Below are positions 1 to 64,000 of a stretch of 64,000 bases of DNA, one piece after another. Position 1 is the first letter of the stretch, and the number at the start of each line of letters is the position of its first letter. The notes beneath the pieces are model-generated. The model worked only from the letters and a program-made list of their open reading frames with translations, did not search any database and was not told the DNA's origin. Origin of the DNA: Panopea generosa (lineage: Eukaryota > Mollusca > Bivalvia > Adapedonta > Hiatellidae); NCBI GenBank assembly GCA_029582155.1, contig CM055901.1, positions 45,599,580 through 45,663,579 on the forward strand, written 5' to 3'. The position numbers and the translations under genes are program-made.

Positions 1-245
1 CTGGACCCTAGTTGTAACACATGTAGGACCCTAGTTGTGACACATGTAGGACTTTAGTTGTAACACATGTAGGACACTAGTTGTGACACACATAGGACCC
101 TAGTTGTAACACACATAGGACCCTAGTTGTAACAATGTAGGACCCTAGTTGTAACACATGTAGGACCCTAGTTGTAACACATGTAGGACCCTAGTTTTAA
201 CACATATAGGACCCTAGTTGTAACACATGTAGGACCCTAGTTGTG
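1..245. repeat. 23-bp minisatellite, about 10-11 copies
   Basis: A tandem array whose unit reads roughly AGGACCCTAGTTGTAACACA plus TGT, with variants (TTGTGACA, ACACATAT). It runs from the left edge of the window, so its true length is unknown. It lies in the SZT2 intron upstream of the first visible exon. No coding sequence was seen in it. Confidence 0.9.
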
Positions 246-1584
246 ACATGTGTACTATGACACTCAGTCAGGTATATCTTATTTACAACTGTTCAAAACA
301 AGTTGGCTTCTATAGAATTAATTCAAAGGAAAGGTCAGCCAGATAGCTTAATAATGTTTGATGGTTGTAAAATAGCGGAAGAGTGGTATGTCTGCCAGTT
401 GGCCGTCTGGTTGGTAAAAATCAAATTTGGGGTCAGGTAAAACTTGGTCACATGTTCAGATAAACAAACTCGACTAAATTAAAGATTTTTTTTCTCAACT
501 TATAATTTGATGTAAATGCAACTCATTACACAAACACAATGTTAACCCATTTACATAAACATATATGCCAAGAATTATTACAAAAGTTAATAAACTAGCT
601 GCTGTGCAGGCTAGTTAGTCTAGTCGCAGCATAGTTTGATTTTTAATTTTTTCTAAGCATTAGCTGTAGCGTGATCTTCATTGTGTTTCTGTTAATAAAT
701 ACAACCTGAAGGTATGATCACAAATGGAATGCACCCTAAATGCCCTTGTAGCCTAGTTGGTCACTTCAGAGAGATCCTCCCAATGATAAAGGAATGAGAA
801 GGTCCAAAAACAAGGGCAGAAAAAAATTCTGACATTTTTTTTTTTTAGATGTCCAGAATGCCTTGTCACATTTTCCCGATAATGAACAACTTACATTTTA
901 TTGTTTTGATACTACACTAGTTTATGCATGAGTAATTCTCAATAGGCAGTGTGACCAGTACGTTTGTACCCTCGTTGGAAGGCCTGTTTCTGACATCATT
1001 ACTATAATCTATTGTGGGTTGTCCTTGGTCAAGTCTCAATATCACTTGTTTCACACTGTTGAGATTGTGGGTGTCTGGCCCGGCCAAGAAAGATTGTCAT
1101 CTACTTTCAGATATACTTAGGTTCACGTTCAATATATTTGGTTTATTTGTCACCCAACAACTTGGATATGTATAAAACTTATAATATGTTGAATGGCTGT
1201 TCAAACCATTAATAATTCATTTAGAGAAACATATTGATATTTTGTAAAATTCTGTAATAATATCACCCACGCTCTCATTAACACCTCTTATCTGCTTTGA
1301 AGGTGGTATCCTTGTTACATAATATATCATTTTCTAGTTTTAACACTACAAATCAAGTAAACTGTTATCTCATGGGTTCATGCATGGAAGTTTTATAACT
1401 GACTTGAAGTTCAATGTTTCAATGCATGTTACATGTTCTTTTGTAGATACATTGTATCTATTTCACTGTTGATGTATATTATTTGTTGATTGTTTATTAT
1501 AAACTCTAGACAAATGCAAATTGACATTTATCTAAGACAAAATATCATCTGTTTTATGAATGATGTATCTGCTTATGTTTTCAG
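246..1584. other. intron sequence without recognised features
   Basis: AT-rich sequence between the 23-bp array and the first recognised exon. I see no open frame with family similarity, no RNA gene and no clear mobile element. It ends in a normal acceptor (TTTTCAG) at 1584. Confidence 0.6.
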
Positions 1585-1697
1585 TTATTCCCAGTGGATT
1601 TGGCATGTATATCGACCCTTATAACGTTTGAACATTTGATGTACCTCTGCCAGAACAGTGTGATACCTGCTGATCTGGCTGGTATAGTCAATACAGA
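1585..1697 (+). CDS. SZT2: SZT2 exon 1 of window
   Basis: 113 nt, start phase 0, ends in a partial codon GA. It encodes LFPVDLACISTLITFEHLMY and continues to IVNTE. Acceptor TTTTCAG, donor GA/GTAAGT. The last ~20 nt of the exon together with its donor are the seed of the 57-bp array that follows directly. Reading through the donor meets TAA at once (GAG TAA). Confidence 0.85.
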
Positions 1698-4600
1698 GTA
1701 AGTACTGTAACAAAGTTTGATACCTTAGTAACCAACCTGTCTGGTATAGTCAATACAGAGTAAGTACTGTAACGAAGTGTGAAACCTACCAACCTGTCTG
1801 GTATAGTCAATACAGAGTAAGTACTGTAACAAAGTGTGACACCTACCAACCTGTCTGGTAAAGTCAATACAGAGTAAGTACTTTAACAAAGTGTGACACC
1901 TATCTACCTGTTGAATATAATCAATGTAGAGTAAGTACTGTAACAAAGTGTGATGCTTACCAACCTGTCTGATATAATCAATGTAGAGTAAGTACTGTAA
2001 CAAAGTGTGACACCTACCTACCTTTCTGATATAGTCAATGTAGAGTAAGTACTATAACACAGTGTGATGCCTACAAACCTGTCTGATATAGTCAATGTAG
2101 AATAAGTTCTGTAACAAAGTGTGATACCTACCTACCTTTCTGATAAAGTTAATGTAGAGTAAGTACTATAACACAGTGTGACACCTACCTACCTGTCTGA
2201 TATAATCAATGTAGATGAGATCTTTAAGAAAGCGGGATGCCTACCAACCTGTCTGATATAGTCAATGTAGAGTAAGTACTGTAACAAAGTGTGACACCTA
2301 CCTACCTGTCTGATAAATTCAATGTGGAGTAAGTACTGTAACACAGTGTGACACCTACCTACCTGTCTGATATAGTCAATGTAGAATAAGTACTGTAACA
2401 AAGTGTGACACCTACCTTCCTGTCTGATATAGTCAATGTAGACTAAGAACTGTAACAAAGTGTGACACCTACCTACCTGTCTGATATAGTCAATGTAGAC
2501 TAAGAGCTGTAACAAAGTGTGACACCTACCTACCTGTCTGATATAGTCAATGTAGACTAAGAACTGTAACAAAGTGTGACACCTACCTTCCTGTCTGATA
2601 TAGTCAATGTAGAGTAAGTACTGTAACACAGTGTGATGCCTACCTACCTGTCTGATATAGTCAATGTAGACTAAGAACTGTAACAAAGTGTGACACCTAC
2701 CTACCTGTCTGATATAGTCAATGTAGAGTAAGTACTGTAACACAGTGTGACACCTACCTACCTGTCTGATATACTCAATGTAGAATAAGTACTGTAAGAA
2801 AGTGTGACACCTACTTACCAACCTGTCTGCTATAGTCAATGTAAAGTAAGTACTGTAACAAAGTGTGACACCTACCTACCTGTCTGATATAGTCAATGTA
2901 GAGTTAGTATTGTATGAAAGTGTGATACCTACCAACCTCTCTGATAAAGTCGATGTAGTGTAAGAACTGTAACAAAGTGTGATATTTGCCAATCTGTCTG
3001 ATATAGTCAATGTACAGTTAGTACTGTTACATGTTGTGATACCTACCAACCTGTCTGATATAGTCGATATAGTGTAAAAACTGTAACAAAGTGTGAGACC
3101 TTCCAACCTGTCCTTTATAGTCAATGCAGAGTAAGTACTGTAAGAAAGTGTGATACTTACCAACCTGTCTGATATAGTCAATGTAGGCAGAGTAAGAACT
3201 GTAAACAATGTGATATCTAACTTTATGTCTGATATTATCAATGTTGAGTTAGTACTGTAACAAAGTGTGATACCTACCAACCTGTCTGATATAATCAATG
3301 TAGAGTAAGTACTGTAACAAATTGTGATATCTGCCAATATGTCTGTTGTAGTAATTGCAGAGTAAATACTGGTATAAAGTTTGATACCTGCCAACCTGTT
3401 TGATATAGTCAGTGTAGAGTAAGTATTTTAAAAAAGTGTGACACCTACCCACCTGTCTGATAAAGTCAATGTAGAGTAAGTACTGTTACAAAGTGTGATA
3501 CCTACAAACCTGTCTGATATAGTCAATGTAGAGTAAGTACTGTAAGAAAGTGTGATACCTACAACCTGTCTGATATAGTCAATGTAGAGTAAGTACTGTA
3601 ACAAACTATGATACCTGCCAACCTGTTTGATATAGTCAGTATAGAGTTAGTACTGTAACAAACTATGATACCTACCCACCTGTCTGATATAGTCAATGTA
3701 GAGTAAGTACTGTAAGAAAGTGTGATACCTACAACCTGTCTGATATAGTCAATGTAGAGTAAGTACTGTAAAAAAGTGTGACACCTACCCACCTGTCTGA
3801 TATAGTCAATGTAGAGTAAGTACTATAACAAACTGTGATACCTATCAACCTGTTTGATATAGTCAGTATAGAGTAAGTACTGTAACAAACTATGATACCT
3901 GCCAACCTGTTTGATATAGTCAATGTAGAGTAAGTACTGTAACAAACTGTGATACCTATCAAGCTGCAGATCACAATACTGTGTGTACAATAGTTACAAA
4001 AGAGAAGTCTGTGAACAGGTAGCAGCATTTTTTTTTACTGTCACTAATGATTTATGATATCACAACATTGTGTTAAAGTGCACAATAATGCTTATATAGT
4101 TTCAGACCATGGGCTGGTACAATCATTGTGGTAAAGTGCACAATAATGGTTATATAATTTCAGACCATGGGCTGGTACAATCATTGTGGTAAAGTGCACA
4201 ATAATGTTGATATAATTTCAGACCATGGGCTGGTACATACATTGTTGTAAAGTGCACAATAATGGTTATATAATTTCAGACAATGGGCTGGTACAAACAT
4301 TGTGGTAAAGTGCACAATCATATGTATATAATTTCAGGTCATTGGCTGGTACAAACATTGTGGTAAAGTGCACAATCATGTGTATATAATTTCAGGTCAT
4401 TGGCTGGTACAAACATTGTGGTAAAGTGCACAATAATGGTTGTATAACTTCAGACAATGGGCTGGTACAAACATTGTGGTAAAGTGCACAATCATGTTTA
4501 TATAATTTCAGGCCATTCGCTGGTACAATCATTGTTGTAAAGTGCACAATCATGTTTATATAATTTCAGACCATAGGCTGGTACCAACATTGTGGTAAAG

Positions 4601-7600
4601 TGCACAATCATGTGTATATAATTTCAGGCCATTCGCTGGTACAATCATTGTTGTAAAGTGCACAATCATGTTTATATAATTTCAGACCATAGGCTGGTAC
4701 CAACATTGTGGTAAAGTGCACAATAATGATTGTGTAATTTCAGACCATGGGCTGGTACAAACATTGTGTTAAAGTGCACAATCATGTTTATATAATTTCA
4801 GACCATAGGCTGGTACCAACATTGTGGTAAAGTGCACAATAATGATTGTGTAATTTCAGACCATAGGCTGGTACCAACATTGTGTTAAAGTGCACAATAA
4901 TGATTGTGTAATTTCAGACCATGGGCTGGTACCAACATTGTGGTAAAGTGCACAATAATGATTGTGTAATTTCAGACCATGGGCTGGTACAAACATTGTG
5001 GTAAAGTGCACAATAATGATTGTGTAATTTCAGACCATGGGCTGGTACAAACATTGTGGTAAAGTGCACAATAATGTTGATATAATTTCAGACCATGGGC
5101 TGGTACAGACATTGTGTTAAAGTGCACAATAATGATTTTATAACTTCAGACAATGGGCTGGTACAAACATTGTGGTAAAGTGCACAATAATGATTGTATA
5201 ATTTCAGACCATGGGCTGGTACAAACATTGTGGTAAAGTGCACAATAATGTTGATATAATTTCAGACCATGGGCTGGTACAGACATTGTGTTAAAGTGCA
5301 CAATAATGATTTTATAACTTCAGACCATGGGCTGGTAGAAACATTGTGTTAAAGTGCACAAAAAGTGTTTATATTATTTCAGACCATGGGCTGGTACAAA
5401 CATTGTGGTAAAGTGCACAATAATGATTGTATAATTTCAGACAATGGGCTGGTACAAACATTGTTGTAAAGTGCACAATCATGTTTATATAATTTCAGAC
5501 CATGGGCTGGTAGAAACATTGTGTTAAAGTGCACAAAAAGTGTTTATATAATTTCAGACAATGGGCTGGTACAAATATTGTGGTAAAGTGCACAATAATG
5601 ATTGTATAATTTCAGACAATGGGCTGGTACAAACATTGTTGTAAAGTGCACAATCATGTTTATATAATTTCAGACCATGGGCTGGTAGAAACATTGTGTT
5701 AAAGTGCACAAAAAGTGTTTATATAATTTCAGACAATGGGCTGGTACAAATATTGTGGTAAAGTGCACAATAATGATTGTATAATTTCAGACAATGGGCT
5801 GGTACAAACATTGTTGTAAAGTGCACAATAATGATAGTGTAATTTCAGACAATGGGCTGGTACAAACATTGTGGTAAAGTTCACAGTAATGTTTGTATAA
5901 TTTCAGACAATGGGCTGGTACAAACATTGTGGTAAAGTTCACAGTAATGTTTGTATAATTTCAGACAATGGGCTGGTACAAACATTGTGGTAAAGTTCAC
6001 AGTAATGTTTGTATAATTTCAGACCATGGGCTGGTACAAATATTGTGGTAAAGTGCACAATAATGATAGTGTAATTTCAGACAATGGGCTGGTACAAACA
6101 TTGTGGTAAAGTTCACAGTAATGTTTGTATAATTTCAGACAATGGGCTGGTACAAACATTGTGGTAAAGTTCACAGTAATGTTTGTATAATTTCAGACCA
6201 TGGGCTGGTACAAATATTGTGGTAAAGTGCACAATAATGATAGTGTAATTTCAGACAATGGGCTGGTACAAACATTGTGGTAAAGTTCACAGTAATGATT
6301 GTATAACTTCAGACAATGGGCTGGTACAAATATTGTGGTAAAGTGCACAGTAATGTTTATATAATTTCAGACCATGGGCTGGTACAAATATTGTGGTAAA
6401 GTGCACAATAATGATAGTGTAATTTCAGACAATGGGCTGGTACAAACATTGTGGTAAAGTTCACAGTAATGTTTGTATAATTTCAGACCATGGGCTGGTA
6501 CAAACATTGTGTTAAAGTGCACAGTAATGTTTATATAATTTCAGACCATGGGCTGGTACAAATATTGTGTTAAAGTGTACAATAATGTTTATCTAATTTC
6601 AGACCATGGGCTGGTACAAACATTGTGATAAATTTCACAGTAATGTTTATATAATTTCAGACCATGGGCTGGTACAAACATTGTGGTAAAGTGCACAATC
6701 ATGTGTATATAATTTCAGGCCATTGGCTGGTACAAACAATGTGGTAAAGTGCACAATAATGATTGTATAATTTCAGACCATGGGCTGGTACAAACATTGT
6801 GGTAAAGTTCACAGTAATGTTTGTATAATTTCAGACCATGGGCTGGTACAAATATTGTGGTAAAGTGCACAATAATGATAGTGTAATTTCAGACAATGGG
6901 CTGGTACAAACATTGTGGTAAAGTTCACAGTAATGTTTGTATAATTTCAGACCATGGGCTGGTACAAACATTGTGTTAAAGTGCACAGTAATGTTTATAT
7001 AATTTCAGACCATGGGCTGGTACAAATATTGTGTTAAAGTGTACAATAATGTTTATCTAATTTCAGACCATGGGCTGGTACAAACATTGTGATAAATTTC
7101 ACAGTAATGTTTATATAATTTCAGACCATGGGCTGGTACAAACATTGTGGTAAAGTGCACAATCATGTGTATATAATTTCAGGCCATTGGCTGGTACAAA
7201 CAATGTGGTAAAGTGCACAATAATGATTGTATAATTTCAGACCATGGGCTGGTACAAACATTGTGGTAAAGTTCACAGTAATGTTTGTATAATTTCAGAC
7301 CATGGGCTGGTACAAACATTGTGTTAAAGTGCACAGTAATGTTTATATAATTTCAGACCATGGGCTGGTACAAATATTGTGTTAAAGTGTACAATAATGT
7401 TTATCTAATTTCAGACCATGGGCTGGTACAAACATTGTGATAAATTTCACAGTAATGTTTATATAATTTCAGACCATGGGCTGGTACAAACATTGTGTTA
7501 AAGTGCACATTAATGTATATATAATTTCAGACCATGGGCTGGTACAATCATTGTGGTAAAGTGCACAACAATGTTTATATAATTTCAGAACATGTGTTGG

Positions 7601-10600
7601 TACAAACATTGTGGTATAGTTCACAGTAATGTTTATATAATTTCAGACCATGGACTGGCACAAACATTGTGGTATAGTTCACAGTAATGTTTATAGAATT
7701 TCAGACCATGAGCTGGTACAAACATTGTGCTAAAGTGTACAATAATGATTATATAATTTCATACCATGGGCTGGTACAAACATTGTGTTAAAGTGCACAG
7801 TAATGTTTATCTAATTTCAGACCTTGGACTGGTACACACATTGTGGTAAAGTTCACAGTAATGTTTATATAATTTCAGACCATGGACTGGTACATACATT
7901 GTGGTAAAGTGCACAATAATGATTATATAGTTTCAGACTATGGACTGGTACAAACATTGTGTTAAAGTGCACAATAATGTTTATCTAATTTCAAACCATG
8001 GGCTGGTACACACATTGTGGTAAATTTCACATTAATGTTGATATAATTTCATACCATGGACTGGTACAAACTTTGTGTTAAAGTGCACAATAATGTATGT
8101 ATAATTTCAGACCATGGGCTGGTACGTACTTTGTGTTAAAGTGCACAATAATGTTTATATAAGTTCAGACCATGTGCTGGTACAAACATTGTGGTAAAGT
8201 CCACAGTAATGTTTATATAATTTCAGACGATGGGCTGGTACAAACATTGTGTTAAAGTGCACAATAATGTTTATATAATTTCAAACCATGGACTGGTACG
8301 AACATTGTGGTAAAGTGCACAATAATGTTGATATAATTTCAGACCATAGACTGGTACAAACATTGTGGTATAGTTCACAGTAATGTTTATATAATTTCAG
8401 ACCAGTGGCTGGTACAAACATTGTGGTAAAATGCACAATAATGATTTTATAATTTCAGACCATGGGCTGGTACAAACATTGTGGTAAAATGCACAATAAT
8501 GATTTTATAATTTCAGACCATGGGCTGGTACAAACATTGTGGTAAAGTGCACAATAATGATTATAAGATTATAAATTTTCAGACTTCAAGCTAAAACCAA
8601 CATCGTGGAAATATGTACAATGATGATTGTATAATTTCAAATCACAGGTTTATACCAACGTTGTGGTGAAATGTACTATAGAATAGTATAATTTCAGACC
8701 ATGGACTGATACTAACATTTAGGTAAAGTGTACAATAATGATATTGTAATATTAGAGCATGGACTGGTACCACTGTTTTGTAGTGTCCAATAATGAGTCG
8801 TATATATTTTCAGACAACAGACTGGTACAAACATCACATCACTGTCACAGACAATACAACATGTTGCTTTCCCATTCAATCTTCTATCCTTGCTTCCAAA
8901 GAGCCAGCAAGCAGAACTTATCTACCCTACATTTATATATGGTATGTACAATGTTTATATAAATAATGGAATCTTCTGTTTTATATGAGGTGGGATCAAA
9001 AAGTTTGTAGACTTTTGCCTTCACTTTTTTATTTATCATTGTCTCCTAATACATTCAGGGAGCCTCTATGCCGCTATATATTTTTCAGTAATTTTGTAAG
9101 ATTTTAATAATTTTCCGTGGTTAGTTTATATTCTGTTGCTACTATGGAAATGTCAATTTATGTAGTGGGGCAGTTTTTGCTTTTCTTTTCTACCTCTACA
9201 ATTAAGACAAGTGTAGCATTGTCATAGTTTTTTTAAAAAATAAATATGATCAATGTGTACTGTATTGAATGCTTGTTTACACCTTTCAAGAAAATGGCAC
9301 CAGTTATGCACATATTAAAATGGCCTCAATATTACAGTACGTCAATTTTGATTGACACAAAATGATGTCAGGGCTTGTGGAATACTGCAGTTTCATTAAG
9401 TTCTGCTCTTTGTCAGATTATACACCTGCTCGAACAGAGAAACATTTTAAGAGTGCCAATAATCAGTCATTAAAAAAGAACAAATACAAAGCCAATTTGG
9501 AGACATGTTTGAATTAAAACATGCTTTACAGAATATTGTGTCCAGTAAACCATCTTCGAATATTGTAAACATGCATTTGCACTCAATGTAGTCATTTTGC
9601 CCCAACATCTGTAACTGTTTGGCTTTGAATAGCACCTTATGTATTGAATAGTTGACATTTCATACAAAATTTTCAAAGTATATCCCATATTTATTTATTT
9701 CAAATACAATAACAATATTTTGCATTACATAATTGATATAAATCAGTTATGGCAAAAGTCTACGATCCCCCATTGTATATAAATAATGTATATGCGTAAC
9801 AGAATATGTAAGCATGATGTCATTGTACAGATAAATATGAATTGTGGATAATTATTAAGTACAGTCAAACCTGTCTTAAGCAGTCACTGAAGGGAAATAG
9901 CAAAACTGACCCCTCGAGGCAGATGATGCTTAAAACAAGTTGATTACAGCTAAAATTATGAAAATGGTAAATAGAAAATGTGGCTATTTATTTAAGACAG
10001 GTGGTTGCTTAATAGGGGTGACCACCAATACTGGTTAGACTGTATGTATTTGAGAGTTGAAAAGTGGCAGATCTATTTTGATCTTTGAATGTCAGTTTGA
10101 TTTATGAAATGTAAAAACTAGTTTATTCAATTGTTGTTTCTGTTACAGAGAAATAGTTTCTCGTTATCATTCTGGAAATGGAAGGTGTCATTTGTAAATG
10201 ACATCACAATGACTCACCAACTGTGAAAAAATTCTATTTATATAGACTGGGAAAATTCCAGTTTTAAGTAAATCATATAAAAAAGAAAATAATTTATAAG
10301 CTCTGTAAAATGTGAATGCTATTAGATTGTATTTTTGGTACACAAAGTTTACCATTATGCAGACTTGGCACTTAGATATATGTGAGAGATGATTGATTAA
10401 TTAAATCCAAAAACTGAATTCTTTAAAAACATTTTAAAAGATCCTAGTGCTTTTGAAATATATTATTTATTCTTCATCGGATGAAAGGTATTGCATACAT
10501 GCGAACTCCCCCGCATTGTGCACGAGTCTCGTGGAATCAAAGAGAAAATCTGTGAGTCCTGGACGGGATTCAAAATCTCCGACAATCACAATATCCTATG

Positions 10601-13600
10601 TATTATATTTTTTATATTTTACTCCACTGCAATTTGTTTGGAAAAATGTGAAAAGGTATTGCGCAAAGTCATTTCTGAAATTGTAACAGTATTTATTCTT
10701 TTTATATTTCAATGTTATAAATATCAGTTAATCATTTTTAAACTAGACATTGAATGTTCTTCGACAATAAGTTATAGCATAAGGACATTCTTGTTGAATC
10801 TCCAAGGAATCTATTAATTACAAATTGTTCGCAGTTTTGTTGTATAAGGTATCGAGTCACGCATGCGCCACTTTTTAATTCCCGTTTTAACATTGGACTT
10901 TTTTCTGGTCTTGTGGTTTTTATTGGACAGAAAAAACCACCAGGACCAAAGTGGATATATTGTATACAGCAAATACCTGCATATTTATGCACTGAATAAT
11001 TATAAAAATAATTTCATACCCACCGACCCTATTTTATTTGGTCAAAATCACACTTTCATAGTTAGATTTTTACAAAAACAAATAATTAAAATAGAATGTT
11101 AAAATCAATCTTTTTGGTAGAGATCCTCTATATAATTGTAATGACATAATAAAAAAAACTCCCATTTATATAGCTTGTATAATATGCATTGTTTTTTTTT
11201 GTGTTTTTTATATGCTCCATGTTATACATACTTACAAAATATATATGAAAACATGCATGTAGAATACTACTTTCACCACTTTCATTTTCATTTCATTTTA
11301 AATATTCATTCAGAAAACATATTTGTGGTATTAGAATAGTTGTTTTGATTAAAAAGGTTTCAGATTGATTAAAAAATGGGAACGTTAGGTGTAAAAAAAA
11401 AAAAGGTTTGAAAAAAATATATTTTTTGCAAGAAACGAATTTTTAATAAAATTAACTTGATACTATATTGCTTTTGTTATTCATTTATTTTCTCTATCTT
11501 TTATGATATAACAACTTCTTTTACGGTTAGATATACTAAAATTATCAAGTAATTACTATAATTTATACCTAAATAGCAAAAATATCTAATTTTATCGCGT
11601 GAAAAAAAGTCACACTCATTTGCATCCAGTCTCCCTCTTTTCAAAGCCAATCTCCCTCATTGCTTTTCAAAAAGGTTCACATGTATGGTATTGGTAATGT
11701 TTAAAATGTAAAATAATGATAATGGTGATGATGTAGAACAATGAAAATGGTGGTACAAATATGAAAATATGATAAAACAACAATGAAAAATCAATTTAGA
11801 TGTTAAAGACATTCACACACACACAAAATATGATTTTGTTTATTGGCATTCATAAACTACTCAAAAGTACAATATATGTATAAATATATATCAGTTTGTA
11901 TGAATTATACTGTGTGTTGTGTTAAAACATTGTGAATCATGAAAAACATTTTCTGTGTTTATCAAATTAAAATTAATGATTTTTAGATCCAGATGAAAAA
12001 AATCCAGAGAACCAGAAAAGTGCCAAAGAATCCAACTACCTCCTCTTCTCCCTTATTTTTGAAGAGCTTCATGCTTCAAATCACCGGGAGGTCACACTGT
12101 CACAGGAACAGAGTCATGTGTTCCATCAACATATCAAAAGTAGAAGTAGATCTACTGAGAGTAATCCATATCCATTTGACCTAGATAACATTTTGTCTGA
12201 AGAGAAGCAGAATGTACCAGAAGACCAGGCTAAACAGTCCAAACAAGCTGCTCATCTTACAGCAGTGAAGTCTGTCCAGTCTCAGTCATTGTCAGCATCT
12301 CACGGAAGTCTGCCAAACATACATTCATCATCAAAGACTCAAGGCTTAGCTAAACAAGAAGAAAAGGGAAGTAATTCCAAGCAGTATCCACAATGGAAAT
12401 GTTTCATAAAGGCCATAAACACAAGTGCATTAATGTTAACATTCATTCCTGCCACGTTTGATGATCTGATTCTCTTGAACAAAACCCATGAAGATGACAA
12501 TGATGCTGAAAATCTGTCGAATGTAGAAAATGAAAAATCTGGAAAAGACGTCCCAGGGTCAGTGCAATTTCAAACACCACAAAGTGTCTCGGGTAAAGCC
12601 AATGAAGTGAAATCTAGTTATTCAACAGACTCCCAGTCAGCTGAAAGTAAAACTCATACACCTGAAAGTCAGCCTCTACATAGTACGAGAAATACTGATG
12701 AGGCAAGTTCTTCACACGAGACAGCAGTGCCAGACAGGAATGAGGAAACATCACATGATCAGGGTAACGGATGTGATGAGAAGACATTAAGACCATCTTT
12801 ATACTTACCCGTATATGTGTATGACTGTGTTACACACAATGTTTTGGATTCTCTCATTAATCCTTGGGGTTTCCAGCCTCATTCAGACATATTTCAGGAC
12901 ATGACATTTGATTTTATGCATGAAACGCCTGAAGAAACTGGACCATTGGCCAGTCCAAAGCTGAAGAGAGTGGCTTTTAGTGCAGAGAGTATAAAGGTCA
13001 GTTGTACAACAGATGATGCATATCACCATGGTAGACATGTTTACAATATGACATTTTTTTTTCAAAATAAGTTTAAATTACCTGCCATTGAAAACTTAAT
13101 CTACAATTTAATGTCCACAATTTATCAAAAGTAATGACAGTTTTTTCTTTACCTCCTCCAAATTAGTACAATTTAATATAATTGACTTGTAACAGAAACT
13201 GTTCACAAGCCACCATGGCTGTGTATTGTGTCCCTGAGCAAAAACTGTATCCACATAATTATGCTTAATACTGGTTTTGTTGTGAGAATTGGTTTCATAA
13301 TCGGTGCAAAATAATTAAACCCACGAAATAAGAAATTATGAAATCAGGGTGAGTACTTTTTACTGAATAAAACCTAGTACACTTCAGGGCCAAAATTGTT
13401 TACATTTCTGCCTACATTTTATGGTGTTAATAAAAATGGAAAAAAGATATAATTGATATCTGTATTTGTTTTAAGAAAGCTGCTAGCTAATTGTGGAAGG
13501 AAGGTGCCGCTACTCAGATTTATTCATTACATCTCAGTTTTTCCTCAACTGATAAAATTTGATAACTTGTAATGTGTTAAAAATGGCCTTGAACTATAAG

Positions 13601-16600
13601 TTTAGTTGCATTTATAAATTCTTCATGGGTTTTGTATAGTCCATTCAGAATTTGAGAAGAAGTGACAGGGTAGATCAGGTTAGTGACTTTGGCCTATTTG
13701 GATATCTTGTTAAAGAATTAATATAATCTAGATGTTTTTTGTTTTTTTTGCACTAATGCAAGTTAAAACGAACAACAAATACATGTTAATGTATTAGTGA
13801 TTGAAATATTATATTACAATATATGTTTTGCAAAGTATTTCTAAAATTTTATGCATGCTATTATAGTGCGGTTTACAGCGGGATGGACCCAATTCTTGCA
13901 GCCCCATTACAGGGTAATAAACGAGCAACATTACGGTAGCTCAAAAAAAAATTTCTTTTATCTAGATTAAAAATACTGTAATTTATTTTTAATAAAAAGG
14001 ATGAAGAAGACAGTTCTTATCGGTACAGCTGGCGATCACAGGAGCGGAGGTCAACTGAGGGGTCAAATGAAGGAGGAGAGAACTTGTGGCAACATTGTGC
14101 CTCTCTATCTGAAATGCACTATCATTGTTACGTAAAAGGTAATGGCTAGAAACAAATCATTGAGTAATGAGAACACAGAGGGCTGCAGAATAGATCATTT
14201 AATTTAATTTTGTATTAGTTTTTGTCTCGCTGCGATGAAGGAAAGACGAGATTAAGGTGTTGCTTTTCCATCAGTGGCGGTGGCAGCGACGGCGTCAAAC
14301 ATTTATATTTAGCTCCAATGTTAAGTTTTTGTTTTATAAGAACGAGGACACTCATACTTGGATCATAGTTACAACTAACACCCTGCATCACATTATATAC
14401 AGCAGATGCTGAGTGTGACCTACATTTCATGGTCCATTGACATTGTTTGATGCTGAATTTTGCATTTACCTCAAACGTTAAGTTTTCGTTTTTACACTAT
14501 TTCTCAACAAGTACAATTAAGTGCTAGGACACTCATACTTGGATCATAGTTACAACTAACACTCTGCATCACATTATATACTGCAGATGCTGAGTGTGAC
14601 CTACATTTCATGGTCCATTGACATTGTTTGATGCTGAATTTTGCATTTACCTCCAACATTAAGTTTTCGTTTTTACACTGTTTCTCAACAAGTACAAATG
14701 CTAGGACACTCATACTTGGATCATAGTTGCAACTAACACCCTGCATCACATTATATACTGCAGATGCTGAGTGTGACCTACATTTCATGGTCCATTGACA
14801 TTGTTTGATGCTGAATTTTGCATTTACCTCCAACGTTAAGTTTTCATTTTTACACTATTTCTCAATAAGTACTAGTGCTAGGACACTCATACTTGGATGA
14901 TAGTTACAACTAACACTATAGGACTTTATCTCAGATTTGTGCGTGATTCGACATTCTTTACACATGCATAAAAACCAGAAAAAAATAATTTAATCCATAT
15001 AATTCCAATCCTGATCATTATATCTAAATTGAGACTCCTCAAGTGAATAAAAAAACAAAACAATAAAAACCATATGTTACAAAGTAAACGCGTAAGACTA
15101 CATCACCTCTGTCCTGGTTGACATTAAATTCTCGAGATCAAATATATAATATTATCGTAACGACTATTGTTTCCATTATCAGATGAACTCTGTAACATTA
15201 GTTGGTTTATGGTAAAATGACGAAATATATTGCAGTGAAAAAATTAAACACCCGCCTTTTATCTCTCGATTTAGACAAATAAAAAATCAGTAATTCCAGG
15301 AAATACCCACGCAGTGTGTGTATATATATGTAGACGCTGACGTTGGTTTTTGTCTAAACGCTTGTTTTTAAAAAATGTGTCAATATTTATGAAGGTCATA
15401 TAAATTCACGCTCATTGATGAAGAATCCGAATTTGGAACGTTTTAAACAACTTTTACGTACAAGGTTTGTGTATTTTCATAGTCTCATGATCGTCTTCTT
15501 CTGAACTTCAACTAGATCTACATGAACATTTTTTTAATTTATTTTTCCTGTGGAAATTTTTGTCAATGACTAGCATTCACGTTCGGTTAACCAGGGTTGT
15601 GTTCAATGGTACACTATATACATCTCAAATCTGAACATTTTATGACCTACTTCATTGTTTCTCAAAACAATTTATGGTCTGATTGTGACGCCTGGTTAAA
15701 TCGCTGAACCAAAGAAATCTATAAAACAATAACCCGAAGAAAACAGCTTGGACCAGATCTAACATTTGTTTTCGTTGTGTTTTATTATTAAAAAACGCAT
15801 GGAACCATTGTGAACGTCATTTAAGTTTGTATATTGTTAAACCGACCAACAAAATGTTGATGCTTCTTTGTTCATGGGAGAAACATAAAAGTAGTCCGGC
15901 CGGTTCCAGGGTTTTATTGAAAAATAAAAGTCTTTAAAAAATTGACATTGTCCAATGAAAATGCTTTAAATACATATACATGTATATGATAATGAGATTG
16001 GAATTATCCTGCATTATATAATGCAGATGCTAAGTACTTTTCTTTTTTTTATTTATTTTAAAAAAAAAAAAAATTCTTTTTTTATTTTTTTATTTATTTA
16101 TTTTTTTTTTTATAAATATGTTAAACTTAGAAATACTGGTTAAAGTTTTGTGTGCAACTATCATATCAAGTTCATATTTAAAAAAAAACACTTAATGCAT
16201 TTGATCAAAACTTCACACAATACTTCAAACAATATTTCTTAGTTATTAAGCCTACTACATTAATCAAGTTAGATAACTCTTGCATGAATATAATATTTTA
16301 ATTTTTTGCTCTCCCATGTGTGTATTAACGGTGAAAGCGGACATGGCAAGACATATCATTCCGCAAAATTCTTGTTAGTTTGACTATTCTATAAATCAGT
16401 GAACTTTTGATATCATCCTCATTGGGGTCCCACATGTAATGTTGACTCAGTAATCTAAACTAACATTGCCCTAGTCATTTTAGACAACTACAAAACCTTT
16501 GTTGGGATTGAAATTCAACTACACATCTCCAATTTTACCAATTTTTTCCAAATTAAAAATTTAATGAAGATCTGCTCAATAATCAATTTTTTGTCGACAT

Positions 16601-19600
16601 ACGTTCAATAACGAAATAGTGCATGATTCTTTTTTTCTTAAATGACTACAAAGGTTGGGTATCACAATATTTTACATTAAATTGTATTTCAAGCTTGCTA
16701 ATCTCTGTGTTTAAATGAGTTCTGCTCCTTTATTTAGCATAAAATCACATTTTAATTGGCATCTGCTCAACAACTCAAATATTCATTGCCTTATTCTTTT
16801 AAAATTTGTACTCAAGGTTGTATGTCAATGGACCTTGTATGGGATTGAGATTTGGTTCCGTTACGTTTAATTTTACATAAATTTTACGTCCCTTATTTTT
16901 TTTCTAAATGTTACACAAAGTTGTTTATCAAAATACTTTGCATGGGATTAAATTCTAACACTGCACATGAAATCATTATTATACCCCCGACAAACGAAGT
17001 ATGCAAGAAACATAACTCTATTCTTGCTAATTACAGAGTTATTTCCCTTTGATAATTTTTCTTGTCCGGAGCATAACTTGAAAAGTACCGGATGGAATTT
17101 CATCAAGCTTCATACAATGGTAGAATATAATGAGAGGAAGTGCAGTGTACAAGAAACATAACTCTATTCTTGCTAATTACAGAGTTATTGCCCTTTGATA
17201 TATTTCCCTTGTCCAGAGCATTACTTTTAAAGTACTGGATGGAATTTCATCAAACTTCATACAATGGTAGAATATAATGAGAGGAAGTGCAGTGTACAGG
17301 TAACATAACTCTATTCTTGCTAATTACAGAGTTATTGCCCTTTGATATATTTCCCTTGTCCGGAGCATAACTTGAAAAGTACCGGATGGAATTTCATCAA
17401 GCTTCATACAATGGTAGAATATAATGAGAGGAAGTGCAGTGTACAAGAAACATAACTCTGTTCTTGCTAATTACAGAGTTATTGCCCTTTGATATATTTC
17501 CCTTGTCTGGAGCATAACTTTAAAACTATTGGATATAATTTAATAAAACTTCATACAATGGTAAACCATTTTCTGTCATGGCGGCGTTCGGGGGTATTCA
17601 TCACCTTCAGTGATAGCTCTAGTTTATGCTATTTTTCATGTGGTCCAGTGGGGGTAGGAAATGGTTAAGCCTGATTAACTTTGATGACATTTTCTGTATA
17701 GATAGAAAGCTTAGAATTTGAAATAAATCCAGTCACTGTCACTGTTTCTGATCATATTTTTGTTCATCAGTCTTCTGTCCATCTGACTGTCAACAATTAT
17801 AGTTTTCATAAAATTTGGGCCCATTATACATTGGGTGGGTGCTTTCAGTCATCCAAGATCATCACCAGGTTCCCGCCCATTTTTTTTTTTTTTTTTTTTT
17901 AAGTTTTAAAAAGATATCTCTGAAACCACTAAGCCATTTTCATTCAAGTTTTACTGAATTGTTGTTACAATTAATAGTGACCCTCTGTCAAAATAACTGA
18001 CTTTTTGTCCAAGCATCAAACAAGAGGGTGACTGGGACTTGTCCAATTCTTGTAAACTCTTATATAGGAAAAACATAAAAAAAATTTGTCTGGAACCACT
18101 GACTCAATTTAATACAACTTGTATCTAAGGTATTGCTCTTTAAGACATATATTTCTGACTTTCGTCATTCAAAGGGCAGCCATGACTCGACCAAATCTTC
18201 CAAAGTTGTTGGTTTTGTACCTGATTGTTAAACAAGATGGCTACCAGAGATATTGTTTTTGCTTTGAAAACATTAGATCTTGTATACTAGTAGTTTGTTT
18301 TGATTAAAATATTTATGGTTATAGGTGTGTTCCAAAGTCTCCAAAAAGGTCACATAATAGAGTGCCAGGATGTAGATGCAGCTATAAATAACATTTGTGA
18401 GGAGTCATTGCCATTGGAGACGAACATTACCACATTCTTGCATGCATCCTGTGGTCACTTCCAGCAACTTGTGAATGAGGTAAAAAATGATGAGGAGCAA
18501 CTGGCAGACCAGAATGTGATTGAGAATGGTTTAGAGGAAGTGAAACGACCATCTGTTAGGTTTATGGATATCCTTGATGACATAGAAATGTATGTATATA
18601 TATATATATTTTTTTTTTTGGGGTAACATTACGTAGTTTACAATGTAGTAGTGTAATAAACCCATGACATATTTTTGATATTAACCTAGTGTAATATCAC
18701 TAGATGTTTTCTGAATGACTCGGCACTTATATAATAAAATGCGGCAATTCTTTCAGACTTGCCGAAATACATAAATGATGTTGATTTGTCTGGTAAAGTG
18801 TGTTTTTGTTAAGATGAAATGTTGTATGGTAACTGACAGAAACCTATAAAGTCGATTTTATTCTCGTTACTTGTAGACGTGATCTGTTAAATAAATAACC
18901 ATTGTACCATTTCCTGAGTTATGTGATAAAAAGAATCGAACAATTGTGCTCATCGCATATTTGATAAATTTATTAAGAGAGTTGGGAAAAGCGATATATT
19001 GCTCTGCACAGAGCCTTGCTTGATATAGTTTGGCCAATAATAAATGAACACTCGTGTAAGATTTTCAATTTATTGTTTAACCCCTTTATCATATCGTTTT
19101 TTATATTAATTTATTTTAGCTCAATTTTTAAACCAGTCTCAAGTTTGCTTCCTTGAAAGAAACGGTATTTAGTGTTGTCTTTGAGGCAGCATCAGGTTGA
19201 GCTGGGGTTAGAACTAACAACCTCTGGCATGGGCAGCCATCACTCTATCCACTACACTAGCGCCCCTCTCATCATTTCTGTTCTTCATCATTTCTGTCAG
19301 TTCAATATTCAGTTATGCTCTGCTTCTCAGTACATGGTTAAAACCATTATTATTTGTGCAATCAGTTGTACAAGTCTAATCCATGCAGTATTATTACCCT
19401 TTACTACATAATAGTAGGGGTTTGATAGATTTATTTTGTCTGTCTATCCATTACATTTGACTGAATAATAAATCAGAGAGGTAATTTAGACAATGTTATA
19501 CAAATTATAAAGCAACTTTTGTTTGTATGAATTATACAGCAAAGGTATATAATGTCTTCTACAATGTCTACAACGTCTTCTACAATGTCTTCTACAATGT

Positions 19601-22600
19601 CTACAACGTCTTCTACAATGTCTACAACGTCTTCCACAATGTCTTCTACAATGTTCATAACATACAACGAATACCAGAATTACTTTAAGATATTTCAAAG
19701 ACTTGAAAAAGACTATAATTTTGTATTTGACTGTATGATCATTGCTTTTTTCAGTCATAAAGATATTTTGTATATTTAGTAGTTGTATAAACAGAATTAT
19801 CACAATATGCATACAAGACTTGATATCCAAGCCAATCATATTTTTATGGCACAAGTTAACCAAACTTCGAACTTCCTTAACAATCTTTCGCTCTATTAAT
19901 TAATTTCTTTTATTTAAGTGACACACCTTCGCTGAACAAACACATACCCAGTGTACTGGAGATACCCAAAGTCACCACAACCTTTGACCTGGAATCTCTT
20001 CACCTTGACATTCCATGTGAACCTATTAAAAATCTCCATGGTCTGATCAAGAACAAGGTGCTTGACTGTGTCCAAAAGTGGTTCAGACCAGTTTCATCTA
20101 GCCCGGACTTCTACTTCTATTGTCCAGAAACACCAATGGTAAACGGATATGTTTTGTCCAGTTGCTTACAAGATGGCTGCCAGAAAATTACTGATAATAT
20201 CTAGAAATGGCTTAATCATAATTAATGTTTTCTGGTGAAGACCTAATTTTAAATATTTTAATTTGATTACATCAGTTTTAATTCATTTACAGTAATTTAG
20301 TCCCTTACTGGCTGACAACTTAAGGCTTATTGGATTGCTCTATTCTGCCAACACATTATTCCACAGAAATCAATGGGTATATAAGTGTCTGGGGTTAGTA
20401 ATTGTTTGAATGGTTGAAAAACATTTCAATTTTCACAAAGGGGTAGGAGGTTCCAAAAAAAGACTTAAAAGTGAGTATTTTAAAAAATTAGTCTTAGAAA
20501 AAAACAGCCAACCAAAATTGTCCATGTATGTCATCAATATCCACATAAGCAGGGATTTCATGTAATTAAATTAAAGAGCCAAATGAATCTATTGAGCTAC
20601 TTAGACTCATTTTGGCTCTTTTATCCATAAGGATATTGATGTTTTTTGCAGAACGAAGAGCTGTCTGATGACAGGGAAACAACTGCCTCTGATGCTGGCA
20701 CAGGTAAAAATAGACAAAAATGTTTAACTTAACAACAAGCATAGGTAGTACTTTCCATATATGTTGTGTTGGGTCAAAGAGGAGTCTAGAGTGTCATTCA
20801 CCTACCACAGCATCTGGATAAAACAACCAACACATCTACAGTTTTTTGTGACTGTAATATGAGGCACCTACTGTCTATAACTGTTAACCACAAGTTAACT
20901 GTTTTTGGGTACAAGTACATAATGTTTTCTTAGTGACAGATTTTAAGTGTAAATGTTTTGCGTGTGTTGTGACTATGATTATATAGCCATGTATGCTAAC
21001 TTCGTAATATTATTTTTGTGACTGATTTTAAGCATAAGACTTAAATAATTATGAAAGTTATAATTAACCGCAAGTAATGTGTTCCTTGCAGCTATTGTGG
21101 AGTGGGTGGTCCAGGGGTTGGCCATAGTTCCCAGGTTCAGAGGGTCGTGGGTTTAGTTGGTTCTACCCGAAAGACTTGGAGCATGAGTTGTATAAGTTGT
21201 AGTAACTTATCAATAATCCAAGTTAAAAAAAAAGATTAATATTAACAATCAACATAAAAAATATATAAATTTTTTATCTAAATATCTCTTAATAAAATGA
21301 TAACAAAAATCTTCATCAAACCTACATAAAATAGCTGCGTAAATGCGGCATTTATAAGGAGTTGAGCAAAAAGCTTGATAAACTCAGGTACAATTTTTAT
21401 GTTTATGCAGATGCCAATACTGCTAGCTTTTATGCATGTTTAAGTTAAGTATACACAGCTATATAGCTACTTTTAACGTACATTTTGTTTAGCTATTTTT
21501 AGCTCTACTTGCCAAAGGCCAGAAGTGCTTATGCGATAGCGTGTTGTCCGTCGTCAGTCGTCTGTCATCAGTTAGCAGCACTTTCTCTGAAACCACTAGG
21601 CCAATTAATCTGAAACTTCACATGGATGTTTCTATTGCATCGGAGACTAACAGAAGATTTTTTATCTGAAATTCAAGATGGCTACCATTACTAAAAATAA
21701 TCCAAAGCATAAAAAATCTTCTTCTCATGAATGGCCCAACAGATTTTCAAAATGTTTATGTAGTAATGATGACCAGCTATAGTTTTGTTAAGATTTGTTC
21801 AAATGGTGTCCCTAGGGTTAAAAATTATTATACCAGCTTGCTATATGATATAGTTATATGATATAGTTCAAGTATAACACCAACTTTCTATATGATATAG
21901 TTCAAGTATCACACCAACTTTCTATATGATATAGTTATATGATATAGTACAAATATAACACCAACTTTATATATAATATAGTTTGAGTATTACACTAAAT
22001 TTCTATATGATATAGTTCGAGTATTACACCAACTTTCTATATGATATAGTTCAAGTATTACACTAACTTGCTATATGATATAGTTTAAGTATTACACCTG
22101 CTTGATATATGGTATAGTCTGAATATTACCTCCACTTGCTATATGATGTAGTTCGAGTATTACACTTAATATATGGAGTTGTTTGAGTATAATATACACA
22201 TGCTAAATGGATTTGTTGGAGTATAATGTACACATGCTATATGCAGGAGTATAAGATCCACTCGCTGTATCATTCCATTAGTGGTAAAAAAGTGCCTTCT
22301 TACTTCATATAGCACTTAGCACATTTTTAGCTCTACTGGCCAAAGGCCAGAAGGGCTTATGCTATTGTGTGTTGTCCGGCGTCTGTTGTCTGTCATCCAT
22401 TAGCAGCACTTTCTCTGAAACCACTAGGCCAATTAAACTGAAACTTCACATGGATGTTTCTATTGCATCGGAGACTATACAGATGTTGTTTTTTTTATCT
22501 GAAATCCAAGATGGCCGCCATTGCTAAAAATATTCTAAAACTTAAAAAATCTTTTTCTAATAAATGGCCAAACAGATTTTCAAAATGTTTATGTAGTAAT

Positions 22601-25600
22601 GATGACGAACTGTATTTTGTTAGATTTGTTCAAATGGTGTCCCTAGGGTTAAAAATGACCCCGACCTGAGGGTTCAATTAGGGGACACATGTCAGTATAA
22701 TATATATATATATTTTTTTTTTTTTAAAATGGAAATGACTTTGCCTATATCTTCACAGAAGCATTGTTTGGTGAAGGAGGTTCAGATTTTAAAAATGACT
22801 GGGTTCCACTGTCTAAAGGGGTCAGGAGGGGTCCCAAAAGGGTAAAAATTTGGAATTACTAAAATCGTTTTCTTAAGAACCAGTATGTCAGATTTGTTCA
22901 TTGTGGCATAAATTATCGTTATGTGTAGGGGTTTGAACTGAAATATCACATGGATGTTTCTATTGCATAGGAGACTATACAGAATTTTTTTTTTTTTTTT
23001 CGATCTGAAATTCAAGATGGCCACCGTTACTAAAAATAGTCCAAAACTTAAAAAATCTTTTCATAGCAGCTCAACAGATTTTCAGAATGTTTATGTAGTA
23101 ATGATGACCAACTATAGTTTTGTTAGATTTGTTCAAATGCTGTCCTTAGGGTTAAAAATGACCCTGCCCCAATTTTTCTATTGCATAGGAGAATTTCAGT
23201 ATGAGTCAGTAGAGCATCCTCAGGCCCTCTTGGGCCTCATATTTGGACAAGCTTTGATAAAAAATTTTACTTTTTGAACTTGTTAACATAGTTAAAACAC
23301 CTGTAATTCTGTCCCCAGGAATGGCCAATACTGCAACAGATTTACCTGAAGCTGATGTAACCATGGTAACAGACAGTTTACCTCTTCCGATACCACCATC
23401 ACACCAGTCCACAATATCCATGTGTGACTCAGAGGAATCAATGGAAGATGATGCTGACCTTGACATTGACTTCACCTTGGATGACAAGAGTGACCAATCA
23501 CCACTGTTTATCAACTTTACGTGCACCGTGAAAAGTCGTCTGCAACAGTACAGTATTTCCTTGAAGAATATTGCTGCTTGTTTGAGTAAGTGTTCTGGAG
23601 TAGACAGTCGTCTGTGTTATATTCCTGTATGCACTGCATCTAAATGAAATAAAATTTCATCTAAATATTTAAAAGAAATTAAAACTGGTAGAGGAATAAA
23701 ATACCACACCATATTTAACTTATGGGAAAAAATGGTTTGAATATCATCACAAAAAGTTATTTTACTCTATTTGTTTGTTTGAATATTTAGCATTATTTAG
23801 CTAGCAGATGATCAGTAAACCTAACAACTCTTGCCTTGGATCCCTGAAGGTTAACTAGTACTTGAAAACACCCAATCTCTGCAAGTAACTGATAACTATC
23901 TTGCTCAAATCAACAGTGAGAGAAGTAACACATTGAGATGCAACATCATTTATTACCATATTTACCAGATGTATTTGTACATCCGATGTATTGGGACACT
24001 CTTATTTTTTTGATAATAAAAACTGGGACATGTTACAATTTTTTAAAAAATCTGATAATTTTTTGCTCAAAAGTTTTGGGACACGTATAAATTTTTATTT
24101 TGTACATTGTTATTTCCTTTCTCTGATAATTTTGCATATTTTATATGTTTTAATTTTATTATATCCATGAAAAACATTGTACATTGTAATTTTCTATTTC
24201 CGATAATTTCCCGTGTATATTTTACAAGATTATGTAAACTAATGATTGCTCTCTTTGTTATTTAAAGTCTATAAATTGCCATACCTGTAACTTTAATTTA
24301 TTTCTTTGTTATAAGTTTAAATCCCGAATTATCCATGAAAAGCAATGCCTAGGGCACCGTTGCTATGCTTGTAAACGTGTGATAAAACAATCAGGTGATG
24401 CATGGCCTGCTTACACAACTCCCCAGTTAACTGATCTATTTATTTAAACACCGATATTAAGTCGCTTACTGTAATATGATTGACAATTAAAAAAGCGTTC
24501 ATGCCTTGTTACATCGTCCTTTCCACTTAGTGAAATTGAATGCTATGTAAAATGACACAAGAAACTGTTAGTGACGACATCGCACATTGGCACATTGGTC
24601 AAAAATAAATTGTGTCGGCGTTAAAGACATATTCAGTTGTGAAATAAAAACATGGACTGGTTCACATTTATTTGTTAAATACTTTCTCAATACCGTAATG
24701 TTAACTTTAGTGTAAACCAGTCTGGCTTTGAGTGGACATTTCATGATTACGTGACCGTAATGTATTTATCTGATGAAATTGACATGACGCACTTGCCATG
24801 TGTATTTAATTTCAAAGGACGCAAAGCAATTGTGTTTTCGAAAATTGATTGATCTTTTAGTATGGGATATATATCGGTGGATAATTTATTAATTTTTTAA
24901 CAAAAATATGTTAGTGATGACGAAGCGTGATGGAGTGACTGTCAAAGAGACGACTGTTCTTTGGTTGAAAAACAATCATTTTTAAACGACACCTAGTTTC
25001 AAACTAACAATTACTTTTAACTATTATCTTTCTTCTCGTTTGTTTTGAGTTGATTCCAGTTTACTATAGCACCCCTTTATTTAATTCTCAAACAAAGGTA
25101 ATTCTGACGTTATCACTTTCGCGTCAGCGTGTATAAAAAATGTACCCGGCGTACTTCAAAGCACGCAGGCACGCTACATCAGGGCTTGCAGTTTTGCAAA
25201 GTGTTTAGAGAAATATCAACACAATTTATTGATTAGTTGTTTCTTTATATTTATATGATTAAAAAAAAAACAACAGTTATTGTTTGTTTCAATGGATTAA
25301 AAAACAACAGCACAACATGCATGTTTTTTTGTTTTACTGGTACTGTACTTACCTAATTGCAGTGTGATTAATTTAACATAGTTTTTTATGTTTTCTTTTG
25401 TATTGTGACGAATCTATACTGTATTTATCTCTTGGGACAGTTAACAAATATTTGTTTTATTTTTATTATTTATTGCTGGCCTAATACATAGAGTAAATAT
25501 TAGTCTCATCATGGAGCTGGGGCTGGGCGAGGATTCAAACTCATCACCCCTGGTATATTGACACAGAGATGTCTAATACACAAGGTTAACACAATTTTGG

Positions 25601-28600
25601 ATGTGATATGAATGTGTTTAAAATCCTTGTTATTTGTCTTTTTTTACCCATGACTAGAATTTCTTTATTCACAACTAAGTCATTCAGATGAAATATAACT
25701 AAATGCTTTCAATTGAAACTTGAAATTTCAGGTGAACTTTCAACTGTGATTGAAAATTTATCTGAGGTTGATTTAGGTGACCTCAAGATTACCTTTGACC
25801 TGAACTGTTTGACTTTACCAAGCGACCTTGAGACATCATCGCCACGGAGACAGTCTTACATACGGATGCTTTCCAACTCAAGCTTGGGTGGCTATTCCAA
25901 CTCAAGTTCAGATGCTGGCGACAGGTTAAGTTCCATGTAAGTAGCATCATGATTCAATTTTTTGCTCTACTAGCCAAAGGCCAGAAGTGCTTATGCGATG
26001 GCACCTTGTCCGGCGTCCGTCTTCTGTTGTCCGTCATCTGTTAGCAGCACTTTTTATGAAACCACTGGGCCATTTGAACTTAAATTTCACATGGTATTTC
26101 TATTGCATAGGAGACTATACAGAAGATTTTGGGGTTTTTTTTCGATCTGAAATTCAAGATGGCCGCCGTTGCTAAAAATAGTCCAAAACTTAAAAAATCT
26201 TCTTCGCATGAATGGCCGAACAGATTTTCAAAATGTTTATGTAGTAATGATGACCAACTATAGTTTTGTTAGATTTTTCAAATGGTGTCCCTAGAGTTAA
26301 AAATAACCCCATCCCGAGGGTTCAATTAGGGGACACATGACAATATGATATTTTTAATTTTTTATTTTTTTTAAATGGAAATGATTTTGCATATATCTTT
26401 ACAAAAGCATTGTTAGGTGAAGGAGGTTCAGATTTGTAAAAATGACTTGGTTCCTCTGTCTTAAGATTTGTACATATTTGATATAAATCAGCCCTATGTG
26501 TAGGGGTTTGATTGCAGATAAGAATTTAGGGGCTAAAACATATAGGGGCCCTTTAAGGGGACTTGGAATTTAACATAGATGGATGTTTCTATTGCATAGG
26601 AGACTATACAGAAGTTTGTTTTTTTTTCTATCTAAATTTCAAGATGGCCACCGTTACTAAAAATAGTCCAAAATTTAAAAACTCTTCTTTTCATGAACGG
26701 CCCAACAGATTTTCAAAATGTTTATGTAGTAATGATGACCAACTATAGGTTTGTTATTTTTGTTCAAATGGTGTCCTTAGGATTAAAAATGACCCCGCCG
26801 TGATGTTTCTATTGCATAGGAGAATTTCAAAAATTGAATTTTCAATCTGCACTGGAAAAGCCCATGAAAGATACTTTCCTTGTATGCAACTCTGTGTGAT
26901 TTTTTTCTAGTTTATTTTTTATAGTAGTGCAACACTACTATAGTATTTATGAATAAATACGTCAAAGCACGAGGATTTTATGAATGGCGTTGCATCATAG
27001 CATGATGAATTTGTCATAGCATGAGGATTTTATGAATGGCATTACGTCTCAGCACGAGAAATATTTAACCCAGGTAAAAATGCAGATATCCTTATCCAGT
27101 GTGGAAGAAATTTTTATCTCACTCTTGGGCAGAGATAAAATAGTCGCACTATGACGTTGGAACCAATTAGAAGACGTATAATTAATGGTAACTATGTAAA
27201 CAGCTCTATCAAACAAACTTGAGATGAATGTTTGATATAAAGGACGTAAAATATAAGGTTGATATGTTTCACATGGCACGAATGCATGTAAGGCATGTAC
27301 ATATAAAAAAATGGACTCATTTAGAATTAACTAAATACAAACAAAAATGCACAACAAACAAAAGTTGATGATTAATTGATTACATTTTAAAAAGATGGAA
27401 ATCTCAGAGCAAGTCCGTAGATGGTATTATTTTTTTTTTAGGCTGTGTTGATTTTTTTCCTTTTCCTACAGATATCTACATAACCAGATTCTACTTGCTA
27501 CAACCCTCAAATTCATTAATATTAGATCTTTATATAAATAACTGGTTAAGAAATTCCACAAAGTTGTTTGTGTTTAAGAGTAAGACATTAGTGATTGATC
27601 TACACTCCATGTTGATGATTAATTTTAATAATTACTTTTAGTGATGTGAAACACCTGAGAGACCCTATAGTACATCTGCCACAGATGCAGCAGGATGCGG
27701 TTACCAAATGTATGGAAGAGGTAATATCTGCAAATATTTATGTTTTATTTCATCCACTGTACAAGGATGTTTTTGGATATTACATATTCATTTTTTATAC
27801 AAGATGTTTTTATAATTATTAATATTTCATCATAGTACATTTATATGAGAAAGTCAGGGGCCAGCGACTTGCAGAAGGATGGTGGCTCTACTCAGATTTA
27901 TTCTGAGGTTAATGTTCTCCACCAATAAAACTGGATATGCCATTACATTTATTTATTATTTATTTGTACTGATATTTACAGTGTTAACAGAATATTTGTA
28001 TTATCATCATACCTATCTTTGAACAAGAAACTTTATATATACAGATCTACAGATTTTACATCAAACTTGTTGAAGACATTTTGATTTGTTCATTAATACA
28101 TTTTATTGCTAGTACAAACAACCAAAGGTCCAACAGTCAAGTAACAGTAGATAGAGGATCTTACATGAGTGCTTGTTTATTATTGAATTTATTAAATGAG
28201 TTGGCAAAAATATATAATGCAAGGCTTTGCCAAGCATTATATCATTTTTGCAATGAGTTGATAAATACTGTTAGTTCTCTCTATCTGTTTGGTCATCAGT
28301 ACATTCTATAGAATTTTTTCATCATTAATTATGTTTTATTGCTCAACCGTGACAATATTTCACCTCACTGTCAGACTCGCTATAAGAAACAGACAACATT
28401 CATGGTTATGACAAATGTCGAGGTCACTGTTTCCATAAATAGATATATTCTAGTTTCTTCTGTTTCCATAAATAGATATATTCTAGTTTCCAATCAGTTT
28501 TTGTAAGATACTTTACAGTTTCCAGTTAATCTTGTTAGTAATTATTTTGGGAGTTGTTAGTTTATTTACTAACTTAAAATCTTCTCTGCAAATTACTACA

Positions 28601-31600
28601 AGATGTGGTTAAGTTAGAGGAAACATGATATTGGTTTTTTGGTGTAGTATAATAGTTTCCGCTGTCAACATTCGACTCATAAAATAGAAACATGAATATA
28701 ATTTTTGGTTACAATTAATTTAGTTTGCATGAAATTTATCAAAAATAGATAGATTGGTACAGTCTGAAAACAATGATTTTACTCAGTTTCATACTCTTAT
28801 TTAATATTATGTTGAAGTAATTTTTGGAAGGCAATCGAGCTCTGACTTCCATAGCTGTTGTGCAGCTTTAGCAATCGGTTATACAAGATACATATGACAG
28901 GAACCGCCATATTCATCCCACCGATAAAGTAGTTCACAAGTTTCAAAACACATTTGCAAGCAGAGGACGTATTATACAACAAAAGATTCAAAGTTTTTTG
29001 TTTATTGCGGATTTTTTATGTACAAAAATTCAAAGATACAATATGGGAAGCATACAATTTTCATGGAAATGCAGAAGAATACACTGATCTCGCCGTGCAC
29101 TAAAAAACGCAGTAATTTTCATTCATAAAAAAATTGTTTTATGCATTTACTTCTATGCATAGTGATGTCATCTTGTGGGGGAGGATGGGTGGAAGAGGGG
29201 GGGGGGCTATAATCTCTAATCAGGTGTAATCATTAACAGGGTGAAATATTGACATGTTTTCGATATAATAACTCGGCATTTTGAGAAAATAGTGATTGTT
29301 AGTGTATTTTTATTCGCTACGGATTGTCCTCTGTTAATTTTGATAGTAAAATAAAGAAATTAGGTTCGGGGCTTTTTTTGTTGTTGATAAAAAAATGTGC
29401 CAATCTGTCATCTTATGCAAGCAGTGTTTTGATGTTGATGAACAGGTGAACATCTGTCATCCGATCATTATGTTTGTCGTGTTTCTGTGTTGTATTTTTT
29501 TTAGATTGATTAAATCTAGGTCTAACAAAACCGTTTATAATACTATTAATTAATTACTGATATTGTTGATTGAAAGCTTTATAAGAATCGAACATAACTA
29601 AAGTTAATATACACGTAAATCTATAAGTAGGTAATGTTTATTTTGTTCTGGACAAAGAGTTATGGATATGTGTCGTATATTCTCAGACAATCGGGAACAT
29701 TTTGTGCTGAATGCGTTTCTTTATTCATAAATCATAACTATTGAACTGGAGATATTGAATTTGACTAGAGTTGCAGCACAAAATATATGATTGCCAGACT
29801 GGAGATGACTCATGGAAAAATAAAATCTGGGGTTGAAGTTAAAACATAATAGTTTTTATTATATATCTGGAGCTGAATCGTTGAAATTCTCGCTTGAGGA
29901 GTTGGACAAATTAAGAGTTCAGATGACCCATTTGAATTATATATTTGTGTTTTTTTAAGAATTTAACTATTTTTTAAATAAACAATAATTCATTCATTGT
30001 TGGTGGTTGTTTGCACATTATTAAAAGGCACTTTAAAGCAGTATATTCTTTTTATGATGAAATAATGGGGATAGATATTGAGCAGTGGAGATGTAAAATT
30101 GGTAGTTTTTCTGGGAAGCATGTGTCGATCAATACTCTATCAAAAAGTCAAACATCAGAATGTAATGGTTTGTTTGTCAAGCTTTCATATAGGTTGTTCA
30201 TGTTGATAATTTTATGTGGAGATGTGGAAAGGAATCCTGGACCACCACGTTACCAGTTTACAAAATTTCCTGTAAATGGATATTTTCACCAGGATCATCA
30301 AATATGTTAATTTTCACAGGGAAGACCATGTTGTTTAGCATTTTTTGCAAATGCATTTTTAAAACAGTTTGATAGCTTCTGTTGGAAAAGTAGTGATATG
30401 GACTCTGTATTGTATGCAGGAGATTATTTATACAGATCCACAAAAGAAATATCAAACACACCACATTCTTTTCTAAATCCTAATGAATTGCCTTCTTACT
30501 TAACGTATTAGAAATCTACCTAAGTTTTCCAATTTTTCGAACCTACATTTTCGAATTAACACAAGCAGCGAGCCTTCCCTCAGGCATTTTCACGTCTTTG
30601 ATTCATATTCATAATTGTCTGTTTAATACAGAGTATTTTAAATTAAAGATAATTTTGTCAAGGAATTTGATATAGAAAGAAATGCAACTGATTGAGAGTT
30701 TGTGAATGCTCGCGTATTAATGCAAAATCTTGCAATGTCTCGTTTTCAATTATCTTAACTTTTATTCTCCTCAGGAACACAAATAAAATTCTTACATTGC
30801 AGAATGAAATTCTTATCAAAACAATTTGTGTTTAAAATTGTTGAAGTTAATCTGATTACAAAATTTGTATACTGCAGCTAAAATAATGACAAATTTCAAA
30901 CCTCAATATCTTTAGTTCAAGATCATTTTGCACGATCGAAACATGTTTATACATCTTAGATCACATACAACTGACAGTTGATGTCATGACATCAGTTACC
31001 TGTGAGTTATGAATAATTAATTTGCCAAATAATGAATCCTTTGTGTGCTGTTTTATCAACATTAAGTCAGGAGATGCAATTTTCCTATCTTTCTATACAA
31101 GTCCTTGATTTTGTCAACTCTTATTATATCTGCATACCATGATGATAAAATGATAAAACCAATGTTGTATGTGTCGTCTGTGTGGACCAGATTGAGTTAC
31201 TTCTGAGAGATGAGATTGTGTCCAATCTGCGCAGAATTCCTCCCATCAAGAGTGACGCACTCAGTTACGTCACCAAACATATCCACACTAGTCATGAAAT
31301 AGGCAAGGCGAATGTTAGTGTAGAAAGCGTGCCGCTGCAGTTTGTATTTGGAGTCGAGCAAAGCAAAGAAAAATTTATGGAGGTTTGCATAATTATGTTT
31401 TTATTTTATGTTTTTATACAAAATTATTTGAGCTTGATTACAAAGTAAGCTTAGAGAGCTTTATGAGTAGCTTTTGCATCAAATTCTCGGGAAGAATAGT
31501 TATTGTTATTTTCAAGAAGCCATTAGATTGATTATGGGTTCAAATCTAGGACCTCCAGAATGAGCGGCCAATATTCTATTCATGTATGTTTTTGTCGCCC

Positions 31601-34600
31601 TGTTTATCAGTGGTCTCAATAATATGGTGTAAATTGACATGTATTTCAATATAAGTATCTTACATGGATCTGAGGTCCGGACAGAGAATTCCGTTCCGAG
31701 GGATAACTTTTGTTTTTGACTCCTAATATGATAAAAATTATAATGATTACTATTGATTAGTACTTTGGATGTAGTAAAATATTTTATTGGCCTTTGGTAA
31801 TATTTCATCTATGATTTATCAAGAACTACTTGATCTAGTTCAACACTTCTTAGTACGTATTTGCATCTGAATATCTACACCGAATATTTCTGACAGATCC
31901 ACAGTGGCAAAATATTTTATTTTTCCAAATACTTGATAGAACTTTTAAGTAAGATTACACACATCACCATGTTATAAATTTTCTACAGGAATTCCAAAAA
32001 ATGAATCTGCAAAGTTATCAACTTATCAAAGAAGAGAAGTGGTACTACTTGGCCATGAAAAGGATGATTGGGTACAACTTCATTAATGCTGTTGATCTGA
32101 GCTCAGCCCTAGACGAGTTGAGCCAGGGAAGTGAAAAATCTTTCTTTACTCAGGCTCCAAAAGATAAACAATGGTCTCCAGGTTACAAATCCGATGTTCT
32201 GGAGGATGCAGATGGCAAACCAATAAAGAGTTTGTCTTCATTGGGTTTAAACCAAAAAGAAAAAGGTTTTGACATTGCTGCAGAGTGTATTGGCAGATCA
32301 AGTCCTTTGACAGTAAAATGTGATAGTCAGGCAGATATAGCTCATGAGCAACAGAGAAACAGTTGTGAGTCTAGTTTCAGTGTGGAAAAGAAAAACTCTG
32401 CAGAAGCAATGGGTTTAGAAAGTCTGAGTTTGATCAACAGACGCAGAAGTAAAGATTTGGTGTTAAAAATGTTAAAAGGAAGTACAGACAGTCTAAATGG
32501 AGTGGAGAGGAGAAGGAGTTGTGACACAGGCGAGGAAAGTAGTCCTGTGGATGCAGCTGTAACACTGCGCAGAACTATACAGGAGGGTGCAACTAATCTA
32601 CACAGTGATGGCGGTACCAATGAAAGTGCTTTAAAAATTGATTCCAGTAATACTCCGAAAGAAAGTGTGCCTGAAGATGCAAAAGAGAATTTTTCTATTG
32701 GTTTTACACCAATTTCTCAAAAAAGATCCTCAATAGAATCAGATGAAATTAAATTAAAAGGCAGTGTTTCTTCCCCATCATTTCCCAAGCCAGGGGAGTC
32801 ATTGTTTAGTGCCAAAGCAGGCAGCCCCACAGTGTCCTTTTCTTCTTCGTCCAAAACAGGAAGTCCAGTTACATGTTTGCCGTCTGCTTCTAATTCTAGT
32901 CCAGGTATGGTTGTTTCAAATTCAGGAAGTCAAGTGACATCTGCTGTCCCGTCACCAGTAGTGTCAGATATATCTATACAATTAACAAAAACAGATGGAA
33001 GGTGTGAACCATTCAGATCATCCCCAGAACGCAATCTCGATAACCAATCTGTTGCTTATGAAAGCTTTGAATGTGAGGACATTGAAAATGAGGGAGAAGG
33101 AGTGCTTAAAAGATGTTCAAGTTTTGCTGGGTTTCACTCCCAAGAACCCTGTGATCACATTAAACCTGACTCTGCGGCAATATCTCAAGCTCATTCTCCA
33201 ATAAAGGGAATACAGCAAGGGTCATTCATAGGACCGTTAGGTAGATATCGACATTGTTCAGCTCCACTCTCTGGCCACGGGACACCCAAAAGCAGAACAA
33301 CAACGATGCCGCCAACTCCATCATGTATCTCATCCAGAGGGAGCTTTCTTGCAGATGGTACATGTAAGTTGAAGTTTTGTTTTTGTTCTGCTTTAAATAA
33401 AAATTAGTTAGTATTATCAGCATCATCTGCGTCGTCTTTTGCTCACTTGGTGGTTTAACTAATTAGTTTGAGGTCTCTAGAATGTCAGCAGATCAATTCT
33501 TGATTCCTTCACTATGTGCTTACTAAATTTAACAGTTGTTGGTATCAAAAGATAATGTTTACATGGTTACATGACTGCATGACAACCAGTGTTTGACCTT
33601 GGCAGTGTCTTTGCATCTTAGGTGCATATTTATCACAAAAGGTGCGAATAAAAGTGGAAATGTTAGCCATCTGGGCATGCACAAAAGTGTCAACTCAATT
33701 TATACTTGCGTATTTCTGTGTATTGGGTGCAGATAGCTAAACTCAACTGCTAAACAGATGTAACTACATTTGATTGGCTGCTGCTGTAGTTGCCAGCATG
33801 CTAGTCACCATTTCATTGATCAGTGATATTTTATGTGTTTATATGCAGCGTATGACGGAGATATGAGCGAAATAGATGACAGTGCTACAACATTCAGTGA
33901 AAATTGCATAGTACGCAGACGCATGCCAAACTTCTGGCTCATTATGCAGATTGGCAGCACTGTGGTAGACATACTGTATCACCATAGGTAAGTGACCTTG
34001 CAAATCGGTAATTCACCTACAGTGGTACATGTTTCAACAGATTTTTTCAACTACTCAAGAGAAAGCTGTTATTATTTATGTATTTGCTGGATAAAAGTAA
34101 CTTTTCAGCGAACACAAAAATAAACTGATAATACCCAAAAGTATTTTAGCCTTTATTTTTGATAACTGATGCCTGCACAAGAATGCTGTTTCATGGAGTG
34201 TAGCAAAGACTGAATGTAGGGATTTCTATATTAGCAAAGGCACAGCAAAGATGAAAATAGTTGGCAGCAAAACATTTGGCCTTGTTTTTTCTACCAGCTT
34301 ATTACAAGCAAAATTGAACCTGTGTTCTTGATACCATGATTTTGACTTGACGTTCAATAATGTTGATTATCATTGTAGAAAAGTTCACTTAGTTTAAAAG
34401 TGGTTACTAAACTCTTGGTTACTATGTTATTTCAATCTGAACTGTCTCATTTGCTATTGTTGTTTTTGAGTGTAGGAGGGGGTGTTTAAAAAAGTGAATG
34501 GGAAATGGTTACTGTTGTCAAGGTGAAATACCTGGGGTGAAATATGCATTTAATTCAGGCCTGGTGTGTGTTGGCATCTAAAGTTTTATAGGAAAACATG

Positions 34601-37600
34601 TAAATAAATGAGGAATAGAATGATCAATTTTGATATTCAGAGGAGAAAAAAGCAGAATCCTAGTTACTCGTGATAGGAACCATCTAAGGTCAATAATGTG
34701 CATTTTCAAAAATCATCTTGTCAAAAAATGTCCAGCTAAACTTGCTCATATTTGGCAAAGAATATCTGAAGGGGAATGCATTCAAACTTTTCATTGCATC
34801 ATACTTTTCACGTAGCTGACATTGAGATGTTGTAACACTATATGTAAATGACAAGGCTGGTAGGTCACCTGGCCCAGCATGCCGATATTGTTTGAATGTG
34901 CAAAACCATGTAAATTATATGCAATATGAGTTCAAATTATTGTTTGTATATTATTACATTTGTACATATTCTGTATGTTAATTGTGTGTATATTAACTGT
35001 GTTTGTCAATTGTTTATGTTAATTGTGTATGTTCATTATGAATGTTAATTGGCGTGTGGACAGCCAGTATAACTATATATACCAGAGAGATGGGTCATGA
35101 GAGCAATGAGGAGATGATGCAGCAGAGACAGCTGCTAGCCAATGTTCTTTATGTTAATTGTGTATGAACTGTTAATTGTGTATGTTAATTGTGTATGTTC
35201 ATTATGAATGTTAATTGGCGTGTGGACAGCCAGTATAACTGTATATACCAGAGATGGGTCATAAGAGCGATGAGGAGATGATGCAGCATAGACAGCTGCT
35301 AGCCAAAGTTCTTTATGTTAATTGTGTATGACTTTGTTAATTGTGTGTGTTAATTGTGTAGGTTAATTGTGTAGTTTACTTGTCATATGGACAACCAGTA
35401 TAACTGTATATACCAGAGAGACAAGTTATGAGAGCAATTAGGAGATGATACAGCAGAGACAGCTGCTAGCCTATGTTATGTCTGTTAATTGTATATGTTA
35501 ATTGTGTAAGGTAATTGCGTATGTTAATTGTGTATGTTAATAATGTATGTTAATTGTGTATGATAATCAATTAATTGTGAATGTAACTTGTGTATGGTAT
35601 TTGTGTATGGTATTTGTATATGTTAATTGTGTATATTAGTTGTGAATCTTAATTGTGTATGGTATTTGTGTATGTTAATTGTGTATGTTAATTGTGTATG
35701 TTAATTGTGTTTGTTAGTTGTGTGTGATATTTGTGTATGTTAATTGCCATATGGACAACCAGTATAACTGTATATACCAGAGAGACAGGTCATGAGAGCA
35801 ATGAGGAGATGATAGAGCAGAGACAGCTACTAGCCCAAGTCAAAGCCAATGTTGAAGAGACCTGTCGAAAAGTCAACCAGGTAAGAAAGAAAAAAGTATC
35901 TGCAAGTTCAAGTATTAAGTAGTTGAGAATCTTGCTATAGTTTCAGCCCAGAACTTTTTGTTTTAAATTATACAATTATGATTTAAGTGGCCAGGTATGT
36001 AGGGAACAGCAATTTGCTCCAATACGTTTATCTTATCTTACAATCATTCATATCAATGTAAAGGAAACATTTTGAAAATTCAAATTTTATGGGAATTTGT
36101 GAAAAGTTACAATGTGGAGGTTTCTCAAAAACATTAAGGGAAATAGTTGTTGGTATGCTCAGTGCAGTCTTTCTACAGAAAATTTTGAAAGAGCTGTTGG
36201 TGATTCTATTAGTTCTGGACATGTTAGTGCAGTGTATAGAATGTTGGCTACTCACGTTAGAGGTTGCAGGTTTGATCCCCAACTTGATCCAATGCCTCTC
36301 AAAACAACACTCTGGTTCTACCTAGGAAATGGATTAAAAAAACAAACACTCTGGTTCTACCAAGGAAATGGATTAAAAAAAAAAACACACTCTGGTTCTA
36401 CTCAGGAAATGGATTCGAGAGCATTTCACAAAGCTTTAACCTTCATCACAATCGAGCTAAAATAAATCAGTATAAACTTAACAGGAGATATGGAACTGGC
36501 GTGCATTGTACCAAAGGCTACTTTACCATTAATACCCACCTGTAAAGTTGTTTTGTGTTGTTTGTTTTTTGGAGATGACTACTCCCACAGATTACATAAC
36601 ATCCAGACCAGCAACCATAGAAAAAATCATAGGTTATAATTATGATGCCTTTATACAGGAACCATAGAATAAACTCATAGGTTATAATTATGATATCCTT
36701 TATACAGGAACCATAGAATAAGTTCATAGGTTATAATTATGATACCGTTATACAGCAACCATAGAATAAATTCATAGATTATAATTATGATACCTTTATA
36801 CAGCAACCATAGAATAAATTCATAGGTTATAATTATGATACCTTTATACAGCAACCATAGAATAAATTCATAGGTTATAATTATGATACCTTTATACAGC
36901 AACCATAGATGCCTTTAGATTATGATGCCTTTATAATATCCTCAGTCAGACTCATTTACCAATTTCTTTTATGTTTAGTAATTATTTAACCATGAGACCA
37001 AATAATTATCAACTTACATATTTTTGTAAAGCAATAATACTGGAATACTTATTGTAATATATTATAGTTGTGTTAAAAGGGATTATATCAGGAAAAAACA
37101 CTATAAATGTCTTAAAAATAAAATTATTTTTAAAATAGATAAAAAGCATCTCATTATCATTAAGAAATAAAATCCAAATTGTTTGATATGTCCCACCTAA
37201 ATGACCATATTTGATTAAAATTCACTATATTTCTACTGAAAACGTGTGCCCCTTAAGATATTTTGTTGCACTCCCTCTAAACTGAAACTCTGGATCAAAT
37301 TGAAATTGAAATGAAATCACGAAACACATTTAATATGTCATAAAATATGTTGCACTTTTAAGAGGGAAATCTATTTCAGTTTAACCTATTTAATATATTA
37401 TTTTGACATGTTTAAATAGATATCATTTTGGTAACATGTTGTCAGTGAGTATATATAGGAATGTTGCATTGGAAAAAATGTTTTTAGCCAATTTTAATTT
37501 TTTTTTTTATATTATATAAATATTATAAATTTTGCTTTTCTAGCTTTTACTGCTGTACAACCTGTATGAAACGCGGATGTGTCACGCCCTTTTGGTTGAT

Positions 37601-40600
37601 GCTGCTGATGAAGATGTTTCCTGGAAACTGGACAAAGGGCCAAAGCTCAAATCCCAACAAAGGCTTAATGCAAGCAGTAAGTAGAAAATATCAAGGTTGG
37701 AAAACATGTGACCATCTAAAATTTTAAGCAGGGCGGTAGTGTAATGGATAGAGTGTTGGCTGCTCACGCCAAAGGTTGTGGGTTCGATCCCCCTATTGAC
37801 CTGATGTCTCTTATAAAACAACACTCAGTACTGGTTCTACCCAGGAAGCGGACTCGAGAGTGTTTCATATAAGCTGTGAGCTTTCATTGTAATCAAACTA
37901 AAATAAATTAGTATAAACTAAAATACGCAACTTCTGTTTAGATAAGAACTCATTGCTTTGGTTCTGGGCCAACTTTAACTCAGATTGCCAGATTTGCCCA
38001 AATTTTCATTGCAAGTCATGTTAACCCCACATGACATTGTGTTGATAACACAAACATTTCCACATACACGGGCTGGAGGATTGGCTATGACTCTGGACTG
38101 CATAACCATTACAGTTTTTGATATAAAAATTGTGGGTGTGATTCTTCTTGAGCAAACACAATTTCTTACAAGGATCTTTATGATATCTAGTTGTGTATAT
38201 TTTGCATTGCTATTTGATGATATTCAGCTGAGTTATGGCCCTTTTCAACGTCGGAATGAAGAATCTTATCAATTCTTCTTCTCTTGAATCATAAGTTAGA
38301 ATTCACTAAATCTTGCTGGGAAGGATCAGCTTGACTTTACATATCCTTTAGCATTCTGATTCAGAGATATTTGGTCAAGTTTAAAGGCCTTTTGAGTTTT
38401 CCAAGTAAAAATCGGTACACGTGCTTATTCTCAATAACCAATGACCATGTTTTGACAAAACTTACTATGATTGATTGATGTAAAACCTCAGTGTGCATAT
38501 CAACTTTGCAGTTTTTCTTGCATCCCTGTCTCAAATCACAGTTAAAGGAATTCTCACAATTATATATTGGGAAGATATAGTATTTTGCCGAAAAACAATT
38601 TCTAGACCAAGTGTTGTAATTGATCATAGTCAGGTTTAAACTGGTTCATGTTATAATTGATCTCAGGTTCAGACTGCTTTATGTTGTAATTGATCTCAGG
38701 TTAAACTGTTTCATGTTGTAATTGATCTCAGATTAAAACTGTTTCATGTTGTAATTGATCTCAGTTCAAACTTTTTTATGTAGTTATTGATCACAGGTTC
38801 AAACTGTTTCATGTTGTAATTTATCACAGGTTTAAACTGTTTCTGGTTGTAATTGATCACAGTTTCTCACTGTTTCATGATGTAATTGTTTGCAGGTTCA
38901 GAGAATGAGGAAGATGATGATGACATGTTTGAGCGTAAATACTTGGCGGCAGCTATGGACTTGAATCCAGGGCACTTTGATTGTCCATGTGTCTGGCGAA
39001 CCAGCTTTTACATCCATCCAGGACTGAAGAGGGGTTCTGGCAGGGGATCTACTATGTCAATTGGTAAGATGAAATATTTTGGGTTTGTCACATGCATTAT
39101 AATTATTATACCCAATAACAAAGTTGTAACAAGGGTGGGAAATATAATTGTTTCAACATGTCCATCAGTTCGTCTGTCCGCTGTCCATCTGCAGAAAAAG
39201 AATTGTCCAGGGTGTAATTCCTTCTTTAACGCAAAGAACTTTTTCAAACGTTGAAAAGTTATTGCCCATGACTTGATGATGTGTTTCTAGCTAGAGTGAG
39301 GTCATTACCTCATAGGTCAAGGTCAAACTTAGAGATCAAATCTATGGAGAAAAAAACTTATATAGAAAGTGGTATTTATATCCGACCTGTTGCTGTCATT
39401 CAGTGAGGTCTTTTTAAATAGCTTTGCACAAATAATCTCTTTGACTCGACAGTCAATTGTCATATTAAAAATATATAGGTGCTCGATTATCTTTTATACT
39501 TCTTAATTTGATGATAGAGTAAGTGTTACCTTGTTGTCTCAATATCAGACTGATCATATAGCATGTGATTGTTCCATCTCATATTGTAAGTTGGGGTCCT
39601 TCATGACTGACTGGTCCAAGGCACAGTGGTAGTGGAATCACCACTGAGGTAGTTGATTAAAAGTCAGCTCAGTCCAAGAAGGTTTACCAGTTACTTGCAA
39701 TGTGTCAATGGCTCTACTCAGATTTATTCTTTTGTTGTATTCACCAATCATTCTTAAGAATATCTTAGACTTGAACTCAAGTCTGATTTTTTGAAAAACA
39801 CACTTAGAGACCATTTTTTGAGACCAAAATTTGCAAAGATGTAGGGACACCTAATATAATAGTCAAATAACCTCTCACAATTATTCTATCTGTCATGGTA
39901 AATTAGAATTTGGATTTTCAAGCTCAAGACTATTCTCAGTATAGTTGGTGGATACAACCCCTGATGTCTACCTCGACCAGTAATACTGTATGCCACCTAT
40001 AACATGAAATGCCCTTGTATTTGCCATGGATGAATTGACAAAATATATGGTTAAATGTGAGACATGTAGTAATTTAATTATTCAACATATTTCTGTTTGA
40101 AGGTGTGAAGGCTCTACGTTCTGTACTGAACACCTTCTCAGTGAACAACAGAAACAACATGTTTGTGATTAAAGAGACAACAGGCAATGTGTACTATTTG
40201 AGGTATGTGTGAAAATGTGGTTGTTTTTATACTTATTAATTTTACATTGATTTTTACATCGTCGGCGTCGTCTGTAGACACCCAGGTTAAACTTTTGCGT
40301 TTAAGTTTTACATATCTATGCAACCACTTATTGGATATGAATGAAACTTTGCATGTGTGTTCACCATCATCAATGGAACACACAGAGACAAGAACCATAA
40401 CTCTGGATTGCATTTTGGCAAAGTTATGGCCCTTTTGAACTTAATTTTTCATCTGTAGACACCCAGGTTAAACTTGCGTTTAAGTTTTACATATCTATGC
40501 AACCACTTATTGGATATGAATGAAACTTTGCATGTGTGTTCACCATCATCAATGGAACACACAGAGACAATAACCATAACTCTGGATTGCATTTTGGCCA

Positions 40601-43600
40601 AGTTATGGCCCTTTTGGACTTAATTTTTCGTCTGTAGACACCCAGGTTAAACTTGCGTTTAAGTTTTACATATCTATGCAACCACTTATTGGATATGAAT
40701 GAAACTTTGCATGTGTGTTCACCATCATCAATGGAACACACAGAAATAAGAACAATAACTCTGGATTGCATTTTGGAATATTTATGGCCCATTTTGGACT
40801 TAATTTTTCAGGTTTAAGTTTTTTATCAGGTAAAATATCTATGCAACCACATTGGATATGAATGAAACTTCACATGTGTGTTCACCATCATCAATGGAAC
40901 ACACAGAGACAAGAATCATAACTCGGGGTGGCATTTTGGCAGAGCTATGGCCCTTTTGGACTTAATTTTTCATCTGTAGACACCCAGTTTAAACTTTTGC
41001 ATTTAGTTGCGTTTAAGTTTTGGTGTTTGCCCCCAATCTCAATCTTTTCACGGGTGATGAGTTTTATCGGTGAGCTTTGTTGTCTTCCGACAATGACCAC
41101 TTTGTTTTTATTTCTATTTCAACATAAGATACAAGACTTGCAGTAACACACATTATCAGTACATATTCAAATAGATAACAAACTATTTATAGGGGGTTTT
41201 GGTTTATTGTATCTGCAAATAGAATACCATGCTGTAAGTGCTTTGAGATAAGCACTTACTTTCAATTTTCATTATATTCATTTATCCCACAATTACTTCT
41301 TGCTCATCAGATCTGAAAATATAAATGTAAAAAATGCATTTTAAGTACAGAAGATATTAATTATATTTAGTTCCACTTTCTTAGTTAGGCCTCAAAGTGA
41401 GATGTACACGGTACATCCCCCCATTGATATCTGATTACTCCAACTATTGGACAAGTTAATAGAAAATTCTTACTGCATCTCACATATGTACATGGTACTG
41501 TGATAATCCCCCCATTGATATCTGATAACTCCAACAATTGGACAAATTAATATAAAATTCTTTCTTTAGCTCACATATTGTCTTATAGTGAAATGTACAT
41601 GGTACATCCCCCCATTAATATCTGATTACTCCAACAATTGGACAAATTAATATAAAATTCTTACTGCATCTCACATATGTACATGGTACATCCCCCCATT
41701 GATATCTAATAACTCCAACAATTGGACAAATTAATATAAATTTCTTTCTTTAGCTCACATATTGGCTCATAGTGAGATGTACATGGTACATCCCCCCATT
41801 GATATATGATTACTCAACAGTCCAACTATTTGACAAGTTAATATAAAATTCTTACTTCATCTCACATATTGGCTCATAGTGAGATGTACATGGTACATCT
41901 CCCCATTGATATATGATTACTCCAACAGTCCAACTATTGGACAAGTTAATATAAAATTCTTACTTCATCTCACATATTGGCTCATAGTGAGATGTACATG
42001 GTACATCTCCCCATTGATATATGATTACTCCAACAGTCCAACTATTGGACAAGTTAATATAAAATTCTTACTTCATCTCACATATTGTATCATAGTGAGA
42101 TGTACATGGTACATCTCCCCATTGATATATGATTACTCCAACAGTCCAACTATTGGACAAGTTAATATAAAATTCTTACTTCATCTCACATATTGGCTCA
42201 TAGTGAGATGTACATGGTACATCTCCCCATTGATATATGATTACTCCAACAGTCCAACTATTGGACAAGTTAATATAAAATTCTTACTTCATCTCACATA
42301 TTGGCTCATAGTGAGATGTACATGGTACATCTCCCCATTGATATATGATTACTCCAACAGTCCAACTATTGGACAAGTTAATATAAAATTCTTACTTCAT
42401 CTCACATATTGGCTCATAGTGAGATGTACATGGTACATCTCCCCATTGATATATGATTACTCCAACAGTCCAACTATTGGACAAGTTAATATAAAATTCT
42501 TACTTCAGCTCACATATTGTATCATAGTGAGATGTACATGGTACATCTCCCCATTGATATATGATTACTCCAACAGTCCAACTATTGGACAAGTTAATAT
42601 GAAATTCTTACTTTAGCTCACATATTGGTTCATAGTGAGATGTACACTGTACATCCCCCTATTGATATATGATTGATTACTCCAACTATTTGACAAGTTA
42701 ATATGAAATCCTTACTTTAGCTCACATATTGGCTCAAAGTGAGATGTACATGGTACATCCCCCCATTGATATCCGAATGATATCCAGAGAATACCACAGT
42801 CTTCTTCACCATCTCTGCCTGGTTGGGAAGGATGCCAGTCCGTAAAATTGAGTGGTGTTTTAGTGTTATACCACTTCCACACACCCTCTACATCCTCGTC
42901 AGTCATTCCAAGCCAGTGTTGCTCAGCTTTAAGGAAACATCTTAACGTTTTAGCTTCTTTTTTTTTTTTAACAAATATATTTAGCTTGTGTTTTTGAGGA
43001 AAAAATTGAAGAGCTATTGTTATGACCCTGTTGTTGTTGTTGTCAGGTTAAAGTTTTAGTCATAGTGACTAAACTTCATAAACACATTCATATCATGTTA
43101 TACAAACAATGTATAAAGCTAAATTACTGGTACCTAAATATCCATACTTTGGGTTAAAGATTTTTGTTAAGCTCGAGTTTGATTTTTTTTTTAAAAAATT
43201 TATTTTGTTTTTCAGCAATACTATTGGTTTTGTACATAAATATACAGGTACAATGTAGGTATATGCAAATAATGATGAATGTAATTATTGTTATTATTTT
43301 GGTATTAAAGAAATGAAACTGAAAATATTGTTGTTTTAAAACTAGGAATCATCTGTTGCCAAGGTGACGTCTCAAGATCACTTAACTCCTGCTGCTAAGG
43401 TCATAGGTTCAAGTCCTGCTCACTCCAAAAACTTTATGTGAGAAAGTTTGCCAGTTACTGGCTGGAGGGCAGTGTTTCTACTCAGATTCTGATGTATTCT
43501 CCTCCAATAAAATTGGATATGCCATATATTACCATAAATGTGTTGAAAAAAGCATTAAACCCCATTAAAAAAAACAATTATCTCTCACCTGAGGAAATTC

Positions 43601-46600
43601 TCTAAAGTGACTTTTACCCTGTATTGGTGATTTGTTGAAAAATTCTGCTGCCTAAGCTGTCAGTTTCTAAAACCTAATAAATATTTAAATAACTTTTAAG
43701 ATATGCACGCACCTTTATGACCTGTAAGAATGTCTTTTACAAAGGCATTTTCCAAGGCAGTTTCTATCTGTAGGAGGTGACTATCATGGTGCTGTCTGCA
43801 GTAGTTCTGATGTCAAAATACAAAACAACCAGTGACTAATTATAACTTACAAATCATATGGTTGATTAGATCTTCATCAGAAGTCGTTAGTAGTCAAATA
43901 ATCATCAAATAAAGAAATGAAATAAGGACTGTTTTTAAATGATGGAGGGCGTCCCATGGCTGAGTGCCAACCAAAATAAAACATTATATCTCATATTTAT
44001 CTGTCTTGTAGATCATCTGGGAGACTGTACTGTCTTTTAAATATAGCATTTTACTTTGAGTTTTAATTTTCTTCGCAATATATACAGATATCTATCATCT
44101 TAACTGTGAAAATATTATCCTGTCTTGTGTATTTTGTTGTACCCATACAACAACTAAAGGTTTGTAAATAGTAACATCTACTGAATCATTTTCCATCAGT
44201 ATGCTTTCATAACGTTTCAGGTTACATCTAACACAAACTTTGTTATTTTATTTCTACTTGACCATTGTTTGCCCAGATATCAGTGCCCTGAAGTACTTTG
44301 ATTTCTGATTTTTTTAAAATGTCATTGGTTAAGCAATATCTGAATATTAAGAATATTTATGTCACCTCTGCTTCATAAAATGTCATGGGTTTGTTGTATG
44401 GAAACTCATAACAACTGCCTTGGAATGCCACCCATCTGTCCGGGCAGTCAGTACAACTGGAGTGACCTGAAAGTGTCATAATATGAAATACCTTTAACTC
44501 GTGACTGCAGTAGATACAGGTGTGAATGAATACATTGTTTGCGACATATTTTCTTATGTCCAGTGGATTATTGTATATAAATACTCACGTGAGATTTCTT
44601 GTGTGACAAGGTGATGACCAAGGTGTCATGTGATTCTTCAGAATTCGGGCTATACTCTGTACCGTGATTGTGATGTAGATATAATTGTTTGAAACTTACC
44701 AAAGCAAATATTGGAGAAACAACAAAATTAGTTTCTATCTCACCTGAGCAAAGCATTGGTTCTTCAACTTATGTAGTAGTTTTATGACCGCAATATCTCT
44801 GACAAGTTCTTGAACTGGCAAAATCAGAATGTCAGAGTTATGGCTCTTGAAACATCCAAAATTATTGCACTATTTGACCTTGTGTTCAGTCTAGTACCTG
44901 CAGTTTTAATTCAACTTGATCAAACAGACAATATACTAACCTATAACATGTATATATGTCGGAGTTAAACTAAATATTTATCAAATACAAAAATAAGTGT
45001 ATTGTTTTAATTAAATCTTACAAAAATCTGTAAATGTTGCATCTTTTTTTATTAATACTTACATTTTCTTTTTATTTAAAGTAACACAAATCAAGTTAAA
45101 ACTTACCAAAAAAATAAGCCAAGAGAATCAGCAGATATGTGAATTTTGCCATCATATCTGTTCTGTTTGATTTGGTGATGTATACTATACATCTTATGGT
45201 TTTCCTTATCTATGGTCTACTTTTATCCTTTATAAGGGAATGGCCGTATGTTGAGAGAACTTGTGGCCAGGCCCTTTCGCCTATAATTGTATGATTTATA
45301 TGCATAATTTATACTCTTATATGAATGTGTGTTTATATGACAATATGATATGTTTAAATTAAGCTTTTATTCTATCACCTTGCATTGTCGGTCCTAATAA
45401 AAGAATGACTGGATGAGTTCTAAGTTTATTAGGCAGTTTCATTTTGACTACTTGGATTTTTACCTTCAAATAAGTGTGACTGAGACCTATGAATTTATAT
45501 TTTTTGTCAAAAGGATAAACAGAATACTAGAAATAGAATTTGCTAGTATCTCTCCCTACAAAGTTTATAAGTTCATAAGTGGCTCTGTCCTGTCCATGCC
45601 TTATTTCATTTTCTGAGCCTCACTTTGTTGGGAAAGCCATTAAACTAGTACATGTATGGTCTATATTGTAAATATCATGATTGTTATCTGGATATTTAAT
45701 GTCAAACATTTATTATAAGTTCACTGAGATAAAGACTTCACATCATACCATCCCTGTTGTCTAATGTCAGTCACAGTTTTAGCTCTACTGGCCAAAGGTA
45801 TATTGGGTAATTCATGGTAAATTGTCCGTCATCATCATTCTGTCCTTCTGTTAACCTTTTTCTTGTGGACGCGATAGCACTTTCATTTTTCATTGAATCT
45901 TAACCAAACTTATACATCAGTTATACAATACAAGATCTCGAACAAGTTCTTGAACCAGTGTGAATCGACCACAGATGCCACCTGCCACAGGGCTTATAAG
46001 TACATTTTAAGCGAAAAAAAAACATTTTCTCTAAAAGTTTAAGGCCTATACCTTAGATATTTTACATGTAACATTGCATGGAGGTCCCCTAAAAGATTGT
46101 TGAAGTCGGGTTCCTGGGATCAAATTTTGGGCCACCAAAGGGGTCACTGTTTTATATGGAGTTATATCAGAGAAAATGTTGTAGCACCTTCATTTTTCAT
46201 TGAATATTAACCAAATTTGCAAAGCAATTATTTAACCACAAAGTCACGAACAAATTTTTGAACCAGTGTGAATCGATCACAAATACCCCACCACAGGGTT
46301 TATTAGCACATTTTAAGAGAAACTTTAAAAAAACATTTTCTCTGAAAGTTCAAGGCCTAGATCTTAGATACTTTATGTGTAACATTGTATGGTGGTCTCC
46401 TCAAATAAAGATTTGTTGACAAGGAACTTACAAAAAACATTTCCTCTGAAATGTTCGTCTTTCCATTTCTGAGCACTGCCACACTGGAGTGCCACAGACA
46501 CATGGAACAATACCCCACCCAGTCATATTGTACTGACAGTCGGTATGACCTTTCCTCTAAATGCTGAGTGCCAAGTGAGGAAGCTTCTAGTACCATTTTT

Positions 46601-49600
46601 CAAGTCTGATGTATGACCTGGCCGGGGATTGGACCCACCACCTTCACCATACAAGATGCACACTCCTGGACCACCACTGCGGTGTTGCCAGCACTAATCT
46701 TCCCACTTTGAGTTGTGGCCCTCTAATTTGCACTACTTTACCTCATTATGAAATGATGGACATTCTTTATAAAAAAAATAAAAGATCAGTGTTTAGTACA
46801 GATCTTGATTCATTCAAGGCTGTCCCCTCTCAGGTGAATTATTTACCTATCCCCATTTTCACTTTGATCTACACCAGACTGTCAGGTAGCATGTGCAATT
46901 ATATCATGAAAAAATCACAGACTGTTTTTATAATGGCATGATTAGGCAATAGTTGTGTGATAATATCTTAAATACTGTTTAATTGGAATTGTTCATTATA
47001 AATAATAAGATATTTTTATGGTCATTTACAGATTAAAAGAATTACAGGCTGGTATTTCGAGAACTTCCATGGCACCTGAAGACAGTAATGGTAAGACATT
47101 TGTCAATCTTCTAAATTAATTAAGAAAAACTTCTTAGAATGTAAAGTGAAATGTTTTTGGGGTAATTAATGTATTATATGTGGATGGCGGAAAGAAATAG
47201 CTATCCAAGTCTTTCCCAAAGGTTAATTCTTCCCCAAGGAGAAAATCATCTATGCAAAGAGGTTTGGGTGGGGGATAGGGAATTGATGTGTCACATGCAG
47301 TGTTCAGGTCAAGGTCACATTTAAAGGTCAGTCACGTGAGGGAGTGGCAAGTAATTTTTTTCTTTAATTATAAACATTGAAAAATTATTGTGTGTTTCAA
47401 TGATATTTTTTTTTTAAATAAAATCATCGAGGCCTACGAAGTACATTTTTCAATAAAAATATAATTTTTTGTATAGATTCACTGTCCATGTCAAGCGGAT
47501 TGAAGCGAGATGGCACCGAGGTTTTGACAACCCCTGACAAGGACCCTGACACCATATCTATCAGTTCATCCACCAGCACCCTGTCCCTGTCTCAGTCGCA
47601 GCGCAACTCACACGACTATGTTGAACTCAATGTTCATGGCATCCAGGAGGCGGGTATGTTCAGTTTTATGGTAATCAATATCTAACCAATGAATCTCAAC
47701 TGTTTTTGTGCACACGATCATCTCAATTGTATCACACTTCTTGTCTATCTTTATTAAAACACAATATTATTCAGATTATTATTAATCTGTGGTCCATCAT
47801 CTGTTCATCTGCAAAATGTCAGGTTGTGGGCACTCTGGCATACTTTTCAGATTTCTGAACTTGATCTTAAGTCAATTTCCAAAGCGGCAGTAGGTTGATG
47901 TTGTTGTATGGTGTTTAGCATCGCTTTCAATAATTTTTAGCTCTACTGGCCAAAGGCCAGAAGTGCTTATGCGATGGCGCATTGTCTGTCGTCCGTCGTC
48001 TGTCGGCTGTCGTCTGTCATCTGTTAGCAGCACTTTCTCTGAAACCACTAGGCCAATTAAACTGAAACTTCACATGGGTGTTTCTATTGCATAGGAGACT
48101 ATACAGAAGATTTTTTTTTTTTTTTCGATCTGAAATTCAAGATGGCCGCTGTTACTAAAAATAGTCCAAAACTTAAAAAATCTTCTTCTCATGAACACCC
48201 CAACACATTTTCAAAATGTTTATGTAGTAGTGATGACCAACTATAGTTTTGTTAGATTTGTTCAAATGGTGTCCCTAAGGTTAAATATGACCCCGCCCCG
48301 AGGGTTCAATTAGGGGACACATGTCATTATAATAATTTTTTTTTTTTTTTTTTTTTAAATGGTTACGATATTGCCTATATCTTCACAGAAGCATTGTTTG
48401 GTGAAGGAGGTTCAGATTTGTAAAAATGACGGGGTTCCACTGTCTTTAGGGGTCAGGAGTGGCCCCAAAAGGGTAAAAATTGGGAATTACTAAATGTGTT
48501 TTCTTGAGAATCGGTATGTCAGATTTGTTCATATTTTGCATAAACTATCCCTATGTGTAGGGGTTTGATTGCAGATAAGAATTTAGGGGCTAAAATTTAT
48601 AGGGACCCTGTAAGGGGACTTAAAATTTTACATAGGGATACAATGGGAAAACAGAAAATTCTCTTTTTCTTTCATCTGTTCTTAAACCACTTGGCCAATT
48701 AAACTGAAACTTCACATGGGTGTTTCTATTGCAAAGGAGACTATACAGAAGATTTTTTTTTATCTGAAATTCAAGATGGCCACCATTACTAAAAATAGTC
48801 CAAAACTTAAAAAATCTTCTTCTCATGAAACAGATTTTCAAAATGTTTATGTAGTTATGATGACCAACTGTAGTTCTGTTAGATTTGTTCAAATGGTGTC
48901 CCTAGGGTTAAAAATGACCCTGCCCCGAGAGTTCAATTAGGGGACACATGACAATAAAATATTTATTTATTTTTTTTTTAAAATGGAAATAATTTTGCCT
49001 ATATCTTCACTAAAGCATTGTCAGGTAAAGGAGGTTAAGATTTGTAAAAATGACTGGGTTCCTATGTCTTAAGGGATCAGGAGGGGCCCCAAAAGGGTAC
49101 AAATTGGGAATTAGTAAAATTGTTTTCTTAAGAACCGCTATGTCAGATTTGTACATATTTGATATAAATTATCCCTAAGTGTAGGGGTTTGATTGCAGAT
49201 AAGAATTTAGGGGCTAAAATTTATAGAGGCCTTGTAAGGGGACTTAGAATTTTACATAGGGATACTGTGGGAAAACAGAAAATTCTCTATTTTTTTTAAT
49301 TTATTCTGAAACCACTAGGCCAATTAAACTGAAACTTCACATGGATGTTTCTATTGCATAGGAGACTATAGAAAAGATTTATTTTTTCTATCTAAAATTT
49401 GAGATGGTCACCGTTACTAGAAATATTCCAAAACTTAAAAAATCTTCTTCTCATGAACGGTCCAACAGAATTTCAAAATGTTTATGTAGTAATGATGACC
49501 AACTATAGTTTTGTTAGATTTGTTAAAATGGTGTCACTAGAGTTAAAAATGACCCCGCCCCGATGTTTCTACTGCTTAGTAGAATTTCAAAAAGTGCTAT

Positions 49601-52600
49601 GGCCACTCTGAGTAAGTAGAGCGTCCTCAGGCCCTCTTGGGCCTCTTGTTCAGTTATATAGCGACCTTGTCTACTAAGTGCTGCTACACTGGAGTATCAT
49701 GCCGCAGACACATGTTATGATAACCCACCCTGTCACATTATACTGGCATCTAGTCAGTCAGACCTAGAAATAACCTCTAAATGCTGAGCGCCAAGCGAGG
49801 AAGCTTCTATTACCATATTTCAAGTATTTGGTATGACCTGACTGGGGATTGAACCCATGACCTTCTGTCTAGGAGGTGGACTCTCTACCCTTGGACCAAT
49901 GCTGTGCCAGTAGGTATATAACCATTATATCTTTTGACATGTACTCATGTGGAGCATGTTGTCTAGTGGTGGAGCATCAGAACTGATTATAGATTCTGCC
50001 ATGGATCCTCCATGTATGTCTTGAGCAAGACATACGCTTTGTACTTGTTCTACCCAGGAAGACTGTAAGAACAATCAAAGTAAAATAAATAAGTCCTTTA
50101 CCGTTTCCTTTACATTGATCAGTGTGATTTTTACCCCTTACTGGCGAGTTAATCTTAGTTCTGACTTCAATTTTATCTGTTCATATAATGTAAAATTAGT
50201 TCATTTAATCGATTATAATTTTTTTTAGATTTTCTAATCGAGGAAAACCTCAGCTTCAGAAGTTTAGTGATATTGACCCCAGGGTAATGTCATATGCATC
50301 ATATAGAAATCCCTGATGTCTCCTTACTGAGACTGTGAGTAAGAGCTCACCTCAATCAAAACGTTTGTGTGAGAAAGTTTGCCTGTTACATCCAGAAGGT
50401 TGGTGGATTGTCTCATTCATTGTGAGGACTTCCTCTACCATTATAACAGAAACCTATACACAACCTGTAAAAAAGCTTCACTCAGTCTGTCATTTGTCTG
50501 TCTTATAGGTAAGGAGATAAAGGAACACTTGGTTCAGCTGCTGCAAAGCAAGCTTGATGAGGCAACCCTGGACAAGATTTTCGAGATGCTGCGGCGTAAC
50601 CCTCAATGTCAGCTGGACAGAGAAGATGTGCAGGTTAGATGTTGGGACAAGTAGTGTTGGAGTGATGCAACTGCCCACACCGCCCTTCTTTGTATAAAAA
50701 AAAACCATTTAATTTTAATGTTTTGTATTTTTGTATTTACTCAAGGAGACAAGTGGGATAACTTGCTTTTAATTTTAGACAGAATTGTCGTCCCTTTTTT
50801 TACTTAGAAATTTGACTAAGTGTTTTTTAGAAAACTCATATTTCAGAAAATACTGTTGGAATTTAATAAAAAAATTAATTGGTGTGTTCAATATTAAAGT
50901 AAAAACTTACAGGGAAAAGTGCCATAATCTTAAATTGTATTTTGTTAGAATTATATTCCTTATTATACTTAATAAAATTGATTATATTTTGATAGCATGC
51001 ACCCTATTAATTATCTGAGATGTAAGATCTTTGTTCACAATCAATGTAAATTAAATAAGTTAAAACTAGATTTTGGGCTGGATATTAATGCCTTTGATAG
51101 TAATAAGACTTTAGTATGTCAGACTTTAACAATATATTTATTGTTTATTTAAAGACAGAATGATGAGTTACACGTTCTTGTTTATAGTTCATCCAGAGAC
51201 CATCATCTGACCCAACGACATCACTGCACTGCACGGTGTCCAACAAGGCGAGTCCACACCTGGCCGCAGTGATGTACTACCTGAGACAAAACTTACTGCA
51301 GTATCTTCACCCACCCAAGTACAAATCCTCCAACACAGACAACCACTTCATGGTGAGTAATAAACAAAGTACCAGCAGACCTTGGAAGTACAGTTAAATC
51401 TGTGTAAGTGGTCAACTCAATTAAGCAACCACTTGTCTTAAACAGCCACATTTTATATTTACCATTTTTATAAATGTAGTTTTAATTAACCTGTATTAAG
51501 CAGTCACCTGCCTTAAGTAGTCATTTGTGCTCTTCCTTTTGATTGGTTGCTTAAGACAGGTTTGACTGTATGCTGTTTATCAATGTATTTACTTCAACAA
51601 TACCTGTGTCCAGATAATGTCTTGGGAGTTAAATTGATTGACATAATTGGTAAATCATTAGTTACGAGACATTGATATTGACATGTTCATGCAGAAATCA
51701 AATGGCATTGTTATTTTGCTATATTTTTCATCAACTGTTCTTGCTAATACAACACAATAAGTGGTTTTATGTGATTTAATTGTTCCATTTCCTGGTTATA
51801 CATCACATTAACACCCAAATATTTACTGGTATATGAGCTCCTCGGTAGTTGAAAGGTCAATGGTGCTTTCATTTATCGAACACTAAGGCCATTATAAATT
51901 AACTGTTAGATTATCATCCAAATCTTTCTTAAAATTGGGGAGGACGGGAGGATTTTATTTTTTATTTTCATTTTTAAATTTATGGTGTTTTTTTGGTTTT
52001 ATTTTTTTTGTTTTTTGTTTTTTTTTGTATTTTTTTTTTTATGAAATTAAAAAAGGATCAGGACAGCATGAAAATTAGGAGGTGGGCAGGAATGATAATC
52101 TAGCAATTAATTTATTATGACCTTATCTGTTACAGCAGAGGTTGTGGGTCCTAGCCCAGCTCAGAACAAACATTGCGTGAAAATGTTCGTCAGTTTCTGT
52201 TGCTGAAAGACAGTGGTTTACTCAGATTCATTCTGAGGACATGTTCCTCCGCCGACAAAACTGGATAATCTAAATATACTGCACAAATTGCATTATATCG
52301 TTCATGTAAGATGGAAATTAAATAAAAGAAATGATATTCATTTCTTGATAATGACATTTATACAGAATGAAATTCATTTCTGAAGACAAACATCTGTACA
52401 TAATGAAATTCATTAATTCATTTCTCAAGACAAACATCTGAAACTAATGAAATTCATTAATTTATTTCTCAAGACAAACAATTAAATAGAATATAAGTTG
52501 TTATACCTGCTATGTTGGCATATACAGTGATGAAATTCTACTGTTTATTCTGTATTTTTAGGACACATTCGACGGCAAACAGGCCGCTATACCTACAGAC

Positions 52601-55600
52601 CAAGCCTTCATTTATATAGCCCCACATACAGCCAGAAAAACAGGTAAATATGTCTTATAATGTTATGTTATGTGAGTCAATAGTAAAGTGTTATGTTATG
52701 TGAGTCAATAGTAAAGTGTTATGTTATGTGAGTCAATAGTAAACTGTTATGTTATGTGAGTCAATAGTAAAGTAGCCAATCCAAGGAATGTTGTATTAAC
52801 ACAACAATAATTAGAGCACATGTTCTAGAGGTAAGTGTAGGGTTAGGGTTTGATCCTTATTTTGTATCCATAAATATGATGTTTATTCTACCTTTGTTTG
52901 AGATTGTGAGTGCAAAATTTGAAGTTATGAAAAATATTATGAAATTATAAAATTAATTTAAATTGTCATTTACTTAATGATATTTTGTAAGCCTTATAAA
53001 AAGTATTCTTTTTAAAATTTGCAAAAATATTTTGCAAATGAAATGTTCCAAGATGTCACAATTTGTCAGTACGAAATTCTTAAGACTTACAAAGGTTAGT
53101 GAAACAGGCCTCAGCTCTCTTATTATCTCCAGATCTTTAAGAAACTACACAGTCATTATCCTTTAACACTGTCTTTGATAATAAATCAGTTAATGTCTCA
53201 GTTGTGGCCTTTGAACCATCAACAGTTGTTATATTTTGAACAGTCTCCTATAGCACAGATGAGCAATTTTAGGTATTGCATATTCCTGGCAAATTGTTTA
53301 TGGTGTTCCAATGTGCAAACCATCTATTGACCTTGAGACAAACATGAGTTTTCAGGTGTAGCTTGTACCAGTATATGTTTGCCATCAATTTCAGGTGCAG
53401 CTTATACCAGTATATGTTTGCCATCAATTTTAGATGTAGCTTGTACCAGTATATGTTTTCCATCAATTTCAGGTGTAGCATGTACCAGTATATGTTTGCC
53501 ATCAATTTCAGGTGTAGCATGTACCAGTATATGTTTGCCATCGATTTCAGGTGTAGCTTTTGTCAGTATATGTTTGCCATCACTTTCAGGTGTAGCTTGT
53601 ACCAGTATATGTTTGCCATAAATTTCAGGTGTAGCTTTAACAGTATATGTTTGCCATCAATTTCAGGTGTAGCTTGTACCAGTATATGTTTGCCATCAGT
53701 TTCAGGTGTAGCATGTACCAGTATATGATTGCTATCAATTTTAGGTGCAGCTTGTTCCAGTATATGTTTGCCATCAATTTTAGGTGTAGCTTGTACCAGT
53801 TTATGTTTGCCATCAGTTTCAGGTGTATCATGTACCAGTATATGTTTGCTATCAATTTTAGGTGCAGCTTGTTCCAGTATATGTTTGCCATCAATTTTAG
53901 GTGTAGCTTGTACCAGTTTATGTTTGCCATCAATTTCAGGTGCAGCTTGTACCATTATATGTATGCCATCAATTTCAGGTGCAGCTTGTACCTCAGGTGT
54001 AACTTGTACCGGTCTATGTTTGCCATCAATTTTAGGTGTAGCTTGTACCAGTATGCATTTGCCATTCATTTTATGTGTAGCTTGTACCAGTCTATGTTTG
54101 CCATCAATTTTAGGTGTAGCTTGCACCAGTCTATGTTTGCCATCAATTTCAGATGTAGCTTGTACCAATATATGTTTGCCATCAATTTAAGGTGTAGCTT
54201 GTACCAGTATATGTTTGCCATTAAATTCATGTGTAGCTAGTACCAGTCTATGTTTGCCATCAATTTCAGGTGTAGTTTGTACCAGTATATGTTTACCATC
54301 AATTTCAGATGTAGCTTGTACCAGAATATATGTTTGCCATCAATTTCAGGTGCAGCTTGTACCAGTATTATGTTTGCTATCAATTTCAGGTGTAGCTTGT
54401 ACAAGTATATGTTTGCCATCAGTTTCATGTGTAGCTTGTACCAGTCTATGTTTGCCATCTATTTAAGATGTAGCTTGTGCCAGTATGTGTTTGCCATCAA
54501 TTTTAGATGTAGCTTGTACTAGTATATGTTTGCCATCCATTTTAGGTGAAGCTTGTACCAGTATATGTTTGCCATCAATTTTAGGTGTAGCTTGTACCAG
54601 TATATGTTTGCCATCAGTTCCATGTGTAGCTTCGACAAGTCTATGTTTGCCATTTATTTCAGATGTAGCTTGTGCCAGTATGTGTTTGCCATCAATTTCA
54701 GATGTAGCGCGTACCAGTCTATGTTTGCCATCCATTTTAAGTGTAGCTTGTACCAGTCTATGTTTGCCATCAATTTCAGGTGCAGCTTGTACCAGTATAT
54801 GTTTGCCATAAATTTCATTTGTAACTTGTACCAGTTTATGTTTGCCATTAATTTTAGGTGTAGCTTGCACCTGTCTATGTTTGCCTTCACTTTCAGATGT
54901 AGCTTGTACCAATATATGTTTGCCATCAATTTTTGGTGTAGCTTGTACCAGTATATGTTTGCCATCAATTTCATGTGTAGCATGTACCAGTCTATGTTTG
55001 CCATCAATTTCAGATGTAGCTTGTACCAGTATGTGTTTGCCATCAATTTCAGATGTAGCTTTTACCAGTATATGTTTGCCATCAATTTCATGTGTAGCTT
55101 GTACCAGTCTATGTTTGCCATCAATTTCAGATGTAGCTTGTACCGGTATATGTTTGCCAACAACTTTAGGTGTAGCTTGTACCAGTCTATGTTTGCCATC
55201 AGTTTCATGTGTAGCTTGTACCAGTCTATGTTTGCCATCTATTTCAGGTGTAGCTTGTACCAGTATGTGTTTGCCATCAATTTCATGTGTAGCTTGTACC
55301 AGTATATGTTTGCCATCAATTTCATGTGAAGCTTGTACTAGAATGGGTTTGCCATCAATTCCAGGTGTATCTTTTGTTAGTTTATGTTTTCCATCTATTT
55401 CAGGTGCAGCTTGTACCAGTATATGTTTGCCATCAATTTCATGTGTAGCTTGTACCAGTATATGTTTGCCGTCAATTTCAGGTGAAGCTTGTACTAGAAT
55501 GTGTTTGCCATCAATTCCAGGTGTAGCTTTTGTTAGTTTATGTTTTCCATCTATTTCAGGTGCAGCTTGTACCAGTATATGTTAGCCATCAGTTTCAGGT

Positions 55601-56722
55601 ATAGCTTATACCAGTATATCTTTGCCATCAATTTCAGGTGTAGCTTATACCAATATATGTAAGCCATCAATTTCATGTAAAGCTTGTACCAGAATGTGTT
55701 TGCCATCAATTTCAGGTGTAGCTTTTGTCTGTATATGTTTGCCATCTATTTCAGGTGCAGCTTGTACCAGTATATGTTTGCCATCAGTTTCAGGTATAGC
55801 TTGTACCAATGTATGTTTGCCATCAATTTTAATGTGTGGCTTGTACCAGTATATGTTTGCTATCATTTTCAGGTGTAGCTTGTACCAGTATATGTTTAAA
55901 CTCAATTTCAGGTGTAGCTTGTAACAATATATGTTTGCCATCAAATTTAGTTGTAGCTTGTGTCAGTATATGTTTGCCATCAATTTCAGGTGTAGCTTGT
56001 ATCAGCATATGTTTGGTTGATGGTCAAGGTAACCAAGTTAAGTTGCTCCAGTGCCCCAAACCCTCAAGTCTGGCCTATATGGACATAGAGACCAAGGAAG
56101 ACTTGGAGGCTTTTGTTGTCACACAAGTGTATGAGATGAAACACCAGGGCAAGAAACCAGGTTTGCATGTGCAGTATTTGAAAATTGAAAAACTAGTCTT
56201 GTTATAAAATTATTGTCTTATGTCTTCTACTTCTTCAACTTGATATAGAAAATGAAAACAATTAAAACAATTTTTGGCAACTCTCTGTTTTGTACTATGT
56301 CGGTTGTGATATGAGTAACTGCCTTGAGCGTTTATTTCCATTACTTTTCATACAGTATGTACATGTTAAAATTTATCATTGAAATAATTCTGTAACAAAA
56401 GCAATTTTATTGGGTATAAATTTGTGACGACACTTGAAGTGAATAAAAAATAAATATAATTTTTATAATTTCATGAGTTGTATATCTATGGCAGGACCTA
56501 CAGCCTTGATCCAGTTCCATATCTGGGAACGAGGCGACGTGGAGATTCCCGTGCTGCAGGAGAAACTGATTTTGTCACTGAAACACACGCTGTGTGATGT
56601 CGTCATGGAGTATTATGTGCTGACAGCACCCCTATGTGAGATTCCTAAAAATTTGAAGGAGTTACTCCCTCCCCTGCCCACACTGTCATCTGCACCCTCC
56701 TCACCTTACTGTAGCATGCAAG
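1585..56722 (+). CDS. SZT2: SZT2 homolog (KICSTOR subunit), 25 internal exons, both ends missing
   Basis: In vertebrates SZT2 is the very large scaffold of KICSTOR (with KPTN, ITFG2 and KICS2), which holds GATOR1 at the lysosome and restrains mTORC1 when amino acids are scarce. The chain rests on 25 exons, each bounded by AG and GT, whose phases all match and whose joined frame has no stop; the sum is 5,749 nt, about 1,916 codons, against roughly 3,400 residues in vertebrate SZT2. Family identity comes from recognised blocks: LFPVDLACISTL (exon 1), VFQSLQKGH and FLHASCGHFQQL (exon 6), FINFTCTVKSRL (exon 9), RRRMPNFWLIMQIGS (exon 14), CPCVWRTSFYIHPGL (exon 17), ALRSVLNTFSVNNRNNMF (exon 18), and HTLCDVVMEYYVL (exon 25). 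Exons 3 and 13 are long, serine-rich and probably disordered. No start codon, promoter or stop of this gene lies in the window. A C-type lectin gene is nested antisense in intron 18, and several introns carry arrays of copied exon edges. I recognised the family from memory; no alignment was run. Confidence 0.88.
1679..3965 (+). repeat. 57-bp array of the exon 1 donor, about 40 copies
   Basis: Each unit repeats the last ~20 nt of exon 1 (CTGGTATAGTCAATACAG, later CTGATATAGTCAATGTAG), then the splice donor (AGAGTAAGTACTG) and about 25 nt of intron. Successive GTAAGT sites lie at 1698, 1760, 1817, 1874 and 1931, so after the first step the spacing is exactly 57. Copies nearest the exon keep the exonic ACAG; later ones carry GTAG. 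Minus-strand open frames across it (19-residue period) are by-products of the 57-bp period, not genes. Confidence 0.95.
4063..8813 (+). repeat. 58-bp array of the exon 2 acceptor, about 80 copies
   Basis: The unit is TATATAATTTCAG followed by ACCATGGGCTGGTACAAACA, then TTGTGGTAAAGTGCACAATA. It matches the true acceptor and head of exon 2 (TATATTTTCAG, then ACAACAGACTGGTACAAACA). In the SZT2 frame the unit gives PWAGTNIV where the real exon gives QQTGTNIT. Each copy has an AG acceptor and a GTAAAG donor-like site 25 nt later. Copies decay towards exon 2 (8580-8813). A 464-bp higher-order period (8 units) is visible, for example 6661 versus 7125. Confidence 0.95.
8814..8941 (+). CDS. SZT2: SZT2 exon 2
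   Basis: 128 nt: one base completes GA-A (Glu), then 42 codons, then G. It encodes EQQTGTNITSLSQTIQHVAF and later NLLSLLPKSQQAELIYPTF. Acceptor TTTTCAG, donor ATG/GTATGT. It is the parent of the 58-bp array immediately upstream. Confidence 0.85.
8985..9775 (+). mobile_element. mariner-like element remnant
   Basis: About 0.8 kb between imperfect inverted ends: GGGATC...GTAGACTTTTGCC at 8992-9019 and its reverse complement at 9751-9770, the left end carrying ~8 extra bases. Near 9366 a short + strand frame (MSGLVEYCSFIKFCSLSDY) resembles the start of mariner transposases, where IKFC followed by a GKT-type segment is usual. It ends quickly, so the copy is dead. It sits just behind the donor of exon 2. 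TA target duplication is plausible but the AT-rich flanks do not settle it. Confidence 0.5.
9860..10044. mobile_element. MITE, TACAGTCAAACC family, copy 1
   Basis: About 185 bp with inverted ends: TACAGTCAAACCTGTCTTAA on the left and GGTTAGACTGTA on the right, with inner subterminal copies of CTTAAGCAGTCAC/GTGACCACC type. A second copy lies at 51389-51570. Non-autonomous; no ORF. Confidence 0.7.
10045..11986. other. intron 2 remainder, AT-rich
   Basis: No gene recognised. Short open frames at 10447-11102 on both strands have no family resemblance. It contains one strong imperfect hairpin at 10907-10948 (TGGTCTTGTGGTTTTT against AAAAAACCACCAGGACCA). The final acceptor is TTTTTAG at 11986. Confidence 0.5.
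11987..12996 (+). CDS. SZT2: SZT2 exon 3 (long)
   Basis: 1,010 nt: 2 nt complete G-AT (Asp), then 336 codons, ending phase 0 at ATA AAG/GTCAGT. It starts DPDEKNPENQKSAKESNYLL and contains FSLIFEELHASNHREVTL, a long Ser/Gln/Glu-rich stretch (about residues 60-240) that is probably disordered, and a more conserved end LYLPVYVYDCVTHNVLDSLI. The start is set by the acceptor, upstream of the first Met in this frame. Confidence 0.85.
12997..13639. other. intron 3
   Basis: AT-rich intron. At 13490-13570 there is a stretch resembling the tail of the tRNA-derived SINE seen complete at 43346-43575 (GCTACTCAGATTTATTC). Nothing else was recognised. Confidence 0.5.
13640..13678 (+). CDS. SZT2: SZT2 exon 4 (39-nt microexon)
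   Basis: Exactly 13 codons, SIQNLRRSDRVDQ, between TTTGTATAG and CAG/GTTAGTG; phase 0 at both ends. It could be skipped without changing frame. The call rests on splice sites and phase only, so it is weaker than the other exons. Confidence 0.6.
14000..14138 (+). CDS. SZT2: SZT2 exon 5
   Basis: 139 nt, starts phase 0, ends phase 1 (AAA G/GTAATG). It encodes DEEDSSYRYSWRSQERRS and later ENLWQHCASLSEMHYHCYVK. It joins in phase to exon 6, continuing with GVFQSLQKGH. Confidence 0.8.
14215..14940 (-). repeat. ~177-182-bp tandem repeat, 4 copies, with an open PAN-like minus-strand frame
   Basis: The landmark AGGACACTCATACTTGGAT recurs near 14344, 14526, 14703 and 14881. On the - strand each unit reads QCQWTMKCRSHSASAVYNVM followed by VSCNYDPSMSVLA; the frame stays open across about two units (177 nt = 59 codons). 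The cysteine spacing and the AVYNV...SCNYD pattern are reminiscent of PAN/apple domains, but this is only a resemblance. It is either a tandemly copied exon of an antisense gene or a repeat that happens to be open. No splice-linked partner was found. Confidence 0.6.
14941..16980. other. intron 5, AT-rich stretch
   Basis: No gene, RNA or clear repeat recognised. It contains long homopolymer A and T tracts at 16030-16115. Confidence 0.5.
16981..17597 (+). mobile_element. non-autonomous element with 10-bp inverted ends and internal ~147-bp tandem units
   Basis: It begins ATACCCCCGA (16981-16990) and ends with the exact reverse complement TCGGGGGTAT (17588-17597). Between them lie about four tandem copies of a ~147-bp unit starting ACATAACTCTATTCTTGCTA and containing CCTTGTCCGGAGCATAACTT and GAATTTCATCAAGCTTCATA. 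Copy number is estimated by eye. No ORF of note. The class is not identified. Confidence 0.6.
17598..18324. other. intron 5, end
   Basis: A degraded dispersed repeat with a 20-plus-base T tract near 17880-17900 and phrases (CTGAAACCACTAAGCC) shared with the palindrome-ended repeat family. No gene was seen. Confidence 0.45.
18325..18589 (+). CDS. SZT2: SZT2 exon 6
   Basis: 265 nt, enters phase 1 (G-GT), leaves phase 2 (GAA AT/GTATGT). It encodes GVFQSLQKGHIIECQDVDAA, then ICEESLPLETNITTFLHASC, GHFQQLVNEV and an acidic tail. The SLQ(R/K)G...D block followed by IT.FL...CGH is one of the strongest SZT2 signatures here. Confidence 0.88.
18590..19918. other. intron 6 with SINE fragment and microsatellite
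   Basis: Mostly AT-rich. At 19180-19275 lies an antisense tRNA-derived SINE head (GGGGTTAGAACTAACAACCT on +, the reverse of a B-box, followed by CACTACACTAGCGCC). At 19551-19650 a TCTTCTACAATG/TCTACAACG microsatellite is open in several frames on both strands but is not a gene. Confidence 0.55.
19551..19650. repeat. ATGTCTTCTACA-type microsatellite
   Basis: Alternating 12- and 9-base units TCTTCTACAATG and TCTACAACG. Because the units are multiples of three, frames on both strands remain open (Ser/Thr/Met on +, Asp/Val/Glu on -). No splice or start context supports coding. Confidence 0.8.
19919..20138 (+). CDS. SZT2: SZT2 exon 7
   Basis: 220 nt, takes 1 nt to finish AT-T (Ile), ends phase 0 at CCA ATG/GTAAAC. 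It encodes IDTPSLNKHIPSVLEIPKVT, LHGLIKNKVLDCVQKWFRPV and PDFYFYCPETPM. Acceptor TATTTAAG. Confidence 0.85.
20652..20703 (+). CDS. SZT2: SZT2 exon 8
   Basis: 52 nt, NEELSDDRETTASDAGT plus G; acceptor TTTTTTGCAG, donor ACAG/GTAAAA. Acidic linker. It joins in phase to GMANTATDLPEAD of exon 9. Confidence 0.78.
21100..21235 (+). mobile_element. tRNA-derived SINE fragment
   Basis: GAGTGGGTGGTCCAGGGGTT, then GGGTCGTGGGTTTAGTTGG (B-box-like) and the tail phrase GGTTCTACCCGAAAGACTTGG shared with other SINE copies in the window (37729, 49945). Diverged. Confidence 0.5.
21501..21822 (+). mobile_element. palindrome-ended dispersed repeat, copy a (truncated)
   Basis: It begins AGCTCTACTTGCCAAAGGCC, a mutated form of the family's left hairpin CTGGCCAAAGGCCAG, followed by the family phrases TTAGCAGCACTTTCTCTGAA and TTCAAGATGGCTACC. 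It breaks off into the TATATGATATAG satellite. Confidence 0.7.
21830..22265. repeat. TATATGATATAGTTCAAGTA satellite, copy 1
   Basis: Irregular ~34-40-bp tandem units TGCTATATGATATAGTTCAA + GTATTACACC. The same satellite, with the same flanking phrase (TGCTATATGCAGGAGTATAA) and followed by the same palindrome-ended repeat, occurs at 61080-62960. The two blocks are paralogous. Confidence 0.85.
22329..23239 (+). mobile_element. palindrome-ended dispersed repeat, copy b
   Basis: An end-to-end copy: left hairpin CTGGCCAAAGGCCAG, internal CACATGGATGTTTCTATTGC duplicated near 22448 and 22950, and right hairpin AGGCCCTCTTGGGCCT. No coding capacity. It ends about 80 bp before SZT2 exon 9. Confidence 0.8.
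23319..23585 (+). CDS. SZT2: SZT2 exon 9
   Basis: 267 nt, phase 1 in and out (donor TTG A/GTAAGT). It encodes GMANTATDLPEADVTMV, an acidic stretch SEESMEDDADLDIDF, then SPLFINFTCTVKSRLQQYS and ISLKNIAACL. The PLF...LTC.V(K/R)SR block is typical of SZT2. Acceptor TGTCCCCAG. Confidence 0.87.
23586..25731. other. intron 9
   Basis: A 2.1-kb AT-rich intron. I see no gene, RNA, tandem array or clear mobile element; a short piece at 25500-25590 has SINE-like wording in antisense. Confidence 0.5.
25732..25936 (+). CDS. SZT2: SZT2 exon 10
   Basis: 205 nt, phase 1 in, phase 2 out (TCC AT/GTAAGT). It encodes SELSTVIENLSEVDLGDLKI, TFDLNCLTLPSDLE, then a serine-rich tail SNSSLGGYSNSSSDAGDRL. A mobile repeat begins only 26 bp after its donor. 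Confidence 0.86.
25963..26830 (+). mobile_element. palindrome-ended dispersed repeat, copy c
   Basis: It starts GCTCTACTAGCCAAAGGCC (one hairpin mismatch) and carries the family phrases twice (near 26080 and 26580). The right end is lost. It begins 26 bp inside intron 10. Confidence 0.75.
26831..27641. other. intron 10 remainder
   Basis: AT-rich. Short local duplications of CATAGCATGAGGATTTTATG-type sequence at 26950-27060. No gene seen. Confidence 0.5.
27642..27720 (+). CDS. SZT2: SZT2 exon 11
   Basis: 79 nt, takes 1 nt (AT-T, Ile), ends phase 0 at GAA GAG/GTAATA. It encodes DVKHLRDPIVHLPQMQQDAV and TKCMEE, then joins IELLLRDEIV of exon 12. Acceptor TACTTTTAG. Confidence 0.85.
27721..30010. 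other. intron 11, left part
   Basis: AT-rich. 27855-27950 matches the SINE tail found at 43346-43575 (GGTGGCTCTACTCAGATTTA, then AATAAAACTGGATATGCCAT). A ~38-bp direct duplication lies at 28430-28495 (CCATAAATAGATATATTCTA). Nothing else recognised. Confidence 0.5.
30011..30511 (+). pseudogene. mobile-element ORF relic with a 2A-like motif and a cysteine-protease-like segment
   Basis: The frame 30011-30310 runs QWRCKIGSFSG, then a hydrophobic stretch (LFMLIILC) ending in GDVERNPGPP, which fits the D-V/I-E-x-N-P-G-P consensus of 2A-like ribosome-skipping peptides. After the motif the same frame gives VNGYFHQDHQIC, one stop codon (30308-30310), then GRPCCLAFFANAFLKQFDSF and LYAGDYLYRSTKE up to a final stop near 30511. 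The pattern (G-x-(F/Y)HQ..., a Cys-containing helix, GD.LY) resembles the OTU/C76-like protease segment I associate with helicase-coding mobile elements; that assignment is inferred. The internal stop marks the copy as dead. It lies in SZT2 intron 11. Confidence 0.6.
30512..31190. other. intron 11, right part
   Basis: AT-rich, no features recognised beyond the acceptor GTGTGGACCAG at 31190. Confidence 0.45.
31191..31382 (+). CDS. SZT2: SZT2 exon 12
   Basis: 192 nt, 64 codons, phase 0 at both ends. It encodes IELLLRDEIVSNLRRIPPIK, VTKHIHTSHEIGKANV and VESVPLQFVFGVEQSKEKFM. Donor GAG/GTTTGC is weak but the next exon continues the block as EFQKMNLQSYQL. Confidence 0.86.
31383..31988. other. intron 12
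   Basis: AT-rich; GATTATGGGTTCAAATCTAG near 31530 is B-box-like and may be a SINE trace. No gene recognised. Confidence 0.4.
31989..33363 (+). CDS. SZT2: SZT2 exon 13 (long)
   Basis: 1,375 nt, phase 0 in, phase 1 out (ACA T/GTAAGT). The first ~45 residues are conserved (EFQKMNLQSYQLIKEEKWYY, LAMKRMIGYNFINAVDLSSA). The rest is a long Ser/Pro/Lys-rich region with repeated (R/K)RRS motifs (INRRRSKD, ERRRSCD) and SSP motifs, probably disordered and open to phosphorylation. The antisense frame at 32342-32620 is a shadow. Confidence 0.88.
33364..33848. other. intron 13
   Basis: 485-bp intron with no recognised feature. Confidence 0.5.
33849..33987 (+). CDS. SZT2: SZT2 exon 14
   Basis: 139 nt, phase 1 in (T-CG), phase 2 out (CAT AG/GTAAGT). 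It encodes SYDGDMSEIDDSATTF, RRRMPNFWLIMQIGSTVVDI and LYHH. The PNFWLIMQ..., V.(I/V)..H pattern is a strong SZT2 signature. Confidence 0.88.
33988..34959. other. intron 14, left part
   Basis: AT-rich, no recognised gene or repeat. Confidence 0.45.
34960..35762 (+). repeat. ATGTTAATTGTGT array enclosing three decayed copies of the exon 15 head
   Basis: A short-period repeat (TTAATTGTGTATG, ~13-14 bp) is interrupted by three ~75-nt copies of the start of exon 15, each with its own AG, at 35068, 35234 and 35399. Copy 1 stays open for ~27 codons (SITIYTREMGHESNEEMM); copies 2 and 3 carry frame breaks or a stop. Each is preceded by GTGGACAGCCAG or TGGACAACCAG like the true exon. Confidence 0.9.
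35763..35880 (+). CDS. SZT2: SZT2 exon 15
   Basis: 118 nt, takes 1 nt (AG-T, Ser), ends phase 0 at CAG/GTAAGA. It encodes SITVYTRETGHESNEEMIEQ, LLAQVKANVEETCRKVNQ. The acceptor (GGACAACCAG) has almost no pyrimidine tract. Three upstream decoy copies share it. Confidence 0.84.
36205..36480 (+). mobile_element. tRNA-derived SINE
   Basis: The head GTGTATAGAATGTTGGCTAC plus GAGGTTGCAGGTTTGATCCC (A- and B-box-like), then CTCTGGTTCTACC...GGAAATGGATT repeated three times, and a tail ending CGAGCTAAAATAAATCAGTA. It is related to 37729-37965. Confidence 0.7.
36640..36908. repeat. 48-bp minisatellite, 5-6 copies
   Basis: The unit is TAGGTTATAATTATGATACC + TTTATACAGCAACCATAGAA + TAAATTCA. Its 16-codon period keeps an antisense frame open. 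Not visibly derived from an exon edge. Confidence 0.9.
36909..37543. other. intron 15, end
   Basis: AT-rich with no recognised feature; acceptor TGCTTTTCTAG. Confidence 0.5.
37544..37676 (+). CDS. SZT2: SZT2 exon 16
   Basis: 133 nt, phase 0 in, phase 1 out (AGC A/GTAAGT). It encodes LLLLYNLYETRMCHALLVDA and ADEDVSWKLDKGPKL. It directly continues CRKVNQ of exon 15 into NQLLLL..., a block typical of SZT2. Confidence 0.87.
37729..37965 (+). mobile_element. tRNA-derived SINE
   Basis: The head GGGCGGTAGTGTAATGGATA...GGTTGTGGGTTCGATCCCC has clear A- and B-box sequences, followed by the tail phrase GGTTCTACCCAGGAAGCGG and an end TCAAACTAAAATAAATTAG. This is the best-preserved SINE of this family in the window. 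Confidence 0.8.
37966..38624. other. intron 16, middle
   Basis: Contains a diverged dispersed repeat (ATACACGGGCTGGAGGATTG, then TGAGTTATGGCCCTTTTCAA). No gene. Confidence 0.45.
38625..38895 (+). repeat. ~33-35-bp array of the exon 17 acceptor, about 8 copies
   Basis: The unit is GTAATTGATCTCAG + GTTCAAACTGTTTCATGTT. The true acceptor ends the array as GTAATTGTTTGCAG followed by GTTCAGAGAATGAGG. The second copy even keeps GTTCAGA after its AG. Each unit has an AG in acceptor-like context, though with a weak pyrimidine tract. Confidence 0.85.
38896..39063 (+). CDS. SZT2: SZT2 exon 17
   Basis: 168 nt, phase 1 in and out. It encodes SSENEEDDDDMFERKYLAAA, DLNPGHFDCPCVWRTSFYIH and PGLKRGSGRGSTMSI. 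The C.CVW.T.F..HP.L block is a clear SZT2 match. Donor ATTG/GTAAGA. Confidence 0.9.
39064..40102. other. intron 17
   Basis: Contains a dispersed repeat at ~39090-39310 (TATTATACCCAATAACAAAG, then GTTATTGCCCATGACTTGAT) and SINE-tail-like sequence at 39590-39745 (GGCTCTACTCAGATTTATTC). No gene. Confidence 0.5.
40103..40202 (+). CDS. SZT2: SZT2 exon 18
   Basis: 100 nt, phase 1 in (G-GT), phase 2 out (TTG AG/GTATGT). It encodes GVKALRSVLNTFSVNNRNNM and FVIKETTGNVYYL. This is the most recognisable SZT2 block in the window. Intron 18 that follows is 6.8 kb and hosts a nested antisense lectin gene. Confidence 0.92.
40260..41060 (+). repeat. ~180-bp tandem repeat, 4 copies
   Basis: Units start CTGTAGACACCCAGGTTAAA at about 40273, 40455 and 40634, with a diverged fourth from ~40800. 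Each contains GGATATGAATGAAACTTTGC and TTATGGCCCTTTTG, a wording I associate with dispersed bivalve repeats. No coding frame is kept. Confidence 0.85.
41213..41218 (-). promoter_or_regulatory. possible polyadenylation signal of the lectin gene
   Basis: AATAAA on the - strand, about 1.5 kb beyond the lectin stop and beyond its satellite. If used, the 108-bp array would be part of the lectin 3' UTR. A single hexamer in AT-rich DNA is weak evidence. Confidence 0.25.
41388..42777 (-). repeat. 108-bp array derived from the lectin terminal exon, about 12 copies
   Basis: On the - strand each unit reads TATCAATGGGGAGATGTACC and onward to a stop, that is YQWGDVPCTSHYEPICEMK-stop, followed by ~48 nt matching the lectin 3' flank. 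The true gene ends YQWGDVPCTSHFEPICELK-stop. Seven central copies (41879-42616) are almost identical at an exact 108-bp period (36 codons); those at both edges are diverged. The long + strand frame across it is a by-product of the period. Confidence 0.93.
42712..42926 (-). CDS. lectin exon 4 (terminal)
   Basis: 215 nt: CT completes Ala, then 70 codons and TAA. It holds WLGMTDEDVEGVWKWYNTK, the QPG variant of the calcium motif, EDC, WGD and the last two cysteines. Acceptor TTTCCTTAAAG. Its last ~60 nt seeded the 108-bp array. Confidence 0.88.
42712..45155 (-). CDS. secreted C-type lectin, single CRD, 4 exons, nested in SZT2 intron 18
   Basis: Joining 45107-45155, 44366-44466, 43713-43806 and 42712-42926 (minus strand) gives 152 residues with matching phases and a TAA stop. 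Residues 1-17 are a signal peptide (MMAKFTYLLILLAYFFG). The CRD follows: CTDCPDRWVAFQGSCYEF, YEAENYCRQHHDSHLLQIET, HWLGMTDEDVEGVWKW, and a C-terminal block with EDC, WGD, VPC and ICELK. Six cysteines fit the long-form CRD pattern. Calcium/sugar site 2 is unusual: QPG stands where EPN or QPD is usual, and WGD where WND is usual, so sugar specificity cannot be predicted and may be lost. Such lectins in molluscs often act in the haemolymph, gut or mucus in microbe recognition or feeding. Antisense to SZT2; a TATA box lies upstream. Confidence 0.88.
43346..43575 (+). mobile_element. tRNA-derived SINE, second family
   Basis: A head with GGTCATAGGTTCAAGTCCTG (B-box), the body phrase GTTTCTACTCAGATTCTGAT, CCTCCAATAAAATTGGATAT and the end GTTGAAAAAAGCATTAAACC. 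Related partial copies lie at 13490, 27855, 39590, 50320 and 52130. It sits in the lectin intron 3. Confidence 0.75.
43713..43806 (-). CDS. lectin exon 3
   Basis: 94 nt, NYCRQHHDSHLLQIETALEN then AFVKDILTGHK plus G. Acceptor TTTGACATCAG, donor AAAG/GTGCGT. Confidence 0.87.
44366..44466 (-). CDS. lectin exon 2
   Basis: 101 nt: GT completes Gly, then HSSCTDCPDRWVAFQGSCYE and FPYNKPMTFYEAE. Acceptor CACTTTCAG, donor GAG/GTGACA. Confidence 0.87.
45107..45155 (-). CDS. lectin exon 1 (signal peptide)
   Basis: 49 nt: MMAKFTYLLILLAYFF plus G, donor G/GTAAGT. Two adjacent ATGs (45155 and 45152) could start; the upstream one is taken by convention. The hydrophobic core is typical of a signal peptide. 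Confidence 0.85.
45229..45234 (-). promoter_or_regulatory. TATA box of the lectin gene
   Basis: CCTTATAAAGG on the - strand, 74 bp upstream of the lectin ATG. Transcription ~30 bp downstream would give a 5' UTR of about 45 nt. It fits an inducible, tissue-specific secreted protein. Confidence 0.6.
45781..46480 (+). mobile_element. diverged relative of the palindrome-ended repeat
   Basis: It begins AGCTCTACTGGCCAAAGG like the main family, then differs. It carries an internal duplication (TTCATTTTTCATTGAAT near 45880 and 46188; GAACCAGTGTGAATCGA near 45953 and 46260). No ORF. Confidence 0.55.
46481..46700 (-). mobile_element. tRNA-derived SINE, third family (antisense)
   Basis: Shared wording: GCACTGCCACACTGGAGTGC, AAATGCTGAGTGCCAAGTGA, GGGGATTGGACCCACCACC (antisense B-box). 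Related copies at 49680-49915 (same orientation) and 60845-61010 (opposite). Confidence 0.65.
47032..47090 (+). CDS. SZT2: SZT2 exon 19
   Basis: 59 nt, takes 1 nt (AG-A, Arg), ends phase 1 (AAT G/GTAAGA). It encodes RLKELQAGISRTSMAPEDSN. Short, but its phases fit both neighbours and YYLRL completes the exon 18 block. Confidence 0.82.
47091..47476. other. intron 19
   Basis: 386 bp, nothing recognised. Confidence 0.5.
47477..47653 (+). CDS. SZT2: SZT2 exon 20
   Basis: 177 nt, phase 1 in and out (GCG G/GTATGT). It encodes DSLSMSSGLKRDGTEVLTTP, a serine-rich stretch ISISSSTSTLSLSQSQ, and HDYVELNVHGIQEAG. The VEL.VHGI end is the conserved part. Confidence 0.87.
47939..49650 (+). mobile_element. 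palindrome-ended dispersed repeat, copy d (longest)
   Basis: Both ends present: CTGGCCAAAGGCCAG on the left and AGGCCCTCTTGGGCCT near 49629-49644. The internal ~640-bp segment (ACTGAAACTTCACATGGGTG...) occurs three times (near 48061, 48701, 49328), so copy length varies by internal tandem duplication. Short frames in it are not genes. Confidence 0.8.
49680..49915 (-). mobile_element. tRNA-derived SINE, third family (antisense)
   Basis: AGTGCTGCTACACTGGAGTA, AAATGCTGAGCGCCAAGCGA, GGGGATTGAACCCATGACC (antisense B-box), and GGACTCTCTACCCTTGGACC (antisense A-box region). The best-preserved copy of this family. Confidence 0.7.
49945..50100 (+). mobile_element. SINE fragment
   Basis: GTTGTCTAGTGGTGGAGCAT, then the shared tail phrase GTTCTACCCAGGAAG and CAATCAAAGTAAAATAAATA as in the SINE at 37729. 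Confidence 0.5.
50509..50633 (+). CDS. SZT2: SZT2 exon 21
   Basis: 125 nt, phase 1 in, phase 0 out (GTG CAG/GTTAGA). It encodes GKEIKEHLVQLLQSKLDEAT, LDKIFEMLRRNPQCQLDRED. A conserved helical block of SZT2. The exon itself begins GTAAGG directly after the acceptor AG, which looks like a donor but is coding. Confidence 0.88.
50634..51187. other. intron 21
   Basis: AT-rich, no recognised features. Confidence 0.5.
51188..51352 (+). CDS. SZT2: SZT2 exon 22
   Basis: 165 nt, 55 codons, phase 0 both ends. It encodes FIQRPSSDPTTSLHCTVSNK, ASPHLAAVMYYLRQNLLQYL and HPPKYKSSNTDNHFM. Donor ATG/GTGAGT. Confidence 0.88.
51389..51570. mobile_element. MITE, TACAGTCAAACC family, copy 2
   Basis: 182 bp from TACAGTTAAATCTG to GACAGGTTTGACTGTA; inner CTTAAGCAGTCACC repeats. 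Same family as 9860-10044. Confidence 0.75.
51883..52125. mobile_element. MITE with ~33-bp inverted ends, copy 1
   Basis: The left end is TAAGGCCATTATAAATTAAC + TGTTAGATTATCATCC and the right end reads GATAATCTAGCAATTAATTT + ATTATGACCTTA, its near reverse complement. The centre is T-rich. A second copy is at 60013-60271. Confidence 0.75.
52126..52290 (+). mobile_element. SINE fragment, second family
   Basis: GCAGAGGTTGTGGGTCCTAG, then GTGGTTTACTCAGATTCATT and CCTCCGCCGACAAAACTGGA, matching the SINE at 43346. Confidence 0.55.
52562..52643 (+). CDS. SZT2: SZT2 exon 23
   Basis: 82 nt, phase 0 in, phase 1 out (ACA G/GTAAAT). It encodes DTFDGKQAAIPTDQAFIYIA and PHTARKT. The next exon supplies GT to complete Gly. 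Confidence 0.86.
52660..52775. repeat. ~28-bp minisatellite, 4 copies
   Basis: TTATGTTATGTGAGTCAATA + GTAAAGTG repeated just after the exon 23 donor (from 17 bp into the intron). It does not include the donor itself. Confidence 0.85.
53352..55989 (+). repeat. 39-bp array of the exon 24 acceptor and head, about 67 copies
   Basis: The unit is GTTTGCCATCAATTTCAG + GTGTAGCTTGTACCAGTATAT. It equals the true acceptor (CCATCAATTTCAG) plus the first ~27 nt of exon 24 (GTGTAGCTTGTATCAGCATA + TGTTTG). At 13 codons per unit, the frame gives GVACTSICLPSIS repeatedly, matching the exon start GVACISICLVDG. Nearly every unit keeps TTTCAG/G or TTTTAG/G; a few have lost the AG (TTTCATG). Indels near 54000, 54320, 54370 and 55830 break the array into several open segments. 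Antisense frames across it are by-products. Confidence 0.95.
55990..56160 (+). CDS. SZT2: SZT2 exon 24
   Basis: 171 nt from the last AG of the array, phase 1 in and out (CCA G/GTTTGC). It encodes GVACISICLVDGQGNQVKLL, QCPKPSSLAYMDIETKEDLE and AFVVTQVYEMKHQGKKPG. The start is uncertain: AGs at 55872, 55911 and elsewhere upstream are in the same frame (39-nt steps) with no stop back to about 55836, so longer forms with extra 13-residue units are possible. Confidence 0.82.
56161..56494. other. intron 24
   Basis: 334 bp, nothing recognised. Confidence 0.5.
56495..56722 (+). CDS. SZT2: SZT2 exon 25 (last in window)
   Basis: 228 nt, phase 1 in and out (CAA G/GTAACA). It encodes GPTALIQFHIWERGDVEIPV, KLILSLKHTLCDVVMEYYVL and LCEIPKNLKELLPPLPTL. 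The LCDVV.E...L...LC block is typical of SZT2. The coding sequence continues beyond the right edge. Confidence 0.88.
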
Positions 56723-57560
56723 GTAACACTGTTGTACTGCTCATGTAACTGTCATGAGGGGTAGTCATAAAGTTCTGTCTACATAATTCATACAATTCTC
56801 ATATGAACTGATAAGTGTAAGAGAATCACACATGAAATTCAAATACATTTTATTTATATAGTTTTTATATGTTTTTACATTATAAAAGTCATATAAAGTC
56901 ATATAAAAGTCATATAAAATCATATAAAAATCAGGTATAACACAAAGCCTGAGTAACCAAAAAGAAAAACTTTCACTCTGTTTTATAATATTGTAAATAT
57001 TAGAAATAGAATATGTTTAAACTAAAAAAAGAAAAAAAAAGAAACTTAATTTTTTTCTCTAATGTTGTATTTACAAGAATAAAAATACTATCTACCAAGA
57101 TTTACTCATTTCTGGTTTGTACAAGAAGATAAATGTGAATTTATGCAAATTTTGGTAGCAATTGCAAAATGTTCCATTTAAAGCTGAATGTAAGATAAAT
57201 AATATAGAACTTCTGCCAGATATATTTTTATGCTTGATATACATTTAGCTGCAACATTAATACACTAAAATTGTAATAAAAGCACAACAAACAATTTCCT
57301 TTTTATTGACACATTTTAGCAAGATACTCTGATTATTTGTGTGATGTATGAACTTTATGATTGTCCCTCTTTGCTTACACTTGTTTAATAATATGATTTT
57401 GTTTACTCACAAAAATAATTTATAATATTCTATGATAATAAAAGGACAGGACAGTAACAAAGTGGATAATGTATTGGCTACTCGCGCTAGAGGTCACAGG
57501 TTTGTTTCAAGGCTTAACCTTCTGGCCCCATAAAGCCAACAATATTTAGAATATATTCTT
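56723..57560. other. intron 25, left part
   Basis: AT-rich; a SINE-like piece at 57445-57530 (ACAAAGTGGATAATGTATTG, GAGGTCACAGGTTTG). No gene recognised. Confidence 0.45.
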
Positions 57561-57579
57561 TGTCATTAATACATAACTT

Positions 57580-57890
57580 TTTCTTTAGACATATCTCTCT
57601 GAAACTGTGTCAGGTAGTAACTGATAAACACATGACTTAATCCTGTCAACCTCACTGGAACTGTGACAGGTAGTTATGGATAAATACATGCATTTTTCCT
57701 TTTAAAACCCCTGTGAAACTTTTTGTTAGGTAGTGATGGATAAATATATGACTTATTCCTTTTAAAACCTCTCTGTCACTTTTTGTCAGGTAGTAACTGA
57801 TAAATACCTCACTTTTTCCTTATATGTACTTCTCTGAAACTGTGTGTCAGGTAGTAACATAAATACCTCACTTTTTCCTTAGACAACTAT
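57580..57890. repeat. ~60-bp diverged tandem repeat, 4-5 copies
   Basis: Units around CTCTCTGAAACTGTGTCAGG + TAGTAACTGATAAATACATG + ACTTTTTCCTT. Diverged. Some units carry TTTTTCCTTAGAC, acceptor-like, but no exon follows in a usable frame. Confidence 0.7.
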
Positions 57891-58339
57891 ATGTTAGAAA
57901 TGCAATTTTATTAGAAAATTTGTTTAAATATAGTTGTTATGACATTGCAAAACTTCATTAACTTCTGTGTATGTATTCAAGTAATATGTTTTTATTTCTT
58001 TATACAGTCTACTGGGTCTTTGGTTATGATGACAGTATTAAGTATATAATAACTATTTATGTATATTTGGATTATTCCAGCAAAGTGTTTGTGACTAAAG
58101 GTTTTAATCATGTTCATTTATACAATAATGGAGGGCAAGTTATTCTAAAATCTGTGCAGTCTGCCTTTGCATTAATGCATTTTGGTCTATTGACTTAAGG
58201 TGGAGTTATGGCCCTTTAATGTTCTGAAGACTTAGTCTTGTCTGGACTTCTCCTGAAGTTCTCGGTGTATCAGTGCATACCCTAGTGGCATTCTGGTCCA
58301 TTGAGGCTTGTCGGAGTTAGGACCACTTTATTGATTATG

Positions 58340-58480
58340 TATTTTTGTATATAATCTTCTCCACTTTATTGATTATGTATTTTTGTATATAATCTTCTCC
58401 ACTTTATTGATTATGTATTTTTGTATATAATCTTCTCCACTTTATTGATTATGTATTTTTGTATAAAATCTTCTCCACTT
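58340..58480. repeat. 38-bp minisatellite, 4 copies
   Basis: CTCCACTTTATTGATTATGT + ATTTTTGTATATAATCTT repeated almost perfectly. Confidence 0.9.
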
Positions 58481-59253
58481 TATTCCTGTTAATACTTGAT
58501 AGGAATTATAAATACAAGTAGTTGAGTGTATTTTCCTGGCATTGTGCTCCATAAATCTTGTCAGTCTATTTTTTTCAAACTTGTCGTTGGACAGTGGCAC
58601 TATTCGGTGGGAAGTTTTGCTGTTATAACCATAAAAACTCCCACAAATAAGTAACCAGTCAGTTCTGGAGTTTACCTGAATTTGGATAAGATTTTTATCC
58701 ATAAGACCTTGGATGATACTGATGAGAAAATATTTGTAATCTAGTTGCACATGTTATAGATACAGTACAGTCTAATAAATTTCCACAGAGTTTTGTCTGT
58801 TCAATATCGTGATAAAGATTTTAGAGAAAGTATTTGAGAAAGTATGTCATTAATATAATGATATTTCACACTTTTGGTCAGTCACTTACAATGAAGAAAC
58901 ATAGAGACACATGCCATAATCTCTCTTGTGTGTTATATTAAGAGTTATGTCCCTTTATATACCTCATGTCTTAGTGGCCGTTGGCAAATTTTAATGAAGT
59001 TTCAAAGGGCACCTGTATGTAAGCAACGGCTTAAATATTGTATAATTCATATTGTTAATAAATTTGCATAACAAAGTGCAAGCCAATTATTTTATAACAG
59101 GTATGTGTGAACCCTAGTTTTGTTTAAAAATGGTTTGGCTGAATTGATACAAGTACTGTTTGTTTCTCATTCAATTATATGTTATACCTAATAAGGAGTG
59201 CATTTTATAACCAAGCTGGTTGCTGCATGCTGTTAATTTATTGTTCATTTTTT

Positions 59254-60550
59254 AGCTCTACTGGCCAAAGGCCAGATGGGCTTTTGCGATGGCGTGTTGT
59301 CCGTCGTCTTTCGTATGTCATCTGTCGTCTGTTAGCAGCTCTTTCTCTGAAACCACCAGGCCAATTAAACTCAAACTTCACATGGATGTTTCTATTAGAT
59401 AGGAGACTATACAGAATAATGTTTTTTTTCAATCTAAAATTTAAGATGGCCACTGTTACTAAGAATAGTCCAAAACTTAAAAAATCTTATTCTCTTGAAC
59501 CGCCCAACAAATTTTGTAAATATTTATGAAGTCATGATAACCAACTATAGTTCTATTAGATTTGTTCAAATGGCGTTCTTTGGGTTAAAAATGACCCTGC
59601 CCCGATGGTTAAGTTAGGGGACACATGTCATTAAACATTTATTTATTTTTTAAAAAAAGGAACTGATTTTGCCTATATTTTCACAGAAGCATTGTTTGGT
59701 CAATGAAGTTCAGATTTGTCAAAATGACTGGGTTACTCTGACTAAAGGGGTCTGAGGAGGGGCCCCAAAAGGGTAAAAATTGGGAATTACAAAAAGCGTT
59801 TTCTTAAGGACCAGTCAGTGAAATTTGTTCATATTTAGCATAAATTATCCTTTTATGTCAAACTTGCTCATAAATGATATAAGTTATCCTTACATCAGCA
59901 AGGGATTGAAGATTCTGCAAATTATTGGGCTGGGATATATAAGGAATGTTCGCATCTATGTGTACAAAAAAAAAAACTATTTAAAATAAAGCATTTCTGC
60001 TCATAACAAATCCCTAATGCCATAATAAATTAATTGCTAGATTTTCATCCCCGCCCGCCCACTAATTTTCATGCTTTCCCAACCCTTTATATTTTCATAA
60101 AAAAAAATTTAAAAAAAAAATATTTGAAAAAAAAAAAAATAAAAAAAATATTAAAAATTAAAAAAAATGTCAAACATTTAAAAAAAAAAAAAAAAAAAAA
60201 ATTCTCCTGCCATCCCCGTTCTAAAGAAAAATTTGGATGATAATATACCAATTAATTAATAATGGCCTAAGAATGGATGATTGAAGTTTTGACAAATCAA
60301 GGGGCTGGGATGTATAAGGGTTATGTACTGGGACTATAATTTTCTTAACAGATGAATGGTATGTGAATTTAAAGTATTTCCTTTTCATAGCAATTAACTT
60401 TTTGTTTAGTATGGCCAGGGTGTGGCGGGAGTAATTATCCATAAGTTGTTAAGATGACCCCCAAAGAGGATTAAGATTGTGAAGTTTCAAAAAGTGCTAT
60501 GGTCACTATGAGCCAGTAGAGCCTCCTCAGGCCCTCTTGGGCCTCTTGTT
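59254..60550 (+). mobile_element. palindrome-ended dispersed repeat, copy e
   Basis: Left CTGGCCAAAGGCCAG (near 59262), right AGGCCCTCTTGGGCCT (60529-60544). It contains a nested MITE at 60013-60271. Confidence 0.8.
60013..60271. mobile_element. MITE with ~33-bp inverted ends, copy 2 (nested)
   Basis: Left CTAATGCCATAATAAATTAA + TTGCTAGATTTTCATCC; right GGATGATAATATACCAATTA + ATTAATAATGGCCTAAG. The A-rich centre (60100-60205) has expanded homopolymers. Inserted in copy e of the palindrome-ended repeat, so it is the younger of the two. Confidence 0.75.
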
Positions 60551-60599
60551 TTCCAAACTGATCATGTTAAGTTATATAAGTGTTAGTGCATTAACAGAG

Positions 60600-60815
60600 A
60601 GTTTGTATTGTGATTTAGTTTTGTATTACTACACATATTGTTTCATATATTTATGTGTTGTTGGTGAAACTATGTATTATTGTAGGAACTGTTTCATATA
60701 GTTATGTGTTGTTGGTGAAACTATGTATTATTGTTGGAACTGTTTCACATAATTATGTGCTGTTGGTGAAGCAATTTATTATTATAGGAACTGTTTCACA
60801 TAATGTATTGTTGGT
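60600..60815. repeat. ~55-bp tandem repeat, 4 copies
   Basis: TGTTTCATATAGTTATGTGT + TGTTGGTGAAACTATGTATT + ATTGTAGGAAC repeated with growing divergence. Confidence 0.85.
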
Positions 60816-60844
60816 GTAGTCATTTTAGATATCATGATATATTC

Positions 60845-61010
60845 AGCCCGCCTCGTATGTGGAAGATCCCCGTTGGGTCATACCAGAGATTTAAAAAACA
60901 ACATTTAGAGGATAATTCTAGGTTTGGTCTGGTTGGCCCTGTGCCAGTATAATGTGACTTAGTGGGGTATCATACATGTTTCTGCGGCATGATACTCCTG
61001 TGTTTACTGA
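60845..61010 (+). mobile_element. SINE fragment, third family
   Basis: GGAAGATCCCCGTTGGGTCA, then GTGCCAGTATAATGTGACTT and TTTCTGCGGCATGATACTCC; the reverse of the copies at 46481 and 49680. Confidence 0.6.
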
Positions 61011-61074
61011 CTGAAGTAGACACCATCACAATATGTCTGAAAAAATTGCATTTGTCTGCATAACTGCCACTTGT

Positions 61075-61755
61075 TGATGTAGTTTGAGTATAATATTACA
61101 CCTATTTGCTATACGATGTAGTTTGAGTATAATGTTACACCTATTTGCTATATGATGTAGTTTGAGTATAATATTACACCTATTTGCTATATGATGTAGT
61201 TTGAGTATAATATTACACCTATTTGCTATATGATGTTGTTCTGAGTATTACAGCTGGGCCCGGTTAGCTCAGTTGGTAATATGTCTGACTATCAATCAGT
61301 GGGTCATGAATTTTAATCCCTGCCCTGCTGCAGTCTCTGTGATGATTGATATATGTCATTGTGTCTCATTATCAGCCATACCGATGATTATATAGTTCGA
61401 GTATTATACCAACTTGCTTAATGATATAATTATATGATAATTTTTTTTATAGTTCAAGTATAACACCAGCTTTCTATATGATATAATTCAAGTATCACAC
61501 CAACTTTCTATATGATATAGTTTGATTATTACACAACATTTATATATGATATAGTTATTTATAATATGAGTATTATACCGACTTTCTATATGATATAGTT
61601 CAAGTATTACACTGACTTGCTATTTGATATAGTTTGAGTATTATACCTGCTTGATATATGGTATAGTCTGAATATTACATCCACTTGCTATATGATGTAG
61701 TTCGAGTATTACACTTGCTGTATGGAGTTGTTTGAGTATAATATACACTTGCTAT
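61075..61755. repeat. TATATGATATAGTTTGAGTA satellite, copy 2, left part
   Basis: Tandem ~39-bp units TATATGATGTAGTTTGAGTA + TAATATTACACCTATTTGC (61075-61245), then after the tRNA-like piece a stretch (61384-61755) that closely follows the order of variants in 21830-22180. The block is paralogous to copy 1. Confidence 0.85.
61256..61331 (+). pseudogene. tRNA-like sequence (tRNA-derived SINE head)
   Basis: GGGCCCG acceptor side, an intact A-box TAGCTCAGTTGG, an anticodon stem CTGACTATCAATCAG (apparent anticodon ATC), but a damaged B-box (GAATTTTAATCC). The apparent anticodon and poor T-arm argue against a working tRNA. Confidence 0.6.
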
Positions 61756-62663
61756 GAAGCATTCTAAAATTGCCAGTTTTTCGTATTTTTTTACCGATTT
61801 CTGAAGTTCAAAACCGGTTTTCATTTCAAAGTTTAATAAAAAAATCGGTCCAGATATTTTCTATCGGTCGTATAATATCTCATAAATTACTCTTACCATG
61901 CCATACTGACCTGTGAAATACGCCTTGCGGCAATATCATTTGACCCTATTATCCGATTGTTTTGTCACCTGCTGTGCAAAATGATGTCAACCATTAATGA
62001 TATTAGGGGGAGTTTATCAGAAGAATCTATCGCTATGTAGCATGCCTTCAATGTGTGATCAGCGACCCATAGCTTTCTGTCGGTTCATCAAAAGATTATG
62101 TTTGCGTCCATAATTTCTTTGATATACTGCTAGCCAAAGTGGGACGGTTGTACCGAATATTGTTTGCGTCATTAAAATATTGATAAAACGTGCAGTGTTA
62201 CTTGTTTGTTTCATTTTTTTAAAAAAACAACTTTAATTATATATATGAGCTGGTTTTGGTAATTGTACGTAGTGGCTAGCTACAGCACAACGCATATCAA
62301 AAATAAAAAGTTGAATGAACCATTACATTGGTTTCCATGGTGATTATTTCACGCAGCTTCCAGTACTTGCAACACTTCTGGTTCGATTGAGCGTTTTTTA
62401 TATAATGAAAATTATTCAGTAAAGCGGAAACATAATGTCAGTCATTAAAATGTACACAATGTGATAAAGTATGTTATAAATAATTCACAAATAAACTTGA
62501 AATAGTTCCCTATTAATGAATAAATGGAGAAAATACATGGTGCAGCTGACATGGTGGGTCGGGTATGCATATATCATATAGTGTTTTTTTTTTTAAATAA
62601 GTGCGATTCTTACAGTAGTAAAATGCCTGGACCGATTTGCATTTTGGAATTTTAGAAGGCCTG
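61756..62663. mobile_element. probable hAT-type non-autonomous element, 908 bp
   Basis: It interrupts the satellite. The flanks share an 8-bp direct repeat CTTGCTAT (61748-61755 and 62664-62671); removing one copy with the element restores a normal satellite unit. The ends are imperfect inverted repeats (GAAGCATTCTAAAATTGCC on the left, reverse of GGAATTTTAGAAGGCCTG on the right, sharing TTCTAAAATT), in a style known from hAT elements. No transposase frame was found. The satellite itself repeats CTTGCTAT, so the duplication is suggestive rather than proven. Confidence 0.6.
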
Positions 62664-62960
62664 CTTGCTATATGGAGTTGTTGGAGTATAATATACACAT
62701 GCTTTATGGAGTTGTTGGAGTATAATATACACATGCTATATGGAGTTGTTTGACTATAATATACACATGCTATATGGAGTTATTTGAGTATAATATACAC
62801 ATGCTATATGGAGTTGTTTGAGTATAATATACACATGCTATATGGAGTTATTTGAGTATAATATACACATGCTATATGGAGTTGTTTGAGTATAATATAC
62901 ACATGCTATATGGAGCTGTTTGAGTATAATATACACATGCTATATGCAGGAGTATAAGAT
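62664..62960. repeat. GCTATATGGAGTTGTTTGAG satellite, copy 2, right part
   Basis: About 8 units of ~38 bp (TGCTATATGGAGTTGTTTGA + GTATAATATACACA), nearly identical, ending in TGCTATATGCAGGAGTATAA exactly as copy 1 does near 22240. Confidence 0.9.
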
Positions 62961-63032
62961 CCACTTGCTGTATCATTCCATCAGTGGTAAAAAAAGTGCC
63001 TTCTTACTTTATATAGCACTTAGCACATTTTT

Positions 63033-64000
63033 AGTTTGGAAAGGCCGAAAGGGCTTACGCAATGGCACGTTTTCTGGCGTCTGTCGTCTTTCATCCGTTA
63101 GCAGCACTTTCTCTGAAACCGCTATGCCAATTAAACTGAAACTTCACATGGATGTTTCTAATGCATAGGAGACTATAAAGAAGAATTTTTTTTTTTTATC
63201 TGAAATTCAAGATGGCGGCCATTACTAAAAATAGTTCAAAACTTAAAAAAGATCTTCATCTCATGAACGACCCAACAGATTTTCAAAATATTTATGTAGT
63301 AATGGTGACCAACTATAGTTTTGTAAGATTTGTCAAAAAACATGGCGGCCAGGGGATGGGGTAAATTTAATATATAAGCTATAGTATAAACTTAAAAAAT
63401 CTTCTTGTCAGAAACTACTGACTCGATTTTAGAATAATTTCACAAAAATGTTCCTTGGGTGACCCTCTACCAAGTTTGTTCAAGCCATTTTGCTTCATCA
63501 TAAAACAAGGCTGTCAGGAGGTGTGGCAAGATTAATAAGTAAAAACTTATAAAATCTTCTTGTCAGAACTAACTGGCTCGATTTTAAAATAATTTCACAG
63601 AAATGTTCCTTGGAGGACCCTTCACGAAGTTTGTTCAAACCGTAGTGGTTTGTCAAAAATCATGGCGGCCGAGGGTTGTGGTTAGTTTACTATATATAAG
63701 CTATATAGAAACTCATAAAATCTTTTTGTCAGAAACCACTGGAACAATTTTAAAACAATTTTGCAGAAATGTTCCTTTGGTGACCCTTTACCAAGTTTGT
63801 TCAAGCCGTTGTGTTTTGTTAAAAAAACACCACAGTGAGGTGCTAGTTTACTATATAGGCAGCTGTAGCAAAAACTTCAAAAGCTTTCTTGTCATAATCT
63901 ACTGACCTGATTTTGATGTAATTTCACTGACATTTACCATGGGTGAACCTCAACCATGTTTGAACTCTTCTACGCATCTTCAAACAAATCAAAATTCTAA
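63033..64000 (+). mobile_element. palindrome-ended dispersed repeat, copy f, running off the window
   Basis: It follows the satellite at the same spacing as copy b follows copy 1. The left hairpin is damaged (TTGGAAAGGCCGAAAGG). From ~63340 the interior is different and made of ~230-bp tandem segments (AAATCTTCTTGTCAGAAACT, GAAATGTTCCTTGG, CAAGTTTGTTCAA) up to the window edge. Confidence 0.65.

Follow-up and report, generated by a model that had tools for sequence, protein, structure and literature searches.

The SZT2 locus and the nested lectin gene

The window, as the term is used here, is the whole stretch of 64,000 nucleotides of the Panopea generosa genome that was analysed (C8:45599580-45663579, in an assembly of 1.47 Gb and 39 contigs). 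Its host gene is SZT2 (KICSTOR): the concatenated open frames match human SZT2 in PDB with an E-value of 1.6e-57, and the proteins closest to the most conserved SZT2 stretch are those of Dreissena polymorpha (60% identity) and Potamilus streckersoni (SZT2, 57% identity). When 100 kb was added per side, the SZT2 exons were found to span window coordinates of approximately -95.8 to +117.8 kb. SZT2 is thus at least 214 kb in length, with its 5' end beyond the sequence covered. A C-type lectin gene (bp 41388-44600, minus strand) is nested in an SZT2 intron, and the peptide joined from its exon pieces matches Lectin_C with an E-value of 1.2e-8. Near the start of the window, bp ~295-700 are 66-85% similar to approximately 40 places on many chromosomes and probably represent a dispersed repeat.

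SZT2 exons were mapped by tblastn with mollusc SZT2 proteins combined with a simple splice-site score. Two acceptors were corrected by hand, that of exon 24 from 55873 to 55990 and that of exon 15 from 35763 to 35781, and both corrections were verified by junction peptides. The resulting list of 91 SZT2 borders, 47 of them outside the window, is approximate: exons with too low a tblastn score were missed, and two false borders are included because a long exon at ~31953-33404 was split into two clusters. One tblastn cluster scoring below 35 bits, which is one of the copies of the 103 kb array, was excluded from the list. The features discussed below are collected in Table 1.

Table 1. Exons and tandem arrays of the SZT2 locus and border arrays of the myosin and kinesin sample (positions in window coordinates unless a contig is given; a slash in a motif marks the exon border)
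Feature	Position	Strand	Basis
SZT2 exon called exon 1 in the preliminary description; seeds array A at its donor	1585..1697	+	tblastn with Sinanodonta SZT2
Array A, 57 bp x 40.4	1657..3966	+	Tandem Repeats Finder (TRF)
Array B, 58 bp x ~81	4064..8838	+	TRF to 8770, degenerate copies on into exon 2
SZT2 exon 2	8814..8941	+	Mollusc SZT2 proteins, junction peptide
Three copies of exon 15 acceptor and head, period 164 bp	35004..35541	+	TRF, sequence reading
SZT2 exon 15	35781..35880	+	Mollusc proteins; 79 aa junction without gap
Exon 17 acceptor array, 33 bp x 8.7, units TCTCAG/GTTC	38612..38900	+	TRF
SZT2 exon 17 (3' end approximate)	38896..39071	+	Mollusc proteins, junction peptide
Lectin array, 108 bp x ~10-12	41593..42772	-	TRF, 108 bp x 9.9 at 41714-42772
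Open frame with terminal exon of C-type lectin	42715..43047	-	Lectin_C
Exon 24 acceptor array, 39 bp x ~68	53350..56015	+	TRF, two rows of 16.5 and 51.8 copies
SZT2 exon 24	55990..56160	+	84 aa junction without gap versus Dreissena
Acceptor array, 43 bp x 16	border -89922; C8:45508964-45509666		TRF
Donor array, TRF period 258	border 103241; C8:45702796-45703904		TRF
Sample donors with border array: L036, L050, L068, L084, L106			
Sample acceptors with border array: L040, L048, L074			

Arrays at exon borders in the window

Of the window arrays, four run across a splice border: the donor of exon 1 and the acceptors of exons 2, 17 and 24. They extend over 41, 25, 5 and 26 nt of these exons, respectively. 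The unit of array A consists of ~41 nt of exon end, a GTAAGT donor and the start of the intron, while that of array B carries a TTTCAG acceptor followed by ~16-25 nt of exon start. For array B, the endpoint of 8838 was set by hand from individual copies lying past the TRF end at 8770. In the exon 24 array the unit reads TTTCAG/GTGTAGCTTGT..., and in the exon 17 array the AG is included with only ~5 nt of coding sequence, less than the 10-60 nt attributed to such units in the preliminary description. Exon 15 had been described as preceded by three copies of its head, and these were indeed found upstream, with ~75 nt of exon, and are followed by a 13-bp repeat; a copy scan around the heuristic border at 35763 placed the head at four places, including the exon itself. 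Elsewhere in the window, a 179-bp repeat is present in four copies at bp 40271-40996, 68 nt past the donor at 40202, and the border lies outside the repeat.

The lectin array is of a different kind. Its unit, with TRF matches of 95%, contains the last ~45 coding nt, the stop codon and downstream DNA, and includes no splice border. As the copies comprise the coding end and the stop, this is an exon-end array and not a splice-border array. All five arrays originally proposed to be copies of an exon border were recovered by TRF; four lie at splice borders, and the fifth proved to derive from a coding 3' end.

Six SZT2 junctions were joined at their exon-proximal splice sites and aligned with the best mollusc SZT2 (Sinanodonta, Potamilus or Dreissena). 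Five of the six peptides align without a gap over 73-100 residues, and the sixth is interrupted by a gap of two residues within an acidic stretch. For example, the exon 1 junction aligns with mollusc SZT2 over 78 aa without a gap at 58%. The exon-derived portion of each unit is conserved coding sequence and the peptides are colinear, so the array derives from the exon and not the reverse, which bears out the proposed origin of the four splice-border arrays. Furthermore, since the exon-proximal sites yield peptides that align with mollusc SZT2, each array should leave whole in splicing. Specifically, the mRNA should join exon 1 to exon 2 using the first of ~40 donors and the last of ~80 acceptors and, judging from these alignments, the border arrays are apparently harmless to the encoded protein.

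Border arrays elsewhere in the genome

Two of the 47 SZT2 borders outside the window carry a border array, compared to 0.9-1.2 expected from random placement of collapsed units. Border arrays were also sought in a sample of 80 exons from other genes, made up of 60 of 81 myosin-head matches (taken best first, then so as to exclude exons that overlapped or were duplicates) and, from a kinesin search with 126 matches, 20 exons (best first, with one duplicate skipped). Flanks of 350 or 200 bases were used; the 20 kinesin exons had 200 bases only, which slightly undercounts arrays away from borders. Arrays with a unit of less than 20 bp or a length of less than 80 bp were dropped, a filter that removed three listed arrays (L045, L065 and L075), none of them at a border, and changed the proportion at borders from 8/23 to 8/20. 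The L068 donor was entered by hand, with the same value as that given by the heuristic.

A splice site lies inside an array at 8 of the 160 sampled borders, in 8 of the 80 exons, a frequency of 5% (95% interval 2.2-9.6%). The sample flanks hold 12 further arrays that passed the filter and lie away from the border. Both types of border are affected: donors at exon 1, at 103241 and in the sample, and acceptors at exons 2, 17 and 24, at -89922 and in the sample. As myosin and kinesin genes have arrays of the same kind, the phenomenon extends beyond SZT2, and the idea of an oddity of this one locus is rejected. Two of the 12 arrays away from the border (L046 and L093) end 7 nt before the exon, in the pyrimidine stretch, and do not include the AG.

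Placement of arrays relative to borders

Arrays cover 59.6 kb of the 264 kb analysed (23%). At 73 of 300 random positions in the SZT2 gene there are at least three spanning copies, as against 6 of the 91 borders, and by this measure borders are depleted of arrays. The coverage of random positions is nevertheless ill suited as a null, since an array cannot extend across an exon. When seeds were instead placed in collapsed SZT2, 6 border arrays were seen (7 if exon 15 is counted) where 2.0-2.7 were expected. In the myosin and kinesin sample, 8 were seen compared to 2.1 expected from the rate of non-border arrays in the same flanks. A conservative null conditioned on the flanks gave 8 seen and 4.8 expected (P=0.07) for the sample, 10 and 6.5 (P=0.085) when SZT2 outside the window was added, and 15 and 8.1 (P=0.007) when the window was included, the last being a count in which the window had been picked for the feature and exons 2 and 15 were added by hand. 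Similarly, three of the four window arrays of at least 500 bp and at least five copies lie on splice borders compared to 0.2-0.3 expected, again in a window picked for this feature.

The positions of array ends were also compared. Outside the window, 10 ends lie within the exon, and the four successive 60-nt classes of intron contain 2, 5, 6 and 2. A distance test with 10 of 23 ends in the border class, set against the first three intron classes, gave P=0.04 for a class of 60 nt and P=0.005 for one of 41 nt that was fixed post hoc. With only the loci having 350-base flanks, and without a copy-number filter, the border class holds 8 ends and the following 180 nt hold 10 (P=0.057).

Across the whole genome, the donor word CAGGTAAGT forms 730 triples with minisatellite spacing, compared to 311 for a backwards control (277 versus 132 with a narrower spacing), while single words number 16114 versus 12171, a ratio of 1.32 as opposed to 2.35 for triples. 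The difference agrees in direction with an excess at borders. The triple counts are clumped by array, with dozens of the listed matches coming from a single array on contig C1. This array (G000:C1:56270862-56298303) is ~27 kb in length and consists mostly of a 58-bp unit with dozens of copies of CAGGTAAGT; the context is mostly TTACAG/GTAAGT, in which acceptor-like and donor-like signals meet at one point.

Taken as repeats, the window arrays are far beyond chance; taken as border placement, they amount to a modest excess. Overall, borders exceed nearby intron by approximately 1.5-4 fold, with P from 0.005 to 0.09 depending on the null. A modest excess at borders is therefore likely and a true border bias possible, and the mechanism that had been suggested to copy exon borders in particular is not upheld by an excess of this size.

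The interior of exons presents a different picture. Of arrays with units ≥20 bp and lengths ≥80 bp, none was situated entirely within any of 126 exons, where ~4.7 were expected from the rate in introns (P=0.009). The small repeats within these exons are two in number, one of 13 bp x 1.9 and one with a 3-bp unit. The absence of exon-interior arrays fits their removal by selection.

Conservation and growth of the copies

If extra splice sites were of use to the host, the splice dinucleotides might be expected to stand out among the columns of the repeat unit. In array A, 32 of 40 full copies retain the GT (0.83 for the mean dinucleotide), and 53 of 68 full copies of the exon 24 array retain the AG (mean 0.84); both fall below the mean. 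The AG is above the mean in the other three arrays, being intact in 77 of 82 copies of array B (mean 0.855), 8 of 9 copies at exon 17 (mean 0.79) and 16 of 16 copies at -89922 (mean 0.88). The dinucleotide columns at least as conserved as the splice site number 45 of 56 for exon 1, 23 of 57 for exon 2, 32 of 38 for exon 24, 16 of 32 for exon 17 and 15 of 42 for -89922. In none of the five arrays, therefore, are the splice dinucleotides among the best-conserved columns, at least 15 columns being equal or better in each.

As the splice signals rank no higher than other columns, these figures give no pointer to selection for extra sites, and the copies look neutral as far as their sequences can tell. 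Retention of additional splice sites as decoys, for splice-site buffering or for the timing of splicing, which the preliminary description had put forward as a selective effect, could account for the GT or AG being kept in most copies and for the three arrays above the mean. It is nonetheless very improbable, given the two arrays below the mean and the many equally conserved columns in all five.

The copies do not point to a single direction of growth across arrays. Identity to the exon unit in array A is 0.85 near the exon, 0.80 in the middle and 0.82 at the far end; the corresponding values are 0.67, 0.73 and 0.75 for array B and 0.87, 0.85 and 0.89 for the exon 24 array, the last showing no trend. 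The decay previously noted in array B, where the copies nearest the exon are the most degenerate, is thus clear, while the opposite trend described for array A is weak. Similarity between adjacent copies is barely above that between distant copies in the exon 1, 2 and 24 arrays and somewhat above it in the exon 17 and -89922 arrays.

Adjacent copies differ by approximately 7-16% and are individually recognisable. Arrays are a known cause of assembly error, and the amphioxus work includes a case with an aberrantly assembled genome draft (PMC3087553), but an assembly artefact is hardly credible here, since the copies can be told apart, the contigs are chromosome-sized and the same pattern appears at independent loci.

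Origin of the border arrays

We consider that these arrays most probably reflect ordinary minisatellite birth in which the seed happened to lie across an exon border and the product was tolerated on the intron side (a probability of roughly 0.7). Such an array would be founded when a 30-260 bp piece straddling the border is duplicated in tandem, and would then grow by slippage or unequal exchange, the processes by which minisatellites turn over. Growth on the intron side would leave the exon undamaged and its splice site outermost, as the first donor or the last acceptor, and it is the presence of this usable site that would allow the array to be tolerated. The spliceosome would presumably pick the outermost site, so that the entire array would be removed with the intron and a border array would be near neutral. 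Birth inside an exon, on the other hand, would be eliminated by selection. Under ordinary minisatellite birth, the very high frequency at which arrays arise in this genome would explain why approximately one border in 20 carries one.

The main alternative is that growth is ordinary and birth is not, arrays being seeded preferentially at exon borders, for example at R-loops, through stalled transcription or during repair at bound splice sites. The 1.5-4 fold excess over nearby intron, the three of four large window arrays on splice borders (in the window chosen for them) and the greater enrichment of donor-word triples than of single words would all be accommodated by such a bias. We regard it as unlikely for three reasons. 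First, the significance of the excess depends on the null and the arrays are few. Second, the lectin array lies at a stop codon. Third, the arrays of L046 and L093 stop short of the exon without taking in the AG. The position of the lectin array also led us to reject an origin specific to the spliceosome as the sole route. It is similarly doubtful that array birth in this bivalve lineage is drawn to borders in such a way that about one internal exon in 10 (8/80) carries a minisatellite of its own edge.

Comparison with known systems

Minisatellite-like tandem duplications of intron-exon borders, called "mirages", have been described in amphioxus for Adh3, the globins BflGb6 and BflGb9, PGBD5 and troponin C. 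According to these reports, both 5' and 3' borders are involved, many copies carry AG or GT, splicing is undisturbed and cluster boundaries are excluded from homogenisation (PMC3087553, PMC3902484). The arrays described here share with them a tandem unit that contains the exon-intron border, at donors as well as acceptors, and an AG or GT in many copies. The differences are that the host is a bivalve and not a lancelet, that there are up to ~81 copies compared to the 3-6 units given for BflGb6, that the frequency was measured over a sample of exons (8/160 borders), and that the present data are one assembly whereas somatic or allelic length change is reported for amphioxus. The border arrays are mirages of the amphioxus type, now in a mollusc; what is new is their greater length and the measured frequency. 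Among the papers listed in literature searches, which excluded most subscription journals, none deals with border arrays in a bivalve or other mollusc as judged by its title or the opening of its abstract.

The border arrays resemble ordinary intronic minisatellites or VNTRs, of which SZT2 is full, in unit length and divergence, and are unlike them in that the units hold coding sequence and a splice signal. A further parallel is the Rogers model of intron gain by tandem genomic duplication, which is mentioned in PMC3087553. Multiplied splice signals beside an exon are common to both situations; here it is an existing intron that has been lengthened. The potato RdRp gene is said to have gained an intron by tandem genomic duplication.

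Implications

The presence of border arrays in P. generosa suggests that mirages are not confined to lancelets. Genes that carry them are natural tests of how the spliceosome chooses among dozens of near-identical sites, and the arrays provide material from which introns may be gained by tandem duplication. If approximately 5% of borders are affected, gene prediction may often set exon edges in the wrong copy. Should the birth of arrays prove to be drawn to borders, natural genes in which tandem splice sites compete would number in the thousands, and with them would come an ongoing supply of new introns and exon extensions.
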